Assembly: GCA_026075535.2 (NCBI GenBank)
Contig: AP026542.1
Location: forward strand, 186,001-250,000
Source: Tricholoma matsutake
Lineage: Eukaryota > Basidiomycota > Agaricomycetes > Agaricales > Tricholomataceae
Length of the DNA: 64,000 nt
Direction of reading: 5' to 3'
The translations under genes and the position numbers were made by a program. Under the pieces are notes generated by a model that searched no databases, had not been told where the DNA came from, and saw only the letters and a list, made by a program, of their open reading frames with translations. Shown here one piece after another: positions 1 to 64,000 of this stretch. The stretch's first letter is position 1. Each line of letters begins with the position of its first letter.

Positions 1-398
1 ATCGCACATATCCATGCAAACTTCAAGACGATGCATAATCTCTATCTTGTCATGAAGGGGCATGAGACTCCCACTGCTGATGAGATCCTTATGGCTTCTG
101 GAAAGAAGACTTTTGATAACTCACTTCAAGCGGAGTATCTCAAGATAATCAAGGAGCAAGCTTCGGGTATCAAGGAGGCGTTCATGAAGCAGCAGGCAAA
201 GGCGGCGGTACATAACATGTCCAATATCTTTCTTGACGGGTGTTCATGAATACTCTTAGGAACCTTGGGATCAAGAGAAGTTTGAGCGACTTTTAATCAA
301 ATGGATGGTGGCTTGTGATCAACCGTTCGAGGAAGTTGAGAAGCCAGAATTTATTGCAGCTATGAGCTATGGCAGAACTGGTAAATTCACACAACTCT
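1..398 (+). pseudogene. hAT transposase fragment (N-terminal half), truncated
   Basis: The translation reads through a region typical of hAT transposases: a linker (MHNLYLVMKGHETPTADEIL), then after one in-frame TAG the motif WDQEKFERLLIKWMVACDQP followed by FEEVEKPEF. This is the conserved block that follows the BED finger in hAT proteins (family knowledge). The 5' part, including any BED finger, lies outside the window. The reading frame stops making sense exactly where the terminal repeat of the large KDZ element begins (399), so the gene was probably interrupted by that element. No continuation of this hAT gene is seen at the other end of the element. Non-functional. Confidence 0.75.
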
Positions 399-870
399 CA
401 GTGACTTTAGACCATTATATATGGACTAACTAATGGTGGCTTTAGGCCATATTTAATGGTCCAGCTAATGTGGGCCCATAGACTGTAATAGACCATAGAA
501 GATGTGTGGGCTCATCTGGCAGGTATAAGTTCATTTAAATAGAATGGGCTCATGGGTGAAATGAGTAGAGCTTTATACCACATGTGATGGGTGGGCCCAT
601 GGGATATGTTAGTATTGGAATAGACCATAGATGATGGGTGGGCTTATAGGACATGAGGACTTAGCAGTAGACCATGGATGATGGGGTGGGCCCAAGTGTA
701 ATTTTGGGACTGGTATGGATCATGTATAATGGGTGGGCCTATGTGATATGTTAGCATTGGAGCAGACCATGGCTGATGGGTGGGCCTATAGGACATATTG
801 AAGCAGTAGACTATGAATGTTATGGTAGGCCCATGTAGGTCATGTTAGCAGTGTATTAGACAATGAGATG
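399..870 (+). repeat. Left long terminal inverted repeat of the KDZ element, with internal subrepeats
   Basis: It starts CAGTGACTTTAGACCATTA and shares CTAACTAATGGTGGCTTTA, CAGCTAATNTGGGCCCAT, AGACCATAG and GTGGGCTCAT, in order, with the reverse complement of the right end. After about 560 it becomes a series of degenerate units of roughly 60-70 bp built on AGACCATRGATGATGGGTGGGCCCAT. By eye the outer 200 nt of the two arms are about three-quarters identical. No gene is seen in it. Confidence 0.8.
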
Positions 871-1002
871 AGGCTCTTACCATTGCTACATCTTAGCCTT
901 CCAAGAGACTACATGGTAGCAAATGCCCATATTACATATCAGCATCATAGATTCATAGTAGACCTTGAATATCTATTTGTCCTCTACTTGTGGCTGGATT
1001 GA

Positions 1003-1200
1003 ACCATTGGGGTGAGTACATCAGGATTGAACCATCTCGGTGAGTAGATCTTGATTGGTCCATTGGGGTAAGAATGTCGGGATTGAACCATCAGGGTAGG
1101 TACATCGGGAGAAGATTGTTCCATTGATGTAAGTCCATTGTGTTGGAATTTCATTGAGGTTAGTACCATTGGAATTGGTTCATCAATGTGGGAACATCAG
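1003..1200 (+). repeat. Tandem repeat of about 28-30 bp
   Basis: Successive units share GATTGAACCATYRGGGTGAG followed by TACATCRG; about five or six increasingly diverged copies can be lined up. It sits between the left terminal repeat and the 3' end of the minus-strand gene ending at 1365, possibly in its 3' flank. Nothing else is recognised in 871-1364. Confidence 0.7.
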
Positions 1201-1364
1201 ATCAGAACATCAGTATATTTCCACTTTTCTATACTTTTGTTGGACTGTTCCAGCCTAATATATTTAAGTAGTGTTAGTGTCAGTGATAATATAATTCACT
1301 CTGATGTACTCATTCCTGCTTCAAGCTTACATCCCAATATTGGCATTCATTAAAATAATGTAAA

Positions 1365-2680
1365 CTACAACTCAAGTTTTGAATTGTTAGCTACATATGT
1401 CTTGAGGCAATCATGCAGTTGTTCAACACCAGCTGCAAGATATAACTCTGCTTCCAACAACCTGGAGAGCAGGATGGCCTGCTTTTCCTTTGCTGTTGTC
1501 CTTACCTCAATGCCTCTTATTGCCTCTCCACTTCCACTTTCCAAACCCAAATCCTTCATCAACTCCTCGATGCCAGGCCGCAAGAGGAAGGAGTGGACTG
1601 AAGCTGCCGACTCTTCAATCATTCCTTCCCCCTGATCCTCTACTGCTCTCCCCTTTCCCTTCACCGCTTTCCCAGATCCCAGCATGATGTCATCCACTTC
1701 CACTATCCCCACCGTCTCCTGCAGATTCTCCTCCTCCACAAACTCCACCTCATCTGATTCATTGCCACCATCATCCCCCAGCTGGTCCACCTGCTCCTCT
1801 TCCTCAGTTTCTGGTTCAGGTGATCGATTGTCTTCAGAGGTTGGAGAAGGTGGTGTATGAGATCGTGGCCATTTCGGGGATGGCTGTTCCTCGCTGCATA
1901 TTGTCATTCTGACATCATAGTCAGGTGTAGAAGCAAAGTCGATGGGGTCGGAGGCTGGAGATGACAGAGTTTTCAGGATGGTGACAATTGGGGGTGTTGG
2001 TGGGTGAGGAATGAATACAGGCCTTGTCCTGAGAGGAAGAGGCAGGGGCAGCAACAGCAGTAATGGCAGTGGAAGTAGTGAATCCAACTTAACATTTCCT
2101 TCCATAATTCCTTCCATCCGGTGCTTGTTTATAGTCGCCTGTCGTATGTGGAGTGGGGTTCCCTCCTCCAGTGGACTCTTGAACCTCACATGTCTATCAT
2201 CACCCTCCTCAACATATCCACCAAGTGGAAGTGTGGGCACTGGCATGCCATAGAATTGGGAAGACAGAATGAGTCCCCCCACAGAACCATCTTGAAATTG
2301 GGGATGGATAGCTGGCAGTCTCATCATGGCTATTGGAACCTGAGGAGGTGCCAGTGTTTCAGGGAGGGTGGAGGTACTGGCGACCATCAATCTGCTCAGT
2401 TTCAGACGAGTTCTCAGTTTTGAAGATGGCTGAAATCCAGAATGAACCATCGGAGGCTCAATTTCAGCAGTAGAAAGAGTTAGCGGAGCTGTGTTGGGGT
2501 TGGGGACAGCAGATGTACTGCCATCCGAAGATAAGTCCAACTTTCGATGCTTTGTCAGTCTGGATGAGGGTTGGTAGTCCGGCATAGAGGGAGCAGGTTG
2601 TTTTGATTTCGGGACCACCTGAAAACAATGTAATTACAACTAAATTAGTATTACAATTCACTTACCTTGATCTTTGGCAT
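1365..2680 (-). CDS. Uncharacterised acidic, low-complexity protein (KDZ element cargo)
   Basis: Two exons are predicted. A 15-nt first exon (2666-2680, coding MPKIK) is followed by a 47-nt intron (2619-2665) with GTAAG donor and TTTTCAG acceptor, and the second exon runs open to 1365, giving about 422 aa. The start was chosen because the long frame has no ATG at its beginning but sits right at a splice acceptor. The protein is rich in P, S and L, has a leucine/proline run near residue 190, a Glu/Asp-rich stretch around 290-330 and a C-terminal helical segment. No domain is recognised. It is transcribed divergently from the Zn2Cys6 gene with 180 bp between start codons. The frame is intact, unlike the neighbouring cargo genes. 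Function unknown. Confidence 0.7.
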
Positions 2681-2860
2681 TGGAATATTGGTTTCGGGGA
2701 TGTTTGAATTGTTTTAGTACACAAGTTCTCGATCGATCAATTGACTTACCATGTGGTTCCGATCAGATTCTCGCAAACAATACCGATCCAGTACTTCAAC
2801 ATTGTTCACTCAATCAATTAACAATACTTTGCCCTTCAGCTTCAGATATCAACTCTGCAA
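2681..2860. promoter_or_regulatory. Divergent intergenic region (180 bp), probable shared promoter
   Basis: It separates the start codons of two outward-facing genes (minus strand at 2680, plus strand at 2861). It contains GATC-containing sequence (GATCGATCAATTG near 2731) but no motif I can assign. Its role as a promoter is inferred from the head-to-head layout only. Confidence 0.4.
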
Positions 2861-5489
2861 ATGCCTTCCTACAATCAAGTTGCTGAATCTTACATCAATG
2901 ACATCCTCCCTTCCATTCAACCACATCTCCATCGATCCGTCACAAAGGCCATCTTCGGAGGTGATGAAGATCTTTTACTACTCCTTCAAGAACTTCCAAA
3001 CTCACCAGTATGTCTGTTAACTATCCAAATTTCATCCTATAATGTATCATTTCTATCAAATTGGGGATTGAATACCCTCATCGGGCAACAGTTGTTGGTA
3101 TGGATCGATGAGTGCAAGCTGGAGATTGTTCTTCTACAACATGGCTGAGGCTATACAGTAAATGAGGAAAAAGTGAAGAGTTGGATTGTACGTTAACTCA
3201 ATTTACCTGTCAATGAGTTTCTAACTGTACTTCCTAGTACACTACTTCATCGGGTGCTCAAGATGTACCGGAATGTGAGGGAGATGGCAGATATGACTTT
3301 GTCCCATCTCGTCTGCTCATCAGCATGGCCTTGCAGCTTGACCGAGCTGATACTCAAGGAACGGAAGTCGACTTTGGCAAGATAAAGCGGGATGACCCCT
3401 TGTTGTGGTACCACCCGATGCTTTCAGAGGAGGGCAGCAGTACTCGGGAGTGGTTTTCAGAAGGGCGTCAGACACCAGGTAGGTTTCACTCAGTTTAGCT
3501 TGAATTATCTACATATTGAATCACATATAGTACCTTGTGCAGTTCGGAACGGAGTAGCTGCCTGTATAATAAATCCAATCGTCATCCCAGGCAACATCCA
3601 GATTCATTCGAGGGATGAAATGTTGCAAATTATTCCCCCACCGCCCACTTCAACTGACCCGGCTTCAAGTCATCGTAGCATTCCTTTGGCCAGAATGACA
3701 GTGGATCCGTCAACACAATACCAGCTTTTGAAAATGACTCCCATGGGACGGAGGAGCCATTCACAGACTTGTATCAAAAGCAGTGAGTATGTGAACGACT
3801 CTTCTGATGAGATAAAGGAAGAGGCCTGGTTGGAAGAAGCAGGAGAGAGAGGGCAGAGCAGGATGAAGAAGGTGGATGTTAAAGGAAAGCAGAAGGATAC
3901 AGCAGAGGCGATGGATGTGGATTTGGAGGAGGTTGACCAGCCTGCGGAGGGGTCATCACAACCCTCAAGAAGATCACAACCCAAGGCAACAACGTCAAAA
4001 TCAAGCATGAAGCCTGGAACAGAGACCATGCGTCCGCCAAATTTGGGCAACACGGAGGCTTGTGCAAGGTGTGTGAAGCTGGAGGTGAGATGCGTGTATG
4101 CGGGCAACACTGCTTGTTTGTCATGTCGAGGTCGCAAGCAGAAGTGTACAAAGGTTGTTGGGGAGTGGTGGACAAGAGGGAAAGCAACAGTGACAAAGGA
4201 AGGAAAGACACAGGTCATCAAGTCAGAACCAAGAGCAACCCCAACAACACCTGCGTTGGGTGATGAAAACATGTTGGAACCCTCCCCATCAAACCCAAGC
4301 CTACGCCGATCAACCAGGACCCGAAGCACTTCAAGGCCACCTGAGGCAGCTAAGGCTTCATCAACCCCAAGCAGGGGATCGATGCCAAAGCCACCAGTGA
4401 CACCAAAGAGAGGGACAACTTCAAAACCAACAAGGGCAGCAGTGGCGACACCAAAGGCAAAAGGAAAAGCAAAGCCAAGAAGTTGATCCAAGTCGAAATC
4501 CAGGAAGACGGATGAGGACGAAGCCATGTCGGATGGTGGAGAGACTTGCCGAGGGAGTCCAGGGGTGGTAACAGTGCATCCATTGGGGCAGGTACCATCG
4601 GAGTACCTTTACTTCGTAAATTGGAAAGGGGAACAGGTCAGTGAGGCTGTCCTAGTTGTCAACAATGGTGAGGCGAGTGTTGAGGGAGAAATGGCGATGG
4701 TGCAACAGCTTCAATGGGAGAATAACCGACTGACTAAGGAGGTCACAGAGATGCGAGAGGAGATGAGGAAGATGAAGGAGATGATGGTAGCAATGGAAAT
4801 GAGCCAAAGGGTGCTTATCAGCAACCACAATGCCCATACTGCACTCCTGGAACAGCATCAGCAAACGTTGACCAAAGTCATGTCCCAACCTACAACGCCC
4901 TCCAACCGCCGAACACCTGAGGATGGAGGTGCCATGGAGAGTCTCAGCATGCCACCATCCCGCTTTTCATCATCACCCTTCTATGAACATTGTCCCATAT
5001 CCCTCCCCTTATCCCCCTAATGATTTCACATCACCCATTATCACTCCGAGGAGTTCAAGAGTCTTCAACAACATTATTCAGCCCAGCATGTTACAGCTGA
5101 ACAAACTCAGGATTACACCAAGTCCGAATCCTTCCGGTCAGTATCATCGAACCTCTGATGCTGCAATGGAGGAAGAACGACCTGTTGCGGGACCATCCCA
5201 TGCAGCTTTGGCGAGTGGACAGGATGTACGAGAGATGGCTTCACAAATGGTATCCCCGGAGGTTGCCTTGAATACCATGCCAGAGGTTGAGAATGTAGAT
5301 GAGAGTGATGGTGCAATAACAAAGGAACAGGAGGCCGAGAGACCTAGGATGGTCATGCCCAGGATAATGGAATCTCCAGTGTCAGGAATGGAAGATGAAT
5401 ACAATAGAGATTCTTTTGCCATGGCAATCGACGAATCCGATGAAGAATTGGACAGGGATCGTCAGTATAACTGGGAAACATTACTTTAG
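2861..5489 (+). pseudogene. Zn2Cys6-cluster protein with coiled coil (KDZ element cargo), damaged
   Basis: Predicted exons are 2861-3007, 3092-3187, 3238-3478 and 3531-5489, with GT-AG introns of about 50-85 nt that keep phase. A cysteine cluster at about 4057-4148 has the spacing C-x2-C-x6-C-x7-C-x2-C-x6-C, which matches the fungal Zn(II)2Cys6 DNA-binding pattern. It is preceded by a K/E/S-rich region and followed by a basic S/T/P/K-rich stretch and a heptad-like coiled coil at about 4690-4810 (ENNRLTKEVTEMREEMRKM). Breaks: in-frame TGA at 3146-3148 and 4484-4486, and a frame change near 4990-5010, after which the coding signal continues to 5489. Inferred role: DNA-binding accessory protein of the element. 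Unlike Gal4-type factors it has no recognised regulatory domain. Confidence 0.72.
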
Positions 5490-5569
5490 TGTTAAAATGA
5501 TTATTGTCAACAGCTTTGGTAAGATAGGCATTCATGGATTACTGCATGCAAACTAGTACATAACTGAGG

Positions 5570-6180
5570 TGACAAAATGATGACGGGAGAAAACGACCCA
5601 ACAAAATGACCCGACAACATGACCTGACAAAATGACCCGATGACCCGACTAAATGACCCGACAAAATGACCCAACACAATGAACTGACAACATGACCCGA
5701 CAAAATGACCCAACATTTTGTCGGGTCATCTTGTGTCGGGTCATCTATTGTCGGGTCACAATACCATTTTGTCACATCCTCAGGTTACTTGGCTAGGTGA
5801 TCATTTTGTCAGGTCATTTTGTCGGGCCATCCAGTGTCGGGTTATCTAGTGTCGGGTCGGTTTTGTCGGGTCATGTTGTCGGGTCATTTTGTCGGGTCAT
5901 TTTGTCGGGTCATTTTGTTGGGTCATTTTGTCGGGTCATTTTGTCAGGTCGTTTGTCGGGTCATCTGGTGTCGGGTCATCTGGTGTTGGGTCATCTGGTG
6001 TCGGGTCATCTAATGTCGGCTCGCTTTGGTCAGGTCATTGTGTCGGGTCATTGCATCAGGTTGTTTTGTTGGATCATCTGGTCGGGTCATTTACTGTCGG
6101 GTCATTTTGTCGGGTCATTTTGTCATGCCATTTTGTTGGGTCATTTTGTTGGGTCATTTTGTTGGGTCATTTGTCTATAG
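5570..6180. repeat. 13-bp minisatellite array I (GTCGGGTCATTTT), with internal inversion
   Basis: From about 5575 to 5707 the unit is in the minus orientation (GACCCGACAAAATG); from 5714 onward it is in the plus orientation (GTCGGGTCATTTT), with 14-15 bp variants such as GTCGGGTCATCTGGT. The switch point is a hairpin with perfect 14-bp arms and a 6-nt loop (5694-5727). It fills the gap between the 3' ends of the convergent Zn2Cys6 (+) and HMG-like (-) genes. It is frame-open in several frames but not coding. Confidence 0.95.
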
Positions 6181-6392
6181 TGAATGCTCGAAAATTCCAA
6201 ACAAAGACCACTATGCTTGTCTGGATACTATTCTACATTTACATTGTCCTTCCCTTTCATTTCTTCATCTCTGCCTTCTTTGGAATTATCTTTAAATTAG
6301 GCTGCTCACTTATTGGTACTGGTTTTTCAGTTGTGTTTCGAGTAGACCGCCTTTGAGGGGGCTTCAAAACTGCAGGACATTTCAATTATTCA

Positions 6393-8479
6393 TCATCTTG
6401 GACAAAATAGACCAAGCTTACCCAATGACTGTGAATGAGCAGGTACATCGATAGAAACTTTTGGCTTCTTCTTTGGTGGTTCCTTTATCTTCTCAGCCAA
6501 CCTCGACTTTATCACCTTTCCTTTCTGCATCATCTCTGGTTCTTGCTGATCCCCCCCATGAATCTCATACTCATTTGTCGCAGTGTTGGCACTCTTCCAA
6601 GCATCCATGGCCCTACCAGTCTGTTTGCTTAAAGGTCGCATCGTACTCTTTCGAACAAGTTCCGTTGCCAGGCTGAGCTTCTGCCGTTTCCTAACTGGAT
6701 GCATCTTGCTATTTCTGGAATTTCCTATGATCGGAATTGGTGTCTTGCTTGGCCCGCCCTTCGGTTGTCTGGACTGCATTACATCTTCCTCTTCCGATGA
6801 CTCCATCTGATTGACCAATGTGAAATCAAACACTTCACCCGATTCCTCAACCTCGTTTAATGTGGGAGCCCTCCATTTACGCCTTCTTGAATCTGGAACA
6901 ATATGGTCAGTCCACCTTTCCTCAGGCTTCTCCACCCTCTTTTCCTTGCCTTTACCCTCCCTCTCACTCTTCTTGGTCCTTGGGCGGCTTGGGCGGCTTG
7001 GTGTTTTGGCATTGGAATCAGCATTGGAATCAGAATCGGAATCGGAATCATCTCTTGATCTCTTCTTTCCCTTCAGTTTTTTGTCCTGATAGAATTTGAA
7101 ACCAAAACCATTGCTTTCCTGATTAGAGTACCAAAATGTCAAAATCTCCTTGATCTGGTGGTCCTTCATCCTCAATGGATCCATAAGCTTGAAACCATCA
7201 GGAACCTGATCTGCCCCAAAGTACTTATCTGCATCTTCAATGAACGACATCCAAGGAGGGATTGCATTTTCATTACTGCAAGCCAGACCTGACAAGTCAT
7301 CCAGGATGAGAATGAACAAATGATTGCCGACCCACTCACAATATGCTGACCTGACATATGACCTGATTAACACTTTCTTATCCATCCCTTTGCTCGGCCA
7401 GTCAGTCAGCTCAGGAAGCAATGGATTCCCATTGGCATCCGTATCCAACTGAACATATGGTTTTCAACTTGAGGTTCCAATAGGAACTTGGAACTTTGCT
7501 TCTTCAGCTGCAGCTAACAAAAGACAATTATTTTGAATCTTTCCGATGAGAAATTATCCATTTACAATACATCTCCTTTGCATGCATGTTTAGAAGCCCC
7601 ATGATTGGCTTGGTATCCCAATCTTTGTTTGCTTGGAAGAAAGACTTCCCTCCGAGATCTCCCATAAATTCATGCCTACAAAGAAAAAGGTTTAACTGGC
7701 AGAAACAAATTCAGACAGTGAACAGACTTAACGTGTTCGTGACAAGTACTCCATTCACTTCCTTGTGGCATGTTAATACCAAACAGTCCATTCCACAAGA
7801 CTTTTTCATTTGCTTGCAGAAGGACTTCACATGCTTATGAGCCTGTTTTGCATTCCTGTTCTGCATTAGTATTGATAATACCAATATTCAACGTGAATGA
7901 CCTACCTTGCTTGTTCCTCAGCTGGGGGACCCATTTGATTCCATATATCGGCCAGGTCCTCCATCTTCCTTTTCTCTGCTTCCGATGTCTTCCCCCAAAG
8001 GTTACTCAACTCCTTCTGGTATGTGCCAAATGCCTTTTGATTGTCCGCCTTGCATGAAGTATCTTCTACCCATCCACCTGTTTTTCCTTGAATCATTTCC
8101 TTTAACTCCCCTTTTGCCTGAACGCCGAGAACCCTTCTACCTGTCCATTTCTTGATCCCCTTAAATTTCTTGGATGATTCTCTAGTTCTTCCATATGTAT
8201 GGAACCAAGCATATACACCCTGTTTAAAAATGCCCTGTTCAAAGGCATTGCAAAATACTTTCCAATTCATGAACTGACCTTCTTCCTCGACTCCTTATCT
8301 TCCCTAGACCAGTGGGGATTCTTTTTCTTCATTTTGTCATAAACTTTCTGACCAATTCTGTTCCACTGTGAATGATCTCCCTCTCGCCATTGTTCCTTTC
8401 TGGCTTCTAGGATTTCCACATCTTCCCCTGTCAGCTTAAAGTGGACGAGTTCGGGAGGAACATGGGCTTCAGCTGGCAT
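6393..8479 (-). pseudogene. HMG-like DNA-binding protein of KDZ elements, damaged
   Basis: Predicted exons are 8279-8479, 7906-8219, about 7733-7860, 7566-7675 and 6393-7513. The start at 8479 (MPAEAHVPP) begins a clean exon. The segment ELSNLWGKTSEAEKRKMEDL followed by ADIWN (about 7915-8040) resembles helices 2 and 3 of an HMG box. A divergent HMG protein is known from KDZ-TET elements; that this is the same family is my inference. The C-terminal half is basic and Ser/Asp-rich with KKK/KRSRDD patches suggesting nuclear localisation. Damage: the phase does not close at the exon 2/3 junction (about 7860-7906), and an in-frame TGA lies at 7464-7466. It is divergent from the KDZ transposase gene. 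Confidence 0.62.
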
Positions 8480-9399
8480 AGCGTATAGTGATGTAATGTA
8501 TGTGATGTGATGGTGGATAAGTGTATTTTTGGTGTTGTGGTATTGAAACAAGTACAAATCAGGATGCAGGGGAAATCATTTCATTATGGAATCAATTATA
8601 CCGATCATTGTCGATCATGGTTGATCATGGTTGATCAATTTTGATCATTGTCGATCATTGTCAATCATTAATTAATCCATCGATCCTGAGTCTTGAAAAG
8701 CCCCTAATTGTATGAGTCCAGTCACTGATCACACATATTGACCAATATGCTCCAAGGAATGCTCAGAAATGCTCAGAAATCATATCAGTGATCATTTGGA
8801 GACCAATCTTTCAGTTTAATCAAACCACTTGTCAACTTTCTTTTTGTCACCTAGTATGAAGTCATATATTCGAGTCAGTTGGCATCACTTCTAGATAGTT
8901 TGGTTGTAAAAAGGCATAAGAAAAAAAGCACTGTCTAAATCATAAATCCCCATAACATACATTCTTCAAAGATAAGATGAGATCATGAGGAACAAGTGTC
9001 ATTGGTTGTTTCATGGTTAGAAGTTTCTGATCTAATGTAAATTGTGGTTCGTACATCACCATCTACTTATGTTCTGAACAAAGCAAAACTTGGGATTTTT
9101 GAGTTAAAACCTTAAATTCTTAACATGTCTAACAATGTATTCAGAACTTATGGAGTTAGAATATTGTACAAATGTCATTTGTGTGATAGACTTGATATGT
9201 CATGATTGTGTAGTCATGTGATAGCCATTAAATCTCCCTACCATCTTCTTCAATACTACTTGAATACTACTACTACTACTAGTACTAGCTTTGCATTCTT
9301 TGACCTGACATTTTGACCAGTTTTTTAATGTTTACCTGACTTTGTTGACTTGCACCTAACTATCACGTGACTGAGAAATTTCCTTTTTTACAGAGGGTA
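8480..9399. other. Intergenic region upstream of the HMG-like gene; no gene seen
   Basis: AT-rich, no convincing coding sequence on either strand. It holds a GATC-rich repeat cluster (8587-8690) and a short TAC microsatellite (about 9250-9290). Before the Harbinger insertion this segment plus 12483-12555 would have formed the divergent promoter region of the HMG-like and KDZ transposase genes (inference). Confidence 0.6.
8587..8690. repeat. Cluster of short GATCA-containing repeats
   Basis: About eight near-tandem copies of TTGATCATNGTCGATCATGG-type units, many containing the palindrome TGATCA. They lie about 110-210 bp upstream of the HMG-like start codon. They could be protein-binding sites for the transposase or an HMG/Zn2Cys6 protein, but nothing in the sequence proves this. 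Confidence 0.55.
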
Positions 9400-9449
9400 A
9401 CCTGCTGGCGGGTGCCGAAAGACTTTGTTCTCTGCCTCCCTCCCACGAT

Positions 9450-10936
9450 GTCTCTAGGTTTCGATTATATGCTGATTGATAATCTACATCAACACATTCT
9501 TCACTACGCAGCTGCTGCTGTACAGATCTGTTTCCCTATCCTTATGGATGTGCTCCCCTCCATCAATGCTGATGATGCCACAACATCCAAAGCAGTGAAG
9601 AGTCAAGCGAAGAAGTGGTCAGATCAAGAAATTGAAGACCTCGTTGCTTTCTTGTACAACTGCCGTTCTGAAGCCAGCTCTCCAGGGAACTTCAAGCCAG
9701 TTGTCTGGACAGCAGCTAAACTGCATCTTGACACCAAGCACCCACATTCTCCATGAACAATAGCTGCCATCAAAGCCAAGTTTACTATGGTGCGTGATAT
9801 AATCATTCTACATCCTTTTCCTCCATTTTACCATTCTACTAGTATAAAGATATGTACAGGGTGGTTGAGGATTACTATGGAAGGTCGGGAATGGGTGCAA
9901 TGCCTGCTGGATCAGGTATATGGGCACAAACGAGTGCCAAGCTTCAACATTACGAGGATTTTGAGAAGAATTTAGGGAAGGAATGGGTACATTCCTATTA
10001 TATTGTTATTTTCATATGTATCTAACCTTCAAATCACAGAAAAGGTACTGTCGTCAGCTCCTCAATGCATCATTTCCACAATATGCGAAAATGCAAGCGA
10101 TCATGGAGAAATCTATCGCGAAAGGTCAATTTGCACACAGGGGCACTGCCCAAGCCCCTCCCAACCTCTTGATTGATGGGAATGGTGAGGTTAATGAGAC
10201 TGGGCATGCTGCCCCTTTGTCTTCAGCCAGGATCTTCTTTCCTGCCACACAAGACGGCTTGACTTTCATGGATGTTGTTGATCCAGCCCTCCCATCAATG
10301 TTGTCATGTCCTTTACTAGGCCAACTACCTGCAACAGCCTCATCTTTGCTCTCTATCCTATCAGTCCCGACAATGACTCCATCCTCAGCCCCTCTTGCTT
10401 TGGCATTCTCACAGCCCCCTTCGCATCCCCTTATGTCAGCATTCTCACAGCCCCCTGCTTCGGCATCTTCGCATCCCCCTACATCAGCATCCTCACATCC
10501 CCCTACCCCGGCATCAGCTCCTAGCATGCCCTCAGTGAAATCGAAGTCATCGGGAAAACACAAATGGGCATCAGGGGATGATCACATGCCTGATCAGCCA
10601 CCATCCAAAACTGCTTCAAAGCCACAATCAAGTGCAATGACATCGACGAAGACCAATACAAGCATCTCTGCTCTCGTTGGAGCAACTGGGGCCATCAACA
10701 ATCTTAATATGACTATGCAACAAAGCCTCTTTCAATCAGATGTGTGGCGAATTGAGTTGGCAATGGAGCTGATCAAAAATGCAGACCATATTGATGATAA
10801 TGAACAAGGTGCTCTTTCATTCTATTATAGCAATAATCCAAATGCTGCCGGTAGTCTCATAGCCATGTCTGATGTGCCGCGGGAAAATACATTGTGTTAT
10901 GCTCTCCAAACAATCTTGAAGCCAGCTGTATCCTAA
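9450..10936 (+). pseudogene. Harbinger ORF1, Myb/SANT-like DNA-binding protein, one nonsense codon
   Basis: The segment AKKWSDQEIEDLVAFLYNCR followed by a tryptophan-containing helix (about 9600-9740) resembles the Myb/SANT-like domain of fungal Harbinger accessory proteins. Further exons at about 9857-9987 (VEDYYGRSGMGAMPAG) and from about 10041 continue with a Ser/Pro-rich linker and a conserved-looking C-terminal block (ENTLCYALQTILK). An in-frame TGA (9754-9756) interrupts the SANT exon, and the phase at the intron from 9788 does not close cleanly, so the ORF1 of this copy is probably inactive. In the family ORF1 helps the transposase enter the nucleus or bind the ends. Confidence 0.7.
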
Positions 10937-10968
10937 ATTTTTGTACACTAACTGTACTGTACACTGTA

Positions 10969-12345
10969 TTACTCTACATCTGTATTGTACAAAAATTCAT
11001 CAACGTCGTCACTGGCCTCACGTTCTCGCAAAATTGCCTGATAGCTATTCCACATTGACTGTGCAATCTCATTTTGCCGACCCGCAACTGCCCCATTTGG
11101 GTTGTTGTCTTCTACATTGCTGGCTTGTCGCACAAAGCCATCACCAGTGTGGCCACCTTGGTTTGGGTATTCTTCACTTGCAAGTTCTTCTTTGTGATGA
11201 TCATGAATGCGAATAAAATTATGTATAGCACACAATGCTGCCAGAATTTGTGCTTGGATTGTCATGTCATATTCTGGGCCAATCAAAAGTATGCAAAAGC
11301 GCTTCTTGAGAACTCCAAAAATGTGCTCGATTACATTTCTTGCCTGAGCGTGATGCAAGTTGAAAAGCTCCTCCTTATTTTGTGGTCTGGACATTTCATG
11401 AATTTAGGCATGCCTTATACTGAAAAACACAAACATACCGTAATGAGGCATGCCCCCATTCAGCAAGATGATAACGGATGCCACGGTAGGGAACAAGAAG
11501 CTCCTTGCAATGTGGGAAGCCTGCATCGGCAAGGAGATACGATCCCTCAGGTACAATTAGATCATCAGAGATCACACTTTCATAAACTCGGGCATCTGAT
11601 GCAGAGCCCTCCCATCCGGTAAGGACATATGTGAAAAGAAGATCGAACAAACAACTGAACAAGCAGTTCTGTGATATGAAGCCCTTCTGGTTGCGCCACG
11701 CTTCATGATACTCAGCATGAGCAGTGGCATGGATGTGGCTACCATCGATTGCCCCAAGGGCAGATCGGAGAAAAGGCCATAATTTCGGATTGTTGAAAAG
11801 TCTTGATGAAGGTGGATCGTCGGGGGATATTTGTTTTATGTATTTGGAATTGAAAGGAGCAAATGCAAAGATACAAGCCATTTTACGGAAGTATCTGTGA
11901 ACCTATGAGTCCAAAATGATGATAGCAGAAATAAATGAATTTTTTACACAGATATTGTCTTGGGAGCATGTTGAAACCTTTCCTCAAGATGGCGGATAGG
12001 AAGACCAGTGACACAACAATATAGAAAAATAGCAAGCTGCTCTTCAAGAGTGATGTACTTGGAATCCCCATGGCCCATCCCTCGTAATTCAGACACGAGA
12101 GCCCTGAAAACTTGCTTATTCATTCCAAGAGCTGTGCGAATGCGCTTCGGATGACCATGGAGTAGTTCATTGACCCAAGCCTGCCCTGTGAGAATTGACG
12201 TGTAACATGGCTCCTTGAAATAATACTGCTGTATAATCTTCAAGGTTTCAGGAATGACAATGTTGACGATCAGAACAACAAGTTGCTGAGCAATTTGAGC
12301 AAAAAGCTCTTGCTGTGAGGAATTTTGCTGATGGGGAGGAACCAT
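10969..12345 (-). CDS. PIF/Harbinger transposase (DDE_Tnp_4 type), intact
   Basis: Three exons (11950-12345, 11439-11902, 10969-11386) join in phase across introns of 47 and 52 nt and give about 425 aa without stops. The N-terminal part carries a helix-turn-helix-like region (TLEEQLAIFLYCCVTGLPIR). The catalytic triad is visible as D185 in GAIDGSH, D258 in LLADAGFP and E307 in ARNVIEHIFG. The last exon ends in an acidic tail. An upstream ATG (12360) in the same frame would add five residues. The enzyme would cut and reinsert the element by a DDE mechanism in the nucleus. An open frame next to a damaged ORF1 suggests a fairly recent insertion. Confidence 0.92.
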
Positions 12346-12555
12346 GGTGATGATTTGCACATTTCATTGGAATGCTCTCCGAATACTATCATAGGCGTCT
12401 ATCAATCAGTCAATATTGATAATCACGAAGTGATCCATTAAGAGCTATGAGTGAATGAATTTCTTCGGCACCACCGGCAGGTCTGAATTGCCCTGGGACC
12501 CTCGCATCCGATGATTGATGGTTAGTCAGCAGTTTACACAAGCAACCAACATCTC

Positions 12556-15500
12556 ATGCCTATCAAAAAATTCAATCCTAATCTCAGAAATATAGCCAGT
12601 GGTGATACTCTAATTATCAGCACTACCAGCCATTACACAGCTTGAGGCCTGGTGAAGAAGACAAAAGTTAGCAAGCAAAATTCACACTCCTCCATGTCCC
12701 CATCAAAGTCCCCTTCCAAACCTATCAAAGGATTGACTCCCTCAGTTTCAGTTGAAGATGAACAAAATATTAACTTTGACAATGTGCTCTTAGAACCCCT
12801 CCAACTTCCAAAGTCTAAGGTGAGAGCCTTACCCATTTGGCCCTCGATACCTTTTTGACCTTTTGTATTCAGTCACAAAATGACTACATGAGGGATTACC
12901 TGCATAAAAGGAAGTTCTATTTAGCATGTATTCTCTCATCCGAGGCCCCTCCGATTGAGATGCTTTGCAGCAGCTGTGGGTCATCGGGAGACTGGCATTG
13001 TTTGGACTGTCTTGGACGTCCGATGTTTTGCAAGGACTGTTGTCAGAAGGCTCATCAGAACAACCCCTTTCACAAGATTCAACACTGGGAAAATGAGTAC
13101 TTCAAAGATTCCACCCTTCTACAGGCCGGTCTTACCCTTCACTTCGGTCATGGTGGGAAGCTATGCCCCTCAAACCCCAGTGATGACTCCCACCAAGAAG
13201 AGGGTGAGGATGAACAGCTGTTCGGCCTTCCTGATCTCCCATCCGAGTTATTGGATGATGATGATGACCTCGAGTTCAGCTCAGTTCCTTTCTCTCAAAT
13301 GGAATTGGAAGACAATGGATTGTTTCTGGAGAGAGATGTTAGGGATAAAACTACCTATGCGAAGAATGTACTAGTCATCGTTCATAGCAATGGTGTCCAC
13401 CATCTTCCGATCCAATGGTGCAGGTGCCCTGGACACATACCTGATGATATACAGGCCCTTGATCTGCACTTCTTCCCTGCCTCCTTCAAGCAAGTCAAGA
13501 CCTTGTTCACATTTGAAGGTCTAGATTCCTTCCTTGCCGAAAACCAGGAGTGCAAATCCTCTGCTTGGCATTACTACCAGAAGCTGAGGAGATTTACCTC
13601 CACATGCTTTCCCGAAACTATTCCAGTAAGCTCCATCCCACCAATTGAAATACTGATCATCACAACACTGATACTCATGTAATCTGCCAGGACCGATATC
13701 GGGAACTTCTCCGATGTACAAGGCAATTCTGGAACCTCAAACATCTGAAGTGGCATGGATTTGGGCATAACGTTGAAAGTCCAGGACTCGGGGATCTCAC
13801 TGTCCTTTGCCCCGCCTGTCCACAGGTTGGGATTAAGTTGCCCAAAGATTGGAAGAATGATGAAGAACAGCAAGCACTACTTTTACACCAAGTCCCCGAT
13901 AAACACTAAAGATATTTTAGATGGGTTTATACTCAGTCTTTTGCCATTGATGGGAATTTTACAGCTTCTCATCAACGTCAGAAACGACCCGAGGATGACG
14001 TGCCACTGACAAATGGCCAGAGCTTTATGACAGAGAGCTCGGATTATAAAGCTCACCTCAAGATAGCCAGGGAATTCAAGCAGCCTCCCTGTACATGCAA
14101 CGAGTTCAAAGCTGATCGGAATGTCAATGTTGCTGGCTATGATGCAACTGGTATTGGATCGGTGGTTTGTCTTCGGCATGGATTTTTTCAACCTGAGGCC
14201 ACCATTGACTTTCAAAAAGGAGAGCAGTAAGTCTCTTCCCATCACGAATCCTCAATTTACAAGCCCTTTCATCTGAATTTACAGGCAGAAAAACATCGAC
14301 TATGCAATTTGTAAAGCCCTGAACAGCAAGACGATGAAGGGGATCAATCAATCGCTACTCATATACGACATCTTTTGTCAGTGGATAATCAACTTTCGCC
14401 TCTGAGTGAATCAGTCACCCTTTCTGTCTATCCCAGAAGGTCTTAGGATCACAGGAGCGATCGGGGACTTTCATGTGGTAGGACACATTGATGATTGCCT
14501 TCCTAGATATACATTGGCATATGTGCCAGGGAGTGGTGTAATTGATGGCGAAATTGTGGAAACTTTGTGGGCTGTCTTGAACGAAACATCCCGAAGTGCC
14601 AAGAGTGCGACTATGGCCCATCGGAATGAAATTCTGGATGACCACATGAATCACTCAAACTGGAAAAAGCTAATCAGCATGAGTAAATGTCTCATCATCC
14701 TTCCCCTACACTGAATATTGACTGTGTTACTCAATGTAGAATCATTGTTGGTTTGGAAGATGAAACGGGCAATGAATTTGTTGAAGGGGTTGGAAGAATC
14801 CTATAAGAAACTGACTGAGTCAGCGGCACCAGCAGATTTAGAAGCTTGGAGAGAGGGTGAGATGACGGCGCAACAAAATAGGGATGAAAATGTCAAGAGT
14901 ATGAATTACTATGCCCTGAAATGCAAACAAGGTACTGTCCTCTTCATTTCTTATTTCCAATCTCCTGAACTCAAGCATTACCTGGATCAGCCCCAGGTAA
15001 AGCCGAGATGCAGTTACAATTGAGCCGAGAACAGCCTTCAGGCAAAGTCTCTTCAGTGGAATTCCTTTTGGAAGGGATCTCAATTCAAGAGTCTCAGTAA
15101 GCTTTTAGTAACACTATTGTCAGCATTTTCACTCCTTTCTTGGGATAGGCTGTCATTACAAAGTTACCTGAGACAGGTTGGTGGTGTCCCAACAACGACC
15201 AAGCAAATCGAAATTACTAAGAAACAAAGTCGGCTTCTCACAAGAATCTTGGATCATCAGAGGAAAGCAAATCACTTTCTCCGACCTGACTCATCATCGG
15301 AAAATATCAGTTCCTCCTATGAACCCTCCAAAGTCTTTGTCACTGATGACGATGGTGAGATTGATCTAATCTCTTGCCCTGTTTCATCCAACCCATTCAA
15401 TGATGTGGGATCGGGGAACAGGCCTGAGACTTCCGTCATTGCATTGCCATCATCTCTTACCGCCAAAGCAATCAGAGAGAGAGGGCTGGTGGAGCTGGCA

Positions 15501-16193
15501 AAGCTTGAGACAGAACTTTGGAGTGGGCAGTGCAATGACAACCTCAAAGGGATCAGGCTCATGCTGGGAAAGAAAGCTTTCTTGTTCATTATGAAGATCC
15601 GACCCAAGGGACCTAAAACAGGAAAAACAAAATCTTGGGATGGTATTCACTCTACCGACCAGGCCTTACAACTCTATGCTCAAAACTATCGGGCTGGTAG
15701 GGAAGCCCTGGTGTCATCGGGAGCTTCAAAAGAAATGCTAGATCGATTCCAAATCCTTGATCAGAGCCATCTAAAGATGAGTACTACATTGATAAATCCA
15801 AAGGAGTCTGGATGGAAGCATGATTCATTGCCATGGTTCTGGTATATGGATGTCAAGGGTGACAGTTTGTCATCTAATTATATGAAAGAATGTGAGTGGA
15901 TGAAAGATTGACTGATGTGTAAAACTAAAGATATATATGTAGTTCACCAGGTGAACTGGCTTAGAGCAAAAGCAGCATTTGAACGAGCGACGGAGGAAAA
16001 CACCCTTGTTCGGTATGAGATGAAATGGACAACAGCATACTTCAATCATCGGGCAGCAGAGTGGAGGAAGAGAAAAGAGGCTGATTACTCTCATGGACAT
16101 AAGATCTATGCTGCACAACAGGAGGCGATGTGGGAGGATTTTGCTGATACAGCAAGGAAGTCATTTATTAGATTGGGGGTGAATATTGATTAG
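12556..16193 (+). pseudogene. KDZ-family transposase, two in-frame stops
   Basis: A probable start at 12556 joins through a 48-nt intron to the first long exon. Introns at about 12823-12873, 13625-13690, 14229-14284, 14697-14740, 14931-14988, 15098-15148 and 15893-15949 keep the frame. The N-terminal cysteine cluster (CSSCGSSGDWHCLDCLGRPM then FCKDCC, about 12960-13050) is the CxC2-like domain. The RNase H-fold core shows FAIDGNFTASH (about 13940), YDIFCQW (about 14365), GSGVIDGEIVETLW (about 14540) and NWKKL. A coiled tail ends with HRAAEWRKRKEADY. TAA at 13907-13909 and TGA at 14403-14405 fall inside the catalytic core, so this copy should be inactive. KDZ transposases move the surrounding element. 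Confidence 0.92.
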
Positions 16194-16209
16194 AGTAGTA
16201 GTACATAAG

Positions 16210-16435
16210 TGTCCCGACCCAACACTAGATAACCTGATGAAATGACCCGACAAAATGACCCGGCGAAATGGCCAGATGACCCGATAAACAACCCGACAAA
16301 ATGACCTGACAAAATGACCCGACAAAACGACCCGATGCAATGACCTGACAAAATGACCCAACAAAATGATCACCTGACAAAATGACCCGATGACCAGACA
16401 AAATGACCCGACAAAATGACCCAACACAATGAGCC
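16210..16435 (-). repeat. 13-bp minisatellite array II, left part
   Basis: GACCCGACAAAATG units begin 17 bp after the KDZ transposase stop. The last 130 bp (16306-16435) are identical to 20097-20226. Without the gypsy fragment this part is continuous with the array at 20227-20960. Confidence 0.95.
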
Positions 16436-16689
16436 CTACTGAGACCTGCCAATGCACAACAAGAAATTCCCAATGCACCAGTACTATTCCAGGGATCTCT
16501 GCAATCCAGGGATCCACCCTTTCCGACCCTTGACCCGCCACTACTTTTGGAGTGTCTTCCAGACCCTCAAACATCTTCCAACAAATCGGCTCAGGAGCCC
16601 CCTCAATCAGTGCCAATCTCATGTCCACCCATGCCCTGCACCCTTCTGGCAACCCAGAAGGTTTTTGATCAAGAACTCCCCTTGAGTAC

Positions 16690-17820
16690 ATAGGGGGCAT
16701 CAACCAGCCTGAACCCTTTGGGTTGGAAGATCCTGGTCTAGAGGACGGACCCCCCAGCAGACCCGACGACCCTAGTGGTCCTGACAGCCCTGGGGGTGAC
16801 CCCGATCCCAATGATCCTGAGTATCAACCTCCTGTGGGGGAAAACCCTGACCCAGGGGATAGGTTCATAGATGTCCTTTATAACCTCTCGGAGAGTATCC
16901 GCACCCTTTGTCAGAATAACACACCCAAGACTGAGAAAATCAAAGTTCGCGACCCCAACACTTTCGATGGCACCATCTGAAGAAACTTAGAGACTTCCTA
17001 GTCTCCTGCAATCTTCATTTCCGTGACCGTCCACATGTATTTTCCTCTGATGAGAAAAAGATCATATTCATCCTTTCTTATCTTAAGGGATCAGCTCTCA
17101 GTTGGTTTGAGCCTGGTCTGAATGACCTGACAGATTCTGCACTCTGGATGTGGGACTATGAAGCTTTCCTCACTGAGCTGGAAAGCAACTTCGGGCTGCA
17201 CGACCCAGTCGGAGACGCAGAAAAAGCTCTCTCTGACTTAGCAATGGAGAAAGGTGGTCATATCACAAAATATAACGTTCACTTCTGGGAATTAGCTTCT
17301 AGGGTCAACTGGAATGAAGCAGCCCTTCATGACCGCTATTTCTGTGGTCTTCCACTCCAGCTTCACATAGAAGTTCTCCAGGGTGGTAAACCCAATACTC
17401 TTGCAGAACTGCACTTGAGAGTGCAGGACAGCAACGACATCTACTGGATGCAAGAAGACAAATCCCATTTCGAAACAAAGAATTCCAGTAACATCACTAA
17501 CTCTAGTCGGAAGGACTCTCCCAAAAGCCCTTCCCCATTGACAAACCAACCCTCTTCAAACTCCGCCTGTGGTAACACCTCCAACCAGCAGTCTTCCATG
17601 ACAAAGAACAATTCCCAGGACAAGCCCAAATTGTCCATATCTGATAAGTTGGGAAGAATGGCAAGCTTACTGGGGAGGAATGAGAATGTCGCATGAGAGA
17701 ATGACTTTGTCTCTACTGCGGTGAGGAAGGGCACATAGCAGGAAACTGCCCGAAATCCAAAGCTGCAAAAGCCCATGCATCCACTGTCGTTCCCGAGACT
17801 ACAGACTCGGAGAAATAGTC
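16690..17820 (+). pseudogene. gag of the truncated gypsy element
   Basis: A capsid-like region (about 16980-17460) contains SYLKGSALSWFEPGLND and FLTELESNFG, typical of fungal gypsy Gag. It is followed by a Ser/Asn-rich linker and a CCHC zinc knuckle, CLYCGEEGHIAGNC (about 17710-17755). The frame changes near 16980 and again before the knuckle, and there is a stop at 17694-17696, so it cannot give a full Gag. In an active element Gag forms the virus-like particle. Confidence 0.8.
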
Positions 17821-17979
17821 CGCAACCCTCAGGATACAGCCATTGGGGCTGCATTGACCTTACCCATTTGGCTGCCTACATTCGTCTCAATACATCCGCT
17901 CTTTCCGACCCTGACTCCTTAACCATTCTTTTAGCTTTTCCTGACTCTTCCACCCCTTTCTAAACCTTATCAACTCTGG

Positions 17980-19944
17980 CTCCTCCCACTACTTCCTTGA
18001 CTCCTCTTTCGTGTTGAATAACCAACTCAGTATGGAATCCATTAACCCGATCCGTTTATGACTCTTTGATGGATCTTGCAACTCCACCCTAACTCAGGTC
18101 ATCAAACTTCCGGTCACCTTCCCTGCCAGTCAAGTGTTCAATTTGTCATTTTATGTAACCTTGCTCGACTCTTCCTGTTCCGCCGTACTTGGTCATAACT
18201 GGCTGAAGCAATATAATCTGTTGATTGACTGGTCTTCAAGCCAACTCGCTTTCCGCTCTGCAGATCATAGAGGTCCAGCACCCCTGACATCACCTTTGTC
18301 CCCAAATCTTCCAGTAGAAATCCTTGACTCCTCTGCATTTTCCGAAACCCCCATTCCTCCTAAATTTACACCCCCCAACATCTCCTTCATCAACACTGCT
18401 GCTTATGTGCATGCTAGCAAACTTCCTGGAGCAGTAGCTTTTCAGATGACCTTCGCTCCAGAAGGGTTATCCACCTGCTCCGCCCAATCTGCTAACTCAT
18501 CCGACCTCTCCAATATTCCACCCGAGTATCACGAATTTGCTGATGTCTTTAACAAGACTAAAGCGGATACCCTTCCTCCACATCGGTCTTACGACCTCAA
18601 GATAGAGACAGAAGACAACACTCCTCCGCCTCCAGGCCACATGTATTCTCTCTCCCCCTCTGAACTAGAAGCCTTCCGAGTCTTTATTGATGAAAATGTC
18701 TGCTCAGGTTTCATCCGCCCATCCAAGTCTCTGCATGGGGCTCCAATTCTCTTTGTCAAGAAGAAGGATGGTAGTCTCCAAGTTTGTGTCGACTACCGAG
18801 GACTTAACTGTCTTATGAAGAAAGACCGCTACCCACTTCCTCTCATTTCTGACCTCCTTGACTCTCCCCACAAAGCCTGCTTATTCACCAAGATAGACTT
18901 GTGGCATGCTTATCACCTAGTCCGCATTGCTGATGGTGATGAGTGGAAAACTACTTTCCACACCCGCTATGGATCCTTTGAGTGGTTGGTAGTTCCTTGG
19001 GGCTCACTAATGCACCCGCAGCTTTCCAGCAGTTTATGAACAACATCTTCAGTGACATGCTGGATGTTTGTGTCATCATATACCTCAACAACATCCTAAT
19101 CTATTCCGATGACAAGTCCCAGCATGGGGCTCACGTCAAAGAAGTCCTCCACCATCTCCGGGAAAATGGACTTTATGCCTCTCCACAGAAATGTGAGTTC
19201 CACAAAGACACCATCAAATATTTAGGTTTCATCCTTTCACTGGATGGACTACGGATGTCCAAGGATAAAGTCAAAACTGTGCTTGACTGGCCCGAGCCTA
19301 GAAAAGTTAAGGATATACAATCCTTCTTAGGCTTTTACAACTTTTACCGCTGCTTCATTAATGGGTATTCAGACATTGTCATCCCACTCACCCGCTTGAT
19401 GCGGAAATCCACACCCTGGGACTTCAACAAGAAGTGCCGCAATGCTTTTGAAAAACTCAAACAAGAATTCACCCATGCCCCCATCTTAACGCAATGGGTA
19501 CCTGACTCACAGATGGTACTCGAAACTGACACTTCCAACTATGCCTTAGCAGCTATCCTTTTGATTTACACTGTGGATGGAGAAATCCATCTGGTCGCTT
19601 TTCATTCCTGCTCTTTCAATCCCACTGAACTAAATTATGACACCCATGATAAGGAACTCTTGGCCATTTTTGAAGCCTTCAAACACTGGCGGCAGTATTT
19701 TGAGGGTTCCACAAACCCAGTTGATGTGGTCACTGACCACAAAAATCTTGAGTACTTCAGCACTACCAAGTTGCTCACCTGCTGCCAGGCCTGTTGGTCT
19801 GAGTACCTTTCCCAGTTCAATCTCGTCATCCGCTTCCGCCCTGGAAAATTAGGGGCCAAGCCAGACGCACTCACTAGACATTGGGACATCTACCGCAAAG
19901 GGGGAAATAGTGACTTCACCTCCATAAACCAAACCAACCTCTGA
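17980..19944 (+). pseudogene. pol fragment (protease remnant, reverse transcriptase, RNase H), catalytically dead
   Basis: The reverse transcriptase begins near 18560 and includes FVKKKDGSLQVCVDYRGLN, DRYPLPLI and FTKIDLWHAY. A one-base frameshift lies near 19000, within the conserved VVP-G-LTNAPAAF block. The active-site motif reads YLNN (19081-19092) instead of YxDD: both aspartates are asparagine. RNase H follows ([42 protein letters not shown]). Integrase and chromodomain are missing. The frame ends at 19944. Confidence 0.9.
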
Positions 19945-20096
19945 CCTATATTCAGCTCACCTCTTCCCTTTGCGCCACCTATTTCGCCACACCCATCCTT
20001 TGACAAGCAGTAATCATGGATGTTGAGAAACTTCACCATGACATCCACACCTCCCTACCCCTTGACCCCTTATCATCCACACATCTTCCGACACCC

Positions 20097-20960
20097 CTGA
20101 CAAAATGACCCGACAAAACGACCCGATGCAATGACCTGACAAAATGACCCAACAAAATGATCACCTGACAAAATGACCCGATGACCAGACAAAATGACCC
20201 GACAAAATGACCCAACACAATGAGCCAACACCAGATGACCCAACACTATGACCCGATAAAAGACTTGTTTTATTGGGTCATAGTGTCGGGTCATCTGGTG
20301 TTGGCTCATTGTGTCGGGTCGTTTTGTTGGGTCATTTTGTCGGGTCATCTGGTGTCGGGTCATTTTGTCGGGTCGGTTTGTCAGTTTGTCGGGTCATCTT
20401 GTGTCGGGTCGGGTCATCTTGTGTCGGGTCATCTGGTGTCGGGTCATTTTGTCGGGTCATTTTGTTGGGTCATTTTGTTGGGTCATTTTGTCAGGTCATT
20501 TTGTTGGGTCATTTTGTCGGGTCATTTTGTCGGGTCATTTTGTCGGGTCATTTTGTCGGGTCATTTTGTCGGGTCATTTTGTCGGGTCATTTTGTCGGGT
20601 CATTTTGTCGGGTCATTTTGTCGGGTCATTTTGTCGGATCATCTGGTCGGGTCGGAATACTTATCTGGCCATTTTGTCCCGACACCAGATGACCCAACAA
20701 GATGATCTGACAAAACGACCTGACACAATGACCCAACAAAATGACCCAACAAAATGACCCAACAAAATGACCCGACACCAGATGACCTGACACCAGATGA
20801 CCTGACAGTAGATGACCCGACCAGATGATCCGACAAAATGACCCGACAAAATGACCCGACAAAATGACCCGACACCAGATGACCTGACACCAGATGACCC
20901 GACAGTAGATGACCCAAATACTTATCTGGCCATTTTGTCGGGTCATTTTGTCGGATTGAT
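20097..20960. repeat. 13-bp minisatellite array II, right part, with alternating inverted blocks
   Basis: Minus-oriented units (20097-20262) switch to plus orientation (about 20270-20655), back to minus (about 20680-20920) and to plus again near 20930. The first switch is an imperfect hairpin with arms of about 40 bp (20222-20307). A second pair of 24-bp perfect inverted arms lies at about 20631-20654 and 20816-20839. The array fills the gap between the 3' ends of the KDZ transposase gene (+) and the gene ending at 21088 (-). About 127 bp without recognised content follow. Confidence 0.95.
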
Positions 20961-21087
20961 CTCACTTTCATTTTGCAGGGTGGTTTTATATTGTTGTAAT
21001 CGTTTCACATACATTCGAATATCTTTCATGGTCCAAAGGTAAATAATGATTATCCAATATATAATTCCATAGGTAAGCCTCTCTCCA

Positions 21088-21822
21088 TTATCTCAAATCA
21101 TCCTGTATAGCTGCCCAAATACTAGCCACTCTTGTTTGACTCTCCAACATGTTTCGATATCCTGCCATCATAGCAGGTAGGAGTTCCCTTGGAAGTATAG
21201 GATGGTGTTGCCTGGTGGTTTCATCACCAGTGATGTTCTAAGATGATCACAATGAGCATTGTCCAGTTACATTTAAAATTAAATCCAAGATGAAGAGGAT
21301 CACTCACAAATTCTCTATGTGCCTGAAGTGCTTGCTCCAGACTCATACCCCACTGGTTGTTCAAAGATATTGAGAACCAGGGCTGTCTTTTCTGGCCACT
21401 AGTGGTGGGATGTTCTTGTAAGTAATTAGAATGCAATCCTCTAATCTTTTCAAGGAGTCCAAGGAGCTCTTCTTCTGCCTTGACAATATGATGCATTTGC
21501 TTATAAACTTCTGGAACTATAATGTGGAAACTCTTCAGATAACATTTCCCCAGGAATTGTTGACCCGCAGCCTGTCCAATTTTAGAAAACCGAATGAAAT
21601 GACAGTTCCCATTGATTCACTTACCGATTCTTCTCTAATCATTTGCAAATATTGCAATTTATGCTCCATTGAATGATTACTATTGGGACTGATTGCTGCC
21701 ATGAACAAACTCCGTGAGCAGAGAAGATCCATGAATTCCTGTGCTTCGGCGTTGTTCGAAAAGGGGAAATCAATGACACCTTCATGGATAAATGCTGGCA
21801 ATACATTCCAGTTGATGCTCAT
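21088..21822 (-). CDS. Uncharacterised KDZ-element cargo protein B (about 203 aa)
   Basis: Three exons (21625-21822, 21308-21571, 21088-21237) each have a length divisible by three and join through GT-AG introns of 53 and 70 nt to an open frame starting MSINWNVLPAFIHEG. Three clean junctions in phase make this a credible gene. It looks globular and mostly helical, with segments such as SMEHKLQYLQMIREES, KAEEELLGLLEKIRGLHSNY and RELLPAMMAGYRNMLES, and no transmembrane segment. I do not recognise a family. It starts 119 bp downstream of the stop of gene A on the same strand; the two might be parts of one longer gene, but no splice pattern joins them convincingly. Confidence 0.65.
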
Positions 21823-21940
21823 GGTTGGTTATTTGACCATCTCTCAAGTTTCAAGTAAATATATCCAATGTTGATCGTTACATAAGTTGCATAGCCATAA
21901 GCAGACTTCCAATCATCAAGACTCCATTATCTACTTTTGA

Positions 21941-22680
21941 TCACCGGGTTAAAGGCAAGGTAAGTCGGACTGGACATTCCACATTGGAGACCTCCTCATC
22001 ATCTACAAGATCTTCCCTTTCTATCAAGAGCTCTCCCACAGCCACATGTACCATTCCCAATGCAAGCAACGAGTCCTGCTGACTTTGGCTGACATCAAGC
22101 AAAACCCTTGATTGGAAGGAAGGGGCAATTTCATTGACACCTGGCCCCACCTGTTATCAATAAAAAATATTATCATTCTAGTATCTAATAATGAGATGTA
22201 GTGCTACATACCACGTTCCGGAATCTCGGTACATCTGGGAAAAGGTCTGGATTGATGACCATGGGAGTACTGATGATCCACCAAGGATTGAGGTATGGTT
22301 CCACAATCCTTGTCAAGTTGATGTCAGTAGTAGCCTCCCTGAGCGACGAAAGGCTTCCCTTGAATGTGCCAATGTCCGAACTTGATACATCCATGACCAA
22401 GGAGTGCAGTCTTTTTTGAAAAGGGGTGGGATGAAGGAACTTGTTCTCAAGGATCATCCATCCAAGTATAATTTCCAGAATCCCCTAACACTGGATAAAA
22501 ATGTAGTTATGTAGGAGTAATGCAACTTACAAGTTCTTGCTTCATCCTGACTTTCCAAATATGATAATACTCATTGAGACCCGACTGACGATGAGGCTGT
22601 TTAGCTTCAAGTGTCGCTGCTCTAGCCCGGGAGCAGAGATAATCAACAACTGCCTGGCATGTTACTTTCGGAGCACTCAT
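21941..22680 (-). CDS. Uncharacterised KDZ-element cargo protein A (about 210 aa)
   Basis: Three exons (22531-22680, 22212-22484, 21941-22150), all in phase zero, give an uninterrupted frame starting MSAPKVTCQAVVDYLCSRAR. The sequence includes NEYYHIWKVRMKQEL, ILGWMILENKFLHPTPFQKR and an acidic stretch EREDLVDDEEVSNVE near the C-terminus. No domain is recognised. It is transcribed divergently from the TET/JBP gene with 303 bp between start codons, so the two may be co-expressed. The last exon could instead splice on near 21943, giving another C-terminus. Confidence 0.65.
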
Positions 22681-22983
22681 TGTCAGGAGCAATGATAGAT
22701 ATTGATGAGAATGATTAGAGAAATCAACATCTATCATTGATCGCTTATTGGTATCGGAGATCAAAGTCACTGATGATGTTCAGATGATGTTCATAGATGA
22801 AAGATAACATCAATTGGGATCAGGATCGGGATGGACAACAATCGCAGCAACATTTCATTTCACTGGACATTCTTGACAATTGGAATGTCAGATATCAGAT
22901 TGATTTGAGTGATCAGTAGATAAAGGCCCCTCTGATTTATATAAATACAATCTGTTGTCTATGTCAGATTCATCAGATTCAAC
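22681..22983. promoter_or_regulatory. Divergent intergenic region between gene A and the TET/JBP gene
   Basis: 303 bp separate the two start codons. It contains repeated TGATGTTCA words (about 22775-22795) and GATCAGGATCGGGATGG-like sequence, with ATTTATATAAATACA about 40 bp before the TET/JBP start as a possible TATA element. Promoter function is inferred from the layout. Confidence 0.45.
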
Positions 22984-24364
22984 ATGTCATTACCATCTAA
23001 CTCGCCTTTCTTCTTGACCGACACTGTTTCAGACTACCTCCGAGCCCGATTTTGGTGGGTAATTTCAAGGAAGCTCCATGAGAATCAGAACGTTCCCAAT
23101 CTCACAAAGATGAAGGCAATTTGGCCGATCTATAACCAAGAGAATCCTGGCCCACTTCCTCCACTTTCACTATCAGTTCAACTCGCAGTTGACTGTGAAC
23201 AAATGGCAACAATGGCAGCTGATGCTTATTGCAATAGAAGTAATATTTAGATTTTGTCAATTTGAAATTTCTGGCTAAATGATTTCAGTGAAATTCAATG
23301 ATCTTGATGTGCAAAGATACGACTCAAACATGTTATCGAAGAGACCGACTGGTCGGAACGACTCCAAGGAGGATTCCTTGATCATGACAAGCTGTTATGG
23401 TGGACAGAGACTACTTACCCAGCCGACCATTGTCCTAGACATGCATGAATGGATCCTACTTTGGTTCCTGCCTGGCATCCTGAGCCCGGAAAGACAGGTG
23501 AGAACTTGTTGATATAATAATACCCCCCTCTGATTCATTCGACTATCACTTGGCTTGTAGAGAATTCTTTGGGAGGCTGCACTGAAGATGGACCAATCTC
23601 TCAGAGGATCCCTTACTCTGAATCTGACTCGCACAAAATGGTGTTCGGATCCTCAATATTATAAATCTCCTGGAAAATGTCAGCCTTATCCTGGCAATAT
23701 CAATCTCTCGCCAGCTTGGTTCCAGCAAGCACACAATGTAAGTTGAAGGTTTTTATATTTCAGGGCCTTTAATTCTATCTTCTGATTGTTCTAGACTTCT
23801 AAATTCAAGCCCGAGATTTCAAAGACCTTGAAGGCGAGATCGGAGAACCTGAACACACTTGGATGGCTGAAAGAAACTTCGGAATCGTTCACACTGATGG
23901 GTGCCTTGCTCAGCATTGTTCATCCTGAACTGTATGAGATTGGTTGGGGGGTGCTGAAGAAGGTGGGAGATTCTCTGGACATGGTAAAGGATGGTGAGGA
24001 GGTGCTAGAGGTTTTACAGCTGTGGACAACACCTTTCTCAGGATATGGTTTGATCAGTAATTGCATCACCCCTATGCATCAGGACAACAATTCCCAAGGC
24101 CCATGGTACGACTGTTTAATGACCATCGGAGATTATGAAAAGGGAGCTTGGTTGAAACTCAAGAACCTTGGATTGGAGCTGGATTATCCTTCAGGAACAA
24201 TGGTTTTCCTGCTGGGAAAGGTAATCCAACATGGAATTTCAGAGATTAATGGGAACCAGGTATGTATTGCCCAATATATGAGGGATAATGTTCATGAGAG
24301 GATGAGGATGAGATCGCCTGAGTGGACGACAGTGACCAAGACTTTCTCATCTGTGCCAGTCTGA
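22984..24364 (+). CDS. TET/JBP-family 2-oxoglutarate/Fe(II) dioxygenase, intact
   Basis: Four exons (22984-23239, 23289-23497, 23561-23737, 23795-24364) join in phase to a 403-aa protein without stops. The C-terminal domain shows the double-stranded beta-helix motifs of the family: the iron ligands H309 and D311 in ITPMHQDNN, YDCLMTIGDYEKGAWLKLKN, LDYPSGTMVFLLG, the distal iron ligand H360 in VIQHGIS and the 2-oxoglutarate-binding R377 in IAQYMRDNVHERM. Upstream, EWILLWFLPGILSPERQ and LSPAWFQQAHN match the N-terminal region of basidiomycete members. TET/JBP enzymes oxidise 5-methylcytosine or thymine in DNA (family knowledge). It lies 198 bp inside the right terminal repeat. All key residues are kept while neighbouring cargo is broken, so an active enzyme is plausible. 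Confidence 0.92.
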
Positions 24365-24561
24365 ATGATTTGTATTTCCAATTTTATTTCATGATACAAT
24401 ATCATACTGGGTGACAAATGAACTTTTGTATGGTTATCTTCTGATGTAATGATGTGGAGCTAGCACTTCAACATATTTTGACCAGCATGCCCAACAGAGA
24501 ACATAACCTTTGAAGGATGCCATGCACCAATACATGTGACCTTGTGGAGACCCTTGTGTGT
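24365..24561. other. 3' flank of the TET/JBP gene
   Basis: AT-rich sequence between the stop codon and the right terminal repeat; no recognisable gene or repeat. Confidence 0.5.
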
Positions 24562-25081
24562 CTTCCTTTGACCCATGGGCCCATTCATCATATGGTCCAC
24601 TGCAGTATTAATATATATAACCCATGGGCCCATCCATCATATGTTCCACTATAGTGTTGACATGACCCATGGGCCTATCCATCATATGGTCCACTGCAGT
24701 ATTGACTTGACCCATGGGCCCATTCATGACAAATGGCCTATAGCAGTACTCATATCACCTATAAGCCCATCCTATTTCCATGACCTTATATCTACCACAT
24801 GAGCCCACTTATCTACTATGGTCTGTTATAATCCATGGGCCCAGATTAGCTGGACCATTTCAAAGTATTGACTTGACCCATGGGCCCATTCATGACAAAT
24901 GGCCTATAGCAGTACTCATATCACCCATAAGCCCATCCTATTTCCATGACCTTATATCTACCACATGAGCCCACTTATCTACTATGGTCTGTTATAATCC
25001 ATGGGCCCAGATTAGCTGAACCATTTCAAACAGCTTAAAGCCACCATTAGTTGGTCCATTTGTAATGGTCCAAATACACTG
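24562..25081 (-). repeat. Right long terminal inverted repeat of the KDZ element
   Basis: Units of GACCCATGGGCCCATYCATCA alternate with ATGGTCCACTGCAGTATTGAC and mirror the left arm in reverse complement. The end reads AATGGTCCAAATACACTG, the inverse of the left CAGTG start. It contains a 166-bp tandem duplication. Confidence 0.8.
24698..25029. repeat. 166-bp near-perfect tandem duplication within the right terminal repeat
   Basis: 24698-24863 and 24864-25029 differ at only a few positions by eye (for example CACCTATAAG versus CACCCATAAG). The duplication lengthens the right arm relative to the left and looks recent. Confidence 0.88.
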
Positions 25082-26813
25082 AAGGGGCTGGCCTCCCCAT
25101 CTGTATGAGAAGAAGGGTAACAATGCAACAGTTAGGCAGAAGTTGAGTGTGAGAACAACTGACAAGTGAAAAAATCCTCTCTGTGTAACACATTTCTGCC
25201 TAAGCCATGGCAAAAAAAAAAAGCACATCTAACTTATCATTCCATCCCTCCGCCACCCAAAGAAAGGCAAGGAAAGCATCAGCACATATCCTACTCCTTG
25301 CCAGCCAACAGGAAATTGAAAGTTTCCTCGACTTACATGACAACTACTGCTCCTGAATTGGATGATGAATCACTGCTGCTGAATTCCACTGAACCCATCA
25401 AAGACATTTGTAATGAAGATATGTTTGATCCTGCTTACCTTGAACACCTGGAGGAGATGAGCACAGAGCCTATCGAGTCTACAAAGCAACGATGTACAGC
25501 CGCAGTGAGTTTGTATTTGTCTGAGTGGGTCATTTGGAATCTGTGATTAACTTGAGCATTTTCAGGATGAGCCGTTAAAGATGTGGGTACCTGAGTGTGA
25601 AAAATGTCTTGAAGAGATCATAGGGCATGAGGGATGTGGGCAGGGAACAACAAGCTTCTGTGCATTGTGTGGTGAGGGACCAGGTGCATACAAATGCCAA
25701 GATTGTAAGGGATGCAATTTGTTATGCAGTGTTTGCATTTTATGGTCACATCAATGCAACCCGTTGCACCATCTAAAGGTATGCTTGCTTCTATTATACT
25801 AGTCTCCCATAATTGACAAACATTGCAGAAATGGAATGGCATCCATTTCGAACAAGCTACACTCTGGGAACTTGGTCTGTGCATCCAGCTTGGCCATCCA
25901 CCAGGTGTTATCTGTCCAAACCCCAAACCATGTGCTGGAAATGAGTTTGTCATCCTTGATCTCAATCACATCCATACAGTTGCCCTAGATTTCTGTGCAT
26001 GCAGATCTTTGGACCAGCTGAAGACCATCCAGCTGTGGCAATCATGCTTATTCCCAGCAACTGTGGTGAATCCAAGATGTCCCACCACCTTTCAAACACC
26101 TGAACACTTTGAGTTGTTATCCTACACATCCAAGGTCTCAGCTTTCAAATACTACCAAGCCCTTTGCCAATTGACTGATAATACTGGGCTTAATGACCCT
26201 AAGGTGAGTCGGCTGCTGACTCCTGATACCAACGCCCACTAAACCAATGCCCACTATTTTCTAAACTGAATTTTGGCTGTTTCTCAGGACTGTTATCCTG
26301 CCCTCCTGCACATGATCCATGAATGGTAGTATCTCAAGTTACTCAAGCACAGTGCCAGAGGCCATGATCCTGCAGGTGTCAGTGCAACTAAACCAGGAGA
26401 GTGCGCTGTATTATGCCTCACTTGTCCGCAGCCAGGGAAGAATCTCCCAGAGGGATGGGAGGATGCTCCTGAAGAGAAACAGTGAGCCTCTACAGTATAT
26501 AACTGATAACGTGAAACCTAACTTGTCCTGCAGTTGGTTATACACACCCTTTCTTGGGATCAACGCAAATTTCTGCTTGAAGCATAAGAAGGTCTCAAAC
26601 AACACTGCAGATCCCAATCTCAATCAAGGATGTGCTTATTTTGTGGAGGAAAGAGAGTACAAGGAGTATTGTTAAAGAAACCAAGCCAGTGAGTCACAGA
26701 TACATCAATCGATTCTTGTGGACTGAAAGCTGCCTACAGAAATCAACTTGCTCCCATCACGATGCTGTCAATTTATCAGAAACAAACCCTGATCACAAAC
26801 ATGCTGCCACAGG

Positions 26814-28445
26814 TAGTGTTTAAAGGTCCAGTTCAATGGACCAAAAAAATGACTGAAACCAAACCAAATGCAACTGAATGTAACTGGACCATCAGTTGCA
26901 GTTGCTTCAGTTTGGGATCAGTTGGGTTGCCAGTTGCCTCAATTCTAAAATATTTGAAAACCATTTGAAAACCAGTTGCAATCAGTTGCAACCAGTCATT
27001 GCACAGTGGTATACATCGTATATATAGTACACATACTTTAAATAATAATAATACTGATATCATTCCTATTTATACTACCTGACTTGAATCCACATGAGAA
27101 TGGGACATGATGGGAGGTAAAGTAGATTATTTTGTGGGTATTTATATACCATGTGGCAGTGCACAGACCATTTGGTCGTGCTTGCTCCCCAACAAAAAAA
27201 AGTGGCACCATCTGCCAGACGACTCCCACAGCCACCAACAATGCCGCATTGCCACCACCACTCTCTATCTGCACCCAGCCACTCTCAGTTGGCACCCACC
27301 ACCCATAACACCCACAAGAATGACACAAATGAACAAATACAACAACCTGGTGCCAAACAAACACAATGCAGACTGAAATGGCAACTAGCATCATTTGGGT
27401 CCCAGGTAAGTTTTTTCTTTTTGATTTCTTTTCTACTAACTCATTGATTTTATTCTTTTTAGATTCCACCTGTTTGTCATGCCCTAATGATATATGCCAC
27501 ATCACCACCATCTTGACGCTGCACTGGCAACAGCGGATGATGTGGCACAATGTTCCCTGCCTGTAAAGTGGGCCCAAATGATGCTAGCCACATCATCTGG
27601 GCCATAGGGTATGTTTTTCATAATTAATCTTTTACATTAACCAACTGTCTGTCTTTTTTAGATTCTTATTTGTTGATAATGACATTGCCCACCCACCAGA
27701 CACCCCTGAGCCACCCCCATGCCCCCGCTGTGAGCCTCTGCTCGCAGGGTGGCAACAGGTACTACCACTTCTAGACAGCACCAGCAACTGCAGCCAGGGG
27801 ATGATGACTGACGACAAACAACAACACCAACCAACGACAAATAGCAGCAACAACTCGGGGACAATGAACAGTGGGGATGACAAGCGAACAGGGTGGATGA
27901 TGAACAAACAGCGGGGACAACAACACAGGGACAACCATGAGCATGAGGACAACAATGCAGGGACAACAACGATGATGCGGGGACAACAATGACAATGCAG
28001 GGACAACAATGACACAGGGACAATGAACAGCGGGGGGGCCAGTGAGAACAACGATGGCATGACCCCACTCGCTATAAATGCGAGATGGTGGGGCCCTTTT
28101 TTTTTGTTTTTCTTCATATTTTCTTTCTTTGTTCATTTAGCTGCTCCGAGCACCTGCTCACAGGGTGTCATGTAGTTAGTTTTATTTAATACAAAGTAAA
28201 AATTAGTTAGTAGAGTACTTTTTGTATTGTAAGACCGGTTCAGACCGATGCCAGGACTGACAGCAACTGGTCCCAACCAGTCCTTGATGGGACCAATTGA
28301 AATCGGTTGATGGACCACAACCAGACTGAGATGAACCAGTCCTAGGTGGTTTGGTCCGGTTACATAGATATGAGGGTGCAGTCCCAACTGGTTGCAGTTG
28401 TAGTTGTGGCCCATCATTGTCTAAAAACCAGACCTTAAAACACTA
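26814..28445. mobile_element. hAT-type non-autonomous element with intron-like modules
   Basis: Terminal inverted repeats are TAGTGTTTAAAGGTCCAGTT at the left and, reversed, TAGTGTTTTAAGGTCTGGTT at the right. They match the element at 45416-46816, whose 8-bp target duplication is clear. Here the flanking octamers share only GCCA, so the duplication has decayed. The interior has no transposase but contains two typical fungal introns (27406-27462 and 27609-27661), a GGGCCCAAATGATG hairpin (27569-27603) and two GAGC...GCTC hairpins (27727-27752, 28141-28167). It splits the second KDZ gene. Confidence 0.85.
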
Positions 28446-29427
28446 GCCATGACATGAAATGTCCAAATGCTGTGGGTGATCTTCAGAAGGGTGAAAGGTA
28501 CATTCACTTATTTCTTAGCCTCTTGAATCGATAATTTATGATGTTTGATTCAGGTACTGCAATATGGACTATCTATTCTGAAAGAGCCTTCAAGACTCTG
28601 AAATTCTCATGCTTGTCGTCTCGTATGATATCGCCTGTCAGTGGTCGAAATACCTGAGGGAGTGCATGGACAAGCTTGATCACTACTTCTGAATTTTCAG
28701 TGGATGAGTTCACATTGTCTGCCTTGTTCCTAAGTTTCATCTACCTGCCCATGTAACTGCTTGTCGTAATGCATTTTCCTTCAACTTTACTAAAGGAGTT
28801 GGTCAGACTGATGGCAAGGCACCTGAGCACAGTTGGGCTGAAGTGAACCTGTTGGCACCAAGTACGAAAGAGATGGGTCCAGGATCATGACAAGATACTT
28901 TAGATGCTCATTTTGGTGATTATAACTGGAGAAAAGGGGTTGGAATGGATGTGTTCACTATCTCAAGCTGTTTGCTGCCTCCCCTAGTAACTGATGCATC
29001 ACTAACAGGGGCTATGTTGTTTTGGAAGATTAAGGCAGCAGCTTCTGAGATGCACAATCACATCATGGCACATCATGAATATGAAGCATCACTACCTCGC
29101 TCACTGGATGGAAGAAGTAGAGGCTTGGGAGAAAGATCCTTCACAGCCAAACCCTTTCGAGGTCAAGGTCATCAGTATGTACGATTTTCCAATGATCTAT
29201 GAACCATTTTTCACATTGATTAACAGCGCTGACTCAAGTGGTGGTACGTCATCAACTGTCTGAAGCTGAAGCTCGAGATCTGGCAGCAGGACAAGACTTT
29301 TCACCTGAAAAAAACATGCCTCCTAGTGCATTGATCAGTTCAGGAATTGACCTCGAAGCTGTGCAGTACATATCTTGTTCTCTGGTTGTGTTTGTCATTC
29401 AATTCTGTCACAGGCATGCTCTTGGTG

Positions 29428-29962
29428 TAGTGCTTTGAGGTCCGGTCTGGTCCGGTTTTTTCACCCTTTTGGGAGAGAACCAGGACTGGACCGGTTCTAT
29501 ATATTTCATGAAGGTACAAAAAACTGGACCGGTCCACTATGGTTACAAGCAGTTACTGGATGGGTTTTAACCAGTCCAGAACTGACTTTGGTCCTGACCA
29601 GTCCTTTGACTGGTCAGAACCAGTTATCTACTTGTTATCTACTTACTACTTACAACTATATGACACTATGTACTAGCTATTAATTAGTCCTATGTACTTA
29701 CTACTTACAATGAGTGACAGTGACTAGTGACTCATCAGTATGATTGATCACACACCTTAGCAACAAGAACCATGGGTTTGGTTCTGGACCAGTCCTTACC
29801 AGTTTTGGACCATCTGGGCACAGACACATGATCTTGAAGAACCGAGACCATAACCGCTATGTAACTGATTAGAACCAGAACTGCAGCTCTATAGGACCAG
29901 TTCAAATTTGCGGTCCAGTCTGGTCTGGTCCTTGGTCCTATGGACTGGACCTCAAAGCACTA
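29428..29962. mobile_element. hAT-type MITE (535 bp)
   Basis: Terminal inverted repeats TAGTGCTTTGAGGTCCGGTC and, reversed, TAGTGCTTTGAGGTCCAGTC flank an A+T/purine-patterned interior with many ACCAGTCC and GGACCGGTT words. The flanking octamers TCTTGGTG and TCTGGGTG agree at seven of eight positions, as expected for an hAT target duplication. It separates the core from the C-terminal part of the second KDZ gene. Confidence 0.85.
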
Positions 29963-30667
29963 TCTGGGTGTCAAAGCAGGAAAAATCTGGGCTCATGTGC
30001 AAGACTGCCAGAATACAAAGTTTCAGCTGCAAAGCAACACACTTCACTGCAAAATCAATGTGTGGTCAACCAAGCAACAATTGTACATGCCAGGCATTGC
30101 TGTTCTGCATGCTGCTGATGCAAAAACTACTGCCCCTCAACTGCCATATTTGATTCCTCTATGGCTCCCATCACAAATCAGCACCAAAATCCCTTTGAAC
30201 TGTTGGTTTGCCAAAATCAAATGGCAACTCCGCATTGGACAAGCTTACAAATCACTGGAACGTCTCTGAGGCGCGCTCCAAATCCATTCTCATTTGTTTT
30301 GGTTCAAGGACTGTTTTGTTCATGGCCAGGCCACAAATACTCGAGCTCAGGGCACAATCAGCACAGTCCAAGCTCATATCGATGTCCATGTGAATGACTA
30401 CTGAGCTGCACATGCCGCATTGTCATCCCTAGGGCAACTTTTGGCAAAGACTGGATGGCAGGATGGACTATGACTGTTGGTGGATGCAGATGTGCAGGAA
30501 ATCACAGAAGGTGAAGAGGGTGAGTCAGAGGGGAGAAGAAGGCTGTCATGGATCTGGAAAATGATTGTAGTTTCTGGTCTTGAAGAGAATGAAGGGTTGC
30601 AAAATGGGCTATGTATCAAGTAGTGTAAGTCATGGGCACAGGCAATGCGCTTCACAGGAGAGGTGGA

Positions 30668-30830
30668 GCTAAGGCTCCAACCATTCGATCTATACAACTG
30701 TTTTATACGGTTTATACCATATATGTATATGTTTACATTTAGTCCCTACACTCCAAGGTGGTGGAGACAGTAAATATACAGTATATAGATGGTTATATGG
30801 TTTATGTATTAGAGGCTACAAATGTAATGA
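30668..30830. repeat. AT-rich repeat interrupting the second KDZ gene
   Basis: KDZ C-terminal coding signal (WAQAMRFTGEVEL) stops at a segment starting AAGGCTCCAACCATT and rich in TATATGTATATG-type words. A related segment with the same start lies at 31720. Probably a small AT-rich MITE; its ends are not resolved. Confidence 0.45.
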
Positions 30831-31719
30831 AGGGAAGGTTGAAAGAATCATACCACTACCTTTGTCTTTTTTTTCAGCTTGAGGATTGGGCAGACAATTG
30901 CCCACCAGCAGACTCAAGACAATCCCAACCCAAAAAACATCATACCTGATCACGCAAAGCGAAAGCAGAATGCAACTGATCACACTCAGGGTCTTGATTC
31001 ATATTTTAAGACCATGGAAGCCATGACTGAACCCTGACAAGCTCAAGCTCAAGGTTAGTGGAAAATTCAATGATTGAGTAAAAATTCTTATCTTGAGTGG
31101 TAGAATCACGTCCTAGTCTTAAAATTGTCATGCTGAAAGATGTGTCCAAGCCCAATGGGGATGCTGTCAAGAATGGTGCCCTGCTGTCTGCTAGTGAGCC
31201 CCATGCACATGGTCATTTTGTCAATTCTTCTTCAGATACGGCACCTACCCTTGTTGAGAAGACCCAGGGCAACAACGATGACCTGAAGGACAAACCATAC
31301 CAACCACCAAAATGCAGTGATGCACTGGACAATGAGGTGCCAGAACACATTCATGCAAGTGATGGGGAAGAGATCACAAGTGAGATGGAGTATGGCCATG
31401 AACTGGTATGCAGCCAATTATGACTTGGAAAAGCAAGATTATTCTGAATGAAGCATCATATTAGCATGAGAGGAGGGAAGAGAAAAGAAAGTGCAAGGCT
31501 GAGAACCAACTGAAAGGACAATGTTTGAAAACAAGAGACTCAGGCAGCAAAAAAACATCCAGGACCAGAGCAGCAGGGCTTGACAACAATGTGAGCATGG
31601 TTATCGATTCTGGTGATGAGTCTGATGGGAGAAATGCATTGAGGGGAGTGGAGGTGATGGAAGAGCCAACAGCAGCATGCCATGGTCCTGGGAATGTAAG
31701 TAAACAGAGATACATCAGT
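30831..31719. other. Unassigned region between decayed elements
   Basis: A plus-strand frame at about 31097-31423 is open and acidic but shows no recognisable domain and has no convincing neighbours. Fragments such as KRKQNATDHTQGLDSYFK (about 30960) look like remnants of a transposase leader. I do not call a gene here. Confidence 0.4.
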
Positions 31720-31838
31720 AGTAAGGCTCCAACCATTTAGTATATGTATATGCACTGAGGACCAAGTATACATAAATGGTTGTCTAAACGGTATAACCAT
31801 CTATATATGTTTAATAAACAGTATATAAATGGTTTTTA
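31720..31838. repeat. Second copy of the AAGGCTCCAACCATT AT-rich repeat
   Basis: It begins with the same 15 bases as 30672 and continues with AACCATTTA and TAAATGGTT words in inverted orientation, suggesting a small palindromic MITE at the 3' edge of the hAT transposase gene. Confidence 0.45.
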
Positions 31839-32485
31839 ATACTATTATTTTTTTCCATTATCACCATGCTTCTGCTGAAGCACCTTGCACAGCATCATCT
31901 CAAACAACCCACTCCATATCCAAACCTTCATCAGTAGGGCCATGGTAATTGTCTTCTCCTTCAAAGAACTGCATAAATTGCTGCAAATGTGTTGGGACTT
32001 TGAGAAGACTTGCTTGATGGAGACACTGGTCACAGGTATAGCAAGATAGTCCCGAGCCATCTGAGCAATGGTAGGAAATTCAGTGGCATGTACCTGAACA
32101 CCGAGTTGTTAAAAAGTTATGGGTGCTAAATATGGAACTCACCTTCCACCAAAGGAGTGGGTTTAACATAACTTCCTGAGCTGATGGCTTGTCACTCTTT
32201 CCCTCTTCCCCTTCTTGCATCTCCATTGGAGCGGCTTCAGAGCTGAGGTACCAGGCCAGCTCATCGGCAAGTTCTTCTCATGGAGTGCGCTTCAAGATTG
32301 TGGTTGTTCTAGTTGCGGTGGTGGGCCATTGGAACAAGCATGCACTGGTGAGAAATGATGCTGTCTTCACAACAGGTTTTGCAGCTGGTTTTGGGGCAAC
32401 AGCTGGGGCCAGTGCCAGCACTTTGAGGTAAGTCTCGGCAATATATTTGAAAATGGCTTCGGTGGTACTGATCGCATTGTCTTGT

Positions 32486-32628
32486 TGGAGACATGCCGAG
32501 TCTCCTAGGCCCTAGCTACTCCCAAGACAACATAGTTGTAGTGATATCGTGACTATGTACATGTGTGACTGTCTACTGACTAGGTGATCATGTGACTACT
32601 AGAGTAGGTGCCCACACACCCTACTCCA
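32486..32628 (-). repeat. 3' LTR of the short LTR element
   Basis: Direct copy of 35157-35299. It contains GCCGAGTCTCCTAGGCCCTA and ACTGACTAGGTGATCATGTG and ends ACACACCCTACTCCA. Confidence 0.9.
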
Positions 32629-32719
32629 TCTGCCCGTCTCACGTCCTCATTGCCAGAGAAAAAAGAGAAACAAGGACAGTAGGTATAGAAAATAATGTAG
32701 CAATGAAGCTAAGAAAATT

Positions 32720-34900
32720 CTATGGTTGATAAAAGAAAAATGACAAGAAACGACTCAACATGGTGGTGTCCATTCCAAAGCATGAAGGGCATAGGGGTCT
32801 TGATCCCAGTCAAGCTTTGGAGCAGGAGGAGCAGGAGCAGGAGGATCAGGTGCTACTCCAAAGGGCATAATAACAATGGGTTGTCCTGGTCCAATACTGG
32901 AAGGATGATGTCGGGTAATAAAAGGTTGAGGTGGAATGAGAGAAGGCAGAGCTGAATGAAAAAAATTTCCGAATGGTAGATATTGCAGGGGGGCTCATCG
33001 TCGTCTTGTCTGTCATCATAGTGTTCCAAATGGCTGTAGACGGCCTGTCTTCAGACCAGAGATATCTCACAGCAGGGTGCTGGGGGCAGTAGGTAATGAT
33101 GCGGCATCGTCAGCCCAGTCAAAATGTTCAGAAAGTGGCAAAACAGCTCGTTTAGCGTCGAGCTGGGGTGGGCTGGGGTAAATGGGCAGTGAGAGGGGGA
33201 TGGGGGGTGAACAGGGGGCTTCTGTGAGTGTAGATGGCATCATCAGTTACATGGCTGGGGTGTGAGACATGGGGTGGTGAAACAGCACATTTACAGGGGT
33301 TCTGGGGCAAGCTGGGTGGCTGAGAAGCATTTGGGGGGTGTTCTGGTGTGTCTAGGTGCATGCTCTGTTGTTTCCTAGCTGTGGCCTGTGGTCCAGAGTG
33401 GGGTAGAGCAGGGGGTTGGGCCATCCTTGGCAGACAGGTCATTGATGATGCGGCGGGCCACATGGATGTGTAGGGCACTTTTGTGGGCTGTTGGTGCATA
33501 GCAGGGGCAGGGGGAGCAAGCAGTGGGGGACAGGGAGGTGTGGGAGGTTGTAGCAGTTGTCATTGGAGACAGTGGGGCCAGCAGGAGTCATCTGTTGAGG
33601 AGATGACACATTTCGATGAGCACAATTGCTCGTCGTCTCACAAATTCATTTCCTTGGCCATAGACAGATCATGTACATCATTTACAGCCAGTTTAATGAT
33701 CTCTGAGGTGTCAGTGGTTGTCTGGGTGCTAGCTGTGGCCATAGCAGTCGTTTTGGAGGTGTTTTGGGCAGAAGTGGCTGCCATTGTTGGCTGTGATGTG
33801 GCAGTGGCAACAGGTGGCTCAGGGTCCATGATGAAGGGCTGGGGACCTTGCAGGGGTTGGGTGGATCAACTCGGCAGCGTGTGCCATCGTTTGCGAGGTG
33901 TTTGGAGCAGGTTTGGGGCAGAGGAAGTCGTTGTCGTGGTCATTGTCGACGATGTTGACAATATTGATGGGGGCTGTGCTGGCATTGATGGTGGTGACAT
34001 AGCAACATTGAGGGGAGTGCTGGGATGCATGTCGAGGGTTTGCATGGCCATTTCCGTGGCACTGGGAGTGGTTTGGGTGCTGAAGTCGATGGTGGTGGCG
34101 ATGTTGGTCTGGGTACTAGAGTCATTCCATGCTACTAGTTTGGCCTGGTTCGATGCTATGACCTTCATGACTTCCGTTATGAGCATCAGACTCCCTTCCT
34201 CAACTGATACACAGTGGCCATAGCCGTGCTCCCAGTTACCTTCATCCTTCTCCTTCATCTGGCTATTCTCTTCGCATCTCTTCATCCCTTCCTCAAGACC
34301 TTCCTTTCTTCCTATCTCCATGCCTCGTTTGTATTCTTCACATGTGTATGCTTCATATTCTCCTTTCCATGCTGCTGTTGCCTGCTAACTCTCTTGTACT
34401 GCCTCTGCCCCTCCTTCATCTCTTCCTTTTCCATATCCCATCATCCATTCTTTCTCTAGATACTCTTGTAGCACATCTCATAGGTCTTCAATAATCACAT
34501 TGGCTGTTGTTGCAGTAGTGGACAGTTTATATAATTTTTTAATGGTTGATTCGATGTGTTTGACCACAATCAACATTGTAGATGGCTCGGTAGTCAAGTT
34601 GTTGTCTGGTGCTGGTGAAGCTGTAGTTGCAGCTGTGGAGACATGCATCTCATCCATGCTGTTGGTTGCAGACATGTTTGCTGTGGTATTTGTTGCTGGT
34701 GGGGCTGTGGTAGTGTCATCATTGGGTAGCAATGGTTCTGACGTGGCATTTAGTGCTGCTGTACTTGATGCCATCATTACAGCGTTTACGGCCGCAATGT
34801 TTGCATTCATGTTAGATGTGCTCTTGTGCCATTTCTTCTTTTGGGCTCGTTTCCCTTGCCCTGGTCCTGGCATACTGAGTGTGATAGACAACAACAAAAA
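32720..34900 (-). pseudogene. Gag-like low-complexity coding region of the short LTR element
   Basis: The minus strand reads Thr/Ser/Ala/Pro-rich segments in several frames: 34478-34897 (MPGPGQGKRAQKKKWHKSTS), 33866-34321 with repeated STQT motifs and a basic TPRKRWH, 33638-33829 with STQTTTDTSEIIKLAV, and 32720-32850 rich in APAPPAP. Coiled-coil-like residues near MEIGRKEGLEEGMKRCEEN could help assembly. No zinc knuckle or catalytic motif is seen. Identity as a structural protein is an inference from position. Confidence 0.45.
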
Positions 34901-35156
34901 AGCTGAGGCTGGTAAACTGGTGCTGGGTTCTGTGTGACTGAGATGCTGAGGGACTGCTAGACTGGGGTTCTGTGACTATGACTGGGTGCTAGAGCTGAAG
35001 ACTTGAGAGCTAAAAATAAGATGAAGCAGATGTTGGCACATTATGACATGGCTCGCGAGAATCAAGGCAGAAGTAACAAGAATGGAACTAAGTAGCAGTA
35101 AGCCCAGTAGGTCTAAGCAGTGGTGAGCAAGTCAAATCACACTCTCATCACCAAGA

Positions 35157-35299
35157 TGGAGATGTGCCGAGTCTCCTAGGCCCTAGCTATGCCCAAGACA
35201 ACATAGTTGTAGTGATATCATGACTATGTACATGCGTGACTGTCTACTGACTAGGTGATCATGTGACTACTGGAGTAGGTGCCCACACACCCTACTCCA
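35157..35299 (-). repeat. 5' LTR of the short LTR element
   Basis: Direct copy of 32486-32628, at the 5' end of the minus-strand element. The adjacent internal sequence (TCTTGGTGATGAGAG on the minus strand) would be the primer-binding site, but I could not match it to a tRNA. Confidence 0.9.
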
Positions 35300-37362
35300 T
35301 TGTGCAGCTGCATCATCTGGATCTGCAGTGGCCACAAACCAGTGGCTACACAAACATGGGTGTAAAACTATCAAAATATAACATCTCAGTTCAGATGTTG
35401 GATTGAGAGAATGACAAAGTGACTTACCAGTCCTGACAATATAAGAATGATGCAGTTTTGCAGGGATGGCATACTTCCTGAGTTTTGCAAGGCCCTGCTC
35501 TGCAGCATGCTGTATCTTGTACAAGTGCTCCCAAGAAGTCGAGACCACCTTGAGATGTTTTTCCATTTGGTGATAAAGGGGTAACACAAATGGAATGGTG
35601 GGGACGATGCTGTGTGACATCTGTAGGGTCACCTCTGTAAACAGCTGTAGACATGGGTTAGGGGAAGCATTGTGGTGGACTCATGTGCTCATACATACTT
35701 CAAGGAAGTCTGCAATTTCCCCCAAAGTCTTCCATTCATCCTCTGTCAACAACAACACATGCAAGCCAGGTGTCTTGAAAACCCAATTGTCAATTGCCTG
35801 CAGGAGAATATCAGATGCTATGACCAATACGGTTTGTTTGAGACTGACCTCTTTGAGCAGCTCAGCTCAATGAATCATTGCATGTGTATAGTGCCAATGC
35901 ATGCACACATCTCAGACCACTGCCAACACCTCTCGTCTGTCCTTGTGCTCAGAGTTTTTCTTGTAGTATTTTGAGATCGTGCATTTCTGTAACTTCTTCC
36001 ACTGCTGAGGGGTTGAAACAATCTTGTTTGTGATGTAGCATAGCTGAAGCAAATGAGTAGGCCAAATATGAGATTTTTATAGTTAAGAATATGTACCTTC
36101 AATAGTAGACTCTCCATCACCTTCAGCTTCTCTTCATCCTCCAGTGTGATATTTTCTTCAGGCACTGCCTCATCATCCTCCTCATCTTGGAATTCCTCAT
36201 TATCCAACCCAACCTGATCAGGGTTGACATTGATGTCAAGATGTAATGGCTGTTCCTTGTTGAGAGTAAAGTAGTCGACTTTGTCAGGATCATCAGCTTT
36301 GCCAAGTGTGGCGAGGATGGCTTGAACCACGAGGTTGACAACATGACATATACAATGAATGCGTAAGTTGGGTGATTGAGGTATCCCGTATTTGGCCAAA
36401 TGAATCCAAGCAACAGTCATGACAATAACATTGTTGACAGAGGCATTGTTAGTCAAGATGCTAATGCAGTGCAGTGGAAGTCAGCACCTTATGGTGACCA
36501 GAGCCACATGTGAACTTATCTTATCAAAACCACTGATCTTGCATGCACCATCAGCGAATGCCTTGCCACCATACAAGCCTTCATGCTCTTTGTCCTTGAG
36601 AGGCTTGAAATCGATCATGTGCTCGATGATTTCCCAGTTGTCATTGATGAAACACCCAATTGAGCATGTGAATGTATACACCATCTGTGGTGTGGCCACG
36701 TATCAGTGGCATAGGCAATCTTGGATTTGATTGCCTGGAAGGAGAATGAGAACCATCACGGGGATTTTGGGGAAAATACTGACTGCAAATTCATGAACAA
36801 CTTTCCCATGAAGCTCCTCAAAGATGTGCACCAGCTGGTTGCAAACCGTGGTATCAGAGGGTAGCTGGTACATGATTTTGAGATATCGGAATAACATTTG
36901 AAGAGTTGATGCCTCTCCAGCAGTCCAGGGGAGACTCTCATCAATTATCCAGGCTGAGAAAATGTAAAGAAACCCTTTATATGTTGCAACGACTTCCAGG
37001 TTCAGCTTGCCCTCCTTTAAATATGCCTCCATCATCTCAGCACTCTGTTTTAGGTTGATTTGTTCTGCACTACTTGGTTCAGCCTTTTTGTTATCGTCTT
37101 TGGCCCCTTTGCATTCCGGTACATGCCCAGAAAGGTTATTCAGCTTTGGCAGCTTCAGTTCCATGTCGAAGGTGATATTGGCAGTATCAACAGTTCTTGA
37201 GAAACTGCGCGTGCTGTTTAACTTGATGTGAGCATCACTGTATAGTTTATCTACTGTTTTTATATACCAAGTGCAGAAGCGGCACCAGAACTCCCAGCAT
37301 TTTTGCCCCGACCTGTCCACCATCGCTGTTGACTCATAGAAATGTTGCATGATTATGAACAT

Positions 37363-37677
37363 CGGATGATCCTATCAACTTTGGTCCCTGGTCACTGCTG
37401 TTATCACTTGCGATCTGCTCGATTTGCATTGATCCTTGCTGGCCCAAACAGTGTTTAGCATAGCTGGGCTCTCTCGTGGGAGATAAGTTGAACGGGAGCA
37501 ATATTTGATTGCTGGCGGCAGTGTGTCTCCGCCAGCAATTGTACTCTTTAAATTTGACAACAATGACCTCCGGATACCGGTATAAATTGGAAGAGTAGAT
37601 GACAGAAATAGTATGTTTCTTGACCATCATCCATGGCCAAAGATGTAAGCCGTGATTGATTACATTATCCAGTACTA
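37363..37677. other. Region upstream of the hAT transposase
   Basis: A minus-strand frame (37334-37630) is open but unrecognised. It may hold the 5' leader and right end of the hAT element; no clear terminal repeat was found. Confidence 0.35.
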
Positions 37678-38154
37678 CTGTACTGAACCGACCTACTCTT
37701 CAGGCAATGTTACCCGTTACACAAATAGTTGATCTCTTCAGCTCTTCATGAGCACATGCCGAGCGTTACACAGAAAAAATCTCTTCATGCCCCCTAAAAT
37801 AGATAGCCTTGGTGCCTATAGTTAAGCTAATATGTAACCACTCCTCGCAGTTGTGGCCTACGGAAGAAGAGAAAAAATGTACTTTATTCACCCAATTGGT
37901 GGACTGACAACTTGAACTATGATAGTGACTCTTAATATTCATGTACCTTCCATCAGGAAAATGACAAATCTCTTATTGCTCTTATTCATCTGAGAAGTGT
38001 CTTAATACTGTCTGGGGCCTTATATTTGTCTTAGAATCCTCAATTTGTCTAGAGGGGTAAGACTCGTAAGATCTTAAGAAATCCATAAGTTACTTATGAT
38101 ACAGGCATGTTGTTTAAGACTGCATTTCAGATGGTTGGTCAACCAGTCAAAATA

Positions 38155-38272
38155 AACAATCCACAATCAGGAATTGAACCAAGGACCTCATGATTCAAAT
38201 GAACAACATCCCTCAGGTGACAAATTTGACACAAAGCCACTGAACCATACAAGCTTATTAGTCCATTCAAAC
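38155..38272 (-). repeat. tRNA-like sequence, possible SINE head
   Basis: On the minus strand an A-box-like TGGTTCAGTGG is followed about 65 nt later by a B-box-like GGTTCAATTCC, the internal promoter layout of RNA polymerase III genes. The acceptor arms do not pair and no anticodon loop can be drawn, so this is not a functional tRNA gene. A tRNA-derived SINE or relic fits better. Confidence 0.45.
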
Positions 38273-38639
38273 TGAAGTACTCAAGCTACGCGGACACGCT
38301 ACATTTAATAGTACACGAGATGTTTGCAAAAATTCTATAAGTCCCTTGTTTATTGTTTGGTTTGCACACCATGTGACATGTTGAAGTTTCATTTTTGGTA
38401 ACTTCCACCGAACTTGACGTTCCCTTCACTGGTCGTTACCATCTAACGACCTTTTCACTGAGCTCCTACCAGGCAACCAAACACACCGTTCCCCGGCCTG
38501 CCCAAATGCTCCCTGTTTTCCTATTCGTTATCGCCACATCTTGACAAAAACACAATGCATTTGTTAGTCTGAGTCTCGTTCCACCTTACGCCCTTGCGGG
38601 CCTCGTAATCTTTTTTCTTTTTTCGTTTCAATTGCCTAA

Positions 38640-39530
38640 CATCCAACAGCATGGCTAGGTGAACCACGATGGGTTCGTTTGGGGCTAGACTGACTCAGGG
38701 AGGTGCCGTGAGACCTATGTATTGGGAACACAGCGAGGTATGCACCCATTCTCGTGCACCCACTTTCACTAACTCCCTCAGGCCAGATGACAACGAAAAT
38801 GATGACCCCAACAACGCCCAACGACCTGCCACCACCGCCGCGAGCAACCGCCCGCAGGGTGAGTACTAGCAGCCGACGAGGGACAGGACAGGGAACGACG
38901 GACGACGGGGAGGGAAGAACGACGGGGACGGGGGACAACGACAACAATAACACCAACAGAGCCCATGACGGTGATGGACAACCAAGCACCTGCCCAGCCC
39001 TGCGAGCCGCTATTCATAGGTATTCTTTCTCTCTCTCTTCATTTCATTGTTACTAGCTAATGTTTTTTGATGTTAATAGATGACGAAAATATGCGGGACC
39101 ACACGGCCGCTACCACCACCACCATAGCACCCCCAACTACCGCTGCGAGCCCCTGCTCGTGGGGTGGAAACAGGGAGCGTTGAGAAGACCATGAGGACCG
39201 TGATGTGGCCGGCGCCCCGTACCACCACTGCGAGCGACTGCTCGCAAGGTGCATACGGGGTGCATGACGATGACAGGAGGACTACGACGAGCAGGACGAC
39301 AGGACGGCAACGACAGGACCGGGATGTGAGGGGACGATGCTGACGCGAACGTCATGTCTCAAGTGCAGGAACAAGATCAACCTGTGGCGGCGGCTGAGGT
39401 GGTGTTTTCGGGAAGAGCAGTGTTGCGCAGCAGGAGAAGGAGTTCCGAAGGGTGCGGTCTGTGTTGTTGACTTCGGTGCTGCTGAGCTCGGCAAGGCAGC
39501 CGTTGTTAATGGCGACTAGTGGCAGTCGCC
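38640..39530. other. GC-rich block with recurrent hairpins inside the TIR element
   Basis: Short open frames on both strands are Gly/Asp/Arg- or Thr-rich with no domain. GCGAGC...GCTCGC-type hairpins occur at about 38837-38861, 39141-39167 and 39226-39251. I do not call a gene. Confidence 0.5.
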
Positions 39531-40096
39531 ATTGATGAGGAAGTTGTGGGCTATGGCAGGGGAGTACTGCATTAGGGAATGTTAATTTATCGAGTACAAG
39601 TAACACATAGTAGTCAGTTCAGTGTGCTTCGTGATGAATCCAAAAAGTTTTATCCCTGCTCATACCTGTCTTATTGAGTCTTAAAATGTCTGAAATGTCT
39701 GGCTCAAGTTTTCATAAGGCCAATCTAAGCTACATACAAGACCAATCTAAGCTATTATAAGGCAACTGTAAGATAAAAAAGAAAGGTACATAGCTTAATT
39801 AAGACGTGATGTCTTACTCGTCTTATGCCTTACAGTAGACTTACAGTGCCTTACAGGCTTATGTAAGACATGTAAGACAAATGTTATTTTCCTGATGTCC
39901 GTGGCGTATTGCATTTTTAGCCTAGGGAAATTTTGGTTTGTAACGCTCTTCAGAGATTTGTTATGCGTTACAACCCCATAATCTTCTCTTCACCACCCCT
40001 CGTTACGCGTTACATGAAGACTAGGTCGGTTCAGTACAGTACCGACATCTGTGAACCGCCCCATCGGGAGACAGGCACAGGACCACGGCACGCCAT

Positions 40097-41535
40097 CTAC
40101 AATTTACTACCCCTAGACGAAGAATTCCCTCTCAAAATACCAAACAGCGTTTCCGCGAGCCTCCTAGGCGCTTCTTGCACGATCTAATTTAGCCATACAG
40201 TCAGATCGTTCCTTTCTTTCACAGATCAAGAGCAGTATGCCTACCAAATGCCCAGCACCTTTAACACGTGTTACCGAGGCGATATTACGACATTCTTTTG
40301 GGTCGACGATCGAATCCTGTTCTTCACGAGAACTTCCCCGAACGACATCAAGTAAGCGTCATACTGTAATCAATACAGAAAAGGCTCGAACTCACAATAA
40401 ATCGTTTCGAGCACCCAATACAAGATGAACGGGTAGATAATCACATATCTGGTTCAAGCGATACACAGCCTCGGTGGAAAACCGTGTCCCGGTGAACGCA
40501 ACGAATTCTTCCGTCTTGTGAGTGGTGAGGGTTACGCCGGAGTGGTTATCGGGGTAGTAAGGTGTCGGTAGGGGCTGTAACCCGTATTTCTAGAATCAAA
40601 GAACAGCGTAGGTCGGGTCATCGCTCGCAGGATAAGGAATGTACATACTACATAAATCTCAAACACACGGGGATCCCACGTCTTCCAAGGAACACGAGAC
40701 TTCATCCACTTGGACGCAGCCTCGGCGCTATCCCAGATATCACGTCGCATAGGTGTGGTAGCTTCTACAAGTTTGTAGATCTCGGTACGGTGTTCCTCCA
40801 TCGCGTGGGAGGACATTCCTGGATCGACGAGGATCATGGAAGAGAATGGGATCATAGAAGGGGGGTTGAAGAATGAGGTGGCGAGTGTCCTGTATGTAAA
40901 GGCCGTGGCGGCGTTATGAGCGTTTTGGTGAGATGTAGGGGATTGTGATTGACGTACACCCCTACTGCTCCGGCCGAGTGTCCTACGAGGACGAGTTTGT
41001 GTAGATCACGGTCTATGTTCCCCAATAAGCCCGATCTGTAAAGCGTACCGAAGGAATCTGCATAGTCGTAGATATCTGTATACCCGTCTCATTCAAACAG
41101 AGATTCTCTCGATAATCGGACGTGAGGCGTACTCAATAGAGCAGGATTCCGTGATAGAACATCACCATTGATGATACATGCCTCCCCATGATTCTGACAA
41201 TCGAGTGCCCACGCTTCACGTATAAGTGGCTGCGATCCAGTCGTTTTGGCATGTTGGTCATCCATGTTCAATAGATCGTCTACAGTCGGTTCCCAAATTT
41301 CTTTAGCTGGGTGTATAGCGCTTTATGTAAATCCCGACTGAATCAAGACGAGAAACGACTCGGACGTACGAAACCCAGCCCCATGTCCAAGAAACAAGAT
41401 AATTCCAGCATCTTTCGGTCCGAATTTCTTGCCCGTCGCTCGTGTGTATCGTTTGATGGTCGAAACGAGAGGTGTACCGTGTGTGCATGTCGTTAGGCGA
41501 TATTTCTCTGCTTGAAGGTTGGGAGTGGACGACAT
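40097..41535 (-). CDS. Alpha/beta-hydrolase fold protein (host-like gene)
   Basis: Seven exons are predicted: 41370-41535, 41133-41306, 40958-41075, 40649-40889, 40396-40589, a sixth ending at 40245, and 40097-40183, with introns of about 57-68 nt. The nucleophile elbow GHSAG is clear (HKLVLVGHSAGAVGV, about 40960-41000), an early GHGAGF could serve the oxyanion region, and DPGMSSHAMEEHRTE and VKGAGHL lie where the acid and histidine elements are expected. It resembles a basidiomycete alpha/beta-hydrolase family of unknown substrate. Phase closes at every junction except exon 5/6 (about 40333-40395), where either splice choice leaves the frame broken. That may be a missed splice site or a small indel, so the gene could be non-functional. 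The stop codon lies 57 bp from a transposon end. Confidence 0.8.
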
Positions 41536-43390
41536 TGTTCTGTCAGTGCCAGTGCCAGTGGGAGTCGGGGGTAGAGACCCGAGTGGAGATTAGTCTTTGA
41601 GGCTCCGGGTAGTACGGTATGCGAACGTTTTGAATACCGATGTCCGTCAGATAAGGCAATTCCTCAGCTCACTAACATCCTCGCATTCCACAGCTTACTG
41701 GCAAAGCAGCAACCCTTTCTCTGCTACATAGTCACGTGTGGCTCCTTTTGGACGTATAACTTGATCCAATTAGCAAAAATACGGCCAATGAACCAGGGTA
41801 ATCAGATACTCGCTCCACTCTACACACGTCAACCAATACGAACGAGGAAGTCGGATGCTCTTCATCGTATGCGTCTAAAATCAAGGTACTTAGCGCTGTT
41901 TGGTGTTGCAGGCACAATCCCTACGCCTTCACTTCGTGCGTCGACGTAACGTCATATGAAACCCACGCCGCTGGGTCTCTTCCTTCTGCGCTCCTGCTGT
42001 TTGGGCGTTAGCTGCAGTCGCGTGCTTCGCTTTGAAAATTTGAATGGCCCGGCCGCAATGCCCATTCATGAATTTCAGTGATAAGATAGTGGGTCCTGGC
42101 AGAGCCACCGCAAAAAGTGTCGCAGAGAAACTGGTCATTACCGCTTTTGGATATGCTGACATAACACACCTCCAAGTATCTTGGCGATGTAGGAGGGTAT
42201 ACTAATGTTTGAACTACTTATATACATAAATGAGCATTATAACGAAGTGTAAGAATACCATATAAGCAAAGGAAGGAGTCAAATAAGCAGCTACAGCAAA
42301 ATAGGAGGAGTTAGTCTTCCATATCCTCAACATATCCTCATCTTCTAGTATCTACAGCATCAACTTCCTCCCATTCCATTACTGGGGTCTGCACCAAATT
42401 ATATTCTGGTGGGGATTGGTGACATTTACGTGCGTTATCGTCAGCACGCACTCGCTGCTTGGCAAGCTCCGTCTGCACGGCAGGCCGCAGAAGTTGGTGA
42501 GGAACGTGGGTCCTGATTTTCACGGTCCTGCGCATTGCGGTTCTGTAGATTGTGTAGACTGCGTGCTCGCTGCTGTGAGGAGCGTCTAGCCATCCCCAGC
42601 AGGAGCGAGCACCACAGAGAAAAGATAAATTCTGTACTACTTACTCATAAGCGAGGCCTCGATTGCGTCGAGTTTCCTTTTTAGGATGCATGTGTTCCGA
42701 GTTCTATTTATAGAACGAGGTACTGAGGTAAGTACGGTGCGAAAATTCCACTCTATCGTTGCGGCAAGTGCCGACCGAGAGGTATCGTGGGAAGAATTTC
42801 TAACGTTGCGGCAACGCCCGAGGTATTCATAACACACAAGCCAGTATCGTGTGGGAATAAACTTCTAACGTTGCAGCAAAGTTGTTCGAACTTCGGCGAA
42901 TGATTATCTTGCAAAACAATACTCTAATGAGAACAAAACAATATACTCTAATGAGAACCAAGATTGTATGCATACTATGGTCAAGTTACAAGGTATCTGA
43001 GTTTGCAAAATTTTGCAAACTCCCTTTCCAAAAAATAGGTACTGTCCATAGCCTATATACCCACCTTGGGCAACCACCGCTGTAGCTAAAAATATGCTGC
43101 CCCTTGTGCCGGTTGCTGCGCAAATGTTGATCATTGTCCATCACAGCCATCAATGGATTTCCTTATTGAGTTATCGCGTCATCGTGATGGACAATTCGGC
43201 TCCCTCCAACATTGCCATCAATGCCGCGTTGCGTTGCGCTCGTCGTTCCTGACAATGAGCACACTGTTCCATTCATTCTGGACCCTTTCCCTCCGCTTTT
43301 TTTGGTAGATAACACTTAATGATGTATATAGAGTGTTTATTAACAGTTATTTCCGTTTTTGCACCTATATTCAGCCTGCAGTAAGCTTGC
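41536..43390. other. Upstream region of the hydrolase gene; no confident gene
   Basis: Two short minus-strand frames (41929-42162, about 77 aa; 42338-42535, about 65 aa) have no recognised domain or neighbours. The base composition is more balanced than in the transposon-rich parts, so this may be genuine host intergenic sequence. It contains the repeat at 42754-42885. Confidence 0.45.
42754..42885. repeat. Imperfect direct repeats around CTAACGTTGCGGCAA
   Basis: Three copies of TAACGTTGCRGCAA-like sequence, spaced roughly 45-70 bp, alternate with AGTATCGTGTGGGAA-like words. Just beyond, TACTCTAATGAGAAC occurs twice (about 42922-42958). Function unknown. Confidence 0.6.
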
Positions 43391-43406
43391 TCCCCTGATC
43401 AGGGGA
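43391..43406. repeat. Perfect 16-bp palindrome
   Basis: TCCCCTGATCAGGGGA is its own reverse complement. It is followed by further CCCC/GGGG-containing inverted words and may mark the edge of an unrecognised element. Confidence 0.8.
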
Positions 43407-44592
43407 GGAGAAGGGGGGTCTCTTCTCTTGATTGAGGGGCTCTACTATATGTACATGGATAGATAATCATATGTATAGCTATATACATGACTGGGATAGT
43501 TCTACATGGGGAAGGTGTGAAAGAAAGAGAACTGACAGGATGATGAGAGTGGGTACTGTCTACTGACCTTGTAGATCCTCTACCACAATGGGGGGGTATG
43601 TGGATGGGTACTAGCATGTACTGAGGGGTAGGGAATGAGATTTGGAGAACTGGGGAACATGGGTTGGGTGTCAGAGCAGCTATATGGGAAGGGGGAGAGA
43701 TTATCACTTACCTGCATTCCTAGGCCTTGCCCTTCCAAAATGCGAACAAATATAGCATTTAATAGTCATACTAAACAGTATTAGAGACCCATAAATAGCT
43801 CTGTAGCAGTCAGAGTGAGCAGAAGAGCACATAATAGGTCAGGAGGAGATATACTTACCCTGTGACATCCGTGGCACCGAAATGTTCGCTTTTTTCGAGT
43901 TATAGGTCTAATGGTAAAGTAGAACAAAGGTTAGTATGTGTTATGGCATGGGTGGAAGTTCCTGGCTCACCAGTGCATGGCTTTCCCATCAGCAGATGTC
44001 AGTATGGAGCACACACCTTTCCTATCATTCAAAGGGAATTCAGAGCATGTAATATAGTTCATTACCATCCAGAAGCTGCCCAGATACAATTCCCATAGCC
44101 AGTACTTGATCCCAGAAAGCAGGAGAGCAACCTGAACCAAGTATTCCCAAAAAGGCAATAATTCGGCATTTACCGGCAATCGTAGCAACCAAACATGCAT
44201 TGTGAAGCTTTTGCCCCATTGTTTCACTTGACCCCATCATGTATTGCTCAGTTCTCGCCTTGCTATACTCCTTTACCATGCTATCAGCTTTGTCTTATAC
44301 ACAAAGCTGTCTCCCTATCTATGAGCACCAGTGAGTGCTGTCATTGCTGATCCCCTTGATTGTTGATGTGGACATCTGCTAGACCTGCAACAGTGCTGGT
44401 GCCCATTGGGAGCCAGTTAGATTGGCCAGTATTATACATGTCTCAGGTATGTTACCACTAATATCATTTCTCGCCTTTGTGTTGACTTGCAGGGATATTC
44501 TCTTCTAGTACAATTCCACAACCCATTACGTGTTTGGGCCTGGTAATATGTGTCCTTGTCCCAATGTCATTCCCTGTGATATTTGTGATATC
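43407..44592. other. Unassigned region left of the chromovirus insertion
   Basis: No frame with a recognisable domain. Short open frames at 43399-43707 (-) and 44040-44279 (-) are not supported by splice sites or similarity. The sequence to the right of the chromovirus (from 51943) should be its continuation, because both are joined to the same CTAGT duplication. Confidence 0.45.
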
Positions 44593-44597
44593 CTAGT

Positions 44598-44929
44598 TAT
44601 AAGGGCAACCTAAGCCTCTAGCAAAGGGAAATCCGAAGAGAAAACTCTAAGGATCCCTTTGCCGATGCCCAGTATATGTGAAGATGACAAAAATCAAATA
44701 ATAACCTAAAAATAGAAAAGGCAGAGATAGGCAGATCAAGGCCACTGAATGACATCATACCAACGGGTAGATGTTGGAAGGGGTGCTCTGCCTCTAAATA
44801 TAAAACTGTCAAATAAAATCCGGAAAAATCATAGAAAATGAAGAATAGAAGGAAATGAAGTGAGGAAAAATATAGAACAAATGTAAAAAATAGAAGAAAC
44901 ACACAGGGCACCCCCCTAGTCCCCTTACA
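44598..44929 (-). repeat. 3' LTR of the chromovirus (332 bp)
   Basis: It matches 51522-51937 over TATAAGGGCAACCTAAGCC, GGATCCCTTTGCCGATGCCC, AATAATAACCTAAAAATAGA and the end CCCCCTAGTCC. It lacks about 84 b that the other copy has. Confidence 0.93.
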
Positions 44930-44943
44930 TTACCCCCTCTCTA
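44930..44943 (-). promoter_or_regulatory. Polypurine tract of the chromovirus
   Basis: The minus strand reads TTAGAGAGGGGGTAA directly before the TG of the 3' LTR, the usual place for plus-strand DNA priming. Confidence 0.75.
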
Positions 44944-47900
44944 AGATGCATTGCCCTGATGCATTTGAAATCGCATACGACCAAAGTCCGTGACTTGAAT
45001 GCGACGCAGTGCAGCAGTGTGCCGTCGGTGGAATTTCTTGACTAACCGAGGGGCATTCACATCAGACTCTTCGACCCATGAGTTCTCCTCATACCCGTAA
45101 CCCTTCCAATGCACCAAATACTGGAGTTTTCCTCGATGCAAATGGCTGTCCAAGATTGACTTGACTTCGTATTGGGGTTCTCCCTCGATCACTGTAGGCG
45201 GTGGTGGTGGGTGTGAATGGTGTCCCAGGAATGGATCTGGGGGAGCTGGAAGGAGTTTGATGACATGGAAGACTGGGTGGAGTCTGGACATGGAGGCTGG
45301 GAGGCATAGACGATAGGCATGCATTCCAACACACTTGACAACGGGGAAAGGTCCCAGGAAGCGATGAGTGAGTTTCTTGGATGGACATGTAGTGGAGATG
45401 TCACTGGAGTCAAGATAGTGTTTAAAGGTCCGGTTCAATGAACCGGAAAAAAAACTGAAACTGAACCCAACCCAACCGATTGCAACCAGACCATTTGCCC
45501 TGGTTTGGGGTTGGTCGGGTTGCCAGTTGCTTCGATTTAAAAATATTTAAAAACCATTTGAAAACTGGTTGCAATCAGTTGCAACCAGTCTTTGCACAGT
45601 ACTATATAACTTACACTACTCAAGTAAACCTATGTAAAGTATTCGAAAAATACAGCTAATATGAACTATTTATATTTATATTATGGACTACGAGAGGGCA
45701 ATAGGAACCCTGGGGGCAAAAAGTACTCGTTTCAAGAGTGCTTATATACCCCATGGCTGTGCACAGACCATTTGGTCATGTGCTCCCAAAAAAGAAAGTG
45801 GCACCACATTCCAAACAATTCCCACAACCACCAATCAACACCGCATCCTTTCTGCCACCCACACCACCTCCCTCAAACACTTCGCTGAATGGCAGAAGGT
45901 GGGCCCAAACAACACGCTAGTTGTCGTTTGGGTCCTAGGTAAGTTTTCATTTCTATTTTCTTTCTACTTACTTACTTACTAATCAATATTTTTCTTTTTA
46001 GATCTTTACTTTCTGATGACATCACCCACCACCCCATGCCCCCACGACGCTGTGCCAACACCAATGGCAGCCGACGCCAACACTGATGCCAACAATGACG
46101 GCAACACATCCACTTACCACCACCCGCAAAGCTGGCCCAAATGACAAACAACATTGTTTGGGCCATAACGTATGTTTCTTTTATTTCTTTTCTTTTCTTT
46201 ACTAACTTTTTCTTCTCTAGTTTCTTTTTGTTTGCCTACGACATCTCCCGCATCACACCCATGCCCTCTCCGTGCCCAAGGCCCTACGCCGCTGCTGCGA
46301 GCCTCTGCTCGCAGGGTGGCAAAGGGTTCCATTCCTAAACAGGAACAGCAACACCACACCACGGCCAATGCCATGTCACAGCACCACCACCCCGCCTGCA
46401 AGCCACTGCTTGCAGGGGGAGATGGAGGTGCTGACGACAATGGAACCAGCACATTCAGCACCAATGAACACAATGGCAGCACCACCCCACTCTCGTGTCA
46501 AATGCGAGACAGTGGGGCCGTCTTTTTTCTTGTTTTTCTTATTTTCTTATTTTGTTCTATTAGCAACTTGTCGCTGCTGCGAGCACCTGCTCGCGGGGTG
46601 TCATGTAATTAAGTTTATTTAATACAATATATAATATATAGTTTACAGTCGAAAAAAGTAGGTAAAACTGGTTCCAACCGGTCATTTGGAGACAACTGGA
46701 CCAATTTTGACCGGTTGTACCGGTTTGGTTGTGGTCCCAGTAAGATGGGGATCAGTTGCAACCGGTTGCCCCCTTTGGGGTCGAAAAACCGGACCAAACC
46801 GGACCTGAAAACACTAAGTCAAGATAAACTCAATCACCAACCTTGTACTGAAGGGTCAGAGAATGGGGTTGGTTGTATGTAAAAGCATGCCATGTTGTCC
46901 TTTGCCTTTGCTAAGGCTGCCTTTGCCTCCTCCAAGCTATCCCGCATGCATTCTGTGAACTCATTCACCATCTCGATGTGTGAGGGAGTTTGGCAAGGTT
47001 CAAATCCCATGCATGGATGTCGTCCAGTGTCTAAGAGGAAAGGGGTCTGTTGAGTGGAAGCATGGACATGGTTGTTGTATCCAAACTCAGCCAAGGGGAG
47101 AAGATCATCCCAATCATCCTGGCGTTCATTGACAAAGATGTGGATGTACTGCTCCAGTTCCTGGTTGACTCGCTCAGTCTGGCCGTCGGTTTGTGGGTGA
47201 TAAGCGGTTGAAGCAAGGAGTTTGATCCCCAGGAGTCAGTACAGCTCACAAGTGAACTCTGCCATGAACTGAGGGCCACGATCAGAGAGGAAAGCACCAG
47301 GAAGTCCATGTAATTTCCACACATGGTGGAGGTAGAGTCGGGCAGCACCCAGGGCACTGACAGTGGTGTGAGTGGGAATGAAGTGAGCACGTTTTCCCAC
47401 TGAATCAACTGTGCACATCACTGCATCAAACCCATTCAACTCTGGCAACTCCACCACAAAGTCGACGCTGACAACATCCCAACAATTCTCTGGAACAGGA
47501 AGAGGGTGTAGCTCGCCAATGGGTTTGCAATGAGGAACCTTGGTGTGTAAGCAAAGGTCACAAGTGTGACAATACTGACCAATGAGCCATGACATTTGTG
47601 GCCACCAATAATTCTGTGAGGTGAGCTCCAAGGTCTTCCAGCATCCAGGATGACCAGCAATCTGTGAGTCATGGTGTTGGGATATGATGCGCCAGTGAAG
47701 GTCTGGGTCATTGGGAACATAGATGTGGTCCCTGAAATACAACAAGTCCTCCTTTTCAGCCCACTCTGCCACATGCAAGGAAAGGGTAGATCCCTTCCTC
47801 AGTTCTTTAACAGCTCGGGCAACAACATCCTCATGTAAACTGCTATGGTTTGTGTGACGAATGTCATGTAGGATGTCCCACTCCTTGCCCTGGGGTGTGA

Positions 47901-50235
47901 TGCCTTCCAGTGCCCAAATGGTGAACAGGTCTTGCTACAAAAACACAATGTTTTGGTTGTCATTGCTGCCATCCCCATGGTCTGCACGTCAGGAGAGGGC
48001 ATCGGTCTTCCCCATGCTGCGACCCAGATGGTGGTGCAAGGAGAAGTCAAATCTGGATAGATACAGGGACCAACGAGCTTGACAACGGTTCAATTTCTTG
48101 GCCATCATAAAGTACTCGAGATTCTTGTGATCTGTCCAAATTTCCACCTTGTGTTGGGCACCCTCAAGGAAGTGTCACCACTCCTCAAGCGCATGCATTA
48201 TCGCCGACATCTCCTTGTCATGGATCTTGTAATTTCACTCTACAGCACTAAGGCTTTTGGAGTAGAATGCAACAGGATGCCACTTCTGGTCCTCCAGAGA
48301 CTGCTGAGACAACACGGTGCCCATTGCAAAGTCAGAACTGTGGGCTTCTACACGAAAAGGATGTGAATTGTCAGCAAAGGTAAGGATGGGAGTGGAAGTG
48401 ACCATCTCTTTAAGCCTTTTGAATGCCTCCTGTTGTGCATTATTCCACCTCCATGCCTCCTTTCCTGTCAAGTCAAACAGTGGTCGTGCATGATGTGAGA
48501 AATCCTTGATAAAACGCCAATAGAAATTGATGAAGCCCAGGAAAGACTGCACCTCTTTCTTGTTCGTGGGCATCGGCCAAGCTGTGACCCCGTTCACCTT
48601 GATAGGATCCATCTCCACCTGACCCTCCGAGATAATCAGGCCGAGGTACTCAATCTTGGTCTTCTCAAACTTGCACTTGTCCTGACGAAGGTAGAGTTTG
48701 TACCGTCAAAGCCATTCTAGGACAAGGCACAGGATGTGACGGTGCTCTTCAACCATACGAGTGAAGATGAGGATGTCATCGAGATAGATGCAGACAATGC
48801 CTTTGAGGATGAGGTCATGGAAAATGTTGTTCATCATGGTCTGAAAGGTGGCAGGGCTATTAGTAAGGCCAAAGAGCATGACAAGCTGTTCAAAAAGACC
48901 ACAGTTGGTATGAAAGGCTGCCTTCCACTCATCTCCCTCCTTTATCCTCACATTATTGTAGCCCCAATGGATGTCGAGCTTGGTGAAGTATTGGGCTCCA
49001 TGGAGCTGGTCCACAAGTTCAGAGATGAGAGGTAATGGGTAGCGATTTTTGACCATGATGTTGTTGAGCCTTCTGTAGTCTTGAACCGGTCAAAGTGAGC
49101 CATCCTTCTTTTTGACAAAGAAAAAGGGAGAGGCCATGGGTGACTTCGATGGTCGAATACATTGATGAACTGGTCAAGCTGTCATTCTTCAGGAGAGAGA
49201 GGATAGACCTTGCAGGATGAAGGGGTTGCACCAGCGGTGAGTTTGATCATGTGATCCCATGGCTTGCGCACAGGGAGAGGGTCAAACAATTCCTTGGAGA
49301 ACATGTCTCCAAACTCATGGAGATGAGGGAGCAAGGAATTAGTAGAGGATTTAGCAGCATTGTTTTTGTGGAAGGCCTCAGTGAGGCGTTGGGATATGCT
49401 CGATGTAGCACACACCTTGTGCGATGGATGAATCACAGTGTAGAAGATCCGATCACCTTCCTCCACTTCCTCTGGCTCCTCATCATCATCATCCGAGTCA
49501 GGCATCAGATCAGGAACCCCTTCCAACTCCACTTCAGGTATAGGCAGGGGGTCCAGCACGACACTTCTGAGTACATTGTATCGCTGCCTTCTGTCCACGA
49601 CATTCTTGCCTGGCTTCTGTGAAACAAGTACGACAGCGGGATGGACATCAGCTCATGGTAACCTCCCCGGTATGCCAGTTGACCTCCGGGTTATGGTCTC
49701 AAAGCCACGGATAGCCCAAAATCACCTTTTGCTTTCCTAATTGAGTGACAGCAAAAAGGGCATGCTCACTATGATCTTTGTAATGGAGGACCAGGTCTAC
49801 AACCTCTCGGATGGCACCAGCTTCATTTGGGGACCCATCCACATTATACACAGGTATCGGATGTGAGAGTGAGCGAGTATTTAGGTGATGTTGTTGTGCG
49901 AGATGGGCATTGATGAAGAGACCGGTCACACCAGAGTCCAGGAGCGCAGAGACACTGAGTATCTGTCCAGTGTCAGTCATCTGCAGTTCGATTGCTAGGT
50001 TGAAGGAATGTGTAGAGGGAGTGGATGCAACAATATATTTGCGTGGTAGTTTACACTCCCATGATCTAATTTTGGGGTGTGGAGCAGAGGGAGAGATGGG
50101 AAGAGCAGGTACATCTTCAGCCAACTTTGAAGGGTCAGAGAGGGGAACAGTCACAGAAATGGATTCATTCTCCGGGGAATCAACTGACAAGACTTCAAAG
50201 TGGTTATGGGCAGGCAGTGAGGGCATACAATTCAC
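44941..50235 (-). pseudogene. pol of the chromovirus: protease, RT, RNase H, integrase, chromodomain
   Basis: Leftward, the order is: retropepsin-like LLDSGVTGLFI (about 49920); reverse transcriptase with [13 protein letters not shown] and the intact active site YLDDILIF (about 48770-48790); RNase H (about 48235-48620); integrase zinc finger with H-x-H and C-x2-C spacing (HDSQIAGHPGCW ... CHTCDLC, about 47570-47690) and core WDVVSVDFVVELP, SDRGPQF and YHPQTDGQTERVNQELEQY; and, beyond the inserted hAT element, a chromodomain EVKSILDSHLHRGKLQYLVH then WKGYGYEENSWVEE (about 45060-45180). Frame shifts near 47100, 47240, 47790, 48060-48230, 48620-48700, 49060-49180 and 49600-49700 make it non-functional. 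Chromodomains direct integration towards marked chromatin. Confidence 0.93.
45416..46816. mobile_element. hAT-type non-autonomous element with 8-bp TSD
   Basis: Terminal inverted repeats TAGTGTTTAAAGGTCCGGTT and, reversed, TAGTGTTTTCAGGTCCGGTT are flanked by the perfect octamer AGTCAAGA (45408-45415 and 46817-46824). The interior resembles the element at 26814-28445: intron-like units at 45939-46001 and 46170-46220, GGCCCAAA hairpins at 45901-45935 and 46132-46163, and GAGC...GCTC hairpins at about 46291-46319, 46391-46420 and 46573-46602. No transposase is encoded. It splits the chromovirus pol between integrase and chromodomain. Confidence 0.93.
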
Positions 50236-51480
50236 TCGCTGTGAATAGAAAAATCCTGCTCCTCTACAACTTCTGACTTGATCTCCTCTGCAACCTGATC
50301 CTTTGCTTCCTCAACATCTACAAGTGCCAACAAGTCTTGGAGGAGTTCATCTTGCCCCTCGGGGGTGAGCATGTGGATATCCTGACGATGGGGACATGCT
50401 CCAGCCCTGTGCCCAGTTTCCCCACAATGGTAGCAGAGATCCAACCTACGTGCACAGCTGCGGGCTGCATCAACATCCATTGGTACTGGGACATTGATGG
50501 CTGGTGTGGGAGTTTGACGAACAGGAATGGGGTTAAGGTGGGGAAGGGTTTGATTGAAGGTGTAGGGTGCATGAGTGGTAGTTGGAGCATGGAATGCAGT
50601 GTTAAATGCCGCATTTGTGAGTCGGTTCTCATCACAGAGTGAAGCAGCTTCATACCAAGCATAGATATCATTGTCCGCTGGGCACCCTTCCAACATCTGT
50701 GCAATCTGGTCCTGAATTTCTCAGTTGAGGCCCCATCAGAACTTCACCACCACTGGTAGCCCACTCCCATATCCTGCCATGTCCACCAAATCCTTAAACT
50801 CATTGATATAATCATCCACGGATCGACGTGCCTGGTGGTAAGAGGATGACTCAAGTCATGTCACTCCTTGGTGGCACTCATTGAGGGGACAAAAGTGGCA
50901 TACAAACTCGGCTCGAAAGTCACCCCAAGTGGAGAAAGGTAGAGAACTGAGTTCTTTAGTTTGACACAGAATACGGTCCACATAGAGATAGGCGCGTTCA
51001 GATTTCATGTATGTGAAGGCCCAATAAATTTTTGCAGCCTCATCGATGAATTGATGTGACTGGAGACTGATGTATAGCTCACAGGAATTAAGGAATGCAC
51101 ATCCCTGCACATGTGCGCCATTAAATTCAGTGGGGGGGGGGGGGGGACAGTTTGATCTGGGCACGCTCCTTAGTGGGTGCATTTGGTGGTATGTCATTGT
51201 TGGGTGCACTTGGAGTCGCAATGGGGGGAATATTTGTTGTAGGGTTAGTCTGGAGGGTCCTGACAAAGTTTTTGATCATAGATTTAAGCGAATCAATTTG
51301 CGCGCATATTCCGGAAATGTCGCTTTCAAGTGCATCGAGGCGCTCTGATGTGTCCATGTCGCTAGGGGCACATTTGGCAAAAATGGCAGTGTACTAAAGG
51401 CAAGACTGTCTGGAATGGTGTGTAGGGAGTCTGTGGAGCTTTGGGAGGCATTGTACACTCTGTACCTGCCTATCTTGGGC
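50232..51480 (-). pseudogene. gag of the chromovirus
   Basis: The capsid region (about 50760-51130) has HINSSMRLQKFIGPSHT-like and WGDFRAEFVCHFCPLNE segments. The CCHC zinc knuckle CYHCGETGHRAGAC lies at about 50395-50440, followed by an acidic tail. The strand carries several frame changes and a homopolymer of 15 G/C at 51132-51146 within the proline-rich linker. Gag would assemble the particle and bind RNA through the knuckle. Confidence 0.85.
51132..51146. repeat. 15-base poly-G run in gag
   Basis: It reads as a poly-C, proline-coding run on the coding strand. Such runs are prone to length errors both in replication and in sequencing. Confidence 0.9.
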
Positions 51481-51521
51481 AGTGTGTTCGTGATTTCGGG
51501 CCTTAGGGGAGAGTTTTCTAC

Positions 51522-51937
51522 TATAAGGGCAACCTAAGCCTCTAGCAAAGGGAAATCGGGAGTTAAAATTATACTACATAGTACAGGGATTGGGGACACA
51601 CCTAGCAAAGGGAAATCCGAAGAGAAAACTCTAAGGATCCCTTTGCCGATGCCCAGTATATGTGAAGACAACAAAAATCAAATAATAACCTAAAAATAGA
51701 AAAGGTGGAGATAGGCAGATCAAGGCCGCTGAATGACATCATACCAAGGGGTAGATGTCAGAAGGGGTGCTCCGCCTCTAAATATGAAACTGTCAACATG
51801 CACAAACATGATAGAAAGGGAAAATTAGTAATAAAATCCAGAAAAATGAAGAATAGAAGGAAATGAAGTGAGGAAAAATATAGAACCAATGTAAAAAATA
51901 GGAGAAACACACAGGGCACCCCCCTAGTCCCTTTACA
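51522..51937 (-). repeat. 5' LTR of the chromovirus (416 bp)
   Basis: Direct copy of 44598-44929 with extra sequence. A 16-bp word CTAGCAAAGGGAAATC occurs twice here around an inserted segment (about 51536-51615), and another stretch near 51800-51830 is absent from the other LTR. Confidence 0.93.
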
Positions 51938-51942
51938 CTAGT

Positions 51943-53060
51943 GGCATCTCTTGCTCTCGTAGCTCCGTGTTGTCAATGCATGTATCTTGAAGTCTTGATG
52001 GATCCTATCCATGTCAACCATGTCCAACACAAAGCTTTTGCTCAATGTATGATGAACAGTGTTTTTCATCTCACCAAAGCATCATTTGATGCCTTCTTCT
52101 GGGCACACCTCAAGCTCTCTACCAATTTCTGGTGGGAGCTATTACATAGAGCTGCTGGTCCACGATGGCCTGAATTGCTGTTTCTTCCTTATGTAACATT
52201 ATTTGAAGTTCTCCTGTGTATGTCCTACTTTCTGTGTTTCCCGCCATGCTTTCTTGCTTGTATTGTCTCCTTGATTATCTCTCAGTTCATCATGTCCCAG
52301 CATGATTTTTTGGCATGACTGTCTTCCATGCTCACTAAACCAATGGCATTGTCATCCTTGTTGGCCAAGTTATTGGCTACCAGTGGTGGTTATCAGGTTT
52401 GCCTCTATATTCTATCTTCATTTCGCAACAAGTTGCCAAAGAATCTAGCCCACTGCTGGCTATTGCTTGCTATTGATCTCGCCACTTTCCTCAATGCCTG
52501 CTGTACATCTGTCAAACCTATTCACTGTTTGTCTTCATGTCAGATTCAACAAATACCTCCAGTGATCATTGCATGTATAAGTGTTCACAACCTCTGGGTG
52601 GTGGCAGGGTGCATGTATTCCCCTTCGCATCTCTTAAGCCATATATTCTCTCAGATGTTCCTGCTGGTAGTGATCAATGTTTCAAGTATGTAGACCATGT
52701 TGTCTCTGAAAGCATTCAAGTTGCCTATCCACCCACCGATCTGTATGTCCATGCTTGGATTCACTGGATTTGATTACACCCCATTTATCCCTACAAACAC
52801 TAAATTCAACCTTGTGAAGATCCATGGTCTTCAGATTGGCTCCCATGTTCATAAGAGCAGTGTACTACTGCATTTTGATTTGCACACCTGTGATTCATGC
52901 AACTTATACACTACTGTCTTTGCAGTTGTTGATTCTAAGGCAGTGAGAGATTTGAAAAGGAAACAAGGTGTTAAACAACAAGGGAATAACAACAATGTTA
53001 CTGGTTTATGAGATCAAACTCCTGGTTCTAACCAAGATGGGGAAACCATGGACAGTTGAG
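51943..53060. other. Region upstream of the Helitron coding sequence
   Basis: Several plus-strand frames of 80-125 codons are open but none shows a domain I recognise. It continues directly into the Helitron N-terminal region and may be its degenerate 5' part or an older element into which the chromovirus inserted. Confidence 0.4.
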
Positions 53061-56000
53061 GCTCCTGCAATGTCATGTGTGATTCCATCGAGTTCCCCTC
53101 AAGTCCCGCTAACCTACATCTGACGTGTGACATCATAGAAAGTGCTTGCGAGGAATTTGCCCTAGGAAATTTTGAAGAAGCCGGTTGCACTGTCTGTGCC
53201 CAGTTAACTCCTGTTCCCCTCCTTACCAGATTGAGGGCGGTAAAAAACCAGCTTCATGTGCTGCAGATATTGGGTGTTACCAGGGTGGAGCAACACAAGT
53301 CCACCGATAAGATCCATGAGTTTTGTGGCCCAGTACTGGATTACAAGTGCAATCAGATATGTGATGGTTGCTGTAAATGGATTAGAAAAAGTTAAATACC
53401 ACTGCATGCTCTGGCTCATGGCTCATGGATTGGTGATGTCCCAAAAGAATTGGCATGCCTAAGATTTGTGGAAAAGATGCTGATAGCATGCATGAGAGTG
53501 AACAATTGTTTTGTTCGTGTGGCCTCATCGGGTTTGAAGAAAATGGCTTCCCATGTCATTGCATTTGAGTCACTGGTGCCCAAGGTGTATCATTGCCTCC
53601 CTCCTCCTGTAGAAGACCTTGATGAAGTTCTGGCCATGCTATTCACTGGCCCTTGTAAGCCAACTGAGAAAGAATTCCAATGCACCCCTTTGCTGGTTCG
53701 ACAGAACAATGTTGCATGAGTGCTGGAGTGGTTGAAGCTAAATCATTCTGATTATGTCAACTTAGAAATCTCTTATGAGGAGTTGAATAGATATCCAGAG
53801 GACTCTCCTCCAGTTTCAATTGAGTATCAGCATTCAGTGTCAAATAAAGTGGAGGAAGGTACCAGTGTGTTGGGCAATGCAATAGACAGTGGTGTCTCCA
53901 ATGGAGATTGTCCAATTATTGTCCATGGGCTAACAGGTGACCAATTGGCTATGAAGTCTGTTGAAGCACTCAAGGCTATTGCCCTGAGTCATTGGAATAA
54001 TAAGGGTGCTGCCCTGGCAGTATTGCATGCTGAAAATGCACAATCAATCTATAATAATCCCAACTTATATCCTCAAATGTTCCCCTGGTTGTTCCCATAT
54101 GGCCTTGGAGGAATCAGATTGACAGATCTATCTGACAAGCTACATAAGTGTTTGTTATTGATGTATCATGATAAGTGCTTCCAACTCGATCCAGTTTTTC
54201 CATTCATTGCTTTCAGTCATCTTGTCCACATCAGCAGGCTTCCTGCTTGCTGAGACATCAAAATTTAATGATATAGCAAATAGGTTGCTTACCATTAATC
54301 AAGAGGTATTGTCAAATGTCTCGGAGTGAATGGCCTGTGGTGAGATGGTAAAACCTACATCAGATGACAAGGCAGCATGCTTCCAATTGATCAGTGACCT
54401 TGACCATGTGAATGGCAAAGTGTGTGGGTCTACCACAAGTAAAAAAATTATGCAGAGTGAAATTTGGTCTCTCATTGCTTACATGGGTGCTCCTCTATGG
54501 TACATAACCCTGTCTCCTGCTGACAACAGACATCCACTGTGTCTGTACTTTGCAGACAGTAAGGAGCAGTTTGACATCAACCTTTCATGGACCAAAGATG
54601 AACACTATTGACTCATCGCCAGCAACCCAGTTGCAGGGGCGCATTTTTTTGATTTTATGGTTTGAATGTTTATCAAACACATACTAGGGGTTGACAGTGA
54701 AAATCGGGGTCTGTACAGTGACACTTCTGCATATTATGGTACCATTGAACAACAGGGTCAGCTGATGTTACATCTACACATGTTGATTTGGATCCAGGGT
54801 GGACTATCACCAGATGAAATTTGCTGCCAGCTATGAGATACTGACTCACCTTTCCGTCAAAGCCTGATAGAGTACCTAGAGAGTGTTCATGCAGGGGAAT
54901 TCATGACCAGGAGTAAGGAAGAGGTAGAAGAAAATGTTGTGGCCGCTGAACATCACACCAATTATCACAAGCCAACAGAAACTATGCCAGAGAGCCCACC
55001 TCCCTCCTGTCAGGACACCAATTGCAATTGTTGTCAGTCTTGTGATACACTGGCATCATGGTGGGAGTGTTTTAAGACAACCATTGATGCCTTGCTTTTA
55101 AAGTCAAATGTTCATAAATGCTCTTCCAACATAAACAAAGACAGCTCACAGAACAAGGGACATCCATTCAGGGGTTGTCTTGATAATGTGTGGTGTAGGT
55201 GTAAAGCCAGATTCCCTCGCCTGACATTCGATAATTCTGGAATCAATGAAGAGGTTGGTGGAATTAATATGAAGAAGTGGGAACCGTGGCTCAACACTTT
55301 CACCTATGCTGTAACTTACCTCTTCTGATGCAACACTGATGTCATGAGTTTATGGTCTGGCACGGCAATCAAAGGAGTGCTGCTGTACATTTCGAACTAT
55401 GTCACAAAGCTGCTTTTGAAAATGCATGTAATCTTCAATACCATTCATTCTGTATTCCAGAAGAATTCTGAGTTGCTTGCTGGGTTGGACTCAAGGAAAG
55501 AAAAGGCCCACAAACTAATAACTAAAATCATCAATTCACTCAGTGCTAAGATGGAGATGGGATCTCCAATGATAAGCATGTACTTACTTGGGAATCCTGA
55601 CCACTATAAGAGGCACAAATTTTGCCCATTTTACTGGCAATGGTTTGTTCAAGAAAGCTGACAACCTTGGGTACATGGTGACCACACAGTTTACATGGAA
55701 ACCATGGGAGTAAGCAGCGCACCTAAGGACATGATATAGCTGTTAAAGTTGCTCTCTGTAAGCACAATGGTCAGATTATTGGTCTCTCACCTGTTCATGA
55801 CTATGTATTTTGTCCTTATGAAATTGATGACTGCATTCAAAGGTGTGAGCATGAGAAGAAACCCACCAGTAAATGCAAAAGGCAAGCCAAACAATGTTTG
55901 TACAACCCAGATGACAGCACAATATTTGATGATGGTGATGTCACAGATAATGATGCAGATACTCAAACTCTGAAACATACCTTACTTTCTTTTCAGGGCA

Positions 56001-56694
56001 CCCACTTGCCGATTCCCATGGCACCCATTGTCATTCACCATTGAAAGCTTGGGTTCCCAACTTCGTAGGGGCTACATTACCATGCTTTGATCAAGGCAAC
56101 CATGAGTTCTACTGTTGCACAATGTTAACATTTTTCAAGCATTGGAGGTCTGGTTTGGACTTGAAAGGAAGGAATGAGTCATGGGATGACACTTTTGCAG
56201 TCTACCCATTTTCTCCAAGACAGCTTGAAGTCATGAAATACATGAACATTTGGTACAAATGCATTGATGCTCAAGATGATTTCCATGCACAAATGAAAAG
56301 AGGTGCAATTGTGGTCCCTGGCAGGTATGACAATCTGTTTTGTCCAAGTCCCAATGAGACAGTGATTGATGATTGTGCTGGCATGCCAAGTGATCCTTTT
56401 ACTATCAGAGACATTTCTACCATGAGGGGCAAACATGAAATGTCAAGGTGCAGTTTGATGAATCAGACAAGATGGGCCTTATTGAACCTGGGATGGTCTG
56501 AAATCAGACCTGATTTGCTTTCAGATGAAATTTACCCCCAACTTTTGCCTTTCAGTCCCTCTGTCAACCAAGCACCCAGCATCTGGAAAGCTGCAGTCTG
56601 GAAAGTGTGCTGAAATACTGGAAAATCATTCACATCACATACCACCAAGCAACCATTTGAGTGTGGGACCTGCCAGCTTTGTTCCAAACAATGT

Positions 56695-57215
56695 ATGTGT
56701 GGGGTAATTGTGTGAAATCACTGGCAAAGATCATGCTCATACATCCAAAAGGGGTGTCAAGACAGTTCATTATTTGTGCTAAATGTTCACTGATCAAATA
56801 CATATCCCTTCACAATAGCATAGACACTTCATCAAGGAAGACATACTGCACTCCTGTCAATCTTGATTTGATTTGAGCAAGTTGAACATTTGATGACTGC
56901 AAATTGTCAGCGTTGATCCCAAGCAATGAGTGATAAGTAGACCCACCTAAAAGTGCAGCCATGCTTCCTGTTGGAGCCACAACAGCAATGTGATGGCATT
57001 CTTTTTTGAGGGAAAAGAAATCAAGAAGAGCCTTCAGGACTTGTGACTTACTAGTGCCAGCCATTTCACCAATGTACCTTCTCAATGAACTAGAATCAGG
57101 ACTGCAGGCATGGTTGGCCACGATGTGGAAAGCCCAGTTTTGCTCTTTGTTCAAATAAAAGCAGAGAGAGATGTCATCGATTGTCAATTGCCATTCCTTG
57201 CTGTCATTGGTCATG
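56695..57215 (-). pseudogene. Inverted segment of the Helitron helicase (Walker A and B)
   Basis: On the minus strand this segment reads the helicase from YLNKEQNWAFHIVANHACSP through Walker A (GTSKSQVLKALLDFF, about 57030-57075), VAPTGSMAALLGGSTYHSLL, Walker B (YVFLDEVSML, about 56820-56855) and FASDFTQLPHTYI. The expected next piece, HEHVVLYSCTVGKV, resumes on the plus strand at about 57200. The flanking Rep and helicase parts are all on the plus strand, so an inversion of about 520 bp is the simplest explanation. The Walker A glycine before the lysine is replaced by serine. Confidence 0.88.
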
Positions 57216-57543
57216 AGCATGTGGTGCTATATAGCTGTACTGTTGGCAAAGTCACCACCTCTCTTCGAAGTCAAGAAGCAGCAATAGGTAAAGCACTGTG
57301 GCATCAAGTCATGACTGTTGTCATCCTATGAGAGAACATGAGGCAATGTGGGCAAACCAAGGAAGACACCAAGTTCTGCAAGGCTCTTGAAAATATGCAG
57401 TACAAGGCCTGCACACCTGATGATATTGCTTTTTTGAACAGTCGAGTGACCAGCAATTTGCCTGGAAGCTCAAGCATAAACAAGGTGCAGTTTCACAATG
57501 GACCTATTATTACATTGCTTAACTCAGTAAAAGACGAGATTAA

Positions 57544-58247
57544 GGGCCTGTTTGGGTCCCCAGTATTTGCTTGGCTCCCCTGCCCAAATTCAGGGCATAT
57601 GCCTTGGTCAGCTCCTGGCAGCCAAACCCCTGATGACATAATTCAAATCCCGCTGATGGAACCTTGGCAGGCCAAGCAGTTGTGACAATCATGCTCTGAG
57701 GTTCGCCATCATCGACATTGGTTAAATTTTGAATTAGAATCATCATTTTATTCATTTGTAACCTTTGTATAGTATTTATAATGTTTCTCAACATTAAATT
57801 CTTCATCATAATATGAGGCTGAGAACCCTGTGGAGATGTCGCCCAAGCCAAGACTGCAGTAACTTCTTCATCCCTGTTCTTCACAACATGCAAAGTGACA
57901 AAAATGTATATATATATATGTATAATTTTTGAACAATTATCTCTTGACCAGCTTGATTGTTGTTAAAAGTTTGCAAAAGTATTTCTGTGTTGTGGATGCA
58001 CTTGTTAGTACAAGAAAATGAATTTCATAGATAAGAAGTATAATTATAATTTTTACAAAATACCCAACATGCTCAATGGCTCACATTACCCCCTCCCCCC
58101 CCCCCTCAGTTTACTATGCGATCAGAAGTGTTACTTGGCATGACACACTAGGTGTTTCAGAAGGTCCTGAGAAATCAATCATTTTTGTAGCTTACAAAGC
58201 AAAGGTGTATGGCAAGGTGGAGCTATACCGGGGACCCAAACGGGCCC
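57544..58247. mobile_element. PIF/Harbinger-type MITE (704 bp)
   Basis: Ends GGGCCTGTTTGGGTCCCC and, reversed, GGGCCCGTTTGGGTCCCC are flanked by TAA on both sides (57541-57543, 58248-58250), as expected for PIF/Harbinger elements. The interior has no transposase but includes a poly-C run (about 58088-58104). It interrupts the helicase frame. Confidence 0.9.
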
Positions 58248-59429
58248 TAATAGGCTAGGGTCTTTGAGATTTGCTGCAGAGATGGGGCAAGAACTGGTTG
58301 ATTTCTATTGTGTGGACACAGTACCCTCCAAGGATGTGAGAGAAAGTGCAATGGAGTGGCATTGACAACCCAGCAGAAAACAAACAATTAAGCAAAGAAA
58401 TATTCCTGAGAGCATCCAGAATGTACTTTGGGAGCAACCATGCTGTGCCAACACAAAACTCATTCCCCCGAAGCTTTCCTTGTGTGTTGGCATGCCCTTG
58501 ATGATATGAGTCAGCACTGCAACAGAGCTGTGCATCACTAAGGGGCAAGAGGCTTTTGTGCAATCATGGGAATTTTCACGCAATCCAAATGGTAAGAAGG
58601 TGTTAGAGATGTTGTTTGCTGAGCTCATAGATCCTCCTGCTGTGGTTATGCTCAGTGGCTTGCCTCAAAATGTGGTCCCATTGACAAAAACAAGTGTTTC
58701 CACTGCTTGTCAGCTTCCAGATGATACAACACTTACCATATCTCATAACCAGGTAGAGGTGCTTCCTAACTTTGCAATGATGGATTACACCTCCCAAGGA
58801 AAGATGAGACCCAACAATGTGGTAGACCTGACTTATTGCCAATCACATCAGGGTTATTATATGGCCTTGTCGAGGCTGCAGGCATGTTAATATTGTCGAG
58901 CTTCCATACATCCAAAATTACTGGAGGTGCATCAGGTGCTCTTCAGCAGGAATTTCACAAGCTGGAGCTACTGGACAATATCACAATGCTAAAGTTTGAA
59001 GGGAAGCTTCTGATGAAAATCACAATGGCAGATCGCCAAAATTCCATTATTGCATTATTCAGGGAGCACAAGGGTCTTGGCTACCTGCCTCCTAAGGTGC
59101 ATGAAGCAATAAAGTGGAACAAAACTGACCCTTTCCTGGAATGGGAAGGTGCCAACATAGAATGGACAATTGTTGACAGAAAAGCACAACAGCATGGTAC
59201 CAAAGCAGATAAGCTTTAGTGCGAAATGGAAAATTCTACCACTTCTTCAAAGAATTACCAGACTCCAAAAAAAAAGTGACTCACCACCCGAACACCCAAG
59301 TCAACCCAGAAAGAGGAAGAGGTCAGATGCCTTCTATGGACCATTACAAAGGCCAAAGATCATAAAGCTTCAGAATCCAACCGCTGTGGATGGCTCGGTG
59401 CTGCATCAAGTTGACATACTTTAGGTACA

Positions 59430-60240
59430 CAATGGTTAAACAACAGTTGTGCTTACGATGCTGCTATCACCATCTTATTCAACATATGGTGAGAAGACCC
59501 TGACTTTGTACAAGCCTGTTGGCAGGAACTACAGTCAGCTATGCTAAATGTTTTGTTGGATAGTTTTTGATCACATGAAAGTATGCCCACAATGGCTTCT
59601 GGGGCATGGTATATGCTGGAACAGGTCAGAGATTACATGAGGCATTGTTTGGCAACAACATTGAGGGATTTTATTTTTGGTGAATACACGAGTGTCGACT
59701 CTATTCTAAATTCTATCTATACTGACCTCGGCCAAGATCATGACAACTTTGGTCCATTGCTGCCCATACAACCATGATGTGGACAAATGAGAATTACAGG
59801 GATTTTCATGCCACATCACATTGCCGAGACCAGGGTGCAATCTACAAGATTATCTAGATGACATTACTACTCCCTCGGGTGCCATATGTCCTGTCTGTGA
59901 CATAGGCCTGTTGCAAAGATACACCTTCTTGCACCATCCTCCTCTGCACACTGTTGAGTTGATTCAAGGGGTTTCCCCTCAGAATACATTGGAACTTACT
60001 GTTCACAGTACCCATTGTAGATACCACTTGAGAGGCATAATATATTATGCAGCAGAGCACTTCACTGCGCGAGTCATCACAGGTTCTGGGATGGTCTGGT
60101 ATCATGATGGGTTACTTACAGGACAGTCATTGGTATATGAAAACAGCACGAACGTAATACCTCATGATGATGTGATCCTAAAAAAATTTCACTCCCAAGA
60201 CTTTTTCATTTTCATCAATAGGAACATTTTCCTCACATAA
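59430..60240 (+). pseudogene. C-terminal protease-like segment of the Helitron protein
   Basis: After the helicase, the translation reads WLNNSCAYDAAITILFNIW (about 59435-59490), TMASGAWYMLEQVRDYMRHC (about 59590), then HLRGIIYYAAEHFTARVI followed by MVWYHDGLL (about 60025-60110). The layout Cys near the start, His before a beta-rich stretch and a final Asp suggests a papain-fold (ubiquitin-protease-like) domain. This is my inference from the motif pattern. Several stops are present. Confidence 0.5.
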
Positions 60241-61600
60241 AAGTACAGTCATGGACAAACAAACACAACAAATTTGATATCTCATGATCAACTAAAAATT
60301 TGGCCATTCTGATTGCAGATTCAGACTCGGGATGGCGAGAGACATCTAAAAACACACCTCCAAAGTTTTTCCCATGAGTGGTTGTGTTGGCCAAATTTTT
60401 TGGGCAAATTTTTCAAAAAGAATTGTGGCTGTGCTGAGTGCAAAATCTGGTGTTTCGAGGTGGAAGGCATACTTTTGGTGCACATATGGGATGATTAGTC
60501 AATGATTAAGGTGTTCCTGTTCCAAAATCAATCCAAAATTGTTTATTTGTTCAAATTTAGTTATCACATTTACTGTGCATGAAAGCTCAGGGAGCAGTGG
60601 CCTATGTGCAATTGATTTTTGATGTCTGAAAGGAATGCAACCAAGTTTGTTGTACAATTTCCTTTAAAAGGCCTCAGCAATCAAGCAGTTGGGATTCAGC
60701 TATGTGTGTAATTTTTTGAGAGGGGCATATCATAGCTGGAATATTGTGTATGTAGTACAGCTGAGTAAATTGTTTGAATATGCATAACAAAAGAAATCTG
60801 TCTCCATCTGGTGCTACTTTAGGTATTTCTGATTCTCAGAAAACCAATGGATGTTGGTGCAAGCATCATTTGTGCAGAGTGACCTTGTTTAAGTGCCATT
60901 AACTTGCTGTTGACGTTGAATGATTGGAAAACATCCCATGATGACCAAAATTAGGACATTTCTCACTGAGATCACATGACTTTGATGGATTTCTCACAAT
61001 GTTAGGGAGTTTTTCCTGCTCAAACTGCCTGTGGAAAACCTCCAATTTTTTCAGAATCATGTTCAGCTTGGGAAAAGCTGTCGATTGCACTATTTTTCAT
61101 ATTTTTCCTGATTTGTTTTGGGTGTTGGCCACAATTTTTGGGGTACATTTTCCCAGATCATTGATTGGGCAAAATCAGCTCATGAATATTAACTAAATAG
61201 GTCCTAAATAAGATGTTCCTGCAATAAAATGGGCAATTCAGGGTTGGGTGGATGGAAGGATGCCGAGTTTGGCAGCCTACACTAGACTTAGGTTTACTAA
61301 AAGACAGGATCAAATTATCTTCGTTGCATGGAAGTAGGAACCATAAGTGACTACAAATAAAAGAATAGGAAGTTACTATACCTTCATTGCATGGAAGTAG
61401 AAATGAAGGTTAAGGAATAAAAAATAAGTAATATATAAGAAAAAGATCAACCATGTAAGTAAAAGGCTGCATCAAGCATAGTATGTGATTTGGGAAGGCC
61501 GCATCAGGCATAGTCACATAATAGGAAGGTACTGCATCAATAGCATAATGTTGGCACTGCTGGATGTGGATAGAAGAGTAATAAGGATGTATGCTGCCAT
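60241..61600. other. AT-rich region without recognised features
   Basis: No convincing coding signal or element end was found. TTGCATGGAAGTAG occurs twice (about 61324 and 61386) in slightly diverged contexts. Confidence 0.5.
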
Positions 61601-61611
61601 TGCCAGGATGC

Positions 61612-62060
61612 ATGTCGCTGGTTGTTGTTGTCATATTTGCCAGTGGCTGTGCTGGCGGCAAGGGTGATTGTGTCGGCAATGTGTGTGGCTGTGTCAGCAC
61701 CATGGGAGTGTGTTGGTAGCATAGAGTGGCCATAACTCACTGTAACACAGACATTGGTATATCTGGTGTTGGTGAGTTGTTTATGCACCATAGGTGGCTA
61801 TGCTATCACCGGTGGCTGTGCCGGCAGCAAGGGTGGTTGTGTCGGCGATGTGTGTGGCTGTGCTGGTGCCATGGAAGTGTGTAACAGTGGTGTAGTAATG
61901 TAACACAGCATTGGTATGTCTGGTGTTGGTGAGTTGTTTATGCACTGTAGGTGGCTGTGCTATTGCCGGTGGATGTGTTGGCAGCGGGTGTGGTTGTGTC
62001 AGCAATGTGTGTGGTGTGCCAGCACCATGGAAGTGTGTAATGGCAGCGTAGGTAAATTAA
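61612..62060. repeat. Tandem repeat with a unit of about 160 bp, three copies
   Basis: Each copy contains GTGGCTGTGCTGGCGGCAAG-like sequence, GTGTGTGGCTGTG, ACCATGGRAGTGTG and GGTGTTGGTGAGTTGTTTAT. Copy starts are near 61640, 61808 and 61966, the last incomplete. GT-rich and not coding. Confidence 0.85.
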
Positions 62061-62310
62061 CTTGTTGTAATGTTGTGAGTCTGTAGGGCCAGACTTACAG
62101 TGGATGATGGATCTGGCATTGATTATTTTTGTTGACTTTGTTTGTCTGCAACTGTATTCCTAAATCTTTCTGTGGAGTGTTATCTACATATTTGAAAGAA
62201 GTTTGTTCAGTTCAGTGTTAAGTACAATACAATAACAATGCAAACAAAAGGAGTATTGACTATTTTATGAAATGATAACTGTAACTCAAGAATCATTGTA
62301 AAGGGAGCTG

Positions 62311-62606
62311 TTGTTTACAAATGGGAAAAGGTTGATGGTTTTTGGGTTAGGAAGTGGGTTGACCAGAATGATGTGGAGGATGTGGAGGATCTTTGGCATT
62401 CATTTTCCAAAGCTCAGCAGCAGTATGATAGCTTTTGCAATGAATGGGATTTACATCCTGAATTCAGCCCTGCAAAGAAGTGGTACAATTCTCTGCCATT
62501 GGATGAGGAGGATGATGAACTCCCACTCATACCACCGAAGGTCGGATCCAGCTGTGCAAACCCCCCTTCAAATTCATTGGGAAACGTAGTAGCCAAGTTG
62601 GTGTGA
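62311..62606 (+). pseudogene. C-terminal fragment of an uncharacterised basidiomycete protein
   Basis: The frame reads YKWEKVDGFWVRKWVDQNDV then QQQYDSFCNEWDLHPEFSP and an acidic DEEDDEL stretch. It recalls a widespread agaricomycete family with a WxxxxGxWxR...YDSFxNEWDLC region (from memory, no database check). The start is outside the recognised segment and the matching upstream part lies on the opposite strand. Confidence 0.5.
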
Positions 62607-62655
62607 AATCAGTTATATAAGACATGTTCTATGGGACAGGTCAGCAACACAAATC

Positions 62656-63240
62656 TCAAATTATGGATGGACGCATGTCCAGTTGAATGTGTATCCTCAA
62701 CACCACCAGCACAACATCTCTGTCAGGCTGGAGATCAGTGTATGATGCACTTCCCTGGTAGTGTGATTGGAGTGAGCCTTCTCTCATGCCTCTCTGCTCC
62801 CAGTTGGCAAGAGTCTCCAGTTCCATCATCTTCACATTCATTTCAGCTCGTCTGTCAAAAACAGCAGTCCATATTTCACCTTGCTTTTGCCTGCTGCCTG
62901 TCTCGACATCTGACTCTTTCTGATCAGCAACAGGGTGGGGCAGTTGATCTTGAGCACGTTGCTGAGGCAGCATCAGTTGTGGAAGGTCTACAGATGAGGA
63001 GCACTTTGCCTCAATCATGGAAAGCATGGTCTGTTCTTTGGGAGGGTTGGGAATCCACGGAAAAACCTGAAGGGGTTGGAAAGGCTTCTGAGGAAACATG
63101 CCCCAGTAGAACCATATCTTGATGCCACAGAGGATCATTTGACCAATGTAATGCAGCCAGTGACATTGACCAATGTGGATAACAACACCCTTCCTGTCGT
63201 AAGTCTGGAAGTTGGCCACAGGTGACTCCTGGAGCAGCAT
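62656..63240 (-). pseudogene. Upstream fragment of the same uncharacterised protein, opposite strand
   Basis: The minus strand reads VVIHIGQCHWLHYIGQMILC, KIWFYWGMFPQKPFQPL, a PPKEQ-type linker and a charged helix WTAVFDRRAEMNVKMMELET. I associate this order with the N-terminal portion of the protein whose end lies at 62311-62606. The two parts now converge on each other, which suggests an inversion. The open plus-strand frame over the same bases (62631-63122) lacks such features. Confidence 0.45.
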
Positions 63241-64000
63241 GACCCAATCATAAACTCATAATGTACCCCATGCTCGATAAGACAGTGTGCTCATGTTGGG
63301 TAATCCCTGGTTATTGGAATTATAATTGTTCAAGGAAGGGGGGCTTATTATTGAGCATGGTGAGAGTCAAAGAGAGACCTAGACATTTCATATACTCCTA
63401 TTGCAGTAGTGAGCATACTATGCTCTATATATAACATGTACTAATAATAGCATTTTATTTTAATGACATTTTCACGACCTCTCAGGGTGTGCTCTATAAT
63501 GGTCTTTACATTTTAGAGTATCTACTTGAGGCCCCATTGCCTTGCCCTTGCCCCAGTCCTTGCACCTCAGATGGCATGCCCTTGGCAATTGCTCCCCCTG
63601 AGGACCAGTTCCTCAAGCCATTTAAAACTGCAGGGTCTCCTTTGACCTCTCCATTCCTTTGCCTGGCATTTTGTCTCATCAGGGTTTTATATGTCTGTTA
63701 AGTGCCAGGCCAGTTGCTGGCAGGCACAAGGTGGACAGTGTAGTCATGTTTGTCAGCTATCTTGGTTCTCATAGTCATCATGTACTTCGTATTTTTATCT
63801 GGAGTCCCCTGTGTCGCAGGCTTGCATTTGTGATTTGAGTCAGTGGTGGGAAATGAGGCCAATTCCGTGAAAGCACCATATGCATCAAGGAGGCACAGCA
63901 TACTCATTGCACTGCCGTAGTAGCTGCTCAATTACTTGACCCTGATCAAGCATCTCCCACAACCAATAATCCTAATCCGCTGATCATCAGTGATTATGAT
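63241..64000. other. Window end; no confident gene
   Basis: A minus-strand frame at 63698-63931 (ending TVHLVPASNWPGT) and a plus-strand frame at 63489-63701 are open but unrecognised. The former could be an exon of a gene continuing beyond the window. Confidence 0.35.

What the first reader, a model, noticed from the sequence alone, without database searches (positions are those of the whole stretch)
399..25081. A 24.7-kb KDZ element with long inverted ends and a TET/JBP gene
The sequence shows mirrored long terminal repeats around three divergent gene pairs including a KDZ transposase, an HMG-like gene, a Zn2Cys6 gene and a TET/JBP dioxygenase. The TET/JBP-KDZ-HMG link is known. What may be new is a complete boundary definition, the Zn2Cys6 partner, and the three additional unknown genes acting as one package: a mobile unit that carries its own DNA-modification eraser together with likely DNA-binding proteins.
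Basis: partly seen in the sequence, partly recalled or inferred. Interest (0 to 1): 0.92.

Follow-up and report, generated by a model that had tools for sequence, protein, structure and literature searches.

The report
Mushroom transposon carrying a methylation eraser
This is one rearranged copy of a large, multi-copy jumping element of the matsutake mushroom that carries its own DNA-methylation eraser; the kind is already known, but its layout, its ends nearly free of CG sites and its decay at CG sites make it a useful case for how transposons and DNA methylation interact.

Summary
Real, and largely of a known kind. The element spans 390-25090 (not 399-25081) and belongs to a TET/JBP-carrying KDZ (Kyakuja-type) transposon family of Tricholoma matsutake. 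Six marker searches gave 60 clusters with a marker of this family (some are fragments of one element); 25 copies have both ends. A 7-bp target duplication is perfect in 19 of 25. The window copy has none: its flanks come from two different loci, so it is a recombinant. Its length is inflated by a 3.66-kb Ty3/gypsy fragment absent from 11 other copies. The body has three divergent gene pairs (unknown/Zn2Cys6; unknown 'HMG-like'/KDZ transposase; unknown/TET-JBP). Zn2Cys6 is supported; HMG is not. Opposed 13-bp minisatellites lie where genes converge. Main additions: CpG positions differ between copies 6-9 times as often as others; 144 of 176 copy-specific stops are TGA where another copy has CGA; both ends are almost CpG-free. 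Ends that cannot be CpG-methylated on an element carrying a TET eraser is a testable idea; plain mutational CpG loss remains a strong rival.

The parts
390..25090 (+). Whole element in the window (24,701 bp with the gypsy insert); tips CACAACTCTCAGTG and CACTGAAGGGGCTG
   Evidence: shared sequence of 11 other full copies begins and ends here
390..610 (+). Left inverted end
   Evidence: 217 nt, 79% complementary to 24866-25082; alignment
24866..25090 (-). Right inverted end; 24698-24863 is a tandem second copy of 24864-25029
   Evidence: I1, I3, D7
499..789 (+). Left subterminal repeats, about 47 bp spacing
   Evidence: 5 matches to a 17-bp unit with <=4 mismatches, none elsewhere in 1-25500 on this strand (the unit was taken from the arms)
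24575..24896 (-). Right subterminal repeats, same unit in opposite sense
   Evidence: 5 matches
1368..2680 (-). Gene 1, unknown, about 422 aa
   Evidence: ORF, model; no Pfam hit
2861..5486 (+). Gene 2, Zn2Cys6 protein; cluster at 4061-4147; broken in this copy (an in-frame stop, and a frame change when aligned to P0013)
   Evidence: C-x2-C-x6-C-x7-C-x2-C-x6-C; Pfam Zn_clus below cut-off; relative P0013 at 54% identity
6260..8479 (-).
   Evidence: model; relatives P0011 and P0012; no HMG hit
9401..12481 (.). PIF/Harbinger-type insert, ends read by eye: accessory gene 9448-10933 (+), DDE_Tnp_4 gene 10972-12345 (-)
   Evidence: imperfect inverted ends; PF13359 E 6.5e-23; present in 11 of 11 other full copies
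12694..16190 (+). KDZ transposase gene with CxC2 domain
   Evidence: PF18758 E 8.6e-13, PF18803 E 1.7e-20 on separate exons; model
16436..20095 (+). Ty3/gypsy pieces (gag, RT, RNase H) nested in this copy only
   Evidence: Pfam; absent from 11 other full copies; between perfect 131-bp direct repeats
5592..6170 (.). First opposed minisatellite, 13-bp unit, between the converging 3' ends of genes 2 and 3
16241..20946 (.). Second opposed minisatellite (16241-16428 and 20104-20946, split by the gypsy pieces), between the converging 3' ends of KDZ and gene 7
21091..22737 (-). Gene 7, unknown
   Evidence: model (low score); no Pfam hit for the 381 aa scanned
22984..24361 (+). TET/JBP dioxygenase gene
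   Evidence: PF12851 E 8.3e-19; CcTet 7vpn; relatives incl. T. matsutake proteins

Best explanation
A recombinant copy of a large TET-carrying Kyakuja-type (KDZ) DNA transposon family of Tricholoma matsutake. The KDZ transposase, perhaps helped by the Zn2Cys6 and gene-3 proteins as DNA-binding accessories, would recognise the CA..TG tips, the ~220-bp inverted ends and the ~47-bp subterminal repeats and insert the element with a 7-bp stagger. The TET/JBP enzyme would oxidise 5mC (possibly 6mA) on element copies and relieve silencing. Element bodies decay mainly at CpG, as expected of methylated DNA; the terminal arms hold almost no CpG and so could hardly be CpG-methylated. Shown: ends, duplications, gene set, many copies, CpG-biased decay, CpG-poor arms, codon-position bias in KDZ, recombinant nature of this copy. 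Inferred: which protein binds what, that methylation drives the decay, that TET acts on its own element, that CpG-poverty of the arms is useful to the element.
For: KDZ and CxC2 domains; TET domain with H, D, H, R kept in 11 of 11 copies with sequence there; 7-bp duplication perfect in 19 of 25 copies against 2 of 552 mismatched pairs, and 0 of 8 perfect ones among the full copies extend to 8 bp; CA..TG tips; linkage of markers; CpG positions differ 6.1-9.2 times as often as others per copy, with five different copies as reference; 144 of 176 copy-specific stops are TGA where another copy has CGA; 0-2 and 0-3 CpG in the outer 500 bp of the 12 full copies against 21-26 expected from base content; KDZ codon-position bias 71 of 160, fixed differences 22 of 36.
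Against: Kojima reports no TIRs for Kyakuja, here there are long ones; no transposase tree was built. The window copy lacks a duplication. Methylation and expression were not measured. TET shows no codon-position bias (26 of 70), and its D337 equivalent is Asn in 4 of 11 copies. Bodies decay at CpG in spite of the carried TET. Every one of the 10 other copies that keep most of KDZ has a stop beyond one shared by all, though under a model made from the window copy.
Confidence: 0.8

Rival explanations
1. The CpG-poor arms are simply non-coding DNA that lost its CpGs by mutation long ago; nothing selects for unmethylatable ends, and coding parts keep CpGs through protein constraint.
For: TpG+CpA is high in the arms (o/e 1.38 and 1.63); a CpG-free stretch of 847 bp also occurs outside the element, and 4 of 384 overlapping (1 of 77 non-overlapping) 500-bp windows outside it have no CpG; the whole region is CpG-poor (o/e 0.38).
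Against: Non-coding spacers and introns of the same element keep CpG-capable positions (159 of 2700; 71 of 1753) while the arms have 8 of 1000 (the right-arm part rests on fewer aligned copies); none of 150 windows inside the element is CpG-free; the left arm is also conserved at non-CpG sites (11 of 494 vs 822 of 12543).
Confidence: 0.5
2. The TET gene and other extra genes are passengers; movement needs only KDZ and the ends, and most copies move in trans.
For: No detectable codon-position bias for TET, Zn2Cys6, gene 3, gene 7 or Harbinger; one copy with a perfect duplication lacks 2542 of about 3042 nt of KDZ, although the loss may postdate insertion.
Against: Active-site residues of TET are kept in 11 of 11 copies; TET, KDZ association recurs in other fungi (Kojima); the Zn2Cys6 protein has a 54%-identical full-length relative in a metagenome. 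Power of the codon test is low.
Confidence: 0.3
3. The window copy is an intact insertion whose duplication has mutated away.
For: Two other copies match only at 5/7.
Against: 2 of 7 matching bases; paralogous DNA runs on without a break after the left site at two places and precedes the right site at another, with unrelated sequence.
Confidence: 0.03

Closest known systems
TET-carrying Kyakuja families of Agaricomycetes (Kojima 2025, PMC12730594; read: abstract, introduction, 3.1, 3.2, 3.4, first part of the discussion, figure legends, term passages)
   Same: KDZ transposase, AG-type/CcTET-like dioxygenase, CA..TG tips, 7-bp duplications
   Different: No TIRs reported for the Laccaria families; Zn2Cys6, Harbinger, minisatellites and CpG of the ends are not treated in the parts read ('zinc' and 'Tricholoma' 0 hits)
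KDZ1 of Cryptococcus (PMC12810828, passages)
   Same: Mobile KDZ element with long TIRs (241 bp)
   Different: About 11 kb, 8-bp duplications, CxC1 instead of CxC2; no TET shown in the passages seen
TET/JBP-KDZ associations of Iyer et al. 2014 (not held; recalled and as cited by Kojima)
   Same: TET/JBP genes beside KDZ transposases, recalled also with HMG genes
   Different: No complete element boundaries according to Kojima's introduction
KDZ and Plavaka elements of Marasmius oreades (PMC8290104, passages)
   Same: TIR motifs of KDZ elements in an Agaricales genome
   Different: Details are in a supplement not read
Subterminal repeats of CACTA/En-Spm and Ac/Ds (recalled; listings only)
   Same: Repeated units near both ends in opposite sense
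   Different: Unrelated transposases; here the units hold almost no CpG

Membership tests
Kyakuja (TET+) | KDZ transposase domain | tested here: met
   PF18758 E 8.6e-13, with CxC2 PF18803 E 1.7e-20 on a neighbouring exon
Kyakuja (TET+) | 7-bp target duplication | tested here: met
   19 of 25 perfect, 0 of 8 perfect ones in full copies extend to 8 bp; not met in the window copy itself
Kyakuja (TET+) | CA..TG tips | tested here: met
Kyakuja (TET+) | No TIRs (as Kojima describes two Laccaria families) | tested here: not met
   217 nt at 79%; the very tips differ beyond CA until CAGTG. I treat this as a descriptive, not a defining, feature
Kyakuja (TET+) | AG-type TET/JBP: HxD, second H, and G/S and D at the CcTET 331 and 337 positions | tested here: met
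   H, D, H, R in 11 of 11; S at 331 (window copy) and D at 337 in 7 of 11 copies
Kyakuja (TET+) | Place in the KDZ transposase tree | not tested
   no reference transposases were at hand
Zisupton / Dileera | 8-bp target duplication | tested here: not met
   8 bp from Kojima
PIF/Harbinger (inner insert) | DDE_Tnp_4 nuclease | tested here: met
   PF13359 E 6.5e-23
PIF/Harbinger (inner insert) | Accessory Myb/SANT gene, TIRs and 2-3-bp duplication | tested here: inconclusive
   neighbour gene has no Pfam hit; imperfect inverted ends, no clear duplication
HMG-box protein (gene 3) | HMG-box profile match | tested here: not met
   none at E<=1 for 271 aa or for P0011, none at E<=0.1 for 356 aa
Zn2Cys6 (gene 2) | Six cysteines with canonical spacing | tested here: met
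   same spacing in P0013; Pfam score 19.7, below its cut-off of 21

The most novel reading that the evidence does not exclude
The element counters methylation in two ways: a carried TET eraser for its genes, and terminal arms kept free of CpG so that the transposase-binding ends can never be CpG-methylated; the CpG-dense opposed minisatellites (o/e 0.86-0.87, against about 0.4 in genes and near 0 in the arms) at the two convergent junctions would act as insulators, terminators or methylation sinks.
Probability: 0.2. Interest if true: 0.75.

Novelty: new variant of a known kind. Interest (0 to 1): 0.5.

Why it matters
Many near-complete copies of one TET-carrying transposon family in a chromosome-level genome make an open question testable: do transposon-borne TET enzymes relieve silencing, and do they protect their own DNA from CpG mutation? 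What is seen here (strong CpG decay of the bodies in spite of the eraser, ends with almost no CpG) sharpens that question and gives exact ends, target duplications and candidate binding repeats for experiments.

Tried and rejected
Rejected: the window copy as a native insertion. Rejected: Harbinger as an insert private to this copy; one short copy suspected of lacking it has its larger part and a different deletion. Rejected: ends living mostly free of the genes. The automatic duplication call picked wrong right ends in four copies and was redone with exact end matches, where one copy failed the exact match and was read by eye (7/7). The first CpG count called a position CpG if any copy had CG there, which favours variable positions; one search repeats it with one copy as reference (ratio 6.1-9.2).

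Led nowhere: AlphaFold models of the TET exon (mean pLDDT 41) and of gene-3 relative P0011 (37) were too poor for a fold search, so none was run. Iyer et al. 2014 is not held. Other TET families of the genome could not be fetched, so whether CpG-poor ends are general is untested. A search for papers holding transposon, terminal repeats, CpG-free, methylation and escape gave none, which proves no absence.

Limits: each DNA search of the genome scored 40 of 58-142 candidates, so copy numbers are lower bounds and a missing marker is not absence. Gene models come from a home-made predictor trained on this window, so stop counts favour the window copy. Codon tests count sites, copies are related, and 12 tests were made. 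Right-arm alignment statistics rest on fewer copies because of a duplication private to few copies; the per-copy CpG counts do not.
Full report
Where it is. The window is C5:186001-250000 of a genome of 161,040,721 bases in 13 contigs. A published table gives 13 sequences, 161,040,721 bases and an N50 of 12,376,747 for Tricholoma matsutake Sample A (PMC11595502, passage); contig C6 here is 12,376,747 bases long. TET relatives with the best scores are named T. matsutake proteins. The text of the genome paper has no hit for KDZ, TET or 'DNA methyl' (PMC10211490, term search), and an earlier matsutake transposon paper none for KDZ, Harbinger, methylation or dioxygenase (PMC6980582, term search).

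Ends and family. The inverted arms exist: 217 nt at 79% complementarity. Alignment with 11 other full copies puts the ends at 390 and 25090. A left-end probe found 40 full-length matches at 99-100% identity (40 of 142 candidates scored). Pairing left and right ends gave 25 two-ended copies, the window's included. Their flanks show a 7-bp duplication: 19 of 25 perfect, 3 at 6/7, 2 at 5/7, the window copy 2/7. Mismatched left-right pairs match perfectly in 2 of 552, both from two chromosome-1 copies with the same flank, so the 25 are at most 24 independent insertions. None of the 8 perfect duplications among the 12 full copies extends to 8 bp. CA..TG tips and 7-bp duplications are what Kojima reports for TET-carrying Kyakuja elements, first described on two Laccaria families, there without TIRs (PMC12730594). 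KDZ1 of Cryptococcus has 241-bp TIRs and 8-bp duplications (PMC12810828, passages), so long TIRs are not new in KDZ.

The window copy is a recombinant. Its left flank occurs at five other places; two of these were read across the junction and run on unbroken after AAATTCA. Its right flank occurs at one other place, where unrelated DNA precedes GCCTCCC. The two halves thus sit in two different sites, most simply through recombination or deletion between two copies. It also holds a 3.66-kb stretch with Ty3/gypsy gag, RT and RNase H that none of 11 other full copies has, between perfect 131-bp repeats. The 12 full copies measure 19.2-28.4 kb; six measure 20.7-21.2 kb.

Genes. Predicted models give three divergent pairs: gene 1 and gene 2 (Zn2Cys6), gene 3 and KDZ, gene 7 and TET/JBP. 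The Zn2Cys6 cluster has canonical spacing, kept in a 657-aa metagenome protein at 54% identity over 74% of the query. Gene 3 has two relatives, each covering about a third of it (66% and 37% identity), and no HMG match. TET matches PF12851 and CcTet (7vpn, 8jkk). Active-site H, D, H and R are kept in 11 of 11 copies with sequence there; the D337 equivalent is Asp in 7 and Asn in 4; the G331 equivalent is Ser in the window copy. Kojima links these two positions to 5mC and 6mA activity. Between gene 3 and KDZ lies a PIF/Harbinger-type insert of about 3.1 kb with imperfect inverted ends and a DDE_Tnp_4 gene. It is in all 11 other full copies, and the 40 scored hits of its nuclease (of 75 candidates) all lie in clusters of this family. 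It was in the common ancestor of these copies.

Do genes travel with the ends? Clustering six marker searches gave 76 clusters: 16 hold a TET domain hit alone (other TET genes), 60 hold at least one DNA marker of this family, 18 hold left end, Zn2Cys6, Harbinger, TET and right end. Some of the 60 are fragments of one element. Hits without another independent marker: 3 of 40 left ends, 1 of 40 right ends, 2 of 40 TET hits, 0 of 40 Zn2Cys6, 0 of 40 Harbinger. The genome holds 61 TET/JBP domain matches at E<=0.001 (86 of 86 candidates scored) and 165 KDZ matches with only 150 of 831 candidates scored.

Decay at CpG. With one copy as reference, CpG positions of the six gene blocks differ from another copy 26-30% of the time, other positions 3-5%: a ratio of 6.1 to 9.2 over five references. 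With the looser definition (CG in any copy) 1306 of 1433 CpG positions vary, against 1052 of 15,989 others (sums over), but that definition favours variable positions. Of 176 copy-specific in-frame stops in the eight models, 144 are TGA where another copy has CGA; 11 more stops are shared by all copies and probably lie in introns. This is what deamination of methylated CpG would leave; methylation itself was not measured. The rest of the window is as poor in CpG (o/e 0.38), so the decay is not special to this element.

CpG-poor arms. The outer 500 bp hold 0-2 CpG on the left and 0-3 on the right in the 12 full copies, against 21-26 expected from base content. Arms have 8 CpG-capable positions per 1000, spacers 159 of 2700, introns 71 of 1753. 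The left arm is conserved at non-CpG sites too (11 of 494 variable, coding 822 of 12,543, p 2e-5); the right arm is not clearly so (24 of 498, p 0.08). Against a special meaning: one other long CpG-free stretch (847 bp, 56064-56911) lies outside the element, and 4 of 384 overlapping or 1 of 77 non-overlapping 500-bp windows there have no CpG. TpG and CpA are in excess in the arms, as after CpG loss. The arms carry subterminal units of about 47 bp, 5 matches in each, pointing the same way from each tip, none elsewhere in 1-25500 (the unit was taken from the arms). They are likely binding sites (inference).

Opposed minisatellites. A 13-bp unit, TGACCCGACAAAA, forms arrays that begin in one sense and end in the other at the two convergent junctions: the first in 12 of 12 full copies, the second in 11 of 12, the exception being deleted there and one copy keeping only six units. 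CpG o/e is 0.87 and 0.86. A three-unit pattern occurs 567 times in the genome (about the first hundred listed); of 41 places I drew from that list, 35 lie inside marked elements, 3 within 20 kb of a marked fragment and 3 elsewhere. Their role is unknown.

Selection. Non-CpG changes fall on codon position 3 in 71 of 160 for KDZ (p 0.0024), in 22 of 36 of its differences fixed between two groups of copies (p 0.0006) and in 31 of 64 for gene 1 (p 0.009). Others: gene 3 55 of 138 (0.06), Zn2Cys6 67 of 179 (0.14), TET 26 of 70 (0.29), gene 7 24 of 79 (0.75) and fixed 12 of 24 (0.07), Harbinger 39 of 132 (0.85). With 12 tests only the KDZ results survive a Bonferroni correction. That the whole package is maintained by selection is therefore not shown.

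Verdict. A new, well-documented family of a known kind with a layout I did not find described in what I could read. What deserves follow-up is the contrast of nearly CpG-free arms, CpG-decaying genes and CpG-dense minisatellites on an element that carries a TET enzyme.

Noticed in passing
window 16305-16435 and 20096-20226: Perfect 131-bp direct repeats of minisatellite DNA flank the gypsy pieces; far longer than a usual insertion duplication.
   Followed up: partly
copies L015-L017, L027-L029, L030-L032, L035-L037: Four of 11 fetched copies form a more diverged group with extra insertions and longer, repeatedly inverted minisatellites.
   Followed up: partly
G000 C1:12404488-12425575 and C1:18975018-18996082: Two copies on contig 1 share the same 20-bp flanks on both sides, so one looks like a copy of the other made with its surroundings.
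   Followed up: no
G000, whole genome: 16 TET/JBP domain hits lie outside this family, three of them with 275-aa open frames, probably another TET family.
   Followed up: no
window 24698-25029: A 166-bp tandem duplication in the right arm; two other right ends match it over the full probe (C12:4627734, C7:8862091).
   Followed up: no
window 56064-56911: An 847-bp CpG-free stretch outside the element, nature not determined.
   Followed up: no
window 44598-44932 and 51522-51940; 26811-28201 and 45413-46634: Other direct repeat pairs at 79-95% identity to the right of the element, probably other mobile elements.
   Followed up: no
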